Shown: positions 1 through 53,443 of the stretch, in pieces
How positions within the stretch are numbered: the first letter of the stretch is position 1
How the letters are laid out: every line of letters starts with the position of its first letter
Assembly: GCF_000826125.2 (NCBI RefSeq)
Contig: NZ_LN651371.1
Location: forward strand, 261,762 to 315,204
Direction of reading: 5' to 3'
Length of the DNA stretch: 53,443 nt
Origin: Bhargavaea cecembensis
GTDB lineage: Bacteria; Bacillota; Bacilli; Bacillales_A; Planococcaceae
Translations under genes and position numbers: made by a program
Notes under the pieces: model-generated
Told to the model about the DNA's origin: nothing
Database searches by the model: none
What the model saw: only the letters and a program-made list of their open reading frames with translations

Positions 1-1
1 C

Positions 2-445
2 CGCTGGGGCCTCGGCGGCGGGCTCCTTACCGGACTCATCCTCGGCGGGCTCCAGACATTTGCCGGCGCCTATATTATCCATCCGGTCCAGGGCTTCCTC
101 GATTACTTCGGCGCTTACATGGTCGTCGGCTTCGCGGCGCTCTTCCGCCCGCTCGTCGTTTCGGCCGCGGAAAAGGGCCGGAAGACGACGATGATCTGGG
201 CAATCGCCGGAGGCACGGTGCTCGGCGGCATCCTCCGCTACGCCGCCCATGTCCTGTCGGGCGTCGTCTTCTTCGGAGCGACGGCGCTCGACCTCGGCGA
301 AAACGTCTGGTGGTACTCGATCGCCTACAACGCCGGCTATATGATCCCGTCAATCATTCTGACCGCCGCCGTCAACGGATTCCTGTTCTCGACCGCACCG
401 CGACTGCTGAAGCGGGAGAACCTCAGACTCCAGTCTGCCCGCTGA
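2..445 (+). CDS. thiT: Thiamine transporter ThiT, S component (5' end cut by window)
   Basis: This is the C-terminal 147 residues of a membrane protein whose start lies before the window. ThiT is the thiamine-binding S component of an energy-coupling-factor transporter and works with the shared EcfA/A'/T module. The visible part has hydrophobic segments and the HPVQGFLDYFGAYMV stretch, which matches the conserved PVQ..LDY region of the YuaJ/ThiT family, followed by a WWYSIAYNAGYMIPS helix and a basic tail. It ends 37 bases before an intrinsic terminator. Family assignment is from motif memory; thiamine specificity is inferred. No riboswitch can be seen because the upstream region is missing. 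Confidence 0.82.
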   Translation, partial: RWGLGGGLLTGLILGGLQTFAGAYIIHPVQGFLDYFGAYMVVGFAALFRPLVVSAAEKGRKTTMIWAIAGGTVLGGILRYAAHVLSGVVFFGATALDLGENVWWYSIAYNAGYMIPSIILTAAVNGFLFSTAPRLLKRENLRLQSAR

Positions 446-482
446 CCGGCCGGTCTAAACCCGCCACTCCATTCAGTTGGAC

Positions 483-506
483 ACCCGCCCGCGTGGCGGG
501 TTTTTT
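483..506 (+). terminator. Intrinsic terminator after thiT
   Basis: The stem ACCCGCC/GGCGGGT is followed by a run of six T. A 21-bp-period array starts about 20 bases beyond it. Confidence 0.85.
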
Positions 507-523
507 GATGTGGGATTGTCCTC

Positions 524-610
524 GGATTTTCAAAGGCGCGTGAGGCGGTTTCGCGGTAGCGTTCTCGTCCGCAGGATTTTCAAAGGCGCGTTCGTGCGAT
601 TCGAAGGCAC
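524..610. repeat. Degenerate 21/29-bp tandem array (array H)
   Basis: An 18-mer GGATTTTCAAAGGCGCGT occurs at 524-541 and again at 574-591. Between them a related TTTCGCGG word starts at 549. The TTTC words start at 528, 549 and 578, so the spacings are 21 and 29, and a decayed copy (TTCGAAGG) follows near 600. The array lies between the thiT terminator and the reverse-strand terminator at 645-668. The word and the spacing alternation match the array at 28011-28160. Confidence 0.7.
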
Positions 611-1558
611 GCCCCCCGCCCGCTTATCAACATCAAGGCAAAGAAAAACCTCCGGGTCTCCGGAGGTTTCGGGCAGGATGGCGTGGACGCCGGCTGCCTT
701 GCTGTATCGGGGGTCATCGGACGGGCGCTCCGCCGAGGCTTGGCGGCCCGTTCCGGCTGATCTGTCTTCCGTCTGCCTGGACAGTTCTTCAAAGGAAATC
801 GGCGCCGGCTGCGGAACTTCCCACCCGAGGACGTTCATCCGGTACGGCGACGCATCGAAGAAGGCGTTGGCCATGCGGCGGTAGCCTTCCATCGACGGGT
901 GGACATCCGCCGGGTTCGGGATGAGCTGTGCGGCCTGCCCTTCAAACCGGTCGGCGACGGGGACGAAGATGGCTCCCGCGGCTTCCGATTCCCGCTTCAG
1001 GATGGCGTTCAGCCGGTCGAGCTGCCTGCGGGTGCCCGCTTTCATTTCCTTCCGGACATGCGGGTACGGGAAGTAGTAGCCCATCACGTAAACATTGGCG
1101 CGAGGTGCCCTCATCTTCAGCTCGGCGAGGATGGAGGCCATGTTTTTCCGGACGCTGTTCAGTGCGTAATCCGCAGGGATCTGGTCAAATGCGAGCGTGC
1201 CGTTCGCCGCGTCATGCCGGATGAGGCCGAGCAGGTCGTTGGCGCCGGCCGAAATCGTGATCAGATTCGCCCGGCCGAGCAGGTCCTGCGCTTCCTCTGA
1301 ACGGACGCGGTCGAGGACCTGAGTGGTCGTGAAGCCCGGGAAGCTCAAGTCTTTCGAATAAAAGGCGAGGCCCGCATACCGCTTCAGCTTCAGCGCAATG
1401 AGGTCTGCGTAGCCGGCGTCGATCGCCCGGTGCGGCGTCTGTCCGGCGGCGAGGGAATCCCCGAGCGCCACGTAGACGACGGGTCCCGCCGCCTGGGCAT
1501 TCGTTGCAGGCGGAAGAAACAGGAACAGCGCCAGCATTGCCGCTGCCAACTTCTTCAT
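530..1558 (-). CDS. Secreted SGNH/GDSL hydrolase (possible 3' end defect)
   Basis: This is a probable exported esterase or lipase of the SGNH family. A signal peptide covers about residues 1-24. Block I is ALGDSLAAG with the nucleophile Ser35, block III is SAGAND (Asn107), and the catalytic Asp/His are in ADVHPS (Asp218, His220). The fold should end soon after residue 245, but the frame runs on to residue 342. The last 100 residues read through a perfect terminator hairpin (645-668) and into a repeat array, so the annotated C-terminus is doubtful. Another frame has a TGA at 714-716, so one small frameshift would restore a stop before the hairpin. The start overlaps the helicase stop by four bases (ATGA), which suggests translational coupling. 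Enzyme class is solid; the substrate is unknown. Confidence 0.8.
   Translation of the reverse strand: MKKLAAAMLALFLFLPPATNAQAAGPVVYVALGDSLAAGQTPHRAIDAGYADLIALKLKRYAGLAFYSKDLSFPGFTTTQVLDRVRSEEAQDLLGRANLITISAGANDLLGLIRHDAANGTLAFDQIPADYALNSVRKNMASILAELKMRAPRANVYVMGYYFPYPHVRKEMKAGTRRQLDRLNAILKRESEAAGAIFVPVADRFEGQAAQLIPNPADVHPSMEGYRRMANAFFDASPYRMNVLGWEVPQPAPISFEELSRQTEDRSAGTGRQASAERPSDDPRYSKAAGVHAILPETSGDPEVFLCLDVDKRAGGVPSNRTNAPLKILRTRTLPRNRLTRL
645..668 (-). terminator. Intrinsic terminator of the helicase-SGNH unit
   Basis: The stem AAACCTCCGG/CCGGAGGTTT with a short loop is followed on the reverse strand by a T-rich tract. It lies inside the open frame of the SGNH gene, which is odd. Confidence 0.8.
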
Positions 1559-2778
1559 CGGCGTCCGCTCCGTTTCCCTTTCGCGTTTCCGCCCGCGGGT
1601 TTGCGGCCGCCCGTAGACCCGGACGGACGGGTTTTCGGCTGTCCGGCCGAAACCGTCTTGGCTGAGCCTTCCACGAGCGATCCTTTATGCCAGGTCTTCT
1701 GCACCGGCTTGCCCGGCAGTTCCCGGGTCAGTTTCCGGTATGTCTTCTCATCGGGATAGGAGATGAACGCCAGCACTTCTCCGTCTGCACCCGCGCGGCC
1801 CGTCCGCCCGGAGCGGTGCGTATACTGCTCGGCCGTGCGCGGGACATCGATATGGATCACATGAGTCAGGCCGGTGATGTCCAGGCCCCGCGCCGCCACG
1901 TCCGTTGCAATGAGGATGCGGACCTTGCCGTTTCTGAAATCGTCGAGCGCCTGCTTCCGTTCCATTTTGTTCATTCCGGAGTGGAGGACGGCGACCGGTG
2001 CGTCGTCGAATTTCAGCTTGGACTCTTTCATGAGCAGCTGGTCGGTATTGTTGATGAAGGCGAGCGCATGGATATTCTCCTGATGGGACAGCCGGCGGAT
2101 GAGATCGGTCTTGTCGCGTTCTTCCACTTTCACGAACGAATGGACCACATGCCCCTGGGCCGGCATTTCGTCCGCAGCCACCCGGATGTGGACAGGCTCG
2201 TCCATGAACCGCTCCGCAACGAGGCGGATCTCGTCCGTCACAGTGGCCGACACGACGGCCACCCGGCAATCCGGCGAAGCGGAACCGATGAGCGACTTGA
2301 CGTCGGACCGGTGTTCCCGGCCGAGCAGCTGGTCTCCTTCATCGAGGATGATGTGCCGGATGTCGTGCATTTTCAGCTTCCGGTCATTTGCAAGTTCCCA
2401 GATGCGGCCGGGTGTCCCGACGACGATTGTCGGCTTCTTTTTCAGTTTTTCGATCTGGCGCTGTTTGTTGGCGCCGCCGATGAGCTGGGTCACCGTAATA
2501 TCCATCCCGGCCGTCCATTCGCGGAAGACTTCGACGATCTGCATGCACAGCTCCTGGGAAGGCGCCATGATGAGTGCTTCCGTCTTGTTCGCACTGCCGT
2601 CCACGAGCATGAGAAGCGGAATCACGTAGGCCAGCGTCTTGCCGGACCCGGTCGGGGATTCCGCCACGACGTCCCGGCCGTCGAGCATCGCCGGGATCAT
2701 CTGCGTCTGGATCGGCATCTCTTCTTCGAATGTCCATTTTTCCTTCAGTTCCGGCTCCAGTCGTTCCAGAAAGCTCAT
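1555..2778 (-). CDS. DEAD-box type RNA helicase (DEGD variant)
   Basis: ATP-dependent RNA helicase of 407 residues with both RecA-like domains. Motifs in order: I (SPTGSGKT), Ia (APSQEL), Ib (TPGR), II as DEGD instead of DEAD, III (SAT), V (ATDVAARGLDI) and VI (HRSGRTGRAG). A short basic Gly/Lys/Arg tail (GGRKPAGGNAKGKRSGRR) probably binds RNA. Length and layout resemble the short YfmL-type helicases of Bacillus that act in ribosome assembly or cold growth, but the exact orthologue is not certain. It is the first gene of a two-gene unit with the SGNH hydrolase. The Ala-to-Gly change in motif II keeps the two acidic residues needed for Mg-ATP. Confidence 0.88.
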   Translation of the reverse strand: MSFLERLEPELKEKWTFEEEMPIQTQMIPAMLDGRDVVAESPTGSGKTLAYVIPLLMLVDGSANKTEALIMAPSQELCMQIVEVFREWTAGMDITVTQLIGGANKQRQIEKLKKKPTIVVGTPGRIWELANDRKLKMHDIRHIILDEGDQLLGREHRSDVKSLIGSASPDCRVAVVSATVTDEIRLVAERFMDEPVHIRVAADEMPAQGHVVHSFVKVEERDKTDLIRRLSHQENIHALAFINNTDQLLMKESKLKFDDAPVAVLHSGMNKMERKQALDDFRNGKVRILIATDVAARGLDITGLTHVIHIDVPRTAEQYTHRSGRTGRAGADGEVLAFISYPDEKTYRKLTRELPGKPVQKTWHKGSLVEGSAKTVSAGQPKTRPSGSTGGRKPAGGNAKGKRSGRR

Positions 2779-2961
2779 CTGTCATTCCCCGTTTCGATTG
2801 CTTGATGATTCCATTTTAGCACAGACGGGGCGTTCTTCTCACTGCGGGCCCGCAGTTGGCAATTGGTCCGTGAATTCTGATTCCTCCGGGCTCCATCGCT
2901 TCCCTTTCCGTCCGCTTGAATAAAGCCGATTTTGACTACATTCAATCCAAAACAACCTCGA

Positions 2962-2996
2962 AAAAAACGACCGGATTTTCAAAGTCCCGGTCGTTT
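2962..2996 (-). terminator. Intrinsic terminator after the racemase gene
   Basis: Ten-base stem AAACGACCGG/CCGGTCGTTT, followed by T on the reverse strand. Confidence 0.85.
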
Positions 2997-3006
2997 CCGT
3001 CTGCGC

Positions 3007-3711
3007 TTATTCTTCTTTCAGCCGGTGGCCGCAGGCGGTGATGGCGGCTTCGGCAATGACCCTCAGCGAGTCCAGGTAGCGGGTGCCGAGCGAGAGTTCC
3101 CGCTTGACCACCGACAGCTCGGTGCAGCCGAGGACGATGCGGTCGCATCCCCTGCCGGCCATATGCCGGTCGATCCGTTCCCATGTCGCCGGGTCCGCCG
3201 GCCGGCCGGCCTTGATCTGATCATAGATGACCGTCATGACATCTTGCTGAATGGCGGATTCCGGGATCACGGGTTCCATGCCGGCCCTCCGGCATGCATC
3301 CTGATAGACGCCGGATGCAATCGTCCCGTCGGTCGCCAGGATTCCGAGAGTCCGGGCACCTTCCCTTTCCGCCTGCGTGACGGTCTCCTCGATCATGTTC
3401 AGCACGGGGACGGGAGAGGCGGCCGCGATCTCCCGGTAAAAGGTATGGGCCGTATTGCACGGGATGACGATCAGCTCCGCACCCGCCGTTGCCAGCCGCT
3501 TCGTGTCCGCGATGATGGGCGGCACCGGATCCGCTTTCGTCCGGTCGAGGATGAATTCGGTCCGGTCCGGGATATCCGTATTGTTCGTGATGACCATGTT
3601 CAGGTGATCCTGATCGCGGACGGCATCTGTCCGCCGGACGACCATCTCGCCGATATACATCGTGGCGAGCGGGCCGACGCCGCCGAGGATGCCCAATGTC
3701 TTTTTCTTCAT
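3007..3711 (-). CDS. Aspartate/glutamate racemase family protein
   Basis: A 234-residue cofactor-independent amino acid racemase of the Asp/Glu/hydantoin racemase superfamily. The two catalytic cysteines are Cys85 in VIPCNTAH and Cys196 in LGCTEL. The N-terminus KKTLGILGGVGPLAT and the NNTDIPDR stretch fit the RacX/YgeA/aspartate racemase group better than glutamate racemase MurI. An upstream TTG at 3720 is possible, but AAAGGA lies nine bases before the ATG at 3711, so that start is preferred. In Enterococcus faecium an aspartate racemase supplies the D-Asp ligase that builds the peptidoglycan cross-bridge. A homologous ligase is encoded at 7955-9175, so a link is plausible but inferred. Confidence 0.82.
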   Translation of the reverse strand: MKKKTLGILGGVGPLATMYIGEMVVRRTDAVRDQDHLNMVITNNTDIPDRTEFILDRTKADPVPPIIADTKRLATAGAELIVIPCNTAHTFYREIAAASPVPVLNMIEETVTQAEREGARTLGILATDGTIASGVYQDACRRAGMEPVIPESAIQQDVMTVIYDQIKAGRPADPATWERIDRHMAGRGCDRIVLGCTELSVVKRELSLGTRYLDSLRVIAEAAITACGHRLKEE

Positions 3712-3771
3712 GATGTCCAATCCTTTGATGTTCCGAATTCAAATTTCAATTCATCATTATAACACAATACT

Positions 3772-5229
3772 TCACAGCTCCGGAGGCACACGGCCGGAAA
3801 CCTTCTGTTCGTAGGCATAAGCGTAGCCGATGAGCCGGGGCTCCGAAAATGCCCGGCCGTAAAACGTGATGCCGAACGGCTCCCCGCCTTCCTCTTGGCC
3901 GGACGGGACGGCCACGCCCGGATAGCCGGCGGCCGACCCGAAACTCGACCCGTGGCTTTTCGGGAAGACGAGTGCGCTGATGCGGTATTTGCGGAACGCG
4001 GATTCAAGCGCAATCTCCCCCGCCAGGTGGCGGTTCCGCTCGAGCGCCTCGAGATATGCGCGCTCCGTGAGCCCGCCGGACGTGCGTTCCGACTCTTCAA
4101 ACAGGTTCTGTCCGAACCGGAGGGTCTCTTCCGGATGCTCCTCGTTGAAATCCATCACATCGGACAAGGTCCGGATCGGGTTATCCGGGGACGTCCGGCC
4201 GAGATAAGCGTTGAGGGCCGCCTTGAACTCGTGCAGGAGCACGTCGTAGCCAAGATCGTCCTCCATCACACCGAGGTCGATGTCATCCACGATCTCCGCT
4301 CCGCATTCGCGCAATTGATCGAGCGCCCGGTCGAACAGCCGGTTGCGCCCGGTGTCCGCCTCCCGTTCGAAGATATTCCGGGCGACGCCGAGGCGCACGC
4401 CGTTCAGCGCGTTCCGGTCGAGCACCGATTCCCAGTCCTGCTCTCCCCAGACGGCACTCAGCGCGGTCACGGGGTCTGCGGGATCCCGGCCGATCATCCC
4501 GAGGAAAACGGCCAGCGCATCTTCGACGGTCCGTGCGAGCGGACCGGGCGTGTCCTGCGTGACCGACAGCGGAATGACGCCTGTCCGGCTGATGGCGCCG
4601 ACCGTCGGCTTGATGCCGACGAGGCTGTTCTGCGAAGCCGGCTCGATGATCGACCCGCTCGTTTCGGTCCCGATCGAAGCCGCTGCCAGGTTCGCCGAAA
4701 CCGCGGCTGCGGCCCCCGAACTGGATCCGCCGACGTCAATCGGGCCGTACGGACTTTTCACCTGGCCGCCGCGCGAGCTCCAGCCGTTCGTCATCTTGTC
4801 CGACATGAAATTCGCCCACTCGGTCATGTTCGTCTTCCCGAGGATGGCGGCGCCCGCTCCCCTCAGCCGGCGGACAAGGAAGGCATCCTCCGCCGCATAA
4901 TGATCCTTCAGTGCCAGCGACCCCGCGCTCGTATGCATCTTGTCGCCCGTATCCATATTGTCCTTCAGCAGGACCGGAATCCCGTGGAGCGGGGAGCGGA
5001 TGCCGCTTGTGCGGCGCTCGAAATCCAGCATCCGGGCGATCTGCATCGCGTCTGGATTGATTTCCAGGACCGAGTTGATGTTGCGGTCCGTCTCCGAAAT
5101 CTCCGCGAGGTACATCGAGACAATCTCCTCGGACGTCACTTCCCCCGCATCCATTTTCTCCTGCATCGCCCGGATGGTCGCTTCGGGCAGCCATTCTCTT
5201 CTGAGCTTGTCCAGTCTTCCGTTGTTCAT
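3772..5229 (-). CDS. Amidase signature family hydrolase
   Basis: A 485-residue amidase of the Ser-cisSer-Lys family. The catalytic Lys89 is in VLLKDNMDTG, the glycine-serine loop GGSSSGAAAAV (167-177) carries the cis-Ser, and GTETSGSI carries the nucleophile Ser193. The family hydrolyses amides or supports amidotransfer. It is clearly distinct from the GatA at the other end of the window. The substrate cannot be read from the sequence. The gene sits 60 bases upstream of the racemase on the same strand, so the two may be co-transcribed and may act on related amino-acid amides (inference). Confidence 0.85.
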   Translation of the reverse strand: MNNGRLDKLRREWLPEATIRAMQEKMDAGEVTSEEIVSMYLAEISETDRNINSVLEINPDAMQIARMLDFERRTSGIRSPLHGIPVLLKDNMDTGDKMHTSAGSLALKDHYAAEDAFLVRRLRGAGAAILGKTNMTEWANFMSDKMTNGWSSRGGQVKSPYGPIDVGGSSSGAAAAVSANLAAASIGTETSGSIIEPASQNSLVGIKPTVGAISRTGVIPLSVTQDTPGPLARTVEDALAVFLGMIGRDPADPVTALSAVWGEQDWESVLDRNALNGVRLGVARNIFEREADTGRNRLFDRALDQLRECGAEIVDDIDLGVMEDDLGYDVLLHEFKAALNAYLGRTSPDNPIRTLSDVMDFNEEHPEETLRFGQNLFEESERTSGGLTERAYLEALERNRHLAGEIALESAFRKYRISALVFPKSHGSSFGSAAGYPGVAVPSGQEEGGEPFGITFYGRAFSEPRLIGYAYAYEQKVSGRVPPEL

Positions 5230-5318
5230 TCTCGATCCCCGCCTCGCCGTTGGTTTGGATGCTCATTCATCTAAAAATGCCGGCCGGCAGGACTCGGGTC
5301 CCGCCAGGCGGCAATCGG

Positions 5319-5474
5319 TTACTGGGTGTTCCGTTCTGTATATTCCTTGATCAGTGCGTAAATGGGAAGTTCATATAGCTGCTTTCCCTCAATCTTGAAT
5401 ACCCCTTCGTCGACGAGCCGGTCGATGATGACCTGCTTTTTCTCATCCATCGGGCCTTCATGTATGTCTCTCAT
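5319..5474 (-). CDS. Small FbpA-like (Fur-regulated basic protein) peptide
   Basis: A 51-residue protein. The core KKQVIIDRLVDEGVFK followed by GKQLYELPIYALIKEY resembles the short Fur-regulated basic protein A domain of Bacillus, where Fbp proteins act in the iron-sparing response as partners of the small RNA FsrA. The start at 5474 is chosen because AAGGAG lies about eight bases upstream; the frame is open for 14 more codons without a ribosome site. I do not see a convincing Fur box upstream, so iron control is not shown here. Confidence 0.65.
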   Translation of the reverse strand: MRDIHEGPMDEKKQVIIDRLVDEGVFKIEGKQLYELPIYALIKEYTERNTQ

Positions 5475-5564
5475 AGTTGATTGCTCCTTGTTGTCTAGTG
5501 ATCCCGTTGTATTCATTCCCTCATTGGACGGAAATGAAACCGCGGAAGTTCCGGACCGGGGCGA

Positions 5565-6617
5565 TCAGAGGAAATAAAAGCCGATGCCCATGATGAGATA
5601 GGCGGCGAGCAGGGTGAGCCCCTCGAACCAGTTGGACTCTCCGTCGATCGAGATCATGATCGTCAGAAGCGCCGCTGTGGCCATCGCGACAAGCTCCGGC
5701 ACCGTGAAGACGAGCGGCATCTGCTCCGGCATGAGCAAAGAGACGAGGACGAGGGCAGGCGCGACGAACATGGCGACCTGCAGCGTCGATCCGACCGCGA
5801 TCTCGACGGATACGTCCATCTTGTTCTTGAATGCCATCATCAGAGCGGATGCGTGCTCCGCCGCGTTCCCGACGATGGCGACGATGATCACCCCGATGAA
5901 GAGTTCGGACCAGCCGAAGCGGGCCCCGATGTCTTCGAACGTATGCACCAGGTTTTCGGAGACGAATGCCACGGCGAGCGTGGCCACGAGCAGGACGATG
6001 ATCGACTTGCCCTTCGTCCATTCCGGCACTTCTTCTTCCGCGTCCGCCTTGTCCGAACCGGCGAAGAACCCCCGGTGCGTGACGAGCTTGAAGAACAGCC
6101 CGGCCAGATAGAGGGCGATCATGATGATGGAGATGCCGATGCTGAGCCGGATGGTTCCCCGTTCACCCATCCCCTGGGAGAAGATCTCCGGGATCATGAA
6201 CGCGACGACGATGGCGAACACGAGCAGTCCGGCATTATAGCGTGCGTCGACCAGGCTGAAGTTCTGCCGCTTGTGCTTCAGGCCCCCGAGGAAAAAGGAC
6301 AGCCCGAGGACAAGCAGCAAGTTCCCGATGACGGAACCGGTCAAAGACGCCAGAACGATCCCGACGAGCCCGGCCTTCAAAGAGAAAATGGAAATGATCA
6401 ATTCGACCGCGTTCCCGAACGTCGCATTGAGGAGACCGCCGATCCGCGGTCCTGACACGATGGCGAGCGATTCCGTCGCCCGGCCCATGATCGCCGACAG
6501 CCCGATGATGCTCACGCAGCACAGCATGAACATGATCAGGCTCGACCAATGAAGAAATGATCCGGCGATGACGAGCGGAACGCCGATGAAGACGATGATT
6601 GTAAAGACTCTGTTCAA
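5565..6617 (-). CDS. cax: Calcium/proton antiporter, Cax (ChaA/YfkE) family
   Basis: A 350-residue membrane antiporter, close to the length of the B. subtilis ChaA/YfkE protein. It has about ten to eleven hydrophobic segments and the two inverted alpha repeats: GNAVELIISIFSLKAG with LASLTGSVIGNLLLVLG in the first half, and GNAAEHASALMMAFKNK with VGSTLQVAMF in the second. The acidic residues in GNAVE and GNAAE bind the cation. The start is a TTG at 6617, seven bases after GGAGGG; the upstream in-frame extension is hydrophilic and has no family match. It probably exports Ca2+ in exchange for protons. Confidence 0.88.
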   Translation of the reverse strand: MNRVFTIIVFIGVPLVIAGSFLHWSSLIMFMLCCVSIIGLSAIMGRATESLAIVSGPRIGGLLNATFGNAVELIISIFSLKAGLVGIVLASLTGSVIGNLLLVLGLSFFLGGLKHKRQNFSLVDARYNAGLLVFAIVVAFMIPEIFSQGMGERGTIRLSIGISIIMIALYLAGLFFKLVTHRGFFAGSDKADAEEEVPEWTKGKSIIVLLVATLAVAFVSENLVHTFEDIGARFGWSELFIGVIIVAIVGNAAEHASALMMAFKNKMDVSVEIAVGSTLQVAMFVAPALVLVSLLMPEQMPLVFTVPELVAMATAALLTIMISIDGESNWFEGLTLLAAYLIMGIGFYFL

Positions 6618-6805
6618 ACCGCAACCCTCCGTTCGCTGACTTCCTGCTGTTAAGAAGATACCCTTCGGAGCGGCCGGCTTAACATGGAAATGAGGAGGAA
6701 GCGGTGCCCGGATCTTTTCTTCGGGATTTGATCCGTGCACGCCTGGTGGCAAACCGGCCGGCTGGTCTTGGACCGGGCGAGCTTTATCCCCCCCAGCCCG
6801 GGCAC

Positions 6806-6847
6806 AAAAACGCCCCGGAAAGGAAATTTCAATTCCTTCCCGGGGCT
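6806..6847 (-). terminator. Intrinsic terminator after the FemX-like gene
   Basis: GCCCCGG...CCGGGGC stem extended by AAAGGAA/TTCCTT, followed on the reverse strand by GTTTTTG. Confidence 0.85.
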
Positions 6848-6855
6848 CCGCCCGT

Positions 6856-7896
6856 TCATCTTCTCAGTTTTTTCTTCAGTTTCTGCAGTTTCGGGACGAC
6901 GTTGACGAACAGGGAGTACAGGAACGGCTTGTAGACTTTGTCGATTTCGCCGATGTACTCGGTGTGGCCGTCTTTGTCGCAGAAGCTTTTCTTGAAGAGG
7001 TACAGGCCGTCTTTCGGGCTCAGTTCGAACACACCGCCGAAGTCGTACTGTTCGGCGCCTTCCGAGATGCCCCATTTGATCATCTCGTAGTTCATGAGGT
7101 GGTTCGGGTTCAGGTTGCGCTTTTCATTCGTGCTGCCGGCGTACAGATAGTACATCTTGCCGCCGTAGTTGATCGTGAGGCCCGCGGCGAGCTGGTCGCC
7201 TTCATGCTCGGCGATGTAGATCCGCAGATCCTTGCCGAACGCCTCGCGCATTTTTTTGAAGTAGCCGATTGAGCGGGTCGTGATCTCGTTGCGCTCGGCC
7301 ATCGTCCGGTAGATCCGGTAGAAGTCCTCGAGGTACCGGTCATCGTCTCCCCAGCTCACCGTCACGCCTTTTTTCACGGCGCCGCGGATGATGTTCCGGC
7401 ACTTCTTCGAGAACTTCATCATGATCGATTCCTCGTCGCAGTCGTCGAAGTAAAGGATCATGTTCATGCGCGGCTGGATGAGCGCTTCCTTCTCCTCATC
7501 CCGGTTGCGCACCTTGAAGCCCATCCCGGCGAGCTGTCGTTCGAGCTCTTCCGAATAGCGGACCTCCGGATCGAACTTCAGTGCGAACGCCTTGTGTTGC
7601 TTCGCCACCTTGTCCGCTTCCGCGATCAGTTCGGCGAGCAGCTGCTTGTCCGTTACGTCGCACACCGGTCCTCGCGGCGCGTAGAGGAGCGAGAAGCCGC
7701 CCGGCACTTTCTTGATGAGGAGCGACATCGCCGCCGCGATTTCACCGTCGCGCTCCACATATACCTGCGCATTGCCCCAGTCGTCCTTCACGTGCGACCA
7801 CTGCATGTCCTGGGTGAGTGCACGGTGCGGCGAGCCGGATACGAACCGTTCGTACCGCTCCGTCATTTCCTTGTCTGTCTGATCTAAAATCGGCAC
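6856..7896 (-). CDS. FemX/FemAB-type peptidoglycan bridge aminoacyltransferase
   Basis: A 346-residue member of the Fem aminoacyltransferase (GNAT-like) family that adds an amino acid from aminoacyl-tRNA to the lysine side chain of lipid II. Support: the N-terminal TERYERFVSGSPH and TQDMQWSHVK pattern, the centre with MMKFSKKCRNIIRGAVKKGV, the GGKMYYLYAGSTNEKRNLNPN segment typical of Fem proteins, and the end PFLYSLFVNVVPKLQKLKKK. The GTG at 7896 is chosen because GGAGGT lies nine bases upstream. It follows the ATP-grasp ligase gene on the same strand with a small hairpin between them. Possible other roles are lipid II-linked aminoacylation or a phospholipid-directed activity, but the pairing favours cell wall. 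Confidence 0.8.
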   Translation of the reverse strand: MPILDQTDKEMTERYERFVSGSPHRALTQDMQWSHVKDDWGNAQVYVERDGEIAAAMSLLIKKVPGGFSLLYAPRGPVCDVTDKQLLAELIAEADKVAKQHKAFALKFDPEVRYSEELERQLAGMGFKVRNRDEEKEALIQPRMNMILYFDDCDEESIMMKFSKKCRNIIRGAVKKGVTVSWGDDDRYLEDFYRIYRTMAERNEITTRSIGYFKKMREAFGKDLRIYIAEHEGDQLAAGLTINYGGKMYYLYAGSTNEKRNLNPNHLMNYEMIKWGISEGAEQYDFGGVFELSPKDGLYLFKKSFCDKDGHTEYIGEIDKVYKPFLYSLFVNVVPKLQKLKKKLRR

Positions 7897-7926
7897 CGCT
7901 TGAATACCTCCAGTTCCCATCCGCAA

Positions 7927-7958
7927 ATGATCCCGCCGTCACGGGAGGGCGGGATCAT
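7927..7958 (-). terminator. Hairpin between ATP-grasp ligase and FemX-like genes
   Basis: Eleven-base perfect stem ATGATCCCGCC/GGCGGGATCAT with a ten-base loop. The stop codon of the upstream gene lies in the stem. There is no T run after it, so it may attenuate, or protect an mRNA end, rather than terminate fully. Confidence 0.5.
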
Positions 7959-9175
7959 GCTTCCGGTTTGAAGTACTGCGCAAACCGCTGATGGTAGGTC
8001 TTATAGTAAGAATATAGCTTGAACCTCCGGATGAGGCTCATGTCCTTGTCGTAGTAGAGCGTCGAGGCGGTCTTGCCTTCCTTGATGAGCCGTCGCACCT
8101 GGGCCTTCAGTTTAGGATCCGTCGTGTATTGAACGAGGATCTTCAGCGGGATCCCGTGCCAGAGGACTTCATTGTCCCCGTAGACGACGGGGTTGTCCCG
8201 GTGGTAGACCCGGTCTTCGACGAGATACTTGGCCATGTTGTAGCCGTTGGCCGTCACGAAAAAGCTGCTCCGGCCCTGGCGGATGTTGAGTTCGAATATC
8301 TTGAACTTGCCGTCCCGGCGGTCGTACTTCAGGTCGATGTTCGCAAAGCCCGTAAAGCCGATCGCTTCAAGGAACCGCTTGTACTGGTCATAGAGCTTCC
8401 GGTCGGAATCCCCGATGATGCCGACGTAGTTGCCGATCAAGATCGGCGTCGGGTCTTCGAGAACGACATGGCCGAGGCACATCATGCGGACCTTGCCGTT
8501 CCGGTCGCAGTAGGCGTTCAGCACGTACATCGTCTCGTCGCCGCCCGGTATGTAATCCTGGATGATGAGGGTTCCGTCATACTCGGAGCCGTAGATTTTC
8601 GTGACCGCGTCCACAAGCTCTTCGCGGCTGTCCACTATATATGCTTTCTTTTTCCCTTCGAACTGCGCGTTGAAATAGCGCATCGAATCCGACGGCTTGA
8701 CGACGGCCGGGAAGCCGAACGGCAGCTCCATGTGCGGGTCCATGCCCTTTTTGAAGATGACCGTGCCCGGGTAGTCGAGTCCGTACTCCTCGCACATCGA
8801 GTAGAACTTTTCCTTGAAGATGATGTCGTCCATCATCTGTTCCGAAACGAACGGCAGGATATAATGGGGCTCGAGGACCGGACGTGCACGCACCGCAAGC
8901 TCCACATAGTTTTCGTTGCTCGCGATCAGAAGCAGCTTGTCCGCCCGTCCGAGCAGCTCGTCCTTCAGCGAAAGAAGGCTTTCGGCGAAGGCATCGGGCT
9001 CATCGAACCGCTCGAAGATCCGCTTTTCGACGATCTTGCTGTGCATCGTCGAAAGAAGATGGCCTTTCGTCGCCACGATGCTCCTGATTCCGTACTCCTC
9101 ATGGAAGGCGCGCGCCATTCCGTATGCGTTGTCGTCCGATCCGAGGATGACCGGCAGAAAGTCCATTTTCGGCAT
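7955..9175 (-). CDS. ATP-grasp carboxylate-amine ligase (D-Asp/D-Glu ligase-like)
   Basis: A 406-residue ATP-grasp protein. Residues 1-110 form a Rossmann-like preATP domain (PVILGSDDNAYGMARAF). The ATP-binding part has FPAVVKPSDSMRYF and LIIQDYIPGGDETMYV, and the metal/substrate part has FANIDLKYDRRDGKFKIFELNIRQGRS, where the Glu and Asn of ELN bind Mg-ATP. This layout matches the D-aspartate ligase (AslFm) family that attaches D-Asp or D-Glu to the Lys side chain of the peptidoglycan precursor. A racemase gene and a FemX-like gene are nearby. Many Planococcaceae have L-Lys-D-Glu or L-Lys-D-Asp cross-bridges, which fits. The exact amino acid cannot be told from the sequence. Confidence 0.78.
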   Translation of the reverse strand: MPKMDFLPVILGSDDNAYGMARAFHEEYGIRSIVATKGHLLSTMHSKIVEKRIFERFDEPDAFAESLLSLKDELLGRADKLLLIASNENYVELAVRARPVLEPHYILPFVSEQMMDDIIFKEKFYSMCEEYGLDYPGTVIFKKGMDPHMELPFGFPAVVKPSDSMRYFNAQFEGKKKAYIVDSREELVDAVTKIYGSEYDGTLIIQDYIPGGDETMYVLNAYCDRNGKVRMMCLGHVVLEDPTPILIGNYVGIIGDSDRKLYDQYKRFLEAIGFTGFANIDLKYDRRDGKFKIFELNIRQGRSSFFVTANGYNMAKYLVEDRVYHRDNPVVYGDNEVLWHGIPLKILVQYTTDPKLKAQVRRLIKEGKTASTLYYDKDMSLIRRFKLYSYYKTYHQRFAQYFKPEA

Positions 9176-9461
9176 GTTTTAACCCCTTCGCTCATCGCAC
9201 GAAACCGGGTCATCCGGCCGCGCAAAATCACCCTCCAGTCTATCCCAGCAAGGCTTTCAAGTCAAGGAGGCGCCGGGCGGGAACCGGGTCTGTGGCGGAG
9301 ATTCACCGGCCGTTTTCCCGGAGGGTGGAATTTGTTCTGATGGCGTCCGGCCGAACTCGGTTGAAACGGGTCCTGCCCGAAAGGCGGGTGCCGGTAATCC
9401 CGGTAGTTTGAAAACATACTGAGCGGGGATTGATAGACTTGAGGTCTGTCTGCCGGGCCGT

Positions 9462-9488
9462 AAGACCGGTCTTTTCCCCGGTCTTTTT
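9462..9488 (+). terminator. Orphan forward-strand terminator
   Basis: Stem AAGACCGG/CCGGTCTT with an eight-base loop, followed by TTTTTGATTTT. No forward gene precedes it: the nearest upstream gene is on the reverse strand and starts at 9175. It could end a small RNA. Confidence 0.65.
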
Positions 9489-9620
9489 GATTTTAGCCGG
9501 GAGAAGTTTCGGAATACACTTTTCAAACATAAAAGTCTGATTATTATTGTTTTTAAAATATAGTATAATTCGTCTTAATTTATCGGTAATTCTTAATTTA
9601 TCAATTGGTAAAAGTTATTT

Positions 9621-9650
9621 TTGACAATTGAAAACGTTAAGGGGTATCAT
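9621..9650 (+). promoter_or_regulatory. Sigma-A promoter of the peptide transporter gene
   Basis: TTGACA (9621-9626), 18-base spacer, TATCAT (9645-9650). The sequence TGAAAACGTT inside the spacer resembles the first part of a CcpA cre site, but its right end does not match. Confidence 0.65.
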
Positions 9651-9677
9651 AAATAAATCTAAAAGGAGGTTACATGA

Positions 9678-11168
9678 ATGTCACGCCTGACCAAACAGGA
9701 AGTTGCGGCAAGTGTCCCGCAAAGAGGATTCTTCGGTCACCCGAAGGGCCTGTTTACACTGTTCTTCACTGAGTTTTGGGAGCGCTTTTCTTACTATGGG
9801 ATGAGGGCCATCCTCGTTTTCTATATGTATTACGAAGTGAAAAACGGCGGCCTCGGCCTCAGCGAACCGCTTGCCCTTTCGATCATGTCCATCTACGGTT
9901 CTCTCGTATATATGTCCGGGATCATCGGCGGCTGGCTCGCCGACCGGGTATTCGGCACTTCGCGCGCCGTGTTCTTCGGCGGAGTGTTCATCATGCTCGG
10001 TCACATTGCGCTCGCCATGCCGGGACGCCTCACGATGTTTTTCGTCTCGATGGTGCTCATCGTCATCGGTACCGGCCTTCTGAAGCCGAACGTCTCGACT
10101 ATTGTCGGTGACATCTATCCGGAAGGCGATAACCGTCTTGACGCTGGGTTCAGCATCTTCTACATGGGGATCAACCTCGGTGCTTTCATCTCCCCGCTCA
10201 TCGTCGGCGAACTGATGAAGAAAAGTTTCCACCTGGGATTTGGCGTGGCGGCTGTTGGTATGTTCGTCGGCCTTGTCATCTTCCTCATCACGAAGAAAAA
10301 GAACCTCGGCCTGGCCGGGACGCAAGTTCCAAACCCGCTTACTGCCGCCGAGAAGAAAAAATGGGGCCTTTACACGATTGCTGCGGCCGTCATCATCGGC
10401 ATCGCGCTCGCCATCATGGTTCCGAACGGCTGGGTCACAATCGAAGGTGTCGTCGCACTGGTCGGCGTGCTTGGGATTGTCATTCCGACCATCTACTTTG
10501 TCGTCATGTACCGCAGTCCGAAAACAACTTCCGTGGAACAATCACGGCTTCTCGCCTACATTCCGCTGTTCATCGCATCGGTCATGTTCTGGGCGATCCA
10601 AGAACAGGGGTCCACGATCCTCGCCCGCTTTGCGGACAAGCGGACCGACCTGGATGCATTCGGCTTCCATATTTCTCCGGCTTGGTTCCAGTCGCTGAAC
10701 CCGCTCTTCATCATCACGCTCGCGCCTGTGTTCGCATGGCTCTGGGTGAAGCTCGGTGACCGCCAGCCGTCGATTCCAAGGAAGTTCTCGTTCGGCCTGC
10801 TGTTTGCCGGTTTGTCGTTCCTCGTCATCCTGCTGCCGGGCCAGCTCGGCGGCGCGGATGCGCTCGTCAACCCGCTCTGGCTCGTCTTGAGCTACTTCCT
10901 CGTCGTCATCGGGGAGCTTTGCCTGTCGCCGGTCGGCCTCGCCGCCACGACACGCCTGGCACCTGCCGCCTTCTCCGCGCAGACGATGAGCCTCTGGTTC
11001 CTGTCGAACGCGGCTGCCCAGGCGATCAACGCACAGATCGTCAAGCTGAACACGCCGGAAACCGAAACCCTCTACTTCGGTACGATCGGCGGCATGTCGA
11101 TCGTGCTCGGGATCCTGCTGTTCCTCGTCGCACCGAAACTTGTCCGTTTCATGCAGGACAAAAATTGA
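9678..11168 (+). CDS. dtpT: Proton-dependent oligopeptide transporter (POT/DtpT)
   Basis: A 496-residue major facilitator protein of the POT/PTR2 family that imports di- and tripeptides with protons. N-terminal FFTEFWERFSYYGMRAIL contains the ExxER-type proton-coupling motif, followed by GGWLADRVFGTSRAVFFGG and the PTR2 signature region FSIFYMGINLGAFISPLIVGE. About 14 hydrophobic segments are visible. The start ATG at 9678 has an AAAGGAGGT ribosome site seven bases upstream. It is a single-gene unit with its own promoter in an AT-rich region and a strong terminator. Family certainty is high; the peptide preference is not known. Confidence 0.93.
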   Translation: MSRLTKQEVAASVPQRGFFGHPKGLFTLFFTEFWERFSYYGMRAILVFYMYYEVKNGGLGLSEPLALSIMSIYGSLVYMSGIIGGWLADRVFGTSRAVFFGGVFIMLGHIALAMPGRLTMFFVSMVLIVIGTGLLKPNVSTIVGDIYPEGDNRLDAGFSIFYMGINLGAFISPLIVGELMKKSFHLGFGVAAVGMFVGLVIFLITKKKNLGLAGTQVPNPLTAAEKKKWGLYTIAAAVIIGIALAIMVPNGWVTIEGVVALVGVLGIVIPTIYFVVMYRSPKTTSVEQSRLLAYIPLFIASVMFWAIQEQGSTILARFADKRTDLDAFGFHISPAWFQSLNPLFIITLAPVFAWLWVKLGDRQPSIPRKFSFGLLFAGLSFLVILLPGQLGGADALVNPLWLVLSYFLVVIGELCLSPVGLAATTRLAPAAFSAQTMSLWFLSNAAAQAINAQIVKLNTPETETLYFGTIGGMSIVLGILLFLVAPKLVRFMQDKN

Positions 11169-11182
11169 TCAAACCAAACAGA

Positions 11183-11218
11183 AACCCGCTGCCGGTCTTT
11201 CCGGTCAGCGGGTTTTTT
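11183..11218. terminator. Shared terminator between dtpT and ypfJ
   Basis: AACCCGCTG(C)CCGG/CCGG(T)CAGCGGGTT hairpin with TTTTTT on the forward side. It lies between convergent genes and can serve both. Confidence 0.85.
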
Positions 11219-11221
11219 CGT

Positions 11222-12085
11222 TCAGAGGCCGAGTTCGGTGAACGTATCGCCGTGGTCCAGGTCCCCGTACTGATAGCCGCGTTTGAACCAGTACATCCGC
11301 TGCTCCGACGTCCCGTGGGTGAAGCTGTCCGGAACGACATATCCGCGGGCACGGCGCTGGATCGTATCGTCCCCGACCGCGCTCGCCGCACGGATCGCTT
11401 CTTCAAAGTCGCCCGATTCGAGATAGCCTTTTTCCTGCTCGTGCTTCGCCCATACTCCCGCCAGGTAATCGGCCTGGAGTTCCATCGCGACCGAATACTT
11501 GTTGTACGCTTCCCCGCTCACCCGCTGGCGCACTTTTGCCATTTCGTCGCTGATGCCGAGAAGCGTCTGGACGTGGTGGCCGACTTCATGGGCGACGACA
11601 TAGGCCATCGCGAAATCACCCGGTGCCTCGAACTGGTTCTGCAGTTCATTATAGAAACTGAGATCGATGTAAAGCTTCTGGTCGCCCGGACAATAGAACG
11701 GGCCGACCGCCGCGCTGCTGAGCCCGCAGGCCGACTGGACGCTTCCCGTGTACAGGACGAGCGTCGGGTCTTCATATGTCATGCCCTGCTGTTCGAAGAT
11801 CTCGCCCCATACTTCTTCCGTGTCGGCCAGGACGACCGAGACGAAGTCGGCAAGTTCCTCTTCCTGCGCCGTTCCGGCGTAGCCGCTGCTCCCGCCCTGC
11901 TGGACGCCGGACGATGTCCCGCCATCCCCGAGCAGGCTGCCCGGGTCTCCGCCGAGCAGCAAGAACAAGATGATCCCGATGATTCCGAGCCCGCCGCCGC
12001 CGAGTGCGATCGGACCGCCGACGCGCGGTCCTTGTCCGCGCCGGTCCTCGATATTTGAACTGCCTCTTCTTCCGCCTGTTTTCAT
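11222..12085 (-). CDS. ypfJ: YpfJ-family neutral zinc metallopeptidase
   Basis: A 287-residue membrane-anchored protein of the putative neutral zinc metallopeptidase family (YpfJ/KPN_02809). The short cytoplasmic N-terminus is basic (KTGGRRGSSN), then one membrane segment (GLGIIGIILFLLLGG), a Gly/Ser linker, and an outward peptidase domain with the zinc motif HEVGH in VVAHEVGHHVQTLLG and a later ELQADYLAGVWA that supplies the third ligand region. CGLSSAAVGPFYCPGD resembles the conserved cysteine pair of the family. The ATG at 12085 is chosen because GGGAGG lies ten bases upstream; a GTG at 12112 is possible. The target is unknown. Confidence 0.88.
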   Translation of the reverse strand: MKTGGRRGSSNIEDRRGQGPRVGGPIALGGGGLGIIGIILFLLLGGDPGSLLGDGGTSSGVQQGGSSGYAGTAQEEELADFVSVVLADTEEVWGEIFEQQGMTYEDPTLVLYTGSVQSACGLSSAAVGPFYCPGDQKLYIDLSFYNELQNQFEAPGDFAMAYVVAHEVGHHVQTLLGISDEMAKVRQRVSGEAYNKYSVAMELQADYLAGVWAKHEQEKGYLESGDFEEAIRAASAVGDDTIQRRARGYVVPDSFTHGTSEQRMYWFKRGYQYGDLDHGDTFTELGL

Positions 12086-12176
12086 GGATAACGTTCCTCC
12101 CTGCCCTGTCACTTCACGCTTCTGGTTTACCTATACCCAAATTCTTGGCGGAATAAGACGCAGCGGGTCCGGGAGT

Positions 12177-12239
12177 GTTATCTTTATCTCGCAGAACGTG
12201 ATCTTTATCGGGAGGATCGTTATTTTTTCCGTCCGGCCA
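12177..12239. repeat. 21-bp tandem array, word GTTATCTTTATC (array A)
   Basis: Three units of exactly 21 bases start at 12177, 12198 and 12219. Each begins GTTATCTTTATC or a close variant (GTGATCTTTATC, GTTATTTTTTCC), followed by nine variable bases. It lies just beyond the terminator of the RsbR-like gene (reverse strand) and before ypfJ. The word is shared with the array at 35223-35306. Confidence 0.75.
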
Positions 12240-12251
12240 TCTCGCCGCATG

Positions 12252-12278
12252 AAAAAAAGCCGCACACGGCGGCTTTTT
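12252..12278 (-). terminator. Intrinsic terminator of the RsbR-like gene
   Basis: AAGCCG/CGGCTT stem flanked by seven A on one side and six T on the other, so it can work in both directions. Confidence 0.8.
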
Positions 12279-12281
12279 TGA

Positions 12282-13130
12282 TCAGGCCCATGGGACCGGG
12301 CTGCTGTGGAGGGCTTGCTGCAGCGAATTGTAGGTATCCAGTCCCGAAAAGTTCAGACCCAAATGAATTGAGGTCTGGGCGATTTCCGGGCGGATGCCGG
12401 TGACGGTCGCCTTGATGCCGAGCAGGCTGAGGATCTGGGTCAGTTCATACAGCTGGTGGGCAACCATCGTGTCGATGATCGAGACCCCCGACAAATCGAT
12501 GAACAGTTCGACGATCCCTTCCTCGGAGCATCGTTGAGGAACCGATTGCTTGATCACTTGCGCCCGGCTTGTGTCGATGTCGCCGACGAGCGGCAGGATG
12601 CCCCGCTCGCAGTCGATCTTGATGACCGGACTGCCGAGTTCATCGATTAGGCTCTGCTGGGCCAGCAGCCGGGATTGCATCAGTTCATTATATTCTTTGG
12701 AGAATGCGTACACGATATCATCATGCGACCGATTGACATCCTCGCTCCATCGCAGGAGATCGGACCGCTTTACCTCATCGTCGTGCTCTCTCACGAAACG
12801 TTCGACGTACGTCCAGAAAACGAGACGTGCGGAACCGACCGCCTCCAGCACTTCGTGGATCGGAGTTCCGGTGCGGACCCGACTTCCGGCGACCAGCTCG
12901 GCCCATTCGTTCTTCAGAGATTCGAATGCTTCCTTGTCGCCGATCAGGCTGGTGGCGAGCGTCCGGTTTGTCATCCGGTTCTGTTCACGGAGTGTGTTTT
13001 CCGCATGGATTCCCGCATCGGCGGAATAGATGGAGCCGAATTTCTTTTCCCGGAGGGCAAGCCAATCGTCCGTTATCTGGTCGGAATGCCCCTTCAGGAA
13101 ATCGAACAATGCCTGATTGATCTGTTCCAT
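12282..13130 (-). CDS. RsbR-like stressosome protein (STAS domain)
   Basis: A 282-residue protein with a variable helical N-terminal sensor domain (about 1-155) and a C-terminal STAS domain (about 160-275: SPVIKIDCERGILPLVGDIDTSRA, then FIDLSGVSIIDTMVAHQLYELTQILSLLG, then GIRPEIAQTSIHLGL). This is the architecture of the RsbR paralogues that form the stressosome and control sigma-B. The Thr/Ser positions phosphorylated by RsbT should lie in the DLSGVSIIDT and EIAQTS segments. No RsbS, RsbT or sigma-B gene is near, so this is an orphan paralogue. The sensed signal is unknown. Confidence 0.85.
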   Translation of the reverse strand: MEQINQALFDFLKGHSDQITDDWLALREKKFGSIYSADAGIHAENTLREQNRMTNRTLATSLIGDKEAFESLKNEWAELVAGSRVRTGTPIHEVLEAVGSARLVFWTYVERFVREHDDEVKRSDLLRWSEDVNRSHDDIVYAFSKEYNELMQSRLLAQQSLIDELGSPVIKIDCERGILPLVGDIDTSRAQVIKQSVPQRCSEEGIVELFIDLSGVSIIDTMVAHQLYELTQILSLLGIKATVTGIRPEIAQTSIHLGLNFSGLDTYNSLQQALHSSPVPWA

Positions 13131-13297
13131 TGCGCCAACCGCATCCTTTCAAGGCCGGTCTGCATGTCCTTCCGGCACATTTAACATCTTCTTTTCCATT
13201 AGTCTACCACCAGAACGGCCGCTTGGAAAGCCGCGCTCCCGTTTAACTGTGTCCGCCGGGGGAAGAAGTCCAGAAACAGCGGAAAGGAGGAGCAGTG

Positions 13298-13792
13298 ATG
13301 GAAATATTAAAAGTTAACGGAAAGATGGATGCAAAACGGCTGGCCCTGAGGATTGCGCTGCCCGTGATCGGCGGATCCATCGTCGACATGCTGACAAGCG
13401 GCAGTACGAAGGAAGATTTCAAGCGGTTGAAAAAACCGGACTTTGCCCCTCCGCAGGCCGCTTTCCCGATTGCGTGGACCACGCTTTACGCCATGATGGG
13501 AACGGCGCGCTACCGGGCAGGGGAGGTCCGCCGGCAGGAAGGCCGATCCGACCGCTTTCCGGCCTACGATCTTCAGCTCGGGCTGAACTTCCTCTGGATG
13601 TTCCTGTTTTTCAAATGGAGGCTGAGAGGCCCCGCGCTTGCCGAGATGACGGTCATGCTCGGCGCGATCATCCTGACCGCGGCCGAGTTCCATGAGGAAG
13701 ACCGGACTGCGGGCCGTCTCATGGTCCCGTATATCGTATGGGTCGCGTACGCCCTCGTCCTCACCGGCTCGATCTGGGAAAAGAACAAGTGA
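13298..13792 (+). CDS. tspO: TspO/MBR-family membrane protein
   Basis: A 164-residue protein with about five hydrophobic segments. Family marks are KKPDFAPPQAAFPIAWTTLYAMMG near residues 50-70 and YDLQLGLNFLWMFLFF near 92-107, both typical of the TspO/peripheral benzodiazepine receptor family, which binds tetrapyrroles and is linked to porphyrin and stress responses. The start is taken at ATG 13298, seven bases after AAAGGAGG; a GTG directly upstream is too close to the ribosome site. The arginine-rich loop (TARYRAGEVRRQEGRSDR) is notable. Confidence 0.86.
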   Translation: MEILKVNGKMDAKRLALRIALPVIGGSIVDMLTSGSTKEDFKRLKKPDFAPPQAAFPIAWTTLYAMMGTARYRAGEVRRQEGRSDRFPAYDLQLGLNFLWMFLFFKWRLRGPALAEMTVMLGAIILTAAEFHEEDRTAGRLMVPYIVWVAYALVLTGSIWEKNK

Positions 13793-13799
13793 ACCGAAA

Positions 13800-13836
13800 G
13801 AAGCCCCTTGCCGGCGATCCGGACAGGGGCTTCTGT
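13800..13836. terminator. Bidirectional terminator between tspO and the TDT transporter gene
   Basis: GAAGCCCCTTGCCGG...CCGGACAGGGGCTTC hairpin between convergent genes. Confidence 0.75.
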
Positions 13837-14883
13837 TCATCTTCTCCGGCCGGTGTCTTTGATGAGCACACGCAGGAGATGGCGGTTCATCCAGAGGAAG
13901 AACACGATCCAGACCGCCAGGCTGACGGGGAAGAAGACATCCGGGATGATGCGGAGGGCGGGTATGCCGAATGCGCCGGCGAGCTGGTGGGTGGCGGCGG
14001 TGTACATGGCAAGCGGGAACGCCGTGCCCCAAAATTGAGGATCATAAGTGAGCGGATCTTTCCTGACGGCGTACCGCCAGATCGTCAGGAGAACGAGGAT
14101 CGGGATCCACCACGTCGCCGTGACCCAGGACAGGAGCGTGAGTCCCTTCAGGAACGGCAGCACGCCGACGATGAGGTCATCATGCTCCCCGTCCGTGATG
14201 AGGAGCGAGCCGGCAAGTGTCGTGATGGCGACCGCGCCCATGTTGATCCAGTAGGTCGGCGCAAAATCCCGGGGGCCGAATTCCATAAATACGAGCCGGC
14301 GGAAAATCGGGATAATCACAAGCACATACAGGCCAAAACCGAGAAGGAACAGGCAAAGGGACGCGAACATCAGCAGGCGGGCACCGGCCCCCTCCCCGGC
14401 CAGCAGGACGCCGAGCACGGACAGCGACTGGGTCGCCACGGCCGCAATCAGCCAGGAGCCGTTGATCCCGTCGGCAAGTCCGGGCTTATCCTCCCGGATG
14501 ATGACCGCCGTGAAAAAGGCATACATGATGAGCACCCACAGAACGGATGCCAGCCCGTACAGCCAAGCGGAAACGGCCGTGCCGCCCGTAATGATGATCA
14601 ATTCGCTTCCAAAAACCCCCGTACCGGCAACGAGCGTGAAAAATCCGGCGCCCGCCGCGTGGTTCCCGAGGTCTTTGAAAAACCGGCCCGGGTGGAAGAC
14701 CAACCGGAATCCGGTCAGGATCCAGAGCAGCGTGTAAGTGATGATATTGATGCCGAGCAGGAAAAGCGCGGTCTTCCGGAAACCGAGCAGATGAGCTGAA
14801 ATCGACAGCGCCCCGGTTGCCATGACGACTGCAAAGTACCCGGAAAACAAAAATTCGGTTTGCCGCTTGAAAAAATCGAGCAT
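13837..14883 (-). CDS. SLAC1/TDT-family membrane transporter
   Basis: A 348-residue membrane protein with about ten hydrophobic segments, of the tellurite-resistance/dicarboxylate transporter (TDT, SLAC1) family. Marks are FSGYFAVVMATGALSISAHL in segment one and NHAAGAGFFTLVAGTGVFGS in segment three, where the central gating Phe of SLAC-type anion channels lies in the GAGFFTLV region (inference), and WINMGAVAITTLAG later on. The start at 14883 has GGGAG eight bases upstream; longer frames upstream are rich in charged residues and unsupported. The substrate may be an anion or dicarboxylate. Confidence 0.78.
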   Translation of the reverse strand: MLDFFKRQTEFLFSGYFAVVMATGALSISAHLLGFRKTALFLLGINIITYTLLWILTGFRLVFHPGRFFKDLGNHAAGAGFFTLVAGTGVFGSELIIITGGTAVSAWLYGLASVLWVLIMYAFFTAVIIREDKPGLADGINGSWLIAAVATQSLSVLGVLLAGEGAGARLLMFASLCLFLLGFGLYVLVIIPIFRRLVFMEFGPRDFAPTYWINMGAVAITTLAGSLLITDGEHDDLIVGVLPFLKGLTLLSWVTATWWIPILVLLTIWRYAVRKDPLTYDPQFWGTAFPLAMYTAATHQLAGAFGIPALRIIPDVFFPVSLAVWIVFFLWMNRHLLRVLIKDTGRRR

Positions 14884-15028
14884 ATCCATGGCTCCCAGTC
14901 TCAAGAAATCGGTTCCTCTGCCGGCCTTCCGCCGGGGGGAACCCGTCTCCATTGTACAACTCCCGCCTGCAAAATCATTGGCATATGCACAGGTGCCGCA
15001 CGCCAAAAGATGGAAGCGACACACAAAG

Positions 15029-15060
15029 AAAAGCCCCGCGGCGAAATGCCCGGGGCTTTG
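15029..15060 (-). terminator. Intrinsic terminator of the DUF1269 gene
   Basis: AAAGCCCCG/CGGGGCTTT stem followed on the reverse strand by TTCTTTG. Confidence 0.8.
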
Positions 15061-15071
15061 TCTGATCGGAC

Positions 15072-15695
15072 TCAGCTGTTCAGTCTGCCTCTCAGCTTCT
15101 CGAAGTCTTCTTTCATTTTTTCCTTGTATTCGCTCACTTTTTTATCCCGGTGGGCAGTCCGGTCTTCGGCCATCTTGTCACGCGCCTGCTTTTCGAGTCC
15201 GTCCTGCACGTCCCGCGCGTGGTCGATTTCTTCCTGGATTTCGGCTGCCGGGTAGCGCTCCACGACGGTTTCGAACTTGCCGAAAATCCGGTTCAGCGGT
15301 TCCTCGGACTTTTCCTGGACGACCGCCACGATGGCCACATCCCCGTCTTTCATCCGGAGAGTCATCGACCAGAACAGCCCCGCCTCTTTCTTCACGTCCT
15401 GTGTGTCCACGAGGAGGCCGACCGATCCGCCGATTCCGACGCCGAGGAGCACGCCGAGCGGTCCCGCGATGATTCCGGCCAAGCCGCCGACGATGCTGCC
15501 GATCAGCGTATCATTCGACGAAACCTTCCCTGTGTCAAACGAGTCTTTCAGAAGGATGTTTCCGTGCTCTTTTTTCAAGATGCCGACCTGGGAGAGGATG
15601 GCCTCGTCCTCGAATGTCGACAGTTTCTTCAATTCCGAGAGCGCCTGGAACGCCTCGCTTTCCACCTTGAAATAACTGATGACGACATTTTCCAT
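15072..15695 (-). CDS. DUF1269-family protein
   Basis: A 207-residue protein of the DUF1269 group. The N-terminal ferredoxin-like half (ENVVISYFKVESEAFQALSELKKL ends near residue 26) is followed by a glycine-rich hydrophobic hairpin (GSIVGGLAGIIAGPLGVLLGVGIGGSVGLLVD, about 67-97), another alpha/beta part (DVAIVAVVQEKSEEPLN) and a long charged helix at the C-terminus (KVSEYKEKMKEDFEKLR). Such proteins are often stress-induced and may insert in or lie on the membrane. The function is not known. It is transcribed alone, with a clear terminator. Confidence 0.75.
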   Translation of the reverse strand: MENVVISYFKVESEAFQALSELKKLSTFEDEAILSQVGILKKEHGNILLKDSFDTGKVSSNDTLIGSIVGGLAGIIAGPLGVLLGVGIGGSVGLLVDTQDVKKEAGLFWSMTLRMKDGDVAIVAVVQEKSEEPLNRIFGKFETVVERYPAAEIQEEIDHARDVQDGLEKQARDKMAEDRTAHRDKKVSEYKEKMKEDFEKLRGRLNS

Positions 15696-15821
15696 CTTTC
15701 ATCTTCCCCTTTCCGCCTTCCGGACAGTAATCCTTCTAGCTATTCCCGTTTTGCTGCCCGGTCAAGCAACAAATCCGGTCGGACAGACCGAAAGCATTGA
15801 TGCTGCTGGATGCGGCCATAA

Positions 15822-15853
15822 GAAAAGCCCGCCCGCAAACATGCGGACGGGCC
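15822..15853 (-). terminator. Intrinsic terminator of the menA unit
   Basis: GCCCG...CGGGC imperfect stem with CCGCA/TGCGG inside, followed by TTTTCTT on the reverse strand. Confidence 0.75.
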
Positions 15854-15859
15854 GGACCA

Positions 15860-16753
15860 TCAACCGAGCAGGAGCCCGGAGATGAAGAGGAAGCCGAACA
15901 CCCAGTGCTGTTTCGCAGCAGCAGGCATAGCGGCGAGCTCATCATGCCGGGGTGCGCCTTCCCGGAGGAGACGGAGAAGCCGCAGTGACCACGGAATCGC
16001 CAGGAACGTGAACAGGGCGGCAGATGGAAAGACTCCCATCACGGTGAAGACCAAAACCGTCACATAAGCACCCGCGACCAGGACGGCCAGCAGCAGGCGG
16101 GCCCGCCTCCGGCCGATGATGAGCGGCACCGTGCACCGGAACGGCCGGTCCTTCTCCAGATCGCGGATATTGTTTGTCAGGATCATCCCGGTGATGAGAA
16201 ACGCGAACGGCAGAGCCACGGCAAAGATGCTTGGACTGAACGGGACATCCTGGATGCCGTAGGCGAGCAGGGCCACGGTGAATCCGAGGAAGACCGCGGC
16301 CACCGTCTCGCCGAGCCCGACAGACGAAAGCGGACGGCGGCCCGCCGAATAAAACAACGCTGCCAGAATCGAGAACGCGCCCGCCCAGAGCACCCAGCCT
16401 CCGGACTTGATGGCAATCAGGATCCCGAGTGCCATCGCTGCGGCGATCATGCCGCCGGCCAATAAAGGCAGCTGGTTGAAAGCGGCATGGCCGGGTGTTG
16501 CAGGTCCGGCCGTCCACTTCTCTTCGTCCTGCCCTTTCTTGAAATCGAAGTAATCGTTCAGCACGTTGGCCGACATCTGGACGAGCAAAGCCGCCGTGAT
16601 GAACAGCAGGAACAGGCCGGGACGCACGGTCCCCCTCCCGCCCGCCCAGATTGTGCCGGCGATGGCCGGCGTGATCGTTCCGCTCAAAGTCATCGGGCGG
16701 ACGAGCTGAAGCCATGTCCCCCGGTATGTGTATCGGAAGGCATCTGTTCGCAT
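15860..16753 (-). CDS. menA: MenA-type 1,4-dihydroxy-2-naphthoate prenyltransferase
   Basis: A 297-residue UbiA-superfamily membrane prenyltransferase with about eight hydrophobic segments. The first Asp-rich motif is NDYFDFKKGQDE and the second is NNIRDLEKDRPFR with a following LIIGRRRAR, the pattern of MenA, which joins the polyprenyl chain to DHNA in menaquinone synthesis. MenA usually has a Gly-Lys-Thr-Leu sequence after the second motif; here it is CTVPLI, so another UbiA-type role is possible. The ATG at 16753 has an AAGGAGGG site seven bases upstream. It follows the CopD-like gene by 29 bases, and the two are probably one operon. Confidence 0.74.
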   Translation of the reverse strand: MRTDAFRYTYRGTWLQLVRPMTLSGTITPAIAGTIWAGGRGTVRPGLFLLFITAALLVQMSANVLNDYFDFKKGQDEEKWTAGPATPGHAAFNQLPLLAGGMIAAAMALGILIAIKSGGWVLWAGAFSILAALFYSAGRRPLSSVGLGETVAAVFLGFTVALLAYGIQDVPFSPSIFAVALPFAFLITGMILTNNIRDLEKDRPFRCTVPLIIGRRRARLLLAVLVAGAYVTVLVFTVMGVFPSAALFTFLAIPWSLRLLRLLREGAPRHDELAAMPAAAKQHWVFGFLFISGLLLG

Positions 16754-16782
16754 TCCGCATCCCTCCTTCCAAGGTCGGTTGC

Positions 16783-17280
16783 TCAGAACGACAGCATGAC
16801 GGCGAGGAGTGCGATAAACCCGAGAACCTCCACTCCCGAAACAGCCGTCACCCGGCGGAGCGCACGGTTCAGGAACATCGGGTATCCCTGCCCCGCCAAC
16901 CCCCACAGCGTGCCGTCCCGGATCACTTTCATCGAATAGCGGTAGCTGACGAGCGCCCCCCACCCGAGCGTTGCGAGTCCGAGCCCGAATGCCAGGATGA
17001 AATGCTGTCCGTATGACGTATTCCAAAGCGTGCTCCACTCACGGACCGGTCCGAATGCAGTGCCGAGTGCCACGCCGGTGACGATGACCGCCGCCCCGAT
17101 CAGCGACAGCAGCCTGTGGGTCCAGCCCATGAGCGCCTGCAGGAACTGTTGCTGACTGGCAAAGTCCAGCCGCTTCATCGCCGGGAACACGCCCCAGCCG
17201 ACGAACAGGATGCCGCCGACCCACATGATTCCGAACAATATATGAACGCCGAGAACCAGCTGATGGATGTTCCAGCCCAT
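16783..17280 (-). CDS. Four-helix membrane protein (CopD/DUF-like)
   Basis: A 165-residue protein with four hydrophobic helices: VHILFGIMWVGGILFVGWGV, a second near residues 55-75, FILAFGLGLATLGWGALVSY, and a last one VSGVEVLGFIALLAVMLS. The His in the first helix and the WVGG pattern recall the CopD/YdfE group of heme- or copper-linked membrane proteins. The function is not known. The start is uncertain: GTG at 17289 or 17286, or ATG at 17280, which has AAAGG 11 bases upstream and is used here. Its place directly before the MenA-like gene suggests a respiratory or quinone-related context. Confidence 0.6.
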   Translation of the reverse strand: MGWNIHQLVLGVHILFGIMWVGGILFVGWGVFPAMKRLDFASQQQFLQALMGWTHRLLSLIGAAVIVTGVALGTAFGPVREWSTLWNTSYGQHFILAFGLGLATLGWGALVSYRYSMKVIRDGTLWGLAGQGYPMFLNRALRRVTAVSGVEVLGFIALLAVMLSF

Positions 17281-17395
17281 TCCCACCACGACCTTTCCCT
17301 GGTTTTGTCTTTATTGTACCTCCCGGGGGCCGGCCGCCGCCTTGACGGGCGTCAATGATCGGGACCGAAGGGCGGGTGCTTTGACGAAATGGGGA

Positions 17396-17423
17396 TTGAC
17401 TTCTTTGCGGGTCGTGTTATGAT
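17396..17423 (+). promoter_or_regulatory. Sigma-A promoter of the serine operon
   Basis: TTGACT (17396-17401), 16-base spacer, TATGAT (17418-17423), placing transcription start near 17430, just before the T-box leader. Confidence 0.65.
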
Positions 17424-17430
17424 TATTCGA

Positions 17431-17703
17431 AACTTAATCATTCGTTGAACAATTTAGAAGGAGACATGCATGCGGATGCGGGATTTCTAGAGAGCCGGTG
17501 GCAGGTGCGAACCGGCAGTCCCGGCCGTGTGTTCCGCTCCGGATATTGGCGGGCTGAACATCCGAGTAGGCCCGTCCGGACATGCCCGTTATGCATGTGA
17601 ATGAAGGCTGCCGGCCGGAGAACCGGCAGCGAATGAGGGTGGCACCGCGAGGCTTTCAAGCCATTCGCCCCTTGCAGGAATGCAGGGAGACGAATGGCTT
17701 TTT
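17431..17703 (+). promoter_or_regulatory. T-box leader, serine type
   Basis: The conserved T-box AGGGTGGCACCGCGAG lies at 17636-17651. Its TGGC bulge can pair with the GCCA acceptor end of tRNA-Ser, whose discriminator base is G. A TCC triplet (serine) at 17561-17563 directly precedes GAGTAGG and is the likely specifier. The terminator uses AAGCCATTCG (17658-17667) and CGAATGGCTT (17691-17700) followed by T. Uncharged tRNA-Ser should favour antitermination and serine biosynthesis gene expression. Confidence 0.88.
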
Positions 17704-17733
17704 ATATTTCCCAATAAAAAGGAGGACTTTGAC

Positions 17734-18897
17734 ATGCTGCAAGACCAACAGTATTTGAGGATTCCGGGACCGACGCCGATCCCCCCGAGCGTGGAGCGGG
17801 CGATGGCGAAGCCGATGGTGGGACACCGGGCGAGCGTGACGGATGATCTGCTGAAAAAAATCCAGCCGGGGCTCCGGAAGGTGTTCGGGACGGATCAGGA
17901 CGTGCTGATCGTCGCGGGGAGCGGGACGGCCGGGCTGGAAGCGGCCGCCGTCAACACGGTCCGGCGGGGCGAAGAAGCCATCGTCATCGTGTCCGGTTCC
18001 TTCGGCGCCCGGTTCGAGAAGATCTGTCTTGCGCACGGCATCATCGTCCACCGGTATGAAACGGAGTGGGGCGAGGCGTTTGAACCGGAAGTGGTGCGCG
18101 GAATGCTGGAGGAGCACCCCGGCGTCAAGGCGGTATTTTCCACTTATTGCGAAACGTCCACCGGTGTCGTGAACCCGGTCGCCGAACTCGCCCGTGTCGT
18201 GCGCGAAGTGTCCGATGCCCTCATCATCGCGGACGGCGTGTCGATCATCGGCGGCGTCGAGGCGAAAATGGACGAATGGGGCCTGGACGTGCTCGTCACC
18301 GGTTCCCAGAAAGCGATGATGCTGCCGCCGGGCCTCATGTTCGCTGCCGTGAGCGACCGGGCCTGGAACGTGATCGAGGCGAATCCGGACCGGGGATTCT
18401 ACCTCGACCTTGTCCAATACCGGGACAGCATCCGGGAAAACACAACCCCTTTTACGCCGGCCGTCTCCCTCCTTTACGGACTCGACCAGGCACTCACCCT
18501 CCTCGAAGAAGAAGGGATCGCGGAAGTCGCCGCCCGGCATGAACTGATGCGGGACATGATCCGGGCCGCATTCCGGGCACACGGCATCCCGCTCCTCACT
18601 TCAGATGAGGCCGGATCGCCGACCGTTACCGCCGTCCGGCCCGACGACTTCGACGCCGAAGGGTTCCGCAGCCTCATTCACCGGGAATTCGGCCTGGCGG
18701 TTGCAAGCGGCCAAGGCAAGCTCGAAGGCAAGATCTTCCGGGTCGGCCATATGGGCTACTGTTCCCCGGGCGACGTTCTCCAGATGATCGCCCTGTTTGA
18801 ACTGGGGATCGCCCGGGCCGGGAAGCAGATCGAAACCGGCAAGGGAGTCGCCGCCGCACAGCGCGTTTATTTGCAGAAGGGGGAACAGACGAAGTGA
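17734..18897 (+). CDS. Class V aminotransferase, phosphoserine/alanine-glyoxylate type
   Basis: A 387-residue PLP-dependent aminotransferase of fold type I, class V. N-terminal RIPGPTPIPPSVERAM and HRASVTDD bind the substrate, GSGTAGLEAA holds the PLP phosphate, IADGVSIIGG holds the PLP-pyridine Asp, and the Schiff-base Lys is in TGSQKAMMLPPG. The family is close to alanine-glyoxylate and serine-pyruvate transaminases rather than classical SerC. Because it sits behind a serine T-box and overlaps serA by four bases, it most likely performs the phosphoserine (or serine-glyoxylate) step. The ATG at 17734 follows AAGGAGG. Expression should rise when tRNA-Ser is uncharged. Confidence 0.84.
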   Translation: MLQDQQYLRIPGPTPIPPSVERAMAKPMVGHRASVTDDLLKKIQPGLRKVFGTDQDVLIVAGSGTAGLEAAAVNTVRRGEEAIVIVSGSFGARFEKICLAHGIIVHRYETEWGEAFEPEVVRGMLEEHPGVKAVFSTYCETSTGVVNPVAELARVVREVSDALIIADGVSIIGGVEAKMDEWGLDVLVTGSQKAMMLPPGLMFAAVSDRAWNVIEANPDRGFYLDLVQYRDSIRENTTPFTPAVSLLYGLDQALTLLEEEGIAEVAARHELMRDMIRAAFRAHGIPLLTSDEAGSPTVTAVRPDDFDAEGFRSLIHREFGLAVASGQGKLEGKIFRVGHMGYCSPGDVLQMIALFELGIARAGKQIETGKGVAAAQRVYLQKGEQTK

Positions 18898-20513
18898 TTG
18901 CCATCGCCCAAAAGAAACCCGATATGAAGCAGGCCATCCTCCTCATCACCGATCCGCTCAGCGAAGAAGGCATGCGGCCGCTCCGGGAAGCATCCGGTGT
19001 CGAGCTGGACGTACGGACCGGACTCACGACGGCTGAACTTCTTGATGCCGTCAAAACGGCGGATGCGCTGCTCGTCAGAAGCGGCACCCGGGTGACCCGC
19101 CAAGTGATCGAAGCGGCGGAAAACCTGAAAATCATCGGCCGCGCCGGCGTCGGCGTCGACAATATCGACCTGGAGGCGGCGACGGAACGCGGGATCATCG
19201 TCGTGAACGCGCCGGACGGGAACACGAACTCTGCCGCCGAGCACACGGTCGCGATGATGGCGGCGCTCGCCCGCAACATCCCGCAGGCCCGCCAGTCTCT
19301 CCTGGAAGGCCGGTGGGACCGGAAAGCGTTCATCGGCATTGAACTGAAAAACAAGACGCTCGGCGTCGTCGGCCTCGGCAGGATCGGTGCCGAAGTCGCC
19401 CGGCGCGCAAAAGGCCAGCGCATGAACGTCATCGCCTGCGATCCGTTCCTCACCGAAGAGCGGGCGAAGGAAATGGGCATCACGGCCGGGACATTCGACG
19501 AAGTCATCCGGGCCGCTGATTTCATCACCGTCCATACGCCGCTCATGGACGAGACCCGCCATCTGATCAACGCGGAGGCGTTCGCCAAGATGAAGAACGG
19601 CGTCCGCATCGTCAACTGCGCGCGCGGCGGCATCATCAATGAAGATGCACTTTTTAATGCCATCGAGTCCGGAAAAGTCGCCGGAGCGGCGCTTGATGTA
19701 TTCGAGGAAGAACCGTTCACCGGCCACCGGCTGCTCACGCTGCCGCAAGTGATCGCCACTCCGCATCTCGGCGCGAGCACGATCGAGGCACAGGAGAGCG
19801 TGGCGATCGATGTCGGCCGGGATGTCCTCCGCTTCCTGAACGGCGAACCGGTGAAAAACCCGGTGAACCTTCCTTCTGTTTCAAAAGAAGCACTTGCAAA
19901 AATCGAACCGTTCTTCGACCTGGCCGAAAAGCTCGGCGCGTTCCTGTCCAGGCTTTCCGATCAGCCGCTGACCGACGTAAATATCCGGTATTCAGGGGAC
20001 CTCGCCGACTGCGATGTACGTCCCCTCACCCGGAACGCGATGAAGGGACTGCTGAAGCGCAACCTCGGCACCCACGTGAATGATGTCAATGCGAAATTCC
20101 TCGCCGATTCATTCAACATCAGAGTCAGCGAGCACAAGACGACCGAAAGCAAAGGCTTCCAGCAGCTCATCACGGTGGAGGCGAAAATGGGCAGTGACAC
20201 CCACCGCGTCGCCGGCACTCTCCTGAGCGGGTTCGGAGCGCGCATCGTGAAAGTCGATGACTATGCCGTCGACGTCACGCCTTCCGGCCATCTCCTGATC
20301 ATCCGGCACAAAGACCAGCCGGGCGCCATCGGACGCGTCGGCATGCTGCTCGCCGAAGAAAACATCAATATCGCGACGATGCAGGTCGGCCGCTCCACCG
20401 CGGGCGGGGACGCCATCATGATGATCACCGTCGACCATGAAGTGAAGCCGGACGAGATCCGCCGCCTGAAGGGAATCGCGGATATTTACGAAGTCCGTGC
20501 GATTGATTTATAA
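18894..20513 (+). CDS. serA: D-3-phosphoglycerate dehydrogenase SerA
   Basis: A 539-residue enzyme for the first step of serine synthesis from 3-phosphoglycerate. The NAD domain has GVVGLGRIGAEVA, the substrate part has GRAGVGVDNIDLEAA and NAPDGNTNSAAEHT, and the catalytic Arg/Glu/His are in CARGGIINE, DVFEEEP and TPHLGAST. An intervening ASB domain (about residues 325-455) precedes a C-terminal ACT domain (HLLIIRHKDQPGAIGRVG) that should give serine feedback control. The GTG start overlaps the preceding stop codon as GTGA, which suggests coupling; an internal ATG at 18924 has no good ribosome site. It ends the T-box-controlled operon. Confidence 0.94.
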   Translation: MIAIAQKKPDMKQAILLITDPLSEEGMRPLREASGVELDVRTGLTTAELLDAVKTADALLVRSGTRVTRQVIEAAENLKIIGRAGVGVDNIDLEAATERGIIVVNAPDGNTNSAAEHTVAMMAALARNIPQARQSLLEGRWDRKAFIGIELKNKTLGVVGLGRIGAEVARRAKGQRMNVIACDPFLTEERAKEMGITAGTFDEVIRAADFITVHTPLMDETRHLINAEAFAKMKNGVRIVNCARGGIINEDALFNAIESGKVAGAALDVFEEEPFTGHRLLTLPQVIATPHLGASTIEAQESVAIDVGRDVLRFLNGEPVKNPVNLPSVSKEALAKIEPFFDLAEKLGAFLSRLSDQPLTDVNIRYSGDLADCDVRPLTRNAMKGLLKRNLGTHVNDVNAKFLADSFNIRVSEHKTTESKGFQQLITVEAKMGSDTHRVAGTLLSGFGARIVKVDDYAVDVTPSGHLLIIRHKDQPGAIGRVGMLLAEENINIATMQVGRSTAGGDAIMMITVDHEVKPDEIRRLKGIADIYEVRAIDL

Positions 20514-20525
20514 AGACGAAATGGC

Positions 20526-20552
20526 AAAACCGGGCCGCGGCCCGGTTTTTTC
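20526..20552 (+). terminator. Intrinsic terminator after serA
   Basis: AAACCGGGCC/GGCCCGGTTT stem and six T. Confidence 0.9.
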
Positions 20553-20585
20553 GTTTGGGTTGTAAACTTGTATCATTCGAAAGTG

Positions 20586-20716
20586 GACTCGCGTTACTCG
20601 ATCCGGCTCTGCTCACTCAGGTCCAAACTCTCCTCACTCGGGTCCGAACTCTCCTCACTCAGGTCCAAACTCTCCTCACTCGGACCCGAACTCTCCTCAC
20701 TCGTCCGAAAACCGTC
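20586..20716. repeat. 21-bp tandem array, word CTCACTC (array B)
   Basis: Five units of exactly 21 bases start at 20612, 20633, 20654, 20675 and 20696, with decayed copies before them. Each holds CTCACTC, then a variable middle (AGGTCC, GGGTCC or GGACCC), then AAACTCTC or GAACTCTC. It begins about 30 bases after the serA terminator. Two forward frames stay open through it with heptapeptide repeats, but neither has a plausible ribosome site, and the HAD gene lies opposite. Confidence 0.8.
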
Positions 20717-20743
20717 CTCTTCGGGCTTTCGGCACTCCCTCTC

Positions 20744-21532
20744 TTATCGTAGTTGCTCCAGGACTTCATCCAGTTCTCCGAGATGGCTGATTTCAAACGC
20801 CGGCACCACTTCCGGATCCGGGTCCTTTCCTTCCCGGTTGATCCAGACCGAATGGATGCCTGTCCGGTTCGCCCCGAGTATGTCGGTCATGAGGTTGTCG
20901 CCGACCATGAGTGCCTCCTCCCCTTGAGTTCCCGTCTGTTCGAGCACATGCCGGAAAATCGATGCGTCCGGCTTGCCGCGTCCGAATGCGCCGGAGATGA
21001 CGATCAAGTCGAAGTACGGGCTCAGTTCGGGCGTGATGGACAGCTTGAGCTGCTGGAGCGACGGGGCCCCGTTCGTCAGCAGGACGAGGCGGTGATGTTC
21101 CTTGAGCTTCTCAAGGACATCGAACGTCTCCTCGTACACGAATGGTGCCTGCCGGCGCTCCTCGATGAAGCGGCCGGCCAGTTCCCCGCCGAACGCCGGA
21201 TCGTCGATGCCGAGCGTACGGAGTCCGCCCGTCCACGCGTCACGCTGGTAGACAGGAACCAGTTCACGCATCCGCCCAAAGTCCTCACCGGGATCATCAA
21301 ACGTCCCCCACAACCCCTCGAACGGGCTGATGCCGATCATCCGGGTGAATTCGTATGTATCGTAGGATTCATACAAACTCCTCGCCGTTTCCCGGACGGC
21401 GAGCTCCAGTGCAGAGGCATCGGCGCCTGTCCGGTCGGCCGCATACATGCACGTCCGGTCAAATGCGGTCTGGACGCTCTTTTTGTCCCAGATCACTGTA
21501 TCGTCAAGATCGAAAATAATCGTGCGGATCAT
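20744..21532 (-). CDS. HAD-superfamily hydrolase (phosphatase)
   Basis: A 262-residue haloacid dehalogenase-type phosphatase with a helical cap after motif I. Motif I is IIFDLDDTV (nucleophile Asp and acid/base Asp), motif II is VLLTNGA, motif III is the Lys in GRGKPDASIF, and motif IV is MVGDNLMTDI. The layout resembles YjjG/PynA-type nucleotidases and other HAD-IA enzymes; the substrate cannot be fixed. The ATG at 21532 follows a GGGGGG tract by about six bases and directly starts motif I. It is a single gene converging on serA. Confidence 0.88.
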   Translation of the reverse strand: MIRTIIFDLDDTVIWDKKSVQTAFDRTCMYAADRTGADASALELAVRETARSLYESYDTYEFTRMIGISPFEGLWGTFDDPGEDFGRMRELVPVYQRDAWTGGLRTLGIDDPAFGGELAGRFIEERRQAPFVYEETFDVLEKLKEHHRLVLLTNGAPSLQQLKLSITPELSPYFDLIVISGAFGRGKPDASIFRHVLEQTGTQGEEALMVGDNLMTDILGANRTGIHSVWINREGKDPDPEVVPAFEISHLGELDEVLEQLR

Positions 21533-21666
21533 GACCATCCCCCCTTTTGTCCGATTGTACCGCATTTCACCTGAAATAAAAGAGGCGGGCGGGCCTTGCC
21601 CCTCCAAGTATGTTAAGATGGGGGAAAATCAGACAGAAAAAACAAGGGGTGGCCAGCATCAAAAAA

Positions 21667-22428
21667 ATGGATGACTCGACACAAATCAGCCTTCTTAAAG
21701 CCATGCTCGACGGCAGCAGGGTGGCCGCGCTCGTCACGGACCCGTCGCAGGAAGACAATCCGATTGTCTTCGTCAATCATACATTCGAATCGCTCACCGG
21801 CTATCCGCCGGAAGAGGTGATTGGCCGGAATTGCCGTTTCCTCCAGGGGGAGAAGACGAACCGGGAGGATGTCGCCAAAGTCCGCTCTGCGATCGAAAAT
21901 GAAGAATCCATCACGATTACGATCAAAAATTACCGCAAAGACGGCAGCCCGTTCTGGAACCGGCTGCACATCGATCCGATTTACGTGGACGGGCAACTGT
22001 ATTTCATCGGGACCCAGACCGACGTCTCGGTGGAGCGGAGACAGCGGATCGAGATTTCCCAAAAAGAAAAAATCATTGAACAGCTCGCCCTTCCCATCCT
22101 GGCCATCGAGGAAGACGTTGCCGCTGTCGCCCTCACCGGCGTGATGACCGAGGAACGGTTCAGTATGCTGAATATCAAACTGAGCGAGTACGTCCAGGAG
22201 CGTCATACGACACACATCATCCTCGATGTGACGGGTCTTTATTGGGAAGATGACACACCGGCCATCAACTTCCTGCACATCCAGGAGGTGCTCAAGCTGA
22301 TGGGCACCACCCTGTATGTTACCGGCATTTCCCCGGTCATTGCCCGGAAGCTCTCCGATGCACTCGGAAGCAGCGTGACTTTGCATACATTCTCTTCCAT
22401 CAGACAGGCGATGCAGCTCGTCCGCTGA
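21667..22428 (+). CDS. ytvA: Blue-light LOV-STAS photoreceptor, YtvA type
   Basis: A 253-residue protein closely matching B. subtilis YtvA in layout. The LOV (PAS) domain covers about residues 15-120 with the flavin-adduct motif GRNCRFLQG (photoactive Cys56), preceded by DNPIVFVNHTFESLTGY and followed by NYRKDGSPFWNRLHIDP and YFIGTQTDVS. A linker helix leads to a STAS domain (about 140-250). YtvA binds FMN and joins the stressosome to activate sigma-B in blue light. The ATG at 21667 gives the best N-terminal match; an ATG at 21610 lies upstream but has no ribosome site. With the RsbR-like protein at 12282-13130 it suggests a working stressosome in this organism. Confidence 0.9.
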   Translation: MDDSTQISLLKAMLDGSRVAALVTDPSQEDNPIVFVNHTFESLTGYPPEEVIGRNCRFLQGEKTNREDVAKVRSAIENEESITITIKNYRKDGSPFWNRLHIDPIYVDGQLYFIGTQTDVSVERRQRIEISQKEKIIEQLALPILAIEEDVAAVALTGVMTEERFSMLNIKLSEYVQERHTTHIILDVTGLYWEDDTPAINFLHIQEVLKLMGTTLYVTGISPVIARKLSDALGSSVTLHTFSSIRQAMQLVR

Positions 22429-22448
22429 ATGCATCTGCACCGGCAATA

Positions 22449-22490
22449 AAAACCCCGCATGACCGAAGAAAATCGGCGATGCGGGGTTTC
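22449..22490. terminator. Bidirectional terminator between ytvA and the esterase gene
   Basis: AAACCCCGCAT/ATGCGGGGTTT stem with an inner CCGA/TCGG pairing, located between convergent genes. Confidence 0.8.
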
Positions 22491-22506
22491 TGCGTTCACG
22501 GGAAGC

Positions 22507-24555
22507 TTACGTGAAATCTCGCGGGATTTCCGCGTTCCACGTCCGGTCAAACACTTCTTCGTCGCCTTCATAGGCGGTGACCCGGTTCATCAGGTAGTAC
22601 TTGTCGCGGTCCGCAGTCATCGTGCTTTTCGTCACGAGGCTCGTCTGCCAGCTTCCCCGGCCGACATCAAGCGTCCATTCACATTCGACCCGGGCGCTCA
22701 GCGGATCGCCCTCCCGGATCGTCCAGACGTTCCGGTTCGTGCTGCCGTATTCCAGCCCGTTTGAAGGCAGCCGGCGCTTTCCTTCATCGGAAAAGTCGTC
22801 GAGCGTCCACATGCCGGTGACAACATCTTTCTTGATCTCTCGTGTGCGGACGGCTTCCCGGAGCGTCTCCTGCTCAAGCACCGGCGCTGTTTCCGCCGGC
22901 TTGAGTGGACGGAGCTCTCGGTCGATCTCCTTCGGCTCCCTCACCGGCAGCGACAGGCAGGTCTTTTCCGACGGGTAAAGGGTGAGCGTCGCTTCTTCCG
23001 GGCTCGGCCACGCATGCGGCCAGTAGTTCGGGGAGACGGCGAGCTCCAGGCGGTGGCCTTCGGATACATTGTAGCCGATCACATCAAGCTCGACGGAAAC
23101 GGTGACCCGCTCACCCGGCGTGAGGAGTTCCGGAAACTCATGGCTGTTCCGGTGGGTCAGGTTCAGCATTCCCCAAGTGATGCGCGTCGAGGAACCGTCA
23201 GGCGCCACGTCATCCAGACGGACCGCCAGCAGGGCCTGCGGCTTGTCTGAAGACAGTTCAGCCGTGAACACCGGCCGGCCGAAGATGGCGAGCTGCCCAT
23301 CAAGCGGTTCGGAGCGGAACACAGTGGCAAAGCCGTTTTCATTGCGCTGGTCGCCCGCCAGATCCCCGGCCTGGCCGAACGGGCAATAAACGCCGGCATG
23401 ATGCCCGTGCTGCTGGGCGCTCGTGACCCGGATCGAGTCCGTCTTTTCCGGATTTTCACTGAGCTGAGTCCCATTGAGATAAAGCCGGCGCTGCGGCTGT
23501 CTTTCCGGCGGCCACTCATTCTCCGCAACCCACCGGCCCGGCCGGTAGTCGTACTCGGTCTGCGGCGGCACGCTGTCCTGGAGCCAGGCGCGAAGCATCG
23601 GCTCGTCCATGATGCCCGTATCTTCCCCTTTCAGCCACTGATCCCACCAGCGGATGCATTCCTGGAGGAAACCGACCTGGGGACCCGGCACCGCCATTTC
23701 CGGATATTCGTGTGCCCACGGGCCGATCAGGCCTTTTTTCGGCACGTCGAGATGTTCCAGCATGCGGGGGATCGCGTTCGGATAGCCGTCCGCCCATCCG
23801 CCGACCGCGAACACCGGCACTTGGATATCGCTGTAGTCCTCACAGACGGACCCATGTTTCCAGTATTCGTCCCGTCGCTGGTGGCGCACCCATTCTTCGA
23901 CATGAGGCGGCGTTTTCTCCAGCCGCTCCAGCCAGTTTTCGCGCCATGCATCGCCGACGACTTCAGGGTCCGCCGGCCGGGCATTGTAGGCGAGCATCGT
24001 CGAAGCCCACCAGAGCATGTCCGATGCCAGCATCGCACCGCCCTTGTAGTGGACATCATCCGCATAACGGTCGTCGGTCGAGCAGATCGTGATGATCGCC
24101 CCGAGTTCTTCCGGGCGGCGGGCCGCCACCTGCAGGCCGTTGAAGCCGCCCCACGACTTGCCGATCATCCCGACTTTGCCGGTGAACCAAGGCTGCCGGG
24201 CGATCCACTCCAGGACCTCGAGTGCATCGTCCTGCTCCTGCTTCAGGTATTCATCATAGAGGATGCCGCCGGAGTTGCCCGAACCCCGGATGTCCACCCG
24301 GATGCTCGCATACCCGTGCCCCGCAAAGTATGGATGGCGGAGCGAATCGCGCAGAGCGGTAAAATCATCTTTCCGGTAAGGGATATATTCAAGGATCGCC
24401 GGGACCGGATGCTCTTCTGCGTCTTCCGGAAGCCAGATCTTTGCGGAAAGACTCGTGCCGTCCGACATCGGGATCGATATATTGTTCAGCTCTTTTACTT
24501 TTCTCGGAAAGTCGGTGCGAATCGACCGTCCGGTTTCCTTTACGTTAAATACCAT
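22507..24555 (-). CDS. CocE/NonD-family serine hydrolase
   Basis: A 682-residue alpha/beta-hydrolase of the CocE/NonD (X-Pro dipeptidyl peptidase S15-like) family. The N-terminal half has PAILEYIPYRKDDFTALRD, the oxyanion region VDIRGSGNSGG and the nucleophile elbow GKSWGG; the helical cap follows. The C-terminal half (from about residue 380) is the jelly-roll XPP domain with SEGHRLELAVSPNYWP. Family members cleave esters (such as cocaine) or acyl amides. The ATG at 24555 has AAAGGAGGAG upstream, located inside the end of the transporter gene, so the two genes are translationally linked. With the transporter it may take up and hydrolyse one ester substrate (inference). Confidence 0.86.
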   Translation of the reverse strand: MVFNVKETGRSIRTDFPRKVKELNNISIPMSDGTSLSAKIWLPEDAEEHPVPAILEYIPYRKDDFTALRDSLRHPYFAGHGYASIRVDIRGSGNSGGILYDEYLKQEQDDALEVLEWIARQPWFTGKVGMIGKSWGGFNGLQVAARRPEELGAIITICSTDDRYADDVHYKGGAMLASDMLWWASTMLAYNARPADPEVVGDAWRENWLERLEKTPPHVEEWVRHQRRDEYWKHGSVCEDYSDIQVPVFAVGGWADGYPNAIPRMLEHLDVPKKGLIGPWAHEYPEMAVPGPQVGFLQECIRWWDQWLKGEDTGIMDEPMLRAWLQDSVPPQTEYDYRPGRWVAENEWPPERQPQRRLYLNGTQLSENPEKTDSIRVTSAQQHGHHAGVYCPFGQAGDLAGDQRNENGFATVFRSEPLDGQLAIFGRPVFTAELSSDKPQALLAVRLDDVAPDGSSTRITWGMLNLTHRNSHEFPELLTPGERVTVSVELDVIGYNVSEGHRLELAVSPNYWPHAWPSPEEATLTLYPSEKTCLSLPVREPKEIDRELRPLKPAETAPVLEQETLREAVRTREIKKDVVTGMWTLDDFSDEGKRRLPSNGLEYGSTNRNVWTIREGDPLSARVECEWTLDVGRGSWQTSLVTKSTMTADRDKYYLMNRVTAYEGDEEVFDRTWNAEIPRDFT

Positions 24556-24557
24556 GT

Positions 24558-26114
24558 TCAATCTCCTCCTTTGATTTTCGGTTCTTTCATGAATCTCTTC
24601 GGTTCCCTCAAGGGAGGCGCAGGGAAGTCCTGCTTGAGCCAGCGGAACAGAGAAACGGCCAGCAGCAGATAAAACAGGAAAATCGGGATCGATACGACAA
24701 CAGCGGAAGTCTGCACGACCCGGAGCCCGCCGACGAACAGGAGCCCGAGCGTGAGGACGGCCAGCATCCCGCCCCAGATCATCCGGTGCCACCGGGCCGG
24801 ATCCTGCCCCGCCTTCAGTTCGCGGGTTGCAATCGCGGCGAGAACATAAGTCGCCGAGTCCATCGAGGTCGACAGGAAAATGACCGCAAGAACGATGAAG
24901 AACGGCAGGACGATCACGCTGAGCGGCAAGGATTTCAAAATTGCGACGACCGCCGCCGGCCCTCCGTCATCGGCGAGGATGTCCGTGAGCGTCAGGACCC
25001 CGCCGAGCTCCAGACTCATCGAATAGCCGCCGAACACCATGAAGTACAGCCACCCGCCGACCGATCCCCAAAGAAGCATGTGCATAATGAGCTGACGGAG
25101 CGTGCGGCCCTTGGAGATCCGGGCGACGAACAGGCCCATGAACGGCGCTGTTGCAGCGAACCAGGCCCAGTAGAACACCGTCCAGTCCTGAGGAAAGCCG
25201 CTCTCTGCGATTGGATCCGTGTAAAAGCTCATCATGAGGAAGTTCTGGAGCATCATGCCGAAGCTGTTCGAGAAATACGTCAGGATGAACAGGGTCGGTC
25301 CGGCAAGCAAAACAAAGACCGCCAGTGCAAGCGCCAGGTAAATGTTCAGATCGCTCAGCTTCCGGATGCCCTTATGCAGTCCGAGATAAGCGCTCGCCGA
25401 GTAGATGACCGTGATCAGGATGACGATGATCGCATCGAGCATGAGAGACGGCTGGATGCCGATCACGTCCGCCACGACAGCGGACACCATCGGAACCCCG
25501 AGGCCGAGCGATGTGCCGAGACCGCCGACCAGGCTCCAGATCACGAGGATGTCGATCACTTTTCCGATCCATCCTTCGGAATACTTCCCGAGCGCCCCGC
25601 TCAAAGCGGCGCTCAGCTTCAGTGTCGGACGCTTGCGGATAAAGTACATATACGCGATGACGACCGTCGGGAACGCATACAGCGACCATGCGGAAATTCC
25701 CCAGTGGAACAAACCGTAGGTCACCGCCCACTCGGCGGCTTCCTGGCTTCCCGGCTCAATGCCGAACGGCGGCCCTGTGAAATAAAAGAGCGGTTCGGCC
25801 ATCGACCAGTACATGATGCTCGTCCCCATGCCCGCCGTGAACAGCATCGTTCCCCAGCTGAACGTCGAGAACTCCGGCTTCCCTTCACCGAGTTTGATAT
25901 TGCCGTACCGGCTGAACGCCAGCCAGAGCAGCACGATGAAAAGTCCGATCGTCAGGAACTGGAACGCCCAGTCCATATTATGTGTAATGCCTGTCATGAC
26001 CCTGTCCAGGTACGGCTCCGCCGATTTTTGGAAGATGACAAGCAGTGCAGTCGCAGCCAAAATGACGATGATTGCAGCCCAGAAGATGAATCGATCTACA
26101 TTTGCCTTTTTCAT
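24558..26114 (-). CDS. BCCT-family transporter with altered aromatic box
   Basis: A 518-residue betaine/carnitine/choline transporter family protein with 12 hydrophobic segments. The helix-3 glycine motif is GMGTSIMYWSMAEP (95-108) and the helix-8 signature is FYWAWFAATAPFMG (314-327) followed by RISKGRTLRQ. In classical BCCT carriers such as BetP and OpuD this helix-8 stretch reads W-A-W-W-x-x-W and its Trp residues cage the quaternary ammonium group. Here two of them are replaced (Phe319, Thr322). So the substrate may differ from glycine betaine. It is first in an operon with the CocE-like hydrolase, two bases apart, and faces a TetR gene. Confidence 0.88.
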   Translation of the reverse strand: MKKANVDRFIFWAAIIVILAATALLVIFQKSAEPYLDRVMTGITHNMDWAFQFLTIGLFIVLLWLAFSRYGNIKLGEGKPEFSTFSWGTMLFTAGMGTSIMYWSMAEPLFYFTGPPFGIEPGSQEAAEWAVTYGLFHWGISAWSLYAFPTVVIAYMYFIRKRPTLKLSAALSGALGKYSEGWIGKVIDILVIWSLVGGLGTSLGLGVPMVSAVVADVIGIQPSLMLDAIIVILITVIYSASAYLGLHKGIRKLSDLNIYLALALAVFVLLAGPTLFILTYFSNSFGMMLQNFLMMSFYTDPIAESGFPQDWTVFYWAWFAATAPFMGLFVARISKGRTLRQLIMHMLLWGSVGGWLYFMVFGGYSMSLELGGVLTLTDILADDGGPAAVVAILKSLPLSVIVLPFFIVLAVIFLSTSMDSATYVLAAIATRELKAGQDPARWHRMIWGGMLAVLTLGLLFVGGLRVVQTSAVVVSIPIFLFYLLLAVSLFRWLKQDFPAPPLREPKRFMKEPKIKGGD

Positions 26115-26245
26115 TTGGTCCCTCCATGTTGGTCTATGATTTCGGCAGTTCCCGCCTGATAGCGCTTACAACGCACATTCTAGATTCGAACGTTTCGGCA
26201 GGACATGCATCGCGCCTCCTTCCTCTTGCAATTTACCGATTTATG

Positions 26246-26355
26246 AATCATGATTAGTTGGTAATCATGATTATCTTTTAGACATTGGTTAGTCTAACAT
26301 AACTTTTCTGGCGAAACAAATCTAATTGACGGATAATTTAGCGAAAGTCATGATT
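26246..26355. promoter_or_regulatory. Probable TetR operators between the transporter and regulator genes
   Basis: The palindrome AATCATGATT occurs at 26246-26255 and 26263-26272, 17 bases apart, and its core TCATGATT again at 26348-26355. The third copy overlaps the putative -10 (CATGAT, 26349-26354) of a promoter with TTGACG at 26326-26331 and a 17-base spacer that reads towards the TetR gene. This arrangement suggests autoregulation and control of the divergent operon. Confidence 0.6.
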
Positions 26356-26383
26356 CAGGCAGGATGTGGTGGAGGTGTCAGAA

Positions 26384-27040
26384 ATGAAAAATAAGCAATT
26401 GCAAATGAGCCGGATGTGGAAGTATTTCGTGGAAGCGACCGTGGAGATCATCGAAGAAGAGGGCATCAGCAAAGTGACGATCCGGAAAGTCGCCGACCGG
26501 GCCGGCTACAACAGCGCCACCATCTACAATTATTTCTCCGAACTCTCGCATCTCGTTTTCTTCGCATCGATGCGACTGCTCCGGGATTACGTGGAAGACG
26601 TTTCACAGTACGTAAAGAAGGCGGATACGCCGCTCGAACAGTATGTCCTCGCTTGGGAATGCTTTTGCAGGCATTCATTCAAATCGCCCGAACTGTTCCA
26701 CGCCGTCTTCATGATGGACCTCGGCGACCAGCCCGAACGCCTCATGGAACGCTACTATGAGACCTATCCGGCGGACCTGCTCGATGTCCCCGAAGCCATC
26801 CAGCCCTCCCTCTTTGAACGGAACGTCATGAAACGCGGACGATCGCTGCTCGTGCACGCCGTGGAAGCCGGGCAGGTGCCGGAGGAGAAACTGACCGGCA
26901 TCAATGAAATGACCAACCTCATCTGGCAGGGCATGATGAGCGCCGTTCTGAACAATCGGCTCGAGTATGACATTGAAACCGCAGAGGAGCGGACGATCGG
27001 TTATATCAAGGAAGTGATCCGGGAAAGCACCAAAGGTTGA
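26384..27040 (+). CDS. TetR-family transcriptional regulator
   Basis: A 218-residue regulator. The N-terminal helix-turn-helix is EIIEEEGISKVTIRKVADRAGYNSATIYNYFSE (broken here into motifs: KVTIRKVADRAG and SATIYNYF), about residues 18-50, and the rest is an all-helical ligand domain. The ATG at 26384 has GGAGGT eight bases upstream; a GTG 18 bases earlier lacks one. It faces the BCCT/CocE operon across a 269-base region that carries three TCATGATT sites, so it probably senses the transported compound or its product and controls both promoters. The inducer is unknown. Confidence 0.88.
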   Translation: MKNKQLQMSRMWKYFVEATVEIIEEEGISKVTIRKVADRAGYNSATIYNYFSELSHLVFFASMRLLRDYVEDVSQYVKKADTPLEQYVLAWECFCRHSFKSPELFHAVFMMDLGDQPERLMERYYETYPADLLDVPEAIQPSLFERNVMKRGRSLLVHAVEAGQVPEEKLTGINEMTNLIWQGMMSAVLNNRLEYDIETAEERTIGYIKEVIRESTKG

Positions 27041-27066
27041 TGGGACCCCGATCTGATATGTGAGGA

Positions 27067-27106
27067 AACGTCCGCGGGCGGCCGAGTGCCGTTGCGGGCG
27101 TTTTTT
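27067..27106 (+). terminator. Intrinsic terminator after the TetR gene
   Basis: AACGTCCGC/GCGGGCGTT stem with an 18-base loop, then TTTTTT. The repeat array starts directly after it. Confidence 0.75.
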
Positions 27107-27274
27107 CAGGCGGGCTTGGGGAGGGCGAGTGTGATCGTGCGGGCTGCAAGTGTCATCGGACGGCGGACGAGTGTCATCGGACGGCGGACGAGTGTCATCG
27201 CATAGGCTGCGAGTGTCAGCGGAGGGCGCCTGAGTGTCATCGCATAGAGCGTGAGTGTGATCGCGCAGGTCACG
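27107..27274. repeat. 21-bp tandem array, word AGTGTCATCG (array C)
   Basis: Seven exact 21-base units start at 27128, 27149, 27170, 27191, 27212, 27233 and 27254. Each begins AGTGT, usually AGTGTCATCG or AGTGTGATCG, followed by 11 variable bases such as GACGGCGGACG or CATAGGCTGCG. A decayed unit (27107-27127) touches the terminator. It is the most regular array in the window. Confidence 0.88.
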
Positions 27275-27400
27275 TATACGGCCGGCTCACCCGGCTGGCA
27301 TGCCGGACGGATGATAGATGCCGGTCGTGCATGCTGATTCATGCCCATCCCCTTTCGCCTCTTCCTTCATATGATGCATCCAAGCGGGGAGGCGGGCGAG

Positions 27401-27970
27401 TTGCAATGGTTGACCATCTTGTTCCTGGGTGTGGCGGCGAATTTGGACAATCTCGGAATCGGCCTGGCTTACGGTATCCGGAAAACGGCGATCCCGTTTC
27501 GGTCGAATGCCGCCATCGCGATCGTTTCGATGGCGGTCGCGGTCGTGGCGATGCTGGCGGCGGAGTATGTGACGCTTTTCATTCCGGAAGAGATGGCGAA
27601 CCGGCTCGGCGGATTCTTGCTGATTGCGATCGGCCTCTGGATGCTTATCCAGCCCCAGTCGTCCGGACCGAAGATCCTGGAAGACCCGGATGTGGCGGAC
27701 ACGGACGGAGACCGGATCCTGTCCGTCCGTGAAGCCTTTCCGCTCGGATTCCTGCTATCTGCAAACTCCCTTGCCGGCGGATTCGGCATGGGGGTAAGCG
27801 GCGGGCCGATGCTCGGGACGGTTTTATCAATCGGCTTCTTTTCCCTTGTGACGGTCGGCGGCGGGCAGCGGTTCGGCCAGCTCCTCACCCGTACCTGGAT
27901 CGGACGCTACCCTTCCGAAGTTGCGGGCGGCCTGCTCATGCTGATCGGCATGGTGGAAATGGTGATTTGA
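27401..27970 (+). CDS. ytaF: YtaF-like membrane protein (MntP-related)
   Basis: A 189-residue, six-helix membrane protein built from two similar halves. The first half has GVAANLDNLGIGLAYGIRK and the second has LLSANSLAGGFGMGVSGG, the pattern of YtaF, a sporulation-linked membrane protein related to the MntP manganese exporters. The conserved Asp in ANLDN is kept, while the second half has Asn in ANSLAGG. A TTG start at 27401 is preferred because GGGGAGG lies eight bases upstream and it begins right at the first helix; an ATG at 27341 is open but unsupported. The transported ion, if any, is unknown. Confidence 0.78.
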   Translation: MQWLTILFLGVAANLDNLGIGLAYGIRKTAIPFRSNAAIAIVSMAVAVVAMLAAEYVTLFIPEEMANRLGGFLLIAIGLWMLIQPQSSGPKILEDPDVADTDGDRILSVREAFPLGFLLSANSLAGGFGMGVSGGPMLGTVLSIGFFSLVTVGGGQRFGQLLTRTWIGRYPSEVAGGLLMLIGMVEMVI

Positions 27971-28010
27971 TTGGCGGGGGTTGAGGAGCGAGAGATTGTG
28001 GCCGGAGGAT

Positions 28011-28160
28011 TTTCGCGGATGCGTCTGGCGGTTTCGCGGAAGCAAATTTCGGCCGGAGGAGTTTCGCGGATGCATCGAGCGGTTTCGCGGATGCTAATTT
28101 CGGCCAGGGGATTTTCGCGGATGCTTCTGGCGGTTTCGCGGATGCATCGCAATTTTCCGT
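28011..28160. repeat. 21/30-bp alternating array, word TTTCGCGGATGC (array D)
   Basis: TTTCGCGG starts at 28011, 28032, 28062, 28083, 28113 and 28134, giving spacings 21, 30, 21, 30, 21, so a 51-bp higher period. The longer units carry an extra AATTTCGGCC. It lies between ytaF and the terminator of katE. The same word and alternation occur in the array at 524-610. Confidence 0.85.
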
Positions 28161-28163
28161 ATC

Positions 28164-28203
28164 AAAAAAGCCCGACCCGGCTTCATCGGCCGGATCGGGC
28201 TTT
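28164..28203 (-). terminator. Intrinsic terminator of katE
   Basis: AAAGCCCGATCCGGCC on the reverse strand pairs with a GGGTCGGGCTT partner, followed by TTTTTT. Confidence 0.8.
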
Positions 28204-28212
28204 GCTGGTTGA

Positions 28213-30264
28213 TCAGGTGCGGTCCCAGAACCGCTTCATTGCGAGTGCGTCGATATATTGCTCTGTGAATTCAGGGTTGTCGGCGGCGAGGACGACGCCG
28301 TCCATGTTGTTGTCTTCTGTTTTCATCATATACTTTTCACCGCCGGAGGAGATGGCGATGGGCTTCATATGCATGTACTGCATCTTGAAGAAGTCCATGA
28401 TGCCCTGATCGAACTTCATCTGGTTTTTCGCCTTGCCGCCGACGATGAAGATCGAGTCGTACAGCGTCGGGTGGACGGTCAGGAACGTCTGGGTCGGCGT
28501 GAGCTCTGTACCGTCTTTGCCCTTGACCGGAGAAAGCGTCTCGGAGACGATGTCGACTTTCGCTTTTACATCCATCAATGCATTGAGGACTTTCTGAACC
28601 TCTTCTCCGTCGAAACCGTCGCCGATCAGGACGGCGACACGCGATGTCATGGCGGAGTGCGGTGTGTTCATCATGCTCAGCGCAGGAGAACTCTTGTCGT
28701 AATCAACGTGGCCCTCTTTCGGCGGCTCGACGCCGACATTCTCCGCCAGCATCGTCGCGAAGTCCGTATCCACATTGCCGAACATCTCGACCGTCTTCTG
28801 GCGGATCGACATGTTTTTCACACTGCCGACGTGGAAGCTGAACGACTCGATGAGATCCTGCTTTTCCGGCATGGACAAGCTGTTCCAGAACAAGCGGGCC
28901 TGCGAATAGTAATCCTGGAACGAGTCGCTCGGATGCTCGCGGGTCACATGGCCTTCGACTTTGCCCGGATAGTTTTCATATCCGCCCTCTTCCGGCGGCA
29001 CCTCATGCGGAGTGTTTTCGGCCTGCATATTGTTGTGGAAGTGGACATTGTCCTGTTCAATCGGATACTTCAGATAGCTGTCCCGCAGATTATGATTCAC
29101 ATCCGAAATCGGACGGTTGATCGGCAGTTCCTCATAGTTGGCGGAATGTTGACGATAAAGCTCCGTGTCCCGGTAGGCGAACGAACGGCCCTGCAGCACC
29201 GGATCGTTCGTGAACTCAATGCCCGGCACGAGATTCGACGGGTTGAACGCCGATTGTTCCTCTTCCGCGAAGAAGTTGTCCATGAGCCGGTTCAGCGTCA
29301 TCTTGCCGACGACTTTCGGCGGCACTTCTTCTTCCGGCCACAGTTTCGTATCATCCAGGATATCGAAATCGAATTTGAATTCATCTTCTTCGGCGATCAG
29401 CTGGACACACAGATCATATTCCGCAAACGCCCCGCTCTCGATCGCTTCGACGATATCACGGCGGTGGAAGTCCGGATCCACCCCGCCGATCACATTCGCC
29501 TCATCGAGCATCAGCGAGTGGACACCGAGCTTCGGCTTCCAGATGAACCGCACGAACGTCGACTTGCCTTCTTTGTTGATGAATCGGAACGTGTTGATCG
29601 GATAGCCTTCCATCATGCGCCAGCTCCGCGGACGGCCGCGCATCGACATCACCCACATGACCATATGAGCGGATTCCGGATTGCTCACGACGTAGTCCCA
29701 GAAATTATCGTGCGCTACGGTCGCCTGCGGCATGTGCTGACGCGGCTCCGGCTTGGCTGCATGCGTGACATCCATGAACTTCATGGCATCAGCCAGGATG
29801 AACACCGGAAACTGGAGTGCCAGCATGTCGTAGTTGCCTTCTTCGGTATAGAACTTCGTTGCGAACCCGCGGATATCGACCGCCGTGTCCTTGGAACCCC
29901 GGTTACCGATGAAGTTGGAGAAACGGACGAACACCGGCGTCTGTTTGCCCGGCTCAAGGAACTTCGCCATTGTATACTCTTCGAGAGACTCCGTCGCTTC
30001 AAATACACCATGCACGCCAAACCCACGGGCGTGGACGACTTTCTCAGGAATGCGTTCCCGGTTGAAGTGCGACTGCTTTTTGTAAAAGTGGAAGTCCTGC
30101 ATAAGCAACGGCCCACGCTTGCCGGCGCGGAGCGTTTTCTGGTCGTTTGCCACCTTTTGGCCGTTAATGTCCGTCATCGGCTTGCCCGTGTTCTGCCTGC
30201 GGAACTGCTCGAGTTGCTCATCCTTCTTATCCTGATGCATCGGGTTCTTGTTGTCCTGGTCCAT
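28213..30264 (-). CDS. katE: Large-subunit catalase KatE (HPII type)
   Basis: A 683-residue clade 2 monofunctional haem catalase. The distal His is in VVHARGFGVHG, the substrate-channel Asn region is FIGNRGSKDTAVDIRGFATKF (shown in parts: the DIRGFATKFY core), and the haem-ligand Tyr is in RSFAYRDTELYR. The extra C-terminal flavodoxin-like domain (from about residue 535, SRVAVLIGDGFDGEEVQKVL) marks the large type, as in B. subtilis KatE (686 residues). Two ATG codons lie 12 bases apart; GAGGAG touches the first, so the second (30264) is used. In B. subtilis katE belongs to the sigma-B regulon, but I see no clear sigma-B promoter here. The gene upstream encodes an HTH-desulfoferrodoxin protein. 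Confidence 0.93.
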   Translation of the reverse strand: MDQDNKNPMHQDKKDEQLEQFRRQNTGKPMTDINGQKVANDQKTLRAGKRGPLLMQDFHFYKKQSHFNRERIPEKVVHARGFGVHGVFEATESLEEYTMAKFLEPGKQTPVFVRFSNFIGNRGSKDTAVDIRGFATKFYTEEGNYDMLALQFPVFILADAMKFMDVTHAAKPEPRQHMPQATVAHDNFWDYVVSNPESAHMVMWVMSMRGRPRSWRMMEGYPINTFRFINKEGKSTFVRFIWKPKLGVHSLMLDEANVIGGVDPDFHRRDIVEAIESGAFAEYDLCVQLIAEEDEFKFDFDILDDTKLWPEEEVPPKVVGKMTLNRLMDNFFAEEEQSAFNPSNLVPGIEFTNDPVLQGRSFAYRDTELYRQHSANYEELPINRPISDVNHNLRDSYLKYPIEQDNVHFHNNMQAENTPHEVPPEEGGYENYPGKVEGHVTREHPSDSFQDYYSQARLFWNSLSMPEKQDLIESFSFHVGSVKNMSIRQKTVEMFGNVDTDFATMLAENVGVEPPKEGHVDYDKSSPALSMMNTPHSAMTSRVAVLIGDGFDGEEVQKVLNALMDVKAKVDIVSETLSPVKGKDGTELTPTQTFLTVHPTLYDSIFIVGGKAKNQMKFDQGIMDFFKMQYMHMKPIAISSGGEKYMMKTEDNNMDGVVLAADNPEFTEQYIDALAMKRFWDRT

Positions 30265-30349
30265 CTCGTCACGCATCTCCTCTCATTGGTCTGTTCATGT
30301 GCCTCTTTCAAAAAGCAGGAAATACCGGGAACGGCACGCTGCAGCCGCC

Positions 30350-30365
30350 TTCGCACCTGTGCGAA
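30350..30365. promoter_or_regulatory. Palindrome upstream of katE
   Basis: TTCGCAC, two bases, GTGCGAA: perfect seven-base half-sites, about 90 bases before the katE start. It could be an operator, for example for the HTH-desulfoferrodoxin protein (inference). Confidence 0.4.
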
Positions 30366-30470
30366 AACAGCCGGCGAAATCCGTCCCGGCCCCTGCACAA
30401 TCGTCAATCTTGTTCCCCGTAAATCCATTAATCAAACCCACCGGCGGACCTGCTTTGACTTTCCGGAAAC

Positions 30471-30503
30471 AAAAACGCCGCTCCTCCCTTCCAGGAAAGC
30501 GGC
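30471..30503 (-). terminator. Intrinsic terminator of the HTH-desulfoferrodoxin gene
   Basis: GCCGCT/AGCGGC stem with a 15-base loop, then GTTTTTG on the reverse strand. Confidence 0.7.
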
Positions 30504-30512
30504 TTGTCCCAT

Positions 30513-31097
30513 TTAAAGATATTGATAAAATAATCCGTGTTGCGTACAGTACCACAAAAGCATCCCATGCCTCCGCTTGGGCAGCCGGGCCTGCATCTCC
30601 CATTCCGGATACTGTTTGAGAATCCTCACCTGACCCCCTTCGGCAAAAGCAACAAAGGAAATATAGTGTTCTTTCTCCATCGGATGATCACTCGAAATGA
30701 ACCACTCACCATCCACTTCGCTGACAATGAGTTTTTCTTCGTCCGTTGCTTTTTTTGGCTCGAGTGCCTCGAGCTTTCGCCCGCAACAAGAAACGGTCGC
30801 ACTCCCTGTGGACATGACGATGTTATTGCATGATGGACAAACGAAATAACTTGACTTTTTCATATTTCCCCCCACGAATTCATTGACCGCCAGTTCGCCT
30901 CCAAGAAGTTCCTCTATGTTAACACCGAGAAGAGCAGAGAGCTCCGGCAACAGCGAAACGTCCGGCATGCCTTGTCCCCGCTCCCATTTGGAGATGGTCC
31001 GGTCCGACAGGTTCATCCGGTCCGCCAATTCTTTTTGGGTGAAGCCTTTTTCCTTGCGCAAATCTGCAATCAGACGACCGACTTTGTCGCTTTCCAT
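30513..31097 (-). CDS. XRE-type HTH protein fused to a desulfoferrodoxin-like domain
   Basis: A 194-residue protein. Residues 5-62 form a Cro/CI-type HTH (KEKGFTQKELADRMNLSDRT, ISKWERGQGMPD). Residues 83-110 hold CPSC then CC (Cys87, 90, 104, 105), the desulforedoxin iron pattern. Residues 128-194 match the superoxide reductase (neelaredoxin) domain: HPMEKEHYI gives His138 and His144 and CTQHGL gives Cys184 and His187. The first iron His of superoxide reductases, in their EKH motif, aligns with Leu here, so the second site would have three His and one Cys. It could be a redox-sensing regulator. It lies 240 bases upstream of katE on the same strand. The start follows AGGAGGTG. Confidence 0.78.
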   Translation of the reverse strand: MESDKVGRLIADLRKEKGFTQKELADRMNLSDRTISKWERGQGMPDVSLLPELSALLGVNIEELLGGELAVNEFVGGNMKKSSYFVCPSCNNIVMSTGSATVSCCGRKLEALEPKKATDEEKLIVSEVDGEWFISSDHPMEKEHYISFVAFAEGGQVRILKQYPEWEMQARLPKRRHGMLLWYCTQHGLFYQYL

Positions 31098-31195
31098 GCT
31101 GGCACCTCCTGCGCTTCCAATCTTATGACGTTCGAGGGAACGCGGCAACAAACGCTTCGTGGAGTGTTGGACAAATAGATTATCCCAGATCGTGC

Positions 31196-31321
31196 TCGAT
31201 CATAAAGGAGACACCCCGATCCGCAAAAGTCCACGCCCGCTCCGCGAAAGTTGATATTCACTCTATCGAAGCTGACACTCGCAACCCTGAAGTTGGTACT
31301 CGCCCCGCCCCCTCCTCACAT
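31196..31321. repeat. Degenerate 21-bp array, word GAAGTTGACACTCGC (array E)
   Basis: Units of 21 bases start at 31196, 31217, 31238, 31259, 31280 and 31301. The shared core, best seen in the middle, is GAAGTTG or GAAGCTGACACT followed by CGC; the edges have decayed. It ends directly at the cupin gene terminator (31328) and so again starts just beyond a terminator on the reverse strand. Confidence 0.65.
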
Positions 31322-31327
31322 GACCCG

Positions 31328-31360
31328 AAAAAGCCCGACCGGCATGCTTCCGGTCGGGCT
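31328..31360 (-). terminator. Intrinsic terminator of the cupin gene
   Basis: AGCCCGACCGG/CCGGTCGGGCT perfect stem, then TTTTTC on the reverse strand. Confidence 0.9.
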
Positions 31361-31373
31361 CTCAGCAGTTCTT

Positions 31374-31691
31374 TTATCCGATTTTCGTCAGCGTGCCGAA
31401 CATCGTCGTCCTTCCTTTGTCTCCGTTGACGAAGCCGATCATTTCTTTCTCATTGCAAAAGAGCACATCGCCCTCGGATGCCGGGATCTCTTCTCCGTCG
31501 ACGGAGAATGTCCCGCCGCCTTCCTGGACAAACAGATACAGTTCCTTGCCCGGATGGCTGTGCGCCTTCATCGTCTGGCCCGGCTCGAAGTTGAGCGCGA
31601 ACGCCGTGCTCCGTTCATTTTTCATGAAGTCGACTTTCGTGAAACGGTCGTCCTTGAATTGCCGGGATGCTTTGATGGACTGGTGATTCAC
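31374..31691 (-). CDS. Small cupin-domain protein
   Basis: A 105-residue single-domain cupin. The first cupin motif is seen as AHSHPGKELYLFVQEG with a His-x-His pair and a Glu that usually bind a metal, and the second as GDVLFCNEKEMIGFVN, where the expected His is missing. So metal binding may be partial. The start is GTG at 31691 after GGAAGGGG. The function is not known: such small cupins are often sugar-binding or dioxygenase-like, or have regulatory roles. It sits alone between mntH and the HTH-desulfoferrodoxin gene. Confidence 0.75.
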   Translation of the reverse strand: MNHQSIKASRQFKDDRFTKVDFMKNERSTAFALNFEPGQTMKAHSHPGKELYLFVQEGGGTFSVDGEEIPASEGDVLFCNEKEMIGFVNGDKGRTTMFGTLTKIG

Positions 31692-31770
31692 AGAAATCTC
31701 CCCTTCCTCCGTTCATTCCTCTTCTGCTTTTCCCTTAGGGAAACCGGGCGAAACAACAGGACGCCTTCAA

Positions 31771-33060
31771 TCAGAAGATCGTCTCATACAGCAGGAACAG
31801 GTTCAGGCAGATGATCAGGACGGCGATCAGCCAGGCTGTCACGGTCGTGATTTTCCGGTTGACGAGTGTGCCCATGAGTTTTTTGTCGCTCGTGAAGACG
31901 ATCAGCGGGATGAGCGCGAACGCGATGCCGAACGACAGGATCACCTGGCTCATGACGAGCGCCTTCGACGGATTGATGCCGAGCATGATAATGATGATCG
32001 GCGGCAGCATCGTGATGACGCGCCGCAGGTAGATGGGGATCCGCTTGCGGATATATCCCTGCATGACGATGTCGCCGGTGAGCGTGCCGACCGATGAACT
32101 GGACAGGCCGGCCGCCAGAAGCCCGACCCCGAACAGGATGGCCACATGCGTTCCGAGCATCGAGCCGAACTGGTCGTACGCGACCTCAAGATCATCGACC
32201 TGTACGCCTGCCTTGTAAAACAGTGCTGCCGCGACGATCAGCATGCTCGCGTTGATCGCTCCGGCGATGATCATGGCGATAATGACATCGATTGATTCAA
32301 ACTTGAAGATCTTCTTCCGTTCGGCTTCGTTCCGCCCGACGATCCGCTTGTTCGTCAGGCCGGAATGCAGATAGATCGCGTGCGGCATGACCGTCGCCCC
32401 AAGCATCCCGGCGGACAGCAGGATGCTGTCCACGCCTTCGAATCTCGGCGTGAACAGACCGGCGAGCAACGGGCCTGCTTCAGGTTTTGCAACGAACACC
32501 TGGACGCCGAATGCGATGACCACGACGAAAATCATGCCGGCGATGATCGCTTCAAGCGACCGGATGCCCCGCCGCTGCATCTCCAGGATGGCGAACGATC
32601 CGATGGCGGCGATGACGGCGGCCGCGCCCATCGGGATATTGAACACGAGATACAGCCCGAGCGCCGCCCCGATGAACTCTGCCAGGTCGGTCGCCATGAT
32701 GACGAGCTCCGCCTGGATCCAAAGGAAGATCGACGTCTTCTTCGAAAACCGCTCGCGGCTCACTTCCGGCAGATTCCGGCCGGTCGCAATTCCGAGCTTC
32801 GCCGACATCATCTGGATAAGCACCGCCATCAGGTTCGATGCCAGGATCACCCAGAGCAGCTTGTAGCCGTATGCCGATCCCGCCGAGATGTTCGTTGCGT
32901 AGTTGCCGGGATCGATATAGGCGACCGCCGCGATAAAAGCAGGTCCGAGGAACGGCAGGAGCTGACGGATCCCTTTCGTTTCTCCGCTCAGGGAAGTGCT
33001 GGCATGCTTCTGCAGGGCTTCGTCTTTTATATTCGTTTCTTCCCGACTTTTAGGCTTCAT
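31771..33060 (-). CDS. mntH: Nramp-family Mn2+ transporter MntH
   Basis: A 429-residue divalent metal/proton symporter with 11 hydrophobic segments. The metal-site motif is YIDPGNYATNI (helix 1), and the helix-6 site is MPHAIYLHSGL, which holds the Met/His pattern replaced here by the PHAIYLHS form. MntH imports manganese. The gene has a strong promoter (33129-33158) and an MntR-like box (33098-33113) between promoter and start, so Mn-dependent repression is likely. Manganese import fits the surrounding peroxide-defence genes (KatE and the HTH-desulfoferrodoxin protein). Confidence 0.93.
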   Translation of the reverse strand: MKPKSREETNIKDEALQKHASTSLSGETKGIRQLLPFLGPAFIAAVAYIDPGNYATNISAGSAYGYKLLWVILASNLMAVLIQMMSAKLGIATGRNLPEVSRERFSKKTSIFLWIQAELVIMATDLAEFIGAALGLYLVFNIPMGAAAVIAAIGSFAILEMQRRGIRSLEAIIAGMIFVVVIAFGVQVFVAKPEAGPLLAGLFTPRFEGVDSILLSAGMLGATVMPHAIYLHSGLTNKRIVGRNEAERKKIFKFESIDVIIAMIIAGAINASMLIVAAALFYKAGVQVDDLEVAYDQFGSMLGTHVAILFGVGLLAAGLSSSSVGTLTGDIVMQGYIRKRIPIYLRRVITMLPPIIIIMLGINPSKALVMSQVILSFGIAFALIPLIVFTSDKKLMGTLVNRKITTVTAWLIAVLIICLNLFLLYETIF

Positions 33061-33097
33061 GTAAAATCCCTCAATCCTGAACTGGAACGTTCAAAAA

Positions 33098-33113
33098 GTT
33101 GCCTTAAGGAAAC
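33098..33113. promoter_or_regulatory. MntR-like operator
   Basis: GTTGCCTTAAGGAAAC is a near-perfect palindrome resembling the MntR boxes of Bacillus mntH/mntA. It lies just downstream of the -10 of the mntH promoter, where a repressor would block transcription. Confidence 0.75.
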
Positions 33114-33128
33114 TCTTTGATGGAATTA

Positions 33129-33158
33129 ATTATAATTAACTTCCAGTTCGCAAGTCAA
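33129..33158 (-). promoter_or_regulatory. Sigma-A promoter of mntH
   Basis: On the reverse strand TTGACT (33158-33153), 18-base spacer, TATAAT (33134-33129). Confidence 0.8.
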
Positions 33159-33283
33159 ACCGTCCGCTTGAAGCGACCGTCCGCTCTCCTTAACCTCTAT
33201 TACCCGCCTGCCGTGGGAACATGCAAAGAATATCCGTTTGGGCTGGCCGGGATATGCAGTGCCTGAAAGGTTTTAGGCAAAAC

Positions 33284-33312
33284 AAAAAGGACAGCACAGA
33301 GCCGTCCTTTTT
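33284..33312 (-). terminator. Intrinsic terminator after a short open frame
   Basis: AAAAAGGAC/GTCCTTTTT with an 11-base loop; U-rich on either strand. Confidence 0.7.
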
Positions 33313-33320
33313 AATGAGTT

Positions 33321-33440
33321 TTATTTATTCGCGTTTTGAGCTGCCTGAAGGTCCCGCACTAATTTAAACGCCTGATTGGTTAAGCTGTTCCAAGCGGCAT
33401 CCGCCATTACTTCTCTTCTACTGCTTTTTAAAATATCCAC
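33321..33440 (-). CDS. Possible small protein (39 residues)
   Basis: A short frame starting with GTG at 33440 (AGGAAAG four bases upstream) or with ATG at 33407 (28 residues). The peptide contains DAAWNSLTNQAFKLVRDLQ, which would form an amphipathic helix. It overlaps the end of the upstream gene by 13 bases and stops eight bases before an intrinsic terminator, which is the main reason to take it seriously. No family is recognised. Confidence 0.35.
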   Translation of the reverse strand: MDILKSSRREVMADAAWNSLTNQAFKLVRDLQAAQNANK

Positions 33441-33841
33441 GGCTCTTTCCTGAACGGGACGAGCTCCTTGGCCGCCCGGGCCACCCCTTCCGCTCCCGGC
33501 GGCGGATCAACCGAGCCCCGGACGCCCTGGATCCGGCCGTCCGCATACCGGATCGTCACTTCATAGCTCCAGCCGTCGAGCACGGGAGAGCCGTAGTCTT
33601 TGATCCAGCCGTCAACGTGGAATTGGGTGATGAGTGAATCCAGGAAATCTGCAGCCGCGGCCGGGGCGATCCGGTATTCGTCCCTTCGGAAATCCATCTT
33701 ACCGGGTTGTCCGCCTGCCGTCAGGATTTCATGGGTGACCGCTCCGCTCCGGCTGATCTCCACTTCATGGACCCGCTCCTCTCCCGGGGAGATCGGGCCG
33801 CTTGCATACATTTCAAAGCGGATGGACCGGATCTGATTCAT
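33428..33841 (-). CDS. Hypothetical protein (137 residues)
   Basis: I do not recognise a family. The protein is soluble and looks like a small alpha/beta domain: an N-terminal beta-rich part (IRSIRFEMYASG, RVHEVEISRSG), a helix (AAADFLDSLITQFH), then beta strands (YEVTIRYADGRIQGVRGSVDPP) and a short end PFRKEPWIF. It follows the broken ADP-ribosylglycohydrolase gene by 53 bases on the same strand and may share its transcript. No signal peptide or membrane segment is visible. Confidence 0.6.
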   Translation of the reverse strand: MNQIRSIRFEMYASGPISPGEERVHEVEISRSGAVTHEILTAGGQPGKMDFRRDEYRIAPAAAADFLDSLITQFHVDGWIKDYGSPVLDGWSYEVTIRYADGRIQGVRGSVDPPPGAEGVARAAKELVPFRKEPWIF

Positions 33842-33894
33842 GGGCAGCTCACTTCGCTTTCCATTCGATTTGTCTCACTTCCGGACTTCGTCTT

Positions 33895-35077
33895 TCATTC
33901 ATCCAGCTGTTCGAGCCTTTTCAGCCACTCTGTGATCTTCCCCGACTTCAGGAAATGAAGAAGGGTTCCTTCGCTGAAACGGTCCGCCCGGATTACACCC
34001 ATGATGAGCGCAAGCACCGCCTGCCCGTCTAAAGCCGATGCGTCCGCCTTTTCCATGGGCCTGCCCGCCCAGTCGATGCCGTTCTGTTCAAGAATGTCTT
34101 TGTATCTGTTCAGTTCATACTCCGGATGGCAATCGGCAAACCTGTGGAAATCAGCCAGGAACAACCAAGTCTCCTCGCTCGGATCAACATATGCCAATTG
34201 AATGGTTCCGCCATCATTTCGGCTGCCTCCGGACCATTCGCCATGCTGGCTTTCTTCCAGTTTGACGATATGGTCCGTCAGAAGCGCATACTTGCCATGT
34301 CCGTCATCGCCGGTCCAAGCCTGCCACTCCCGGTAGATTCCAAGCAGTTCTTCATTCAGGTAACCGAGCGCCTGTTCTTCAAGTTCTGCCGGCACGCCGT
34401 AAAACGCCTCCGCGATGGCACCGGTGATGGCAGCGAGCGTATCGCTGTCGCCGCCGACTGAAATGGCGGTCCGGATGGCGTCTTCAAACGACACAGATTC
34501 CAAGAACGCCTGGATGGCCTGAGGCACCGTGTCCTGGCACGTTTCATTGAACTCATACGTATCCCGGATGCCGTCGATGGTGAAGTCGAGCGGATAATAC
34601 TCCGACTTGATGAAACTCTGGATTTTTTCTCGATCCGATCCATTCCTCGCCATCCAGATCGCTGCGGCAACGGCTTCTGCCCCCTTCAGCCCTTCCGGAT
34701 GGTTATGTGTCACGCAGGTCACGGCGTCGGATCACCCGCATGGCCGCCCCGTTGCCGAAGCTGCAGTACGGCTCGGGGTGAGGATTGAACACCCAATTAC
34801 CGAACATGCCGCCGTATCCGCAGTCCGGATACTTGCGACCGATCTCCTGCATAAACCGGACGGCTTGTTCACTGAGACGCTTCATTCCGAGGTCTTCTAT
34901 TTTGAACAAAGAGCCCAGTTCCTTTTTGGTTTCCATAATGGCTTTCGCCACTGCAAGCGTCATGATCGTATCGTCCGTCACTTTGCACTTCTCATGGAAC
35001 ATCACGAAATCTTTGCTGCGGTGATTGTCAAATTCAAAACGCGAACCCGCTATATCCCCAATGATGGCACCAATCAT
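33895..35077 (-). pseudogene. ADP-ribosylglycohydrolase (DraG-like) with a DUF6508-like tail, broken by deletion
   Basis: The first part (35077 to 34703, 124 residues) has the family start MIGAIIGDIAGSRFEF, the metal motif VTDDTIMT, and FGNGAAMRV, then meets a stop in a shifted frame. The second part (from about 34722 to 33895) resumes in another frame at TCVTHNHPEGLKGAEAV and carries the second metal motif VGGDSDTLAAI. About 20 codons that normally join MRV to THNHPEG are missing, so a deletion of roughly 60 bases plus frame loss separates the halves. The C-terminal 140 residues (DILEQNGIDW, ADRFSEGTLLHFLKSG) resemble DUF6508. DraG enzymes remove ADP-ribose from proteins or nucleic acid. Neither half is likely to be active alone. 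Confidence 0.8.
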
Positions 35078-35222
35078 TGAATTCCCCCCGGTTTTTGATC
35101 CTTGGTTCTCATCCAGTTCGCCTATGCTTAGATGGTCAGTTTGAGAGAGTGCAACCACTTGTCCCCCGCTCAAGCCGGCGTCTCGTCAATCCAGCGCACT
35201 TGAAGAAACAAATCCGCAAGAT

Positions 35223-35306
35223 ACGTTGCCTTTATCAGCCGGAACGTTATCTTTATCGGACAAAGCGTTATTTTTATCCGAAGAAACGTTATCTTTATCC
35301 GTTCCC
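35223..35306. repeat. 21-bp tandem array, word CGTTATCTTTATC (array F)
   Basis: Four exact 21-base units start at 35223, 35244, 35265 and 35286. The word is CGTTATCTTTATC (first copy CGTTGCCTTTATC, third CGTTATTTTTATC) and the eight remaining bases vary (AGCCGGAA, GGACAAAG, CGAAGAAA). It starts just beyond the dus terminator on the reverse strand. The same word makes the array at 12177-12239. Confidence 0.85.
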
Positions 35307-35314
35307 CCTCTACC

Positions 35315-35341
35315 AAAAAACGAATCCCGCACTCGGGATCG
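35315..35341 (-). terminator. Intrinsic terminator of the dus gene
   Basis: CGATCCCG, loop AGTG, CGGGATTCG, then TTTTTT on the reverse strand. Confidence 0.85.
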
Positions 35342-35362
35342 TTATGGTTCACCTGTGAAAAG

Positions 35363-36328
35363 TCAATTCGTGTTTTGTTGAAATTCATCCAGCAAACCGC
35401 GTGCTTCATCCGTCGACTTCGTGCTCATCAACTTATTCCGCAATTCGCCGGCACCATGGAAGCCTTTGACATAAATCTTAAAGAAGCGATGCAGCCCGGT
35501 GATCGGCCGGCGGATGTCTTCGATATACTGATCGTGCAGATCGAGGTGCAGCCGAAGAAGATCAAGAAGTTCATTGCTGCTGTGCTCCTTCGGCTCCGTT
35601 TCAAAAGCGAACGGGTTTTTGAAAATCCCGCGGCCGATCATGACCCCGTCCACGCCGTATTTCTCCACGAGCTCCAGGCCGGTCTTGCGGTCCGGGATGT
35701 CCCCGTTGATTGTGAGCAGCGTATCCGGCGCCACGCAGTCACGCAATTTCTTGATCTCCGGGATGAGGTCCCAGTGGGCATCGACCTGGCTCATTTCCTT
35801 CCGCGTCCTTAAATGAATCGACAAATTCGCGATGTTTTGTTTCAGCACGTGCGTCAGCCATTCTTCCCATTCGCTGATCTCTTCGAAGCCGAGACGTGTC
35901 TTCACGCTGACCGGCAGGCCGCCTGCTTTCGCTGCCTCGATCAGTTCAGCGGCGGCGTCCGGGCGCAGGATCAGACCGCTCCCCTTGCCGCGCTCGGCCA
36001 CATTCGGAACCGGGCAGCCCATGTTGATGTCGACGCCCTTGAATCCGAGCTCCGCCATGCCGATGCTCATTTGGCGGAAGAATTCAGGCTTGTCCCCCCA
36101 GATGTGCGCAACCATCGGCTGTTCATCTTCCGTGAACAGCAGCCGGCCGTGCACACTTTTAATTCCTTCCGGATGGCAGTAGCTGTCCGAATTCGTAAAC
36201 TCCGTGAAAAACACATCCGGACGGCCGGCTTCGGCCACGACATGGCGGAACACCACGTCCGTCACATCTTCCATCGGCGCCAGCACAAAAAATGGGCGCG
36301 GCAGATCGCGCCAGAAATTATTGTTCAT
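35363..36328 (-). CDS. dus: tRNA-dihydrouridine synthase (YfjN/Dus2 type)
   Basis: A 321-residue FMN enzyme that reduces uridine to dihydrouridine in tRNA. It closely follows B. subtilis Yfj[21 protein letters not shown] at the start, catalytic Cys in NMGCPVPNV, the FMN/phosphate loop [21 protein letters not shown], and [15 protein letters not shown] with [13 protein letters not shown]. The C-terminal helical tRNA-binding domain begins near residue 240. Which uridines it modifies is not given by sequence alone. It is a single gene with its own terminator. Confidence 0.93.
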
Positions 36329-36445
36329 TTCAAGTTCAGATCCTCTCGTTCACAGATGCAATTATTTATGAATCGTACCAATTAATCAGTTGAATTTCCA
36401 GCCATGAGACTGCCGGAAAACGGCCCGTCCGCTTGCAGGCACCGA

Positions 36446-36470
36446 GTTTGCCTAGACTTCATTAGTGGAA
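36446..36470 (+). promoter_or_regulatory. Weak sigma-B-like promoter candidate
   Basis: GTTTGC (36446-36451), 13-base spacer, GTGGAA (36465-36470). It is only a partial fit to GTTTAA/GGGTAT. The related B. subtilis gene ydaP is a sigma-B target, which is why it is listed. Confidence 0.3.
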
Positions 36471-36525
36471 GAACTAACAGAAGCGGAATTACATCAGGCC
36501 GACATCACGGAGGAGGTTAAAGTTT

Positions 36526-38142
36526 GTGACGAGTGAAGAGAAAAATGTTGCGGAGTTGATGCTTGATCAATTGTCCCTGTACGGGGTGAAACGGATTTAC
36601 GGAGTCGTGGGCGATGCCAGCTTCGGGCTCATCGACGCGCTGGCAAGACAGGATCAGATCCAATTCATCGCATGCAAACATGAGTCAACGGCTGCGTTCA
36701 TGGCGTCCGCGGAAGCGAAGTTGACCGGCGGGCTCGGCGTTTGTACGGCGACGATGGGACCGGGTGCGACGAACTTGCTGAACGGACTCGGAGATGCACA
36801 CGCGGATCGTGCGCCCGTCCTTGCGCTCACCGGACAGGCACCGACTGATAAAATCGGCAAGACCGTCCCGCAGTTCGTCAACCAGCAAGATCTCATGAAG
36901 CCGTTCGCTGCCTATTCGGCCAATGTGGCGAGTCCCGACGCTGCGCTCGATCTTCTGGAAAAAGCGGCGGGCACTGCACTCAACCAGCGGGCCGTCACTC
37001 ATCTGTCCGTGCCAAAGGATCTGTTCATGGCGCAATCGGAAGCCAAACCGCGGCCGTTGCCGGAAGTGATTGAAGGAGCCTCCGTCTTTACGAAGGAAAG
37101 CCTGCAAAAGGCGGCGGATATCATGAAATCAGCGAAGCGCCCGATGATTCTGGCAGGGTCCGGGGCGGCAGGAACTGCCGAAGATCTCAAGAAACTGGCG
37201 GAACATTGGGGCGCCGGCATCCTGGCCAGCCTCGGCGGAAAAGGGCTGGTGGAAGAATCCTTCCCGCACATGCTGCAAGGGATCGGCGAAGGCGGCAACC
37301 CGCATGCCGCCGGCTTATTCAAAGAAGCGGACGTGGTCTTGCTTGCGGGCACGACCTGGTGGCCTGAAGGCTATGTCCCGGAAGATGCCCGGGTGATCCA
37401 GATTGACCGCCATTTCGATCAAGTCGAGAAGAACATTCCCGTGAAAATCGGAATCACCGGCAAAACGGAGGAAGTGCTGCCCATCTTAGTGGAAAGTCTC
37501 TCGGGGTTCTCCCGCGCGGAAGATTGGATGAACCGGTGCCAAGAAGTCAAGGAGAAATGGGATCGTCAAAACGAAGAGGAAGGCAACACCGAAGGTTATC
37601 CGGTTCACCCTTCCCGGATCATCCGGGCCCTTGACCGCACTGTGGAGCGGGACGCCGTCCTGGCGCTGGACACGGGAGACAACACCGTGTGGACGAACCG
37701 CAACTTCAGGCAAACAGACCAGACCACCTTGTTCTCCGGCTACTGGCGGACGATGGGCTTCGGCCTCCCGGCTGCCATGGCGGCCAAACTGGTGAACCCC
37801 GAAAAACAGGTTGTGGCGATTGTCGGAGACGGCGGCCTGCAGATGGTCCTCGCAGATCTGCTGACCGCCACCCGCTACGGTCTCGACATCACCGTCGTCG
37901 TCCTGAACAACGAATCACTTCAGATGGAAGTCGACAAGCTGAAAGTCCTCGGGGCAAAAGGCGTCGGGACCGATCTGACCAATCCGGACTTTGTGAAGTT
38001 GGCCGAAGCTTGCGGATGGACAGGATTCCGGCCGGAGTCGGAAGAGGAACTCGAGTCGGTGATGGAGAAAGCGCTGAACACCGGCGGACCGGCGCTTGTG
38101 GACATTCCGACGGCGCAGGCGTTTTTCCCGGAGACGGAATAA
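36526..38142 (+). CDS. TPP-dependent pyruvate oxidase-like enzyme (YdaP/PoxB type)
   Basis: A 538-residue thiamine diphosphate enzyme of the acetolactate synthase/pyruvate oxidase superfamily. The catalytic Glu is in CKHESTAAFMASAEAK with the following GPGATNLLNGL; the middle FAD/Rossmann-like domain spans about 190-330; the TPP-Mg motif starts at VGDGGLQMV and ends with the NN pair in VVLNNESLQ. The end PALVDIPTAQ is typical. Substrate is most likely pyruvate, decarboxylated to acetate or acetyl phosphate with electrons to quinone or oxygen; acetolactate synthase is less likely because no small subunit is near. GTG at 36526 follows GGAGG by nine bases. Confidence 0.82.
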   Translation: MTSEEKNVAELMLDQLSLYGVKRIYGVVGDASFGLIDALARQDQIQFIACKHESTAAFMASAEAKLTGGLGVCTATMGPGATNLLNGLGDAHADRAPVLALTGQAPTDKIGKTVPQFVNQQDLMKPFAAYSANVASPDAALDLLEKAAGTALNQRAVTHLSVPKDLFMAQSEAKPRPLPEVIEGASVFTKESLQKAADIMKSAKRPMILAGSGAAGTAEDLKKLAEHWGAGILASLGGKGLVEESFPHMLQGIGEGGNPHAAGLFKEADVVLLAGTTWWPEGYVPEDARVIQIDRHFDQVEKNIPVKIGITGKTEEVLPILVESLSGFSRAEDWMNRCQEVKEKWDRQNEEEGNTEGYPVHPSRIIRALDRTVERDAVLALDTGDNTVWTNRNFRQTDQTTLFSGYWRTMGFGLPAAMAAKLVNPEKQVVAIVGDGGLQMVLADLLTATRYGLDITVVVLNNESLQMEVDKLKVLGAKGVGTDLTNPDFVKLAEACGWTGFRPESEEELESVMEKALNTGGPALVDIPTAQAFFPETE

Positions 38143-38179
38143 AAAAGTTGAAGGGGGCTAAATGCCCCTTCAACTTTTT
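38141..38179. terminator. Bidirectional terminator
   Basis: AAAAAAGTTGAAGGGG/CCCCTTCAACTTTTTT long stem with AAATG-type loop, between convergent genes. Confidence 0.9.
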
Positions 38180-38206
38180 TGCTTTCCAGCTACTTTCTGC
38201 CCTCAC

Positions 38207-39916
38207 TTAAGGAATGACTACGACATTATCCTGGGTAATGGTTTTCGTGAAGGTTTCAGCGAGGGGGTTTTTTCCGAGAGAATCGTCAGTGAGAACCGGT
38301 TCCTCGTTATGTTTTACTTCTTCCGGGACGATGGTGAGGGTGGACGTTTGGTCAATGTTGGTTTCTGGGATACTCACGTAGACTTTGTTGCCGTTAATCA
38401 CATTGCTCCAGCTACCCCAAATATAAACAGAGGCTTCCGTTTCGCCAATTTTAAGGCTCATCATATCTGTAAGCCGTTCAGCAAGATTAGTATTGAACTC
38501 TTCCCACCAATCCCGCTGTCCATCATCTTCATAGAACGTATCGTTAAATATAGTAGAGATGTCTTCGGAAAACGTAAGTTGGATCTCATGGCTTGTGTTT
38601 TCGCCAGGCGCTTTGATCACATAATCGGCGGAAACAAGGGCCGGCCCTACATTATCATGAAACACACCGGTCACCATGACATTCTTAGGCGCTTCTGTGC
38701 CGTTGTTCGCTGCAAATGAGTTGCCGACAATAATATCGCTGTTTATGGTTTTGACATTTTGCGTGATTTCGAACGTATACTCCATATCCGCAGAAATCGG
38801 CCCTTCCGGCGATGGAAGCGTAATAGTCACGTAATTCTCTTCGCCATAAATACTTGTCCCTTCAGGCATCGGACCGCCGTTGAACCTGTAATTCGAAAGA
38901 TCGAGGGTCGTTTTGCTCATGTTCTGAGGATAGATGATCTTAATTACGTTGTTATCAATGCTGATATTCTTGATTCTCTTGTACTGCGGCTCCCTGACGT
39001 TCACCTTGATCGAGGCGGTCAGATCGGTACCGGGGAAATTCCCGGTGAGTATATATGATCCCACTTCGTCTTTGTTGAGATCCTCTGTGTTCCACACGAC
39101 GGCAGCAGTGGACTTGAGTCCGCTCTTCAAAGTCACTTCGACTGTTTCCGGCAGCTTCGGCATTTCCCCTAAATTAACGGTAATATCCGCCAATCCACTG
39201 ACGGACTTAATCGGGAATGGGTAAGGCTCTTCCGTATCCAATCCTTCGGAAACTTTGACGGCGCGAACCATGAATGAAGCAAACTGCGAGCGGCTCGTGG
39301 TTTCAAACGGACGGTAATGATTGGCATTGGAAATCCCGTTCTCAATAATGATTTCAATGGACTTGGCATAAGCAGTTTCTCCATCATAATAAATATTTGG
39401 AGTGCCTCCCTTGTCTTCAAAACCAAAAGCCCTCACCAAGACTTCTGCAATCTGGTCACGCGGCATTAATTTTGAAGCGTTCAGCCTGTTATTGGAACCC
39501 TCAAAGATTCCTGCGTCTTTGACAATTTTCGAATAAACCACGAGTTCTGCATCAGCCCAGTCATCGGGCACATCATCGAAATTCTCCACACCGTTGATGT
39601 TGTGCTCACGCACATACTCTTCAAGCGTCATGCCGCTCTTTGAGACGACATACTTGCCGAGCACCTTTGCCACGTTGCCGCGGTTCAACTTTTGATTCGG
39701 CTTAAATGTTCCGTCGTTATAGCCGGTCATTACACCTAATTCATTGGCTTCCAAAACGTTTATGTAATGTGTGCTCCAGTTAGGGACGTCCGTAAATGGA
39801 TAATCCGATATCCACCCGTAGTACGGAGCAGCCGAGGCAACCGGAACAATCGCTGAACCGACAAGGGCAACGCTGGCCGTTGCCATGGCAAATCTTTTGT
39901 AGGTCTTTGTTTTCAC
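38207..39916 (-). CDS. S-layer-homology (SLH) domain surface protein
   Basis: A 569-residue exported protein. The signal peptide (about 1-30) ends VASAA. Three SLH domains follow (about 35-235), seen by FTDVPNWSTHYINVLEANELG with GYNDGTFKPNQKLNRG in parts, then DDVPDDWADAELVVYSKI and a third with YAKSIEIIIENGI. They bind pyruvylated secondary cell-wall polymer. Residues near 240-320 look like a bacterial Ig-like (Big_4) domain (ADITVNLGEMP, GSYILTGNFPGT). The rest is beta-rich with no known family. The start is GTG at 39916 after AAGGAGA; a longer frame upstream is rejected. Base composition is lower in GC (about 45 per cent in the line I counted) than its neighbours. Confidence 0.85.
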   Translation of the reverse strand: MKTKTYKRFAMATASVALVGSAIVPVASAAPYYGWISDYPFTDVPNWSTHYINVLEANELGVMTGYNDGTFKPNQKLNRGNVAKVLGKYVVSKSGMTLEEYVREHNINGVENFDDVPDDWADAELVVYSKIVKDAGIFEGSNNRLNASKLMPRDQIAEVLVRAFGFEDKGGTPNIYYDGETAYAKSIEIIIENGISNANHYRPFETTSRSQFASFMVRAVKVSEGLDTEEPYPFPIKSVSGLADITVNLGEMPKLPETVEVTLKSGLKSTAAVVWNTEDLNKDEVGSYILTGNFPGTDLTASIKVNVREPQYKRIKNISIDNNVIKIIYPQNMSKTTLDLSNYRFNGGPMPEGTSIYGEENYVTITLPSPEGPISADMEYTFEITQNVKTINSDIIVGNSFAANNGTEAPKNVMVTGVFHDNVGPALVSADYVIKAPGENTSHEIQLTFSEDISTIFNDTFYEDDGQRDWWEEFNTNLAERLTDMMSLKIGETEASVYIWGSWSNVINGNKVYVSIPETNIDQTSTLTIVPEEVKHNEEPVLTDDSLGKNPLAETFTKTITQDNVVVIP

Positions 39917-39968
39917 CCAAACCCTCTCCTTTTCTATGTTTAAATGCATACGAATCCATATACAGAAA

Positions 39969-39977
39969 ATTATACCA
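39969..39977 (-). promoter_or_regulatory. Extended -10 promoter of the SLH gene
   Basis: TGGTATAAT on the reverse strand, about 55 bases before the start codon, with no good -35. It is in an AT-rich region. Confidence 0.5.
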
Positions 39978-40277
39978 TATTTTCCGTACTCCTTTCTCTG
40001 AAGTTTAATAAACAAAAAATCCAGTGTGGGAAAATTCTATTTTCTTCCCCTGACTCATCAAGGCTACATCTTTTCCGGGACGTCTGACTGTTGGACTTCA
40101 TCATAAAAGTGACACTATTGTTTCCAAAAAACATCATTGAAGCACATGCGAAAGTGGAGATTAGGCTGGCTGGAAGACACATCCCACCGGGAGCAATGGC
40201 CGATCCCTCACTCTGTGGCCGTCTGGCTTTTTTCGCATATGTATAGGGAGACCAAACGAATAAAGGAAGTGAACTGC
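39978..40277. other. Intergenic region between the SLH gene and a small forward gene
   Basis: AT-rich on the SLH side and GC-richer after 40140. I see no coding frame with a ribosome site, no recognisable riboswitch and no 21-bp array here. Confidence 0.5.
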
Positions 40278-40526
40278 ATGCCGAGCCAGTCGGTGCATTC
40301 GCTGATCACCCAGACGCCCGAGGAAGGATTTGCGTTAGCGGTGAAGCTTGCACAAAAAGGCATCACGGTCACACAGCCATCCGAAGAAGTCCGGGAAGTG
40401 CTGCGGCCCGCCTATTCCACAAACCCGGACAGTCTGATCGCCTCCTCCCAAGTCATCGCCGTCCACTTCCAAACAGTTGCCGCCGCCAATAATTATTGGC
40501 GGCAGTGGATGCCTTATTATCAGTAA
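40278..40526 (+). CDS. Small hypothetical protein (82 residues)
   Basis: I do not recognise a family. The frame starts with ATG at 40278 after AAAGGAAG with eight-base spacing. The protein is soluble: a helix (TPEEGFALAVKLAQKG), a loop, a region IASSQVIAVHFQTVAAANN, and an aromatic end YWRQWMPYYQ. A perfect 22-bp palindrome lies inside its last codons. An upstream in-frame extension lacks a ribosome site. Confidence 0.55.
   Translation: MPSQSVHSLITQTPEEGFALAVKLAQKGITVTQPSEEVREVLRPAYSTNPDSLIASSQVIAVHFQTVAAANNYWRQWMPYYQ
40482..40503. repeat. Perfect 22-bp palindrome
   Basis: Half-site GCCGCCAATAA and its exact complement, with no loop, inside the 3' end of the small gene at 40278-40526. As RNA it would fold as a hairpin with ATTA at the tip. 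Confidence 0.7.
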
Positions 40527-40567
40527 GATTGTTCGGGTTAAAAAATCACTTTGCACAAATTCACAAA

Positions 40568-40592
40568 GACCCCCGAGCTGTTCGTCCGGGGG
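40568..40592 (-). terminator. Terminator-like hairpin after rlmCD
   Basis: CCCCCGGA...(C)TCGGGGG on the reverse strand with a seven-base loop, followed by TCTTTGTG, so the T run is weak. Confidence 0.6.
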
Positions 40593-40612
40593 CATAGAAT
40601 TCATTTCACTAT

Positions 40613-41977
40613 TCACTTCAATTCTACCAACGCAACGGCTTCTACATGACTCGACTGCGGGAACATATCCACCGGCTGAACTTCTTTCGTCTTATATCCT
40701 CCGTCTTCCAGAATCCTCAGGTCGCGTGCCAAGGTCGCCGGGTTGCAGCTGACGTAGACGATGCGTTTCGGGCGGTGTTCGAGGATGGTACGGAGCAAGT
40801 GCTCGTCGCAGCCTTTTCTCGGCGGGTCGACGACGAGGACGTCGAATCGCTTGCCGTCTTTGTACCAGCGCGGGATGACGTCTTCGGCGGCACCGGCTTC
40901 AAAGTGGGTGTTCGTGAAGCCGTTAAGTTCGGCGTTGCGTTTCGCGTCCTCGATCGCCTGCGGGACGATTTCGACCCCGTACACTTCCTTCGCTTTTTTC
41001 GCGAGGAAGAGGGAGATCGTACCGATGCCGCAGTAGGCGTCGATGACGGACTCGTCGCCGGTGAGGCCGGCGTACTCGAGCGCCTGGGAATACAGCACTT
41101 CCGTCTGGTCCGGGTTGATCTGGTAAAACGAACGGGCGGAGATTTCGAACCGGACGCCGCCGATTTCGTCGGTGATCACTTCCGGGCCGAAAAGCGGAAT
41201 TGTTTCGTCTCCCATGATGACGTTCGTTTTCCGGTCGTTGACATTCTGGATGATCGACGTGACGTCCGGGAGTACGCCCCGGATGAGTTCGACGGCGGCG
41301 TCTTTCTGCGGGAACTTGCGCTTACGCGTGACGAGGACGACCATCGTCTCGCCGGTCGCCTTCCCTTTGCGGATGACGACGTGTCGCAGGAAGCCTTTAT
41401 CTTTATGTTCGTCATACGCCTTGAGGCCGAGCTTATGGAGGCCGTGCTTGATCGCGCGCATGACGACGTCGGCCTCGGTCGACTGGATGAGGCACGTCTC
41501 GGTGTCCATGATCGAGTGCGTCCTGCTCCGGAAGAATCCGGCGACGACTTGGCCGTCACGCTCGGCGAACGGGATTTGTGATTTATTGCGGTAGCGCCAC
41601 GGGTGTTCCATCCCTTTCACCGGGTGGACCGGTACGTCCGGAAGTTTGGCGATCCGGTCCATCACCTCGCGGACCATCTTGCGCTTGCGCTCGAGCTGAC
41701 CTTCATACGACAAGTGCTGGATCTGGCAGCCGCCGCATTCCGGGAATACGGGACACGGCGGCTCGACGCGGTCTTCGGATGCTTCGATGATGTTCAGGAG
41801 CATGCCGAATCCGTATTTCTTGAGTGTTTTCGTCACTTTGAATTCGACGGTCTCCCCCGGCAGGGCGCCGGGAATGAAGAGCGGGTAGCCGCCGACTTTC
41901 GCGACGCCCGCCCCGTCGTGCGTGAGGTCGGTGATTTCGGCGGTGAGCCGGTCGTTCTGCTGGACTGCGTAGGACAT
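40613..41977 (-). CDS. rlmCD: 23S rRNA (uracil-C5)-methyltransferase RlmCD
   Basis: A 454-residue RlmD/TrmA-family methyltransferase. The TRAM domain (about 1-60: LTAEITDLTHDGAGVAKVGG) binds RNA. A 4Fe-4S type cluster is suggested by CPVFPECGGCQIQHL (Cys spaced as in RumA). The SAM domain has VIDAYCGIGTISLFLAKKA, DPPRKGCDEHLL and the catalytic Cys in VSCNPATLARDL. In B. subtilis the YefA protein methylates U747 and U1939. The start is set at ATG 41977 with GGAGGA eight bases upstream. The frame stays open for 168 more codons only because it runs into the repeat array. It follows dgkB in B. subtilis; here an 8-kb insert lies between them. Confidence 0.93.
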   Translation of the reverse strand: MSYAVQQNDRLTAEITDLTHDGAGVAKVGGYPLFIPGALPGETVEFKVTKTLKKYGFGMLLNIIEASEDRVEPPCPVFPECGGCQIQHLSYEGQLERKRKMVREVMDRIAKLPDVPVHPVKGMEHPWRYRNKSQIPFAERDGQVVAGFFRSRTHSIMDTETCLIQSTEADVVMRAIKHGLHKLGLKAYDEHKDKGFLRHVVIRKGKATGETMVVLVTRKRKFPQKDAAVELIRGVLPDVTSIIQNVNDRKTNVIMGDETIPLFGPEVITDEIGGVRFEISARSFYQINPDQTEVLYSQALEYAGLTGDESVIDAYCGIGTISLFLAKKAKEVYGVEIVPQAIEDAKRNAELNGFTNTHFEAGAAEDVIPRWYKDGKRFDVLVVDPPRKGCDEHLLRTILEHRPKRIVYVSCNPATLARDLRILEDGGYKTKEVQPVDMFPQSSHVEAVALVELK

Positions 41978-42086
41978 GGATGAGTTCCTCCGATACATGG
42001 CTGTTGGCTTCATTTTACCAGAAATGACGCGGAATGAAGAGCGGGGGGACGATATGAATCGTCTCGCCGGGCATGACCCGTTCTCC

Positions 42087-42479
42087 GAGTAGATAGAATC
42101 GTCCCTTGAATAGATAGAATCCGGGTCCGAATAGATAGAATCGCCCCTTGAATAGATAGAATCCCGGTCTGAGTAGATAGAACCCTCCCCCAACCAGATA
42201 GAACCCTCCCCAAATAGATCGGATCCGATGCAAATAGATAGAATCCGGGTCCGAATAGATAGAATCGCCCCCTGAATAGATAGAATCCGGGTCCGAATAG
42301 ATAGAACCCTCCCCCAACCAGATAGAACCCTCCCCAAATAGACCGGATCCGATGCAAATAGATAGAATCCGGGTCCGAATAGATAGAATCGCCCCTTGAA
42401 TAGATAGAATCCCGGTCTGAGTAGATAGAACCCTCCCCCAACCAGATAGAACCCTCCCCAAATAGACCGGATCCGATGC
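42087..42479. repeat. Large 21-bp array with 124-bp higher-order repeat (array G)
   Basis: Nineteen units of 20-21 bases. The word is GAATAGATAGAATC (with AACCAGATAGAACC and AAATAGACCGGATC variants) and the remaining seven bases vary (CGGGTCC, GCCCCTT, CCGGTCT). Units 2-7, 8-13 and 14-19 form three near-identical blocks of 124 bases at 42108-42231, 42232-42355 and 42356-42479. Because 124 is not a multiple of three, the reading frame shifts with each block, and all three reverse frames are open. The array sits between the cydS terminator-like hairpin and rlmCD. Confidence 0.95.
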
Positions 42480-42489
42480 AATCGGCACA

Positions 42490-42524
42490 GAACCGCCCCG
42501 ATGCATGTCGCACCGGGGCGGTTC
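42490..42524 (-). terminator. Hairpin after cydS
   Basis: GAACCGCCCCG/CGGGGCGGTTC perfect 11-base stem with a 13-base loop. The reverse-strand side lacks a T run, so termination may be partial. Confidence 0.6.
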
Positions 42525-42533
42525 TCTTTGCTT

Positions 42534-42659
42534 TTATTTTTTCTTCCGTTCCTTCGGTCCTTTTGTCACCGCGCCGTCGAATGGGGCCACGGCGAAGGCG
42601 GCGATGATGGCTCCGATGAGGACGATGAACGGGGCGTAGAAGATGAGAAAGTCGTTCAT
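42534..42659 (-). CDS. cydS: Cytochrome bd oxidase small subunit CydS
   Basis: A 41-residue single-helix protein. It starts MNDFLIFYAPFIVLIGAII and continues AAFAVAPFDGAV before a lysine-rich tail. It matches the CydS family described for Geobacillus bd oxidase, where the peptide packs on the haem-rich side of CydA. An AAAGGAGG site lies about eight bases upstream. It follows cydB by 37 bases, so it is the last gene of the operon. Confidence 0.85.
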   Translation of the reverse strand: MNDFLIFYAPFIVLIGAIIAAFAVAPFDGAVTKGPKERKKK

Positions 42660-42696
42660 GGCGGTTCCTCCTTTTCGCCGGTCAGGCGTGTTCGTC

Positions 42697-43710
42697 TTAT
42701 TTCCGGCCTTTTACGTAGTCCTTGTCGAACAGGAACATGCGGAGCAGCAGGTAGAGCGACGGGACGAGCAAGAGCAGCCCGAGGATGAAGGCGACGACGA
42801 GCGCGGTCGCCATGGCTTGGTTCGTGAATCCGTCGTAGAGCGTGAGATGCGGGTACAGCAGGTACGGATAGTGCGAGATGCCGTAGCCGTAGAAGGCGAG
42901 CGCGAATTGGCCGAACAGGAGCCAGAAGGCGAGTCCGTAGTTGCGCCGCTTCCAGAGAAGCCACACCGTTCCGAGGAACAGGAGGCCCGACAAGGCGAAC
43001 ATCCACCAGAAGTCGAGCAGGCGGTCATAGTGTTCCGGGTTGTGCGCCCGGAGCTCCCAGATGATGCCGCCTGCCGTGATGATCGTCGGCAGCGACCAGA
43101 TGAGCGCATACTTGCGCAGCAGCTCGGTCGCATCGGGATCCTTCGCCTTGTTGGCATACCAGGTGAGGAATACGGCCGAGATGTAGAGCAGCGCTGCGAC
43201 GCTCAGAACGACGATCGACCACGTGAGCGGGCTCAGGAACAGTGCCTTGTAATCGAGCACCGGGTTGCCGTCGATCATGTCGATGAAGCCGCCTTCTGAA
43301 ATCGTGAGCACGATCGAGAGCGAAGCGGGCAGGATCAGGCCGGCTGCGCCGTAGACGAATGAATAGCCTTTGTGTCCACGGGCACCATAAGTCTCAAATG
43401 CATAGTACGACCCGCGGATCGCGAGCAGGATGATCGCAAAGCTGACCGGGACGAGCAGCGTCGTTCCATAGTAGAACGCCGTCGACGGGAAAAAGCCGAT
43501 CATGCCGACGAAGAAGAACACGAGGAACACGTTCGTCACTTCCCAGACCGGGGACAAGTAGCGCTGGATGACGTTCGTCAGGATGCGTTCTTTCCCCGTG
43601 AGCAGGCTGTACGCGTTGAAGAATCCGGCTCCGAAGTCGATCGAAGCGATGATCAGATAGCCGAACAGGAAAGTCCACAGCACGGATATACCGAGAATTT
43701 CAAGGGTCAT
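42697..43710 (-). CDS. cydB: Cytochrome bd ubiquinol/menaquinol oxidase subunit II
   Basis: A 337-residue membrane protein with about nine hydrophobic segments, subunit II of cytochrome bd. The start MTLEILGISVLWTFLFGYLI and SIDFGAGFFNAYSLL, PVWEVTNVFLVFFFVG and the Phe/Trp-rich later helices are typical. It stabilises subunit I and does not itself bind all haems. It overlaps cydA by four bases (ATGA). The short C-terminus RMFLFDKDYVKGRK is basic. Confidence 0.92.
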   Translation of the reverse strand: MTLEILGISVLWTFLFGYLIIASIDFGAGFFNAYSLLTGKERILTNVIQRYLSPVWEVTNVFLVFFFVGMIGFFPSTAFYYGTTLLVPVSFAIILLAIRGSYYAFETYGARGHKGYSFVYGAAGLILPASLSIVLTISEGGFIDMIDGNPVLDYKALFLSPLTWSIVVLSVAALLYISAVFLTWYANKAKDPDATELLRKYALIWSLPTIITAGGIIWELRAHNPEHYDRLLDFWWMFALSGLLFLGTVWLLWKRRNYGLAFWLLFGQFALAFYGYGISHYPYLLYPHLTLYDGFTNQAMATALVVAFILGLLLLVPSLYLLLRMFLFDKDYVKGRK

Positions 43711-45074
43711 GACGTTTCTCCCCCTTTCGCTTTCTCCTCCGCGATGCGCTCGGCCTCACGGTCCGCAATTTCCTGTTCCACCGGATTCCTGCGGAACATG
43801 CGCCGGAGAACGACGACGCTGCCGACCCCGAGCACGAGATACAACAGGGCGAACAGGTAAAGCATCAGATCGACGTGCGCGCTTGAGGTCGCGGCGTCCG
43901 GTGTTTTCATGATGCCCCGGAGAACCCAAGGCTGTCGGCCGACTTCCGCATACCACCAGCCGGCCTCCATGGCGATGACCGAGAGCGGTCCACCCGCCAC
44001 GACGACCCAGCGGAACCAGCGGGAGCGGATGAACGCCCAGCCGAGCCGGCTGCCGAGCCAGTACAGGCCCGAAACGGCGATCATGAGCATCCCGATCGAG
44101 ACCATCGTATCAAACAGATAGTGGATATAAAGCGGCGGAATTTCATCTTCCGGGAACTCATTCAGGCCCGTCACTTCCGCCATCGGATTGGAGTGCGCCA
44201 GGATGCTGAGGGCGAACGGGATCTTGATGGCGTATTTCACTTCTTCGCCGTCGAGCACGCCGTACAGCATGAGCGGCGCCTCGCCCTCCGTTTCAAAATG
44301 CCATTCGGCGGCAGCAAGTTTCTCCGGCTGGTATTCGGCAAGGTATTTCCCCGAAAGGTCGCCGATGAGCAGCGCGCCGAGCGAGAAGACGAGGCCGAGT
44401 TTCACGGTCAGATGGAGCGCCTTCTTGTGATAAATATGGTCGGATCCTTTCAGCAGCCGGAATGCGGCGATCGCGGCAAGGATGAAAGCCGAAGTCATGT
44501 ATGCCGTCACGACGACATGCGCCACTTTCGTCGGCATGGCCGGGTTGAACATCGCGAGGATCGGCTGGATATTGACGAGTTTCCCGTCCACGATGTCAAA
44601 GCCCTGCGGCGCGTTCATGAAGGCGTTCACGATTGTGATGAATACGGCCGAAAACGAGGCGCCGAGTGCAACCGGAACGAGCAGCAGCAGGTGTTTTTTC
44701 TGGTTGTCGAAACGATCCCACGTGTAAAGGTAGATCCCGAGGAAGATCGCTTCAAAGAAGAAGGCGAATGTTTCCATGAAGAGCGGCAGGGCGATCACCT
44801 GTCCGGCAAGCTCCATGAAGTTCGGCCAGAGGAGCGAAAGCTGCAGACCGATGGCGGTCCCGGTTACGACCCCGACCGCCACGGTAATGACAAACCCTCG
44901 CGCCCAACGCCGCGCGAGAAGGATGTAATGTTCATCATTCTTTTTGATGCCCACCCACTGGGCGATCATGATCATAAGCGGGACGCCGACGCCGATTGTG
45001 GCATAGATGATATGGAAGCTCAGCGTCAGTTCGGTGAGTGCCCGCGAGAAAAACACGGCTTCTTCATTTCCCAT
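43707..45074 (-). CDS. cydA: Cytochrome bd menaquinol oxidase subunit I
   Basis: A 455-residue subunit I, which oxidises quinol and reduces oxygen to water. His21 (SFHIIYATIG) binds haem b595/d-side haem in the family, and the quinol-binding GRQPW motif lies in EVGRQPWVLRGIMKT. The Q-loop is short, the cyanide-insensitive-type (CIO) feature of Gram-positive enzymes. The start at 45074 has AAGGAGG upstream. An inverted repeat (45099-45129) lies in its leader. High-affinity oxidase activity suits low oxygen. Confidence 0.93.
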   Translation of the reverse strand: MGNEEAVFFSRALTELTLSFHIIYATIGVGVPLMIMIAQWVGIKKNDEHYILLARRWARGFVITVAVGVVTGTAIGLQLSLLWPNFMELAGQVIALPLFMETFAFFFEAIFLGIYLYTWDRFDNQKKHLLLLVPVALGASFSAVFITIVNAFMNAPQGFDIVDGKLVNIQPILAMFNPAMPTKVAHVVVTAYMTSAFILAAIAAFRLLKGSDHIYHKKALHLTVKLGLVFSLGALLIGDLSGKYLAEYQPEKLAAAEWHFETEGEAPLMLYGVLDGEEVKYAIKIPFALSILAHSNPMAEVTGLNEFPEDEIPPLYIHYLFDTMVSIGMLMIAVSGLYWLGSRLGWAFIRSRWFRWVVVAGGPLSVIAMEAGWWYAEVGRQPWVLRGIMKTPDAATSSAHVDLMLYLFALLYLVLGVGSVVVLRRMFRRNPVEQEIADREAERIAEEKAKGGETS

Positions 45075-45098
45075 GCAGTTTTCCCTCCTTGGTGGAAC

Positions 45099-45129
45099 GC
45101 ATGTGAGATCAAATAGTTTTCCCACATGC
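45099..45129. promoter_or_regulatory. Inverted repeat upstream of cydA
   Basis: GCATGTG (45099-45105) and CACATGC (45123-45129), 17 bases apart, about 25-55 bases before cydA. It is not a Rex site by sequence. Role unknown; it may be an operator or an mRNA hairpin. Confidence 0.4.
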
Positions 45130-45192
45130 TAAAACGGGTATATATCTTGGCAGTCCGGATCATCGACGTTTGATGATTCGCGGGAATTTGGC

Positions 45193-45288
45193 TCAGCCGC
45201 CGAAAATCCTGCCCGCAATCGCAATCAGCATAATCGCCGCGACGATGAAGGCGAGCCACATGAGCCATCGTTCCTGTTTTTTATACAT
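45193..45288 (-). CDS. Small membrane protein (31 residues)
   Basis: The frame starts with ATG at 45288 after AGGGGGAG. The peptide is short and hydrophobic: a basic start MYKKQERW and one helix LMWLAFIVAAIMLIAIAG. No family is recognised. It lies upstream of cydA on the same strand, which makes a link to the oxidase possible but unproven. CydX-type subunits look different. Confidence 0.55.
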   Translation of the reverse strand: MYKKQERWLMWLAFIVAAIMLIAIAGRIFGG

Positions 45289-45416
45289 CGGCGCTCCCCC
45301 TTGTCTCTTTATATCATACCCCCTGAACGGCATCTGTAACGCCGGAATCATGACGGATCCGTGGAGAGGGAATGACAAATCGGTGGATGTCCAGTGACGA
45401 AATGATGACAATGGCA

Positions 45417-45445
45417 TTGCGAATGTTCCGAGCATTTGGTATAAT
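45417..45445 (+). promoter_or_regulatory. Sigma-A promoter of the Nudix gene
   Basis: TTGCGA (45417-45422), 17-base spacer, perfect TATAAT (45440-45445), followed by an AGGAGGT site. Confidence 0.8.
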
Positions 45446-45476
45446 GAAGGAATCAACTTAACAGGAGGTGCCGGCC

Positions 45477-45905
45477 ATGGAACTAAGAAGAAGAGTACTG
45501 GCATATGTCACACGCGGAGAAGGGCCGGACCAGCAGCTGCTCGTCTATACCGAGCGAGACCATCCCGAAGCTGGAGCACAGGTGCCCGGCGGGACGATCG
45601 ACCGAGGGGAACTGCTGATGGACGCCCTTTACCGGGAAATCGAAGAGGAAACTGGCATTTCTAAAAATGACCTGGTCCTCGTCGGCAAACTTGCAAAGAA
45701 TACATTTTTCCCCCGACACCGGGACCGTAAATACGAGCGCAATATATTCCAGCTGGAATACACCGGACAAGGACCGGAAGAGTGGGAGCATACCGTGACC
45801 GGAAACGGCAAAGACCGCGGCAATGTGCTCCGGCTTCACTGGGTACCGGTCGACCATGTTCCCGAACTTGCCGGGAAACAAGACATGGCGCTCGATGCGC
45901 TTTGA
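45477..45905 (+). CDS. Nudix hydrolase
   Basis: A 142-residue Nudix enzyme. The Nudix box starts GGTIDRGELLMDALYREI and ends EEETGI, matching the GX5EX7REUXEEXGU pattern. These enzymes cleave nucleoside diphosphate-linked compounds such as oxidised nucleotides, ADP-sugars or dinucleotide polyphosphates with Mg2+. Substrate is unknown. The ATG at 45477 has AGGAGGTG upstream and a strong promoter. It converges with the first cytochrome gene and shares its terminator. Confidence 0.9.
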   Translation: MELRRRVLAYVTRGEGPDQQLLVYTERDHPEAGAQVPGGTIDRGELLMDALYREIEEETGISKNDLVLVGKLAKNTFFPRHRDRKYERNIFQLEYTGQGPEEWEHTVTGNGKDRGNVLRLHWVPVDHVPELAGKQDMALDAL

Positions 45906-45911
45906 TCGGAA

Positions 45912-45944
45912 ACGGGCCGCGATCTGAGATCGCGGCCCGTTTTC
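45912..45944. terminator. Terminator between the Nudix and cytochrome genes
   Basis: ACGGGCCGCGATCT/AGATCGCGGCCCGT 14-base stem with a one-base loop region, then TTTTC; usable by both convergent genes. Confidence 0.9.
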
Positions 45945-45949
45945 TTGTT

Positions 45950-46942
45950 TCATTTGTCTTTTGTGACGATTTCTTCCCATGTAATGTCGCCATTCTTTAG
46001 CTGTTCCCGCTTCTCCTTATCGATGAGATCGTTCGGCCGGCCGCCTTTTGGCCAGTCATCACGGTGCCCGTCGAACTCCGGACGTTCCTGCATGAGGAGA
46101 AATGCGGCGAGGTCGCTGGCATCCTGCTCCGTCAGGGAACCGGGGTCCGTCTTCGGCATGAAATCGTGTATGAATCCCGCCATTTTGTCGTGGCGCGACA
46201 ATCCCGCACCATCGTTGAATGATTCATCCCCCCACAGGGCCGGCCCTGAAATTTCCCCTGTGCCGCTTCCGTCTACTGCATGACAGGCGATGCAGGCTTG
46301 CTGGAACAGTTGCTCACCGGCATCGGCATCCGGGACCGGTACATCCTCCATGGCAACAGGATCCTTCCAATCGAGCTCCGAGCGCTCGGGAATCCCTTCC
46401 GAGATGTAAGACATATAGGCCACGATCGCTTCGAGATCCGCGTCTCCGGCTTCGAACTCCTCGCCGTCCATGCTACGGACCATGCAGCCGTTGATGCGGT
46501 CCTCGATCGTCATGACCGCATCGGCCCGCTCATTGTACTGCGGATAGGAGATCGTTGATCCGACAAGCGACATCGAACTTTCTTCTAGGCCTGCGCCGGC
46601 ATGGCAGCTGGCGCAGCTGAGGCCGTTCACTTTTTGCTCACCTTCTTCGGCAGAAGAGGCTTCTTTCCGCAATTCCGACGAAGTCATGTTGATGAGATCG
46701 TGGCCGCGCTGGATCGCATTGCCCATCGGCCCGTCCGGGAGCTCATCCATCGACGGCGGATTGAACGATGAGCCTTTCACACCGGATTCTCCGGCTGTTT
46801 CTTCAAGATTGCCGGCAGTCCCCGTCTCTTCCGCCTGCTCGGCCTCCTGCTTGTCCTGCCCGAGACGGATTCCCAGAAAACCGATGGTCGCCAGCGACAC
46901 GACGATCAGGAAGACAAGTGTGATCCCTGTACTTCTCTGCAT
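45950..46942 (-). CDS. Membrane-anchored diheme cytochrome c, TsdA-like (copy 1)
   Basis: A 330-residue diheme cytochrome c. It has an N-terminal membrane anchor (TGITLVFLIVVSLATIGFLG) and an acidic linker. Haem 1 binds at Cys110-x-x-Cys113-His114 (CASCH) and haem 2 at Cys217-x-x-Cys220-His221 (CIACH). A cysteine in DRINGCMVRSMDG (Cys153) sits where thiosulfate dehydrogenase TsdA uses a Cys as axial haem ligand. So it may oxidise thiosulfate to tetrathionate or work in reverse. It is a tandem duplicate of the next gene. Identification as TsdA-like is from motif memory. Confidence 0.8.
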   Translation of the reverse strand: MQRSTGITLVFLIVVSLATIGFLGIRLGQDKQEAEQAEETGTAGNLEETAGESGVKGSSFNPPSMDELPDGPMGNAIQRGHDLINMTSSELRKEASSAEEGEQKVNGLSCASCHAGAGLEESSMSLVGSTISYPQYNERADAVMTIEDRINGCMVRSMDGEEFEAGDADLEAIVAYMSYISEGIPERSELDWKDPVAMEDVPVPDADAGEQLFQQACIACHAVDGSGTGEISGPALWGDESFNDGAGLSRHDKMAGFIHDFMPKTDPGSLTEQDASDLAAFLLMQERPEFDGHRDDWPKGGRPNDLIDKEKREQLKNGDITWEEIVTKDK

Positions 46943-47004
46943 CACTATCTTCCCCTTTCACTAGATCAGTCCATCCCACTTCTACCCTACTTGAAAAATT
47001 GCAA

Positions 47005-47040
47005 AACAAAAGGCAGACCGCGTTCAGCCGCAGCCTGCCT
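47005..47040 (-). terminator. Intrinsic terminator between the two cytochrome genes
   Basis: AGGCAG...CTGCCT stem with inner CTGCGG/CCGCG pairing, then TTTTGTTTTG on the reverse strand, about five bases after the second gene's stop. Confidence 0.65.
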
Positions 47041-47045
47041 CTTGG

Positions 47046-48029
47046 TTATTTCTCAACCGGCTTCAATACTTCCTCCCAGTCGATCGTGCCATTTTGGATC
47101 TGTTCTCGGCGCTCTTTTGTGATGATGTCATTCGGCCGCCCGCCGTTCGGCCAGTCTTTGTCATGGCCTTTCCACTCCGGACGATCATGCATGAGCACAT
47201 AGGCAGCCAGGTCCGCGGCCTCCTGATCGGACAACGTGCCTTCCCCGCCCTTTGGCATATTGTTCTGGAGGTATCCGGCCATTTTCGTGATCCGGCCCAT
47301 GCCCGCTCCGTCGTTGAACGAGTCTTCTCCCCAGAGCGCCGGCCCCGAATTCGAACCAATTCCAGACCCGTCCTCTGCATGGCAGGCAATGCAGGACTGT
47401 TTATAAAGCGATTCGCCGTCCTCCACGTTCGGCACCGGCATATCATCCATGCTGTTCGTATGGCGCCACGGCATTTCGGCCCCGACCGGCACTCCTTCGG
47501 AAATATACTTGAAGTAAGCGACCATCGCATCAAGATCCTCGTCATCATCGGCGAACTTTTCACCGTCCATGCTGCGGACCATGCAGCCGTTGATGCGCTC
47601 TTCTATCGTGACGATCTGCCCCGACCGGCCGATGTACATCGGATAGGCGGCCGTCATCCCGACGAGCGACGATGAATCTTTTTCAAGTCCTGCTCCGGCG
47701 TGGCAGCTTGTACAGCTTAGCCCGTTCACCCGCTCACGGCCGTCTTCGGCAGTCGCGGCTTCGCTCCAGAGCACCTCGGACGTGTTATTCACCAGATCAA
47801 ACCCCCGTTTGATCGCTTCACCTTCAGGACCCTCCGGCACATCGTCCATCGAAGGCGGGTTATAGGCGAGCTCGCCGTCAATCCCCGGATCTTCCGACGT
47901 TTCGGTTTCCAGAGCGGAGTCCTTGCCGGCAGCCGACATCTCTGCAGACAGCCGGAATCCGAGAAAGCCGATGACGAGCAACGCCCCCAGGAACAGGGCC
48001 CCCAGTGTCAATCCCGTCGATCTCTTCAT
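47046..48029 (-). CDS. Membrane-anchored diheme cytochrome c, TsdA-like (copy 2)
   Basis: A 327-residue paralogue of the previous gene with the same plan: membrane anchor (LTLGALFLGALLVIGFLGF), acidic linker, haem 1 motif CTSCH (Cys106, Cys109, His110), Cys149 in EERINGCMVRSMDG, and haem 2 motif CIACH (Cys213, Cys216, His217). The copies differ most in the linkers, so the duplication is not recent. The two may form a heterodimer or act with different partners. A CRP/FNR-type palindrome lies about 180 bases upstream. Confidence 0.8.
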   Translation of the reverse strand: MKRSTGLTLGALFLGALLVIGFLGFRLSAEMSAAGKDSALETETSEDPGIDGELAYNPPSMDDVPEGPEGEAIKRGFDLVNNTSEVLWSEAATAEDGRERVNGLSCTSCHAGAGLEKDSSSLVGMTAAYPMYIGRSGQIVTIEERINGCMVRSMDGEKFADDDEDLDAMVAYFKYISEGVPVGAEMPWRHTNSMDDMPVPNVEDGESLYKQSCIACHAEDGSGIGSNSGPALWGEDSFNDGAGMGRITKMAGYLQNNMPKGGEGTLSDQEAADLAAYVLMHDRPEWKGHDKDWPNGGRPNDIITKERREQIQNGTIDWEEVLKPVEK

Positions 48030-48210
48030 CACGTTCCTCTCCTCTCAATCTTTGTCTGTCTTTAACCTACAGGAAATCCGCTCCTCGTGCGTTGACAATC
48101 CGGTGAGCATTCTGGCGAAAAAACGAAAATGGGATAAACAGACAAACCGCATGGGGCCGGCTTTCTCCGACGACCGGCCGTCCGGATCGCCATAACGGCT
48201 GAGGCGTTGC

Positions 48211-48226
48211 AGTGAGTTTTATCACA
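48211..48226. promoter_or_regulatory. FNR/ArcR-type box candidate
   Basis: AGTGAGTTTTATCACA: GTGA, six bases, TCAC, close to the TGTGA-N6-TCACA consensus of Bacillus Fnr. It is upstream of the tandem cytochrome genes. The spacing to a promoter is not clear. The rest of 48030-48334 shows nothing else. Confidence 0.4.
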
Positions 48227-48302
48227 CTCCTGTTTCTTTCATTGCCAAGAGACTCAATTCGACACAATCGTACGATCCGCTTCCCGCTCTTCCACCCAAC
48301 AA

Positions 48303-48326
48303 AAAACGCCCCCAATCGGGAGCGTA
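48303..48326 (-). terminator. Intrinsic terminator of dgkB
   Basis: ACGCTCCCGATTGGGGGCGT hairpin on the reverse strand followed by TTTTT. Confidence 0.75.
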
Positions 48327-48334
48327 TCCAGCCT

Positions 48335-49276
48335 TTATTCTGTTTCCATCAACAGATCCGCAGCCTGTGTCCTGTCTTTCTCCGGAATCCGTTCGAGCGG
48401 AACGAACATGCGGATATGGCGCGGCAGATTCTTGAACTCCGCCGGCAGCAGGCCGCCGAATTCCCCGTCCAGATTGAGCTGGACTTTTTCGTCGGAAGTG
48501 ACGGTGATCCGGGACGGCTTCGCATGGATGACGAGCGGGTCATTCAGATGCTCGCCGCGGAGCGCGAGCGAGACGACCCGGATGAATTCGGCGATGTTGC
48601 ACTTTTTCAGGATAAACATGCTGAATTTGCCGTCGTTGATGCTGGCGTCGGGTGCCAGCTTCTCAAAGCCGCCGACGGAATTGGTGAGCCCGACGAGGAA
48701 CATCATCGCTTCGTCATCAAACACTTCCCCGTCGTACTCGACCCGGAGCTGGGAAGCGCGGATGGACGGCAGCATCTCGATCCCCTTCAGATAATAGGCG
48801 AGTTGTCCGAGCACTGTCTTCAGCTTGCTCGGGACTTCGTATGTCAGCTCGGTGATCTTGCCCCCGCCCGCGATGTTGATGAAGTGGCGGTCATTGACAA
48901 TGCCGACATCGACCGGGATCGTCTCGCCGGCGATGATGATGTCGAGCGCCTCGTCGATGTCCCGGGGAATATGGACCGCACGCGCAAAGTCGTTCGTCGT
49001 CCCGGTCGGGATCAGGCCGATGACCGGGCGTTCTTCAAAACCGCTGATCCCGGCGACGACTTCATTGAGCGTCCCGTCTCCGCCGACCGCGATGATCGTA
49101 TCGAATCCCCGCTCGACGGCCAGCTTCGCCGCCTCGGTCGCATCGCCTTCGCAAGTCGTCGCATGGCAGGACGTCTCATATCCCGCCTCTTCCAGGCGGA
49201 CAAGCACTTCGGGGAGATGCTTCCGGAAAATCTCCCGTCCGGATGTCGGGTTATAAATAATCCGTGCACGTTTCAT
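48335..49276 (-). CDS. dgkB: Soluble diacylglycerol kinase DgkB
   Basis: A 313-residue diacylglycerol kinase that phosphorylates diacylglycerol from lipoteichoic acid synthesis back to phosphatidate. The catalytic domain starts with RARIIYNPTSGRE and has the ATP motif VGGDGTLNEVVAG and PTGTTNDFARAV. The NIAGGGKITELTYEV and DASINDGKFSMFIL segments carry the Asp residues that bind Mg and are typical of DgkB. The start at 49276 follows GAGAGGA. In B. subtilis dgkB lies next to yefA/rlmCD and after gatCAB. Confidence 0.92.
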   Translation of the reverse strand: MKRARIIYNPTSGREIFRKHLPEVLVRLEEAGYETSCHATTCEGDATEAAKLAVERGFDTIIAVGGDGTLNEVVAGISGFEERPVIGLIPTGTTNDFARAVHIPRDIDEALDIIIAGETIPVDVGIVNDRHFINIAGGGKITELTYEVPSKLKTVLGQLAYYLKGIEMLPSIRASQLRVEYDGEVFDDEAMMFLVGLTNSVGGFEKLAPDASINDGKFSMFILKKCNIAEFIRVVSLALRGEHLNDPLVIHAKPSRITVTSDEKVQLNLDGEFGGLLPAEFKNLPRHIRMFVPLERIPEKDRTQAADLLMETE

Positions 49277-49363
49277 CTTGACTGTCCTCTCGCTTTTAAA
49301 TGTTCTGTTTGAGCCCTGTTGATAGGACGCAGTGACGGGGCCGATGATCCCGCCGGCCTCACG

Positions 49364-49394
49364 AAAAGGAGCCGACATGCGGCCGGCTCCCCTT
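49364..49394 (-). terminator. Intrinsic terminator of the thioredoxin-like gene
   Basis: GGAGCCG...CGGCTCC stem, then TTTTC on the reverse strand. Confidence 0.75.
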
Positions 49395-49468
49395 TTACTC
49401 CATCATATTCTTGCCAGGCCGTTTGCGCAACCCGGAGCATTATTCCGAGTTTTCAGCACCGGCGGAGC

Positions 49469-50038
49469 TCATGACTGCTTTTGCAGAGCCGACATGAACG
49501 TCTTGCGGATGTCCTCGTAGACCCAGAGCCAGTAGTCCGGGTTCGTCGTGTTCTGCTCCATCATGGAAGCGTACATCTCTTTCTGTTTCTCTTCAAATGC
49601 CGGGTCGTCTTTGGACGGCAGGGAGTTCTTTTGCTCCATTACGAGTTCTTGGAGCTGCGGTGCCCGCGGTCCCCACTTCGCCAGGACCTCCCCTTCGTCG
49701 TTCATGAGAAGGTACACGGGAATCGAGCGTCCGCCGTTCGTCAGCCACCGGTCGATCAGCTCGGTGTCTGCATCCCGGTAGGCAATCCTGGCATCCAGAC
49801 CGGCCGCTTCCGTGATATGGCGAAGAATCGGATTGTTCATCATCGCATCCCCGCACCAGTCTTCCGTGATCACGAGAATATGCGGCTTGTTCTCCTGAAG
49901 GAGTGCAATGAATTCATCCCCCTGCGGCATTTTGAATCCTTCATATACCTTTTGGCTGTTCTCCTTGTGGGTCGTCATGCCTTCCATGTACTCCCCGAGC
50001 GGAATCCCTTCTTCAAAATACTGTTGTTCCGTCTTCAT
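49469..50038 (-). CDS. Thioredoxin-family protein with one active-site cysteine
   Basis: A 189-residue thioredoxin-fold protein. The active-site position reads TEDWCGDAMM, so only the first Cys of the usual CxxC is present; the family cis-proline is in SIPVYLLM. It therefore cannot act as a classical dithiol reductase and may use a monothiol mechanism or a partner thiol. The N-terminus has an extra 40 residues and the C-terminus has a helical tail (YASMMEQNTT, YEDIRKTFMSAL). No signal peptide. It is a separate unit between dgkB and sodC. Confidence 0.78.
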   Translation of the reverse strand: MKTEQQYFEEGIPLGEYMEGMTTHKENSQKVYEGFKMPQGDEFIALLQENKPHILVITEDWCGDAMMNNPILRHITEAAGLDARIAYRDADTELIDRWLTNGGRSIPVYLLMNDEGEVLAKWGPRAPQLQELVMEQKNSLPSKDDPAFEEKQKEMYASMMEQNTTNPDYWLWVYEDIRKTFMSALQKQS

Positions 50039-50122
50039 GCAAATCCCCTCCTGCCTAAATTGTACGGATTGCAAAACCTTTAATCAAATGGAAGGCGGGC
50101 AGAGGTGCCGGGGATAATAGAA

Positions 50123-50161
50123 CAGGCTGCAGAAAAGCGGAGTCGCTTAGTCTGCAGCCTG
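50123..50161 (-). terminator. Terminator-like hairpin after sodC
   Basis: CAGGCTGCAGA/TCTGCAGCCTG 11-base stem with an inner AAGCG/CGCTT pairing; T run weak. Confidence 0.65.
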
Positions 50162-50171
50162 TGTCCATTCT

Positions 50172-50831
50172 TCACTTTTCGATGACGCCGCAGGCGATCC
50201 GGTCGCCGGCGTCCCCTGATGGCTGGGATACATAGTCGTCTTCATCGGCGTGGATCACGAGGGCCGTGCCGGCTTCGGTGAACACCGTATTGTCTTCGCC
50301 CTCCTGAAGCGACACCTGGTCCGTATCAAACTGGACGCTCGCCTTGCCGTCCTCGTCGACTTCAATATTGTCGAAGTCTCCGGCATGGCTGCCTTCCGGA
50401 CTGTCTTTGCCGTGCTCCTTGTCTTCCGGGTTGTAATGGCCTCCAGCCGACTCAAAGTCCGGCGCTTCGCACATTCCGGATTCATGGATATGGAATGCAT
50501 GCGTGCCCGGCGGCAGATCTGTGGCGGTCAGGTCGACATGGACCGTGCCGTCGGCGTTCTCGCTCAGGACGGCAGTCGCCACTTCCTTCCCGTCCGCGTT
50601 CTTCAGCGGTATATTCACTTCCTCGGCGCCTTCCAAGGCGTCATCCGTTCCGGTCTCTTCTTCGTTTGCATCTGTGTCTGTATCGCCGGTTTCCTCTTCA
50701 GTTGCCTGATCTTGCGTCACGGCCGGATTGTCGCTCCCCGCCTCATCCGCCGTTCCGGCATCTTGGTCTCCGCATCCGGCCAGCAAAGCCATCATGAAGC
50801 CGCTGGCCATCAACAATTTCCACTTGTTCAT
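50172..50831 (-). CDS. sodC: Cu-Zn superoxide dismutase-like lipoprotein
   Basis: A 219-residue lipoprotein: signal peptide with lipobox LLAGC (Cys20), then an Asp/Glu-rich linker (about 25-70) and a SodC domain. Metal ligands are visible: HAFHIHESGMC (two Cu His), GGHYNPEDKEHG, SHAGDFDN (Zn His/Asp), and ALVIHADEDDY (last Cu His), with the disulfide pair near MCEAP and ACGVIE. It should dismutate superoxide outside the membrane. The B. subtilis homologue YojM lacks one ligand, but here the main His residues look present. Confidence 0.86.
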   Translation of the reverse strand: MNKWKLLMASGFMMALLAGCGDQDAGTADEAGSDNPAVTQDQATEEETGDTDTDANEEETGTDDALEGAEEVNIPLKNADGKEVATAVLSENADGTVHVDLTATDLPPGTHAFHIHESGMCEAPDFESAGGHYNPEDKEHGKDSPEGSHAGDFDNIEVDEDGKASVQFDTDQVSLQEGEDNTVFTEAGTALVIHADEDDYVSQPSGDAGDRIACGVIEK

Positions 50832-50995
50832 TTCTCACTTCTCCCTTCTTTATAACTCCTTTCTATATTCACTCCGGCCGGACTTTTAAAACTGGGCAGG
50901 ATGGGCTGTTCTCCGTGCGGTTCAAGCCGGAGAGAGGGTGATGCCTTTGGATCGTTCGTTGGAGGCTTCATCCAATTTCATCCGCCTAAAAACCA

Positions 50996-51021
50996 AAAAG
51001 GCCGCCCGGGGGCGGCCTTCC
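50996..51021 (-). terminator. Intrinsic terminator of the gat operon
   Basis: AAGGCCGCCC/GGGCGGCCTT stem followed by TTTTTGG on the reverse strand. Confidence 0.9.
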
Positions 51022-51024
51022 AAA

Positions 51025-52455
51025 TCAGCGTTTCCTGATTTCCTGGTTGATGAGCTTGTTGACGAGCGGCGGGTTCGCCTGGCCTTTCGTCGCCTTCATG
51101 ACCTGGCCGACGAGGAAGCCGATGGCGCGGTCTTTGCCGGCCTTGAAGTCTTCGATCGACTGCTCGTTTTTGTCGAGGATGTCAGTGACGATCTTGAGGA
51201 GTTCGCCTTCGTCGGAAATCTGGACGAGGCCCTTTTCCTTCACGATCTTCTCCGCATCTCCGCCATTGTCGGCAAGTTCCTTGAATACTTTCTTCGCGAT
51301 CTTCGAGGAAATCGTGCCGGCTTCGATCAGCTTGATCATACCGGCCAGGTTCTCAGGCGTGAGGCCCGTCTCGGCAAGTTCCTTCTGGTTCGTGTTCAGG
51401 TAGGCGGACACTTCGCCCATGAGCCAGTTGGAGGCAAGCTTTGCATCCGCCCCCGCCCGCACGGTCTCATCGAAGAAGTCGGACATGTCTTTTGTGAGCG
51501 TCAAGACCATCGCATCATATGCCGGGAGTCCCATATCGTTCACATAGCGCTCTTTCCGGGCATCCGGAAGTTCTGGGATTTCGGCGCGGATGCGCTCCAT
51601 CCATTCGTCGTCGATGGAGAGATCGGTCAGGTCCGGTTCCGGGAAGTAGCGGTAATCATCGGAGCCTTCCTTGATCCGCATGAGGATCGTCTTGCCGGTC
51701 GACTCGTCGAAGCGGCGGGTCTCCTGCTCGATGATGCCGCCGGAGAGAAGGACTTCCGCCTGGCGCTTCTGCTCATGCTCCAGCCCTCTGCGGACGAAGT
51801 TGAACGAGTTCAGGTTCTTCAGCTCGGCTTTCGTGCCGAATTCTTCCTGGCCGTACGGGCGGAGCGAGATGTTCGCATCGCAGCGGAGCGATCCTTCTTC
51901 CATCTTCACGTCGGAAACGCCCGTGTACTGGATGATCGACTTCAGCTTTTCGAGATACGCGTACGCCTCTTCCGGCGTGCGGATGTCCGGCTCGGAGACG
52001 ATTTCGATGAGCGGTGTCCCTTGGCGGTTGTAGTCGACGAGGGAGTAGCCCTTATCGGTATGGTTCAGCTTTCCGGCGTCTTCTTCAAGGTGAAGGCGCG
52101 TGATGCCGATGCGCTTTTTCTTGCCTTCCACTTCGATCTCAATCCAGCCGTGTTCGCCGATCGGCTTGTCGAACTGGGAGATCTGGTAGGCTTTCGGGTT
52201 GTCCGGATAGAAGTAGTTCTTCCGGTCGAACTTCGTTTCACGTGTGATTTCACAGTTGAGTGCCATGGCGGCTTTCATGCCGAATTCAACGGCGCGCTTG
52301 TTCAGCACCGGCAGGACACCCGGGTAGCCGAGGTCGATCACGTGGGTGTTCGTGTTCGGTCCCGCGCCGAAGTGGGCGGGCGCCGGGGAGAAGATTTTCG
52401 AATCGGTCTTCAGTTCAACGTGGACTTCAAGTCCGATGACGGTTTCAAAGTTCAT
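51025..52455 (-). CDS. gatB: Asp/Glu-tRNA amidotransferase subunit B
   Basis: A 476-residue GatB, which phosphorylates the tRNA-bound Glu or Asp and uses ammonia from GatA to make Gln-tRNA or Asn-tRNA. Marks are [20 protein letters not shown] at the start, [44 protein letters not shown], and a C-terminal helical YqeY-like tRNA-binding domain ending LINQEIRKR. Its ATG overlaps the gatA stop by one base (TAATG). A gatC gene should lie upstream, outside the window. Confidence 0.96.
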
Positions 52456-53443
52456 TACGCTTGCACCTCCCGGATTTCCGGCATCCGCTTGTGGTAATCG
52501 GTCGCCTGCTCGAAGGCATGGGCCACGCGGTACACCGTCGATTCGTCAAAGTGGCGGCCGATGATCTGGAGTCCGAGCGGCAGCCCTTCCGTGAAGCCGC
52601 ACGGCACGGAGATCGCCGGGACGCCCGCAAGGTTGACGGGAATCGTCAGGATGTCGTTGGCATACATCGTGAGCGGGTCGTCGATCTGGGTGCCGAGCTT
52701 GAATGCCGGGGTCGGCGCGGTCGGCCCGATGACGACGTCATAGTTTTCGAACGCGTCCATGAAGTCGCCCTGCACGAGCGTGCGGACTTTCTGCGCCTTT
52801 TTATAGTAGGCGTCGTAGAAGCCGGAGCTGAGCGCGAATGTGCCGAGCATGATCCGGGTTTTCACTTCGTCGCCGAAGCCTTCCGAACGGGTTTTCTTGT
52901 ACAGGTCCTCGAGGTCTTCCACGCCCTCCGCCCGGAAACCGTAGCGGATGCCGTCAAAGCGGGCCAGGTTGGAAGATGCCTCGGACGAGCTGAGCAGATA
53001 GTAGGCCGGAAGCGCATATTTCGTATTCGGAAGCGAGACTTCGGACACTTCCGCGCCGAGGGACTCCAGCACGCGTGCCGCTTCGCGGACGGCGTTCTTC
53101 GATGCTTCCCCGACCCCTTCGCCGAGGTACTCGGACGCGATGCCGATCTTGAGTCCTTTGATGTCGCCGGTGAGCGCGGAGGCGAAATCCGGTACGTCCA
53201 CGTCAAACGACGTCGAATCGTACGGGTCATGGCCCGAGATGGCCGACAGCAGGAATGCGTTGTCTTCGACCGTGCGCGTGACCGGACCGATCTGGTCGAG
53301 CGACGACGCAAACGCCACGAGGCCGTAACGGGACACGCGGCCGTAGGTCGGCTTCATGCCGACGACGCCGCAATATGCCGCCGGCTGGCGGATCGAGCCG
53401 CCGGTGTCCGAGCCGAGCGTGAACGGCACTTCGCCTGCGGCGA
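52455..53443 (-). CDS. gatA: Asp/Glu-tRNA amidotransferase subunit A (5' end cut by window)
   Basis: The C-terminal part of GatA, which releases ammonia from glutamine. The catalytic Ser is in [15 protein letters not shown], the amidase signature nucleophile segment, and [24 protein letters not shown] follows (in parts: [13 protein letters not shown]). The catalytic Lys and cis-Ser lie before the window. The end [12 protein letters not shown] is typical. It is the gene before gatB in the same operon. Confidence 0.95.

Follow-up and report, generated by a model that had tools for sequence, protein, structure and literature searches.

Intergenic tandem arrays with a 20- or 21-bp step in a Bhargavaea genome: candidate rows of binding sites on double-stranded DNA

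Introduction

Tandem repeats of 20 to 21 nt with a constant size and a variable sequence were reportedly described by Subirana and Messeguer in J Bacteriol in 2020. Plasmid iterons (P1, F, RK2, and R6K) and ParR centromere repeats are direct repeats of 17 to 22 bp, about two helical turns, which combine a conserved core with variable bases and are bound cooperatively. The REP/BIME elements of enterobacteria consist of palindromic units tied to RAYT transposases.

According to the parts of the Subirana and Messeguer study used here (PMC8161180), bacterial 20- to 21-nt repeats are constant in size, variable in sequence, and species specific and harbor short conserved words; the class is described for Bacillus and other groups, and some genomes are rich in it while others have none. 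These parts also remark on the two helical turns and raise the idea of a protein polymer or of a role in the nucleoid, and they show no function for the class. The arrays analyzed here belong to this described yet unexplained class. An initial annotation of the sequence knew of no described element of such architecture and inferred novelty, which is not supported in view of the same parts of PMC8161180.

Results

Eight arrays in the window

The window, i.e., the whole stretch of 53,443 nt that was analyzed, harbors the eight arrays initially reported, all of which are visible in the sequence at the positions first given (Table 1). Array units, here and across the genome, consist of a repeated word of about 12 to 16 bp and a freely varying GC-rich spacer. 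At least four repeats are reached by most window arrays, the one at 12177-12239 having three units, with an unaltered GTTATCTTTATC, a word found genome-wide, at its start (C1:273938). By eye, the array at 31196 is a degraded member of the AAAGTTGACACTCG family; the motif count gave no assignment. The array at 42084..42481 contains a higher-order duplication (124-bp unit at 42109, Tandem Repeats Finder [TRF]), and alternating 40-bp units also occur inside arrays. At a score of 30, TRF listed five of the eight arrays and missed 524-610, 12177-12239, and 31196-31321, which are short or degenerate; these three rest on word-family membership. The arrays had been called noncoding, which is correct for seven of them but not for 524-610, since a GDSL-lipase open reading frame (530-1558, minus strand) crosses it with a C-terminal run-on. 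Homologues of this lipase align only to residue 294 to 309 of 342.

Table 1. Positions, words, spacing, and neighboring predicted terminators of the window arrays
Position	Strand	Word	Spacing	TRF entry (start)	Terminator
524..610	.	Degenerate; worn TTTCGCGG-type words (family by eye)	21/29	None	Array between two converging, 483-501 (+) and 648-667 (-)
12177..12239	+	GTTATCTTTATC; short array	21 bp	None	12257-12275, bidirectional
20586..20716	-	GAGTGAGGAGAG(TTT) on minus strand	21 bp	20607	20527-20548
27107..27274	+	CGAGTGTCATCG	21 bp	27149	No hairpin-plus-T-run found by terminator scan
28000..28160	+	TTTCGCGGATGC	21/30 alternation (51-bp unit)	28000	28169-28201
31196..31321	-	Degenerate; akin to GAGTGTCAACTTTCG (family by eye)	21 bp	None	31333-31359
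35212..35306	+	ACGTTATCTTTATC	21 bp	35212	35324-35339 (weak)
42084..42481	+	GAATAGATAGAATC	21 bp	42083	42490-42524

A strict intergenic period throughout the genome

Across 453 kb of this Bhargavaea/Edaphobacillus-type genome, the dominant intergenic repeat period was 21 bp with its multiples, accompanied by a 20-bp set. Intergenic DNA (63,306 bp) contained 1598 self-matches at lag 21 (at least 10 of 12) and coding DNA (383,181 bp) contained 190; a single one was left when the N-free intergenic gaps were shuffled. The genome-wide 21-bp rule of the initial annotation is supported. Intergenic self-matches were also seen at lags 42, 63, 84, and 105, with 12 at lag 19 and none at lag 22. The lag-21 signal came from 45 of 387 gaps, and we estimate a density of about 100 arrays per Mb. 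While a loose cluster detector returned 59 coding and 65 intergenic clusters, at least 15 matching positions were found in 1 of these 59 and 52 of these 65 (counted on the loose detector's own list), even though the coding DNA sampled was six times larger. Confinement of the arrays to intergenic DNA is supported.

We grouped the words into about 15 recurring families. The period is mostly 21 bp, but it is 20 bp for CATACTCCGATTT-type words and 50 to 51 bp (21 plus 29 or 30) for TTTCGCGG. The arrays had been said to share a rule and not a sequence: the rule is indeed common to the 15 or so families, but words do recur between loci and, in some cases, between species. Spacing within families was strict, with a gap between paired words of 9 in 33/33 pairs (26/26 once assembly-joint copies were removed), of 8 in 62/62, and, in a separate set, of 9 in 13/13; a period of 20 held in 44/45 pairs. 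Three loci of the 33-pair word are doubled across single-N assembly joints and were taken as artifacts, and three identical pairs of the 13/13 set (C3:221505, 222704, and 225397) may have the same origin. One doubled array (L037) is still included in the cluster, strand, and terminator-distance and density counts. The first 20 genome stretches were picked roughly evenly, after the first word-pair spacing result was known.

GTTATCTTTATC occurs 77 times, against about 0.4 expected under equal base use and 0 for a reversed-pattern control, and its copies inside one locus are separated by multiples of 21. One word was found at about 29 separate loci with differing spacers. Block copying of arrays between loci seems improbable, the spacers of GTTATCTTTATC arrays looking nearly all different by eye. 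A core GARNGT seemed apparent in all words by eye, an impression on which we make no claim.

Such a combination of a constant and a variable part, in many copies and with species-specific words that change together, also recalls known mobile or guided systems, which might build or read the arrays (CRISPR, TnpB-type guides, REP/RAYT transposases, or reverse transcription from a short template). However, Cas1 (PF01867), the TnpB-type zinc ribbon (PF07282), and Y1/RAYT (PF01797) were absent from all eight genus assemblies (drafts, about 99% complete), RVT_1 was not found in this genome and occurred in only 3/8 of the genus, and spacers of 5 to 9 nt are too short for CRISPR. At the level of the searched families, this reading is largely refuted, and we regard it as quite improbable.

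Arrays lie past gene ends, on either strand

Gene context was assessed in 613 kb of the 3.16 Mb of this one genome (about a fifth), with genes called by our own simple codon-model finder. Counting gaps with at most 10 N, arrays were present in 13/44 convergent, 33/216 codirectional, and 4/73 divergent gaps, and they were rarer in divergent gaps than in the rest (p = 0.009). In 29/33 cases, the array was nearer to the 3' end of the upstream gene.

For seven of the eight window arrays, a predicted hairpin-plus-T-run (a weak one in a single case) lies at a distance of 9 to 38 bp, and to this extent their reported placement beside terminators holds. In the genome sample, the enrichment was real but moderate: the array-terminator distance averaged 41 bp versus 62 bp for positions drawn at random within the gap concerned (p = 0.003 by permutation), and a terminator lay within 30 bp of 19/33 arrays versus 12.5 expected. 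No terminator was predicted in 17 of 50 array gaps. Because arrays sit past the 3' ends of genes, much of this association is a by-product of their position, to which a moderate additional preference for terminators is added.

Relative to transcription, the word lay on the same strand in 22 cases and on the opposite strand in 20 (19 versus 18 without two overlapping word definitions). Function at the RNA level, as small RNAs, sponges, or 3' untranslated elements transcribed from the arrays, would be in line with the Bacillus coagulans 52-nt satellites found in RNA-seq data (PMC8625621 and the parts of PMC8161180 used here). Nevertheless, the strand is random with respect to the flanking genes, the window arrays lie beyond predicted terminators, and Rfam yielded a single match in the window, to a T-box without relation to the arrays, which makes such a function improbable. 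Coding sequence for a heptapeptide repeat would suit a period that is divisible by three (21 bp being seven codons) and frames that are open by chance; we consider it scarcely credible, given the coexisting 20-bp and 50-bp families, the random strand, the position past gene ends, and the free spacer.

Co-location with replication was rejected as a rule of the class. Around the inferred terminus, a region of about 1 Mb has almost no copies of GTTATCTTTATC, but CATACTCCGATTT, a 20-bp word, does not avoid this region, and terminus avoidance is therefore no rule.

Words and spacers diverge differently between species

We compared orthologous arrays in a set requiring at least 90% of the array to be aligned and 70% identity. 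Word columns differed at 14.4% and spacer columns at 28.2% (35 nonindependent comparisons in 10 gaps), words changing about half as fast as spacers; none of 2000 label rotations reached a contrast this large. A looser first set of 56 comparisons gave 16.4% for words and 36.4% for spacers, and in both sets slips in unit alignment could inflate the spacer differences. Nearly no contrast was seen in 3 of the 16 comparisons at 21 bp.

Exact GTTATCTTTATC pairs numbered 33 in this genome, and none was found in 60 relatives, 7 of them from the genus. Some other words are common to this genome and G003, among them the word of 20586..20716, which G003 carries at other places; the 14-bp word in this analysis is by construction the best-conserved stretch. 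A gap occupied in several species need not contain the same word family in each: the gap syntenic to 524-610 harbors other families in three relatives (G003, G004, and G005) and lacks an array in three more (G001, G002, and G006), and the one syntenic to 42084..42481 harbors other words in G004, G002, and G006. Many orthologous gaps lack arrays, and array addresses recur moderately between species (7/17 versus 8/55, p = 0.025; p = 0.23 with G003 alone as query). In one orthologous array, GAAAGTGACGAAT of G001, G004, and G005 became GAGAGTGAYGATT, with both changes, in 3/5 units of G006, while unit order and most spacers were kept. On the sampled contigs, word position 3 was G in 18/19 words of G006 and 4/6 of G002 but A in 23/23 words of G001, G004, G005, and G007; the G006 shift is not uniform genome-wide, A being retained at other loci.

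Fast turnover, species-specific words, many empty orthologous gaps, the small number of arrays in promoter gaps, and the larger duplications within arrays (124-bp and alternating 40-bp units) are what functionless neutral or selfish satellites would produce by slippage or unequal exchange in harmless 3' gaps, and no function is shown in the parts of PMC8161180 used here. Against this, periods of 20 to 21 bp (and 50 to 51) dominate, the word but not the spacer is conserved within and between species, and one word recurs at some 29 separate loci with different spacers, whereas slippage by itself would homogenize entire units. We judge this explanation unlikely, although it is the alternative that we take most seriously.

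The arrays might also be iteron-like decoys or incompatibility arrays that match plasmid or phage replication sites and confer immunity or mark past elements. Plasmid-iteron geometry, many words per genome, and random strand would fit, but among the arrays and words searched (two arrays and two word pairs, a minority of the families), two arrays found no match in 72,556 plasmid records, one of them found none in 50,697 phage records, and two exact word pairs were not found in a viral contig collection. We consider decoys very unlikely.

Discussion

Putative nucleoprotein clamps

We observed strict spacing, random strand, conservation of word over spacer, 3'-gap location, rarity in divergent gaps, and re-use of addresses with different words. 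Together, these observations favor sites on double-stranded DNA for putative cooperatively binding proteins over RNA, coding sequence, CRISPR, and neutral slippage. From these sequence patterns, we propose that the arrays are chromosomal rows of putative binding sites that are read on double-stranded DNA and act as nucleoprotein clamps, a reading to which we assign a probability of roughly 45%. Each word family would have its own putative DNA-binding protein, placed at steps of 20 or 21 bp (some two turns of the helix), and neighboring molecules may touch head to tail along a single helix face, in analogy to initiators coating plasmid iterons and ParR coating its centromere. The arrays would fill the strip between the terminator of a gene and the next promoter and would most likely be fixed clamps organizing or insulating DNA, be it as nucleoid anchors, supercoil barriers, or transcription barriers. 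About 15 words per genome would require many cognate proteins or one loosely specific protein. The initial annotation had placed all words on one side of the helix; random strand, strict spacing, and word conservation agree with a DNA-level role and sites of about two turns, but the single-face argument is weak for the 21/29-30 arrays because 29 to 30 bp does not come close to three turns at 10.5 bp.

More tentatively, and with considerable doubt on our side, the clamps might form a chromosome-wide address system, in which dozens of loci per word would be coated head to tail by a family of fast-evolving DNA-binding proteins, one per word. Words and readers would then evolve in concert and supplant one another at fixed positions just past gene ends, and the nucleoid or insulator clamps would form a different set in each species.

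Overall, the data point to a putative reader of double-stranded DNA that advances in steps of 20 or 21 bp. In this array-dense genus, with its short exact words and with sister species that carry different words at the same address, a repeat class that had been described but not explained becomes open to testing. Finding the candidate reader could help to settle the role of such satellites in many Bacillota.

Comparison with known systems

The geometry is iteron-like, with direct repeats of about two helical turns, a conserved core, and variable bases. Unlike iterons and ParR centromeres, which form one or few arrays per replicon and have a known cognate protein, the present arrays number about 100 per Mb of chromosome, which sets them apart from a single plasmid replication origin. 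With REP/BIME they share intergenic, 3'-side positions in convergent and codirectional gaps and species-specific words, but those elements are palindromic and RAYT linked, and RAYT was found in 0/8 genus genomes. CRISPR arrays have spacers of about 30 nt and Cas1, neither of which is seen here (Cas1 in 0/8).

The 52-nt satellites of B. coagulans and relatives are likewise constant in size and variable in sequence, and arrays of period 52 occur at L090, L125, and L115. Merging the 21/30 arrays with this class was rejected, since 52-nt units carry inverted short words (2/3 inspected arrays, L090 and L115, by eye; also the parts of PMC8161180 used here) and not two direct words.

With the Subirana-Messeguer repeats, as far as these parts of PMC8161180 describe them, the present arrays share a 20- to 21-nt unit regardless of sequence (lags 21 and 20 dominate), a noncoding location (the strict cluster counts), several same-length word families per genome with a short conserved sequence (about 15), and species specificity (the GTTATCTTTATC pairs). 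Beyond these parts, we measured the strict per-family spacing, the 3'-gap location, the scarcity in divergent gaps, the random strand, the divergence of word versus spacer, and the re-use of addresses.

Abundance and periodicity of the arrays

The initial annotation had described eight intergenic arrays on a 21-bp lattice in the window, and all eight were found as stated. Five of them were also reported by Tandem Repeats Finder at score 30, and the three that were not picked up in the window at this score are all short or worn. The genome-wide intergenic 21-bp peak that the annotation had proposed to look for was indeed present: lag 21 was dominant in a 453-kb sample (the window, C1:261762-315204, and 20 further stretches of 20 kb each) of the 3.16-Mb, four-contig assembly. 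Between genes, 1598 lag-21 self-matches were counted in 63,306 bp, compared to 190 in 383,181 bp within genes and a single one in shuffled intergenic DNA (gaps without N). Self-matches also occurred at the multiples 42, 63, 84 and 105 and in a second series at lags 20, 40, 60 and 80, while lag 22 gave none in this sample. In 613 kb, a loose detector found 63 intergenic arrays at 21 bp (about 103 per Mb) and 11 at 20 bp, and identical settings gave 15 arrays in the coding DNA. The main rival explanation, that the arrays are satellites without function tolerated in 3' gaps, fails to account for this near-absence of other periods.

Features of the window, the rest of its genome (G000) and relatives (G001 to G007, same genus; L059, L063, L090 and L125, other genera)
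Feature	Position	Word or remark, own genome	Relatives
Array	524-610	TTTCGCGG-type; missed at score 30	G003 GAGTGAGGAGAG; G004 GAAACGTTGA-type; G005 20-bp CATACTCCG-type; absent in G001, G002, G006
Array	12177-12239	missed at score 30	
Array	20586-20716		
Array	27107-27274		
Array	28011-28160		
Array	31196-31321	missed at score 30	
Array	35223-35306		
Array gap	42084-42481	GAATAGATAGAATC	G004 GTATCGAGACATTC; G002 and G006 GAGTGCTTCGAAA-type; Sporosarcina L059 and L063 TTATCGATCATTTCC-type; absent in G001, G005, G007
T-box leader (RF00230)	17446-17675		
Gene pair	17734-20513		
ADP-ribosylglycohydrolase (PF03747)	33895-35077, minus		
Direct duplications (L008, L014, L030)	C2:254892/255958; C3:107242/108109; C3:2024387/2025734		
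Array with inverted end	G002:C38 50830-51814		GCGCGCATAGAA
52-bp array, Alkalihalobacillus pseudalcaliphilus	L090 4211-4973		
52-bp array, Evansella clarkii	L125 875-1460		

Position and strand

Among the 333 gaps measuring 60 bp or more, arrays were present in 13/44 convergent, 33/216 codirectional and 4/73 divergent gaps, being rarer in divergent gaps than in the remaining ones (p = 0.009). The array lay closer to the 3' end of the upstream gene in 29 of the 33 codirectional gaps (median distance 54 bp versus 115 bp). The placement beside terminators held as well: seven of the eight window arrays have a predicted terminator 9 to 38 bp away, at a score threshold slightly below that of the genome sample, and in those array gaps for which a terminator was predicted (33 of 50), the mean distance was 41 bp, compared to 62 bp for random placement within the same gap (p = 0.003). 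Relative to the flanking genes, the word was on the same strand in 22 cases and on the opposite strand in 20 (19 and 18 without two overlapping word definitions), a balance that speaks against a role of the transcribed strand.

Anatomy of the unit

Each unit consists of a word of about 12 to 16 bp plus a spacer. In 107 arrays from the own genome and the seven relatives, consensus strength was 0.88 in the best 14 bp, a stretch chosen for being best, and 0.63 in the remainder. In the clean arrays of the own genome, GC content was 40% in the word and 65% in the spacer; the corresponding values for gaps lacking an array and for fourfold sites were 50% and 82%.

Spacing depends on the word family. 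GTTATCTTTATC occurs 77 times in the own genome (41 forward, 36 reverse), at 29 loci by hand count, three copies next to single-N joints of the assembly having been removed; a single word found at that many loci is again something that functionless satellites fail to explain. Word pairs had a gap of 9 in 33/33 cases (allowed range 7-12; 26/26 minus joint copies), GARAGTGAYGAWT pairs a gap of 8 in 62/62 (6-10) and GAGTGTSAWCKY pattern pairs a gap of 9 in 13/13 (7-14). CATRCTCCGAWTT pairs kept period 20 in 44/45, with one at 19 (allowed gap 4-12), and the TTTCGCGG family alternates between steps of 21 and 29-30 bp. Outside this genus spacing looks looser by eye, with mixed 20/21 steps in Fictibacillus (L123) and irregular steps in Psychrobacillus (L080).

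Only one GTTATCTTTATC locus lies in the ~1 Mb around the inferred terminus (C3, ~0.86-1.87 Mb; skew flip between 1.44 and 1.64 Mb), versus 28 elsewhere, and the 20-bp word family is present where GTTATCTTTATC thins out.

Three direct duplications in the own genome have a second copy beginning directly after a single N, which suggests that they are scaffold-joint artefacts inflating repeat counts; they measure 866 bp, 1346 bp and, for the one cut off by the end of its locus, at least 747 bp.

Words diverge less than spacers

For the rlmD protein of the window, identity was 93% with Edaphobacillus lindanitolerans and 89-90% with Bhargavaea strains, the seven genomes concerned being G001-G007 according to their contig coordinates. 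At the DNA level, rlmD identity is 90-92% pairwise among G001, G002 and G004-G007, 88% between the own genome and G003, and 82-85% between these two and the remaining relatives. In G002 and G004-G007, several fragments derived from rlmD are found on the contig of the intact gene, ~0.4-17 kb away from it; they are 44-90% identical and some contain stops. No such fragment was among the matches listed near rlmD for the own genome, G001 and G003.

In 35 orthologous array comparisons drawn from 10 gaps, 364/2521 cells differed in word columns (14.4%) and 411/1458 in spacer columns (28.2%), a difference reached in 0/2000 trials when the word label was rotated at random. This contrast, too, is left unexplained by satellites without function. 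It was 11.0% versus 22.9% in the 16 comparisons of the 21-bp subset, three of which had almost none (gap 25 G005-G006, gap 28 G004-G006, gap 10 G006-G004).

At gap 10, four species share five units in the same order with largely matching spacers. Almost every unit of G001, G004 and G005 has GAAAGTGACGAAT as its word; in G006, three of five units carry both changes to GAGAGTGAYGATT, one a single change and the last, worn unit none. In sampled contigs, G occupies position 3 in 18/19 lattice words of G006 and 4/6 of G002, and A does so in 23/23 of G001, G004, G005 and G007. The shift is incomplete across the G006 genome, other loci retaining A.

The GCGCGCATAGAA array and its orthologues terminate in an inverted copy of their own word, which could form a hairpin; the G004 orthologue is the hairpin alone.

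Different words at the same address

By hand count, a syntenic place was identified in one or more relatives for 14 of 17 own-genome array gaps, and in six of those 14 the array at that place was built on another word (see table). The E. lindanitolerans counterpart of 42084-42481 (L051) lacks an array by eye. In one counter-case, GAATGTTAAGCAA is shared by the own genome and G003. Turnover of words is accounted for by functionless satellites. Address re-use was only moderately higher in array gaps (7/17) than in non-divergent gaps of 100 bp or more that lack an array (8/55, p = 0.025), with 4/9 versus 2/22 (p = 0.043) for the own genome alone and 3/8 versus 6/33 (p = 0.23) for G003 alone.

Known systems and prior literature

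Cas1, a TnpB-type zinc ribbon and a Y1/RAYT transposase were found in none of the eight genus genomes; RVT_1 was found in three, the own genome not among them. A plasmid search with two of the many arrays and a phage search with one gave no match, and no viral contig carried either of two exact word pairs searched. The only Rfam match in the window was a T-box leader scoring just over the cut-off, upstream of a gene pair whose second member encodes a D-3-phosphoglycerate dehydrogenase-type protein. The ADP-ribosylglycohydrolase gene, spread over two overlapping ORFs, may be frameshifted.

The window arrays belong to a class already described in Bacillus by Subirana and Messeguer (PMC8161180): species-specific repeats that keep to one size, 20-21 or 52 nt, but vary in sequence, with short conserved words and no known function, a polymerising protein or small RNAs having been proposed. 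The two-turn length was also remarked there. PMC6749651 and PMC8625621 are named beside it as prior literature, and the measured rules of the present arrays were not found in the consulted parts of these three papers. The 52-bp class was seen in two other genera, the L090 unit containing a short word and its inverse. A further paper by the same authors reportedly appeared in J Bacteriol in 2020. Aside from the Subirana and Messeguer papers, the matches listed in our literature search included no title dealing with arrays of this type in Bhargavaea or with an array-binding protein.

Proposed mechanism

Our data show strict spacing, constraint on the word, double-strand indifference and a home past gene ends. 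We propose that each word is a putative site of a DNA-binding protein and that neighboring bound proteins would touch at the 20- or 21-bp step. Candidate roles that fit the place of the arrays are a nucleoid clamp, a supercoil barrier or a transcription insulator. Rows of proteins on repeated sites are formed by initiators on iterons and by ParR on its centromere, and the proposed array proteins, touching at each step, would be analogous to these.
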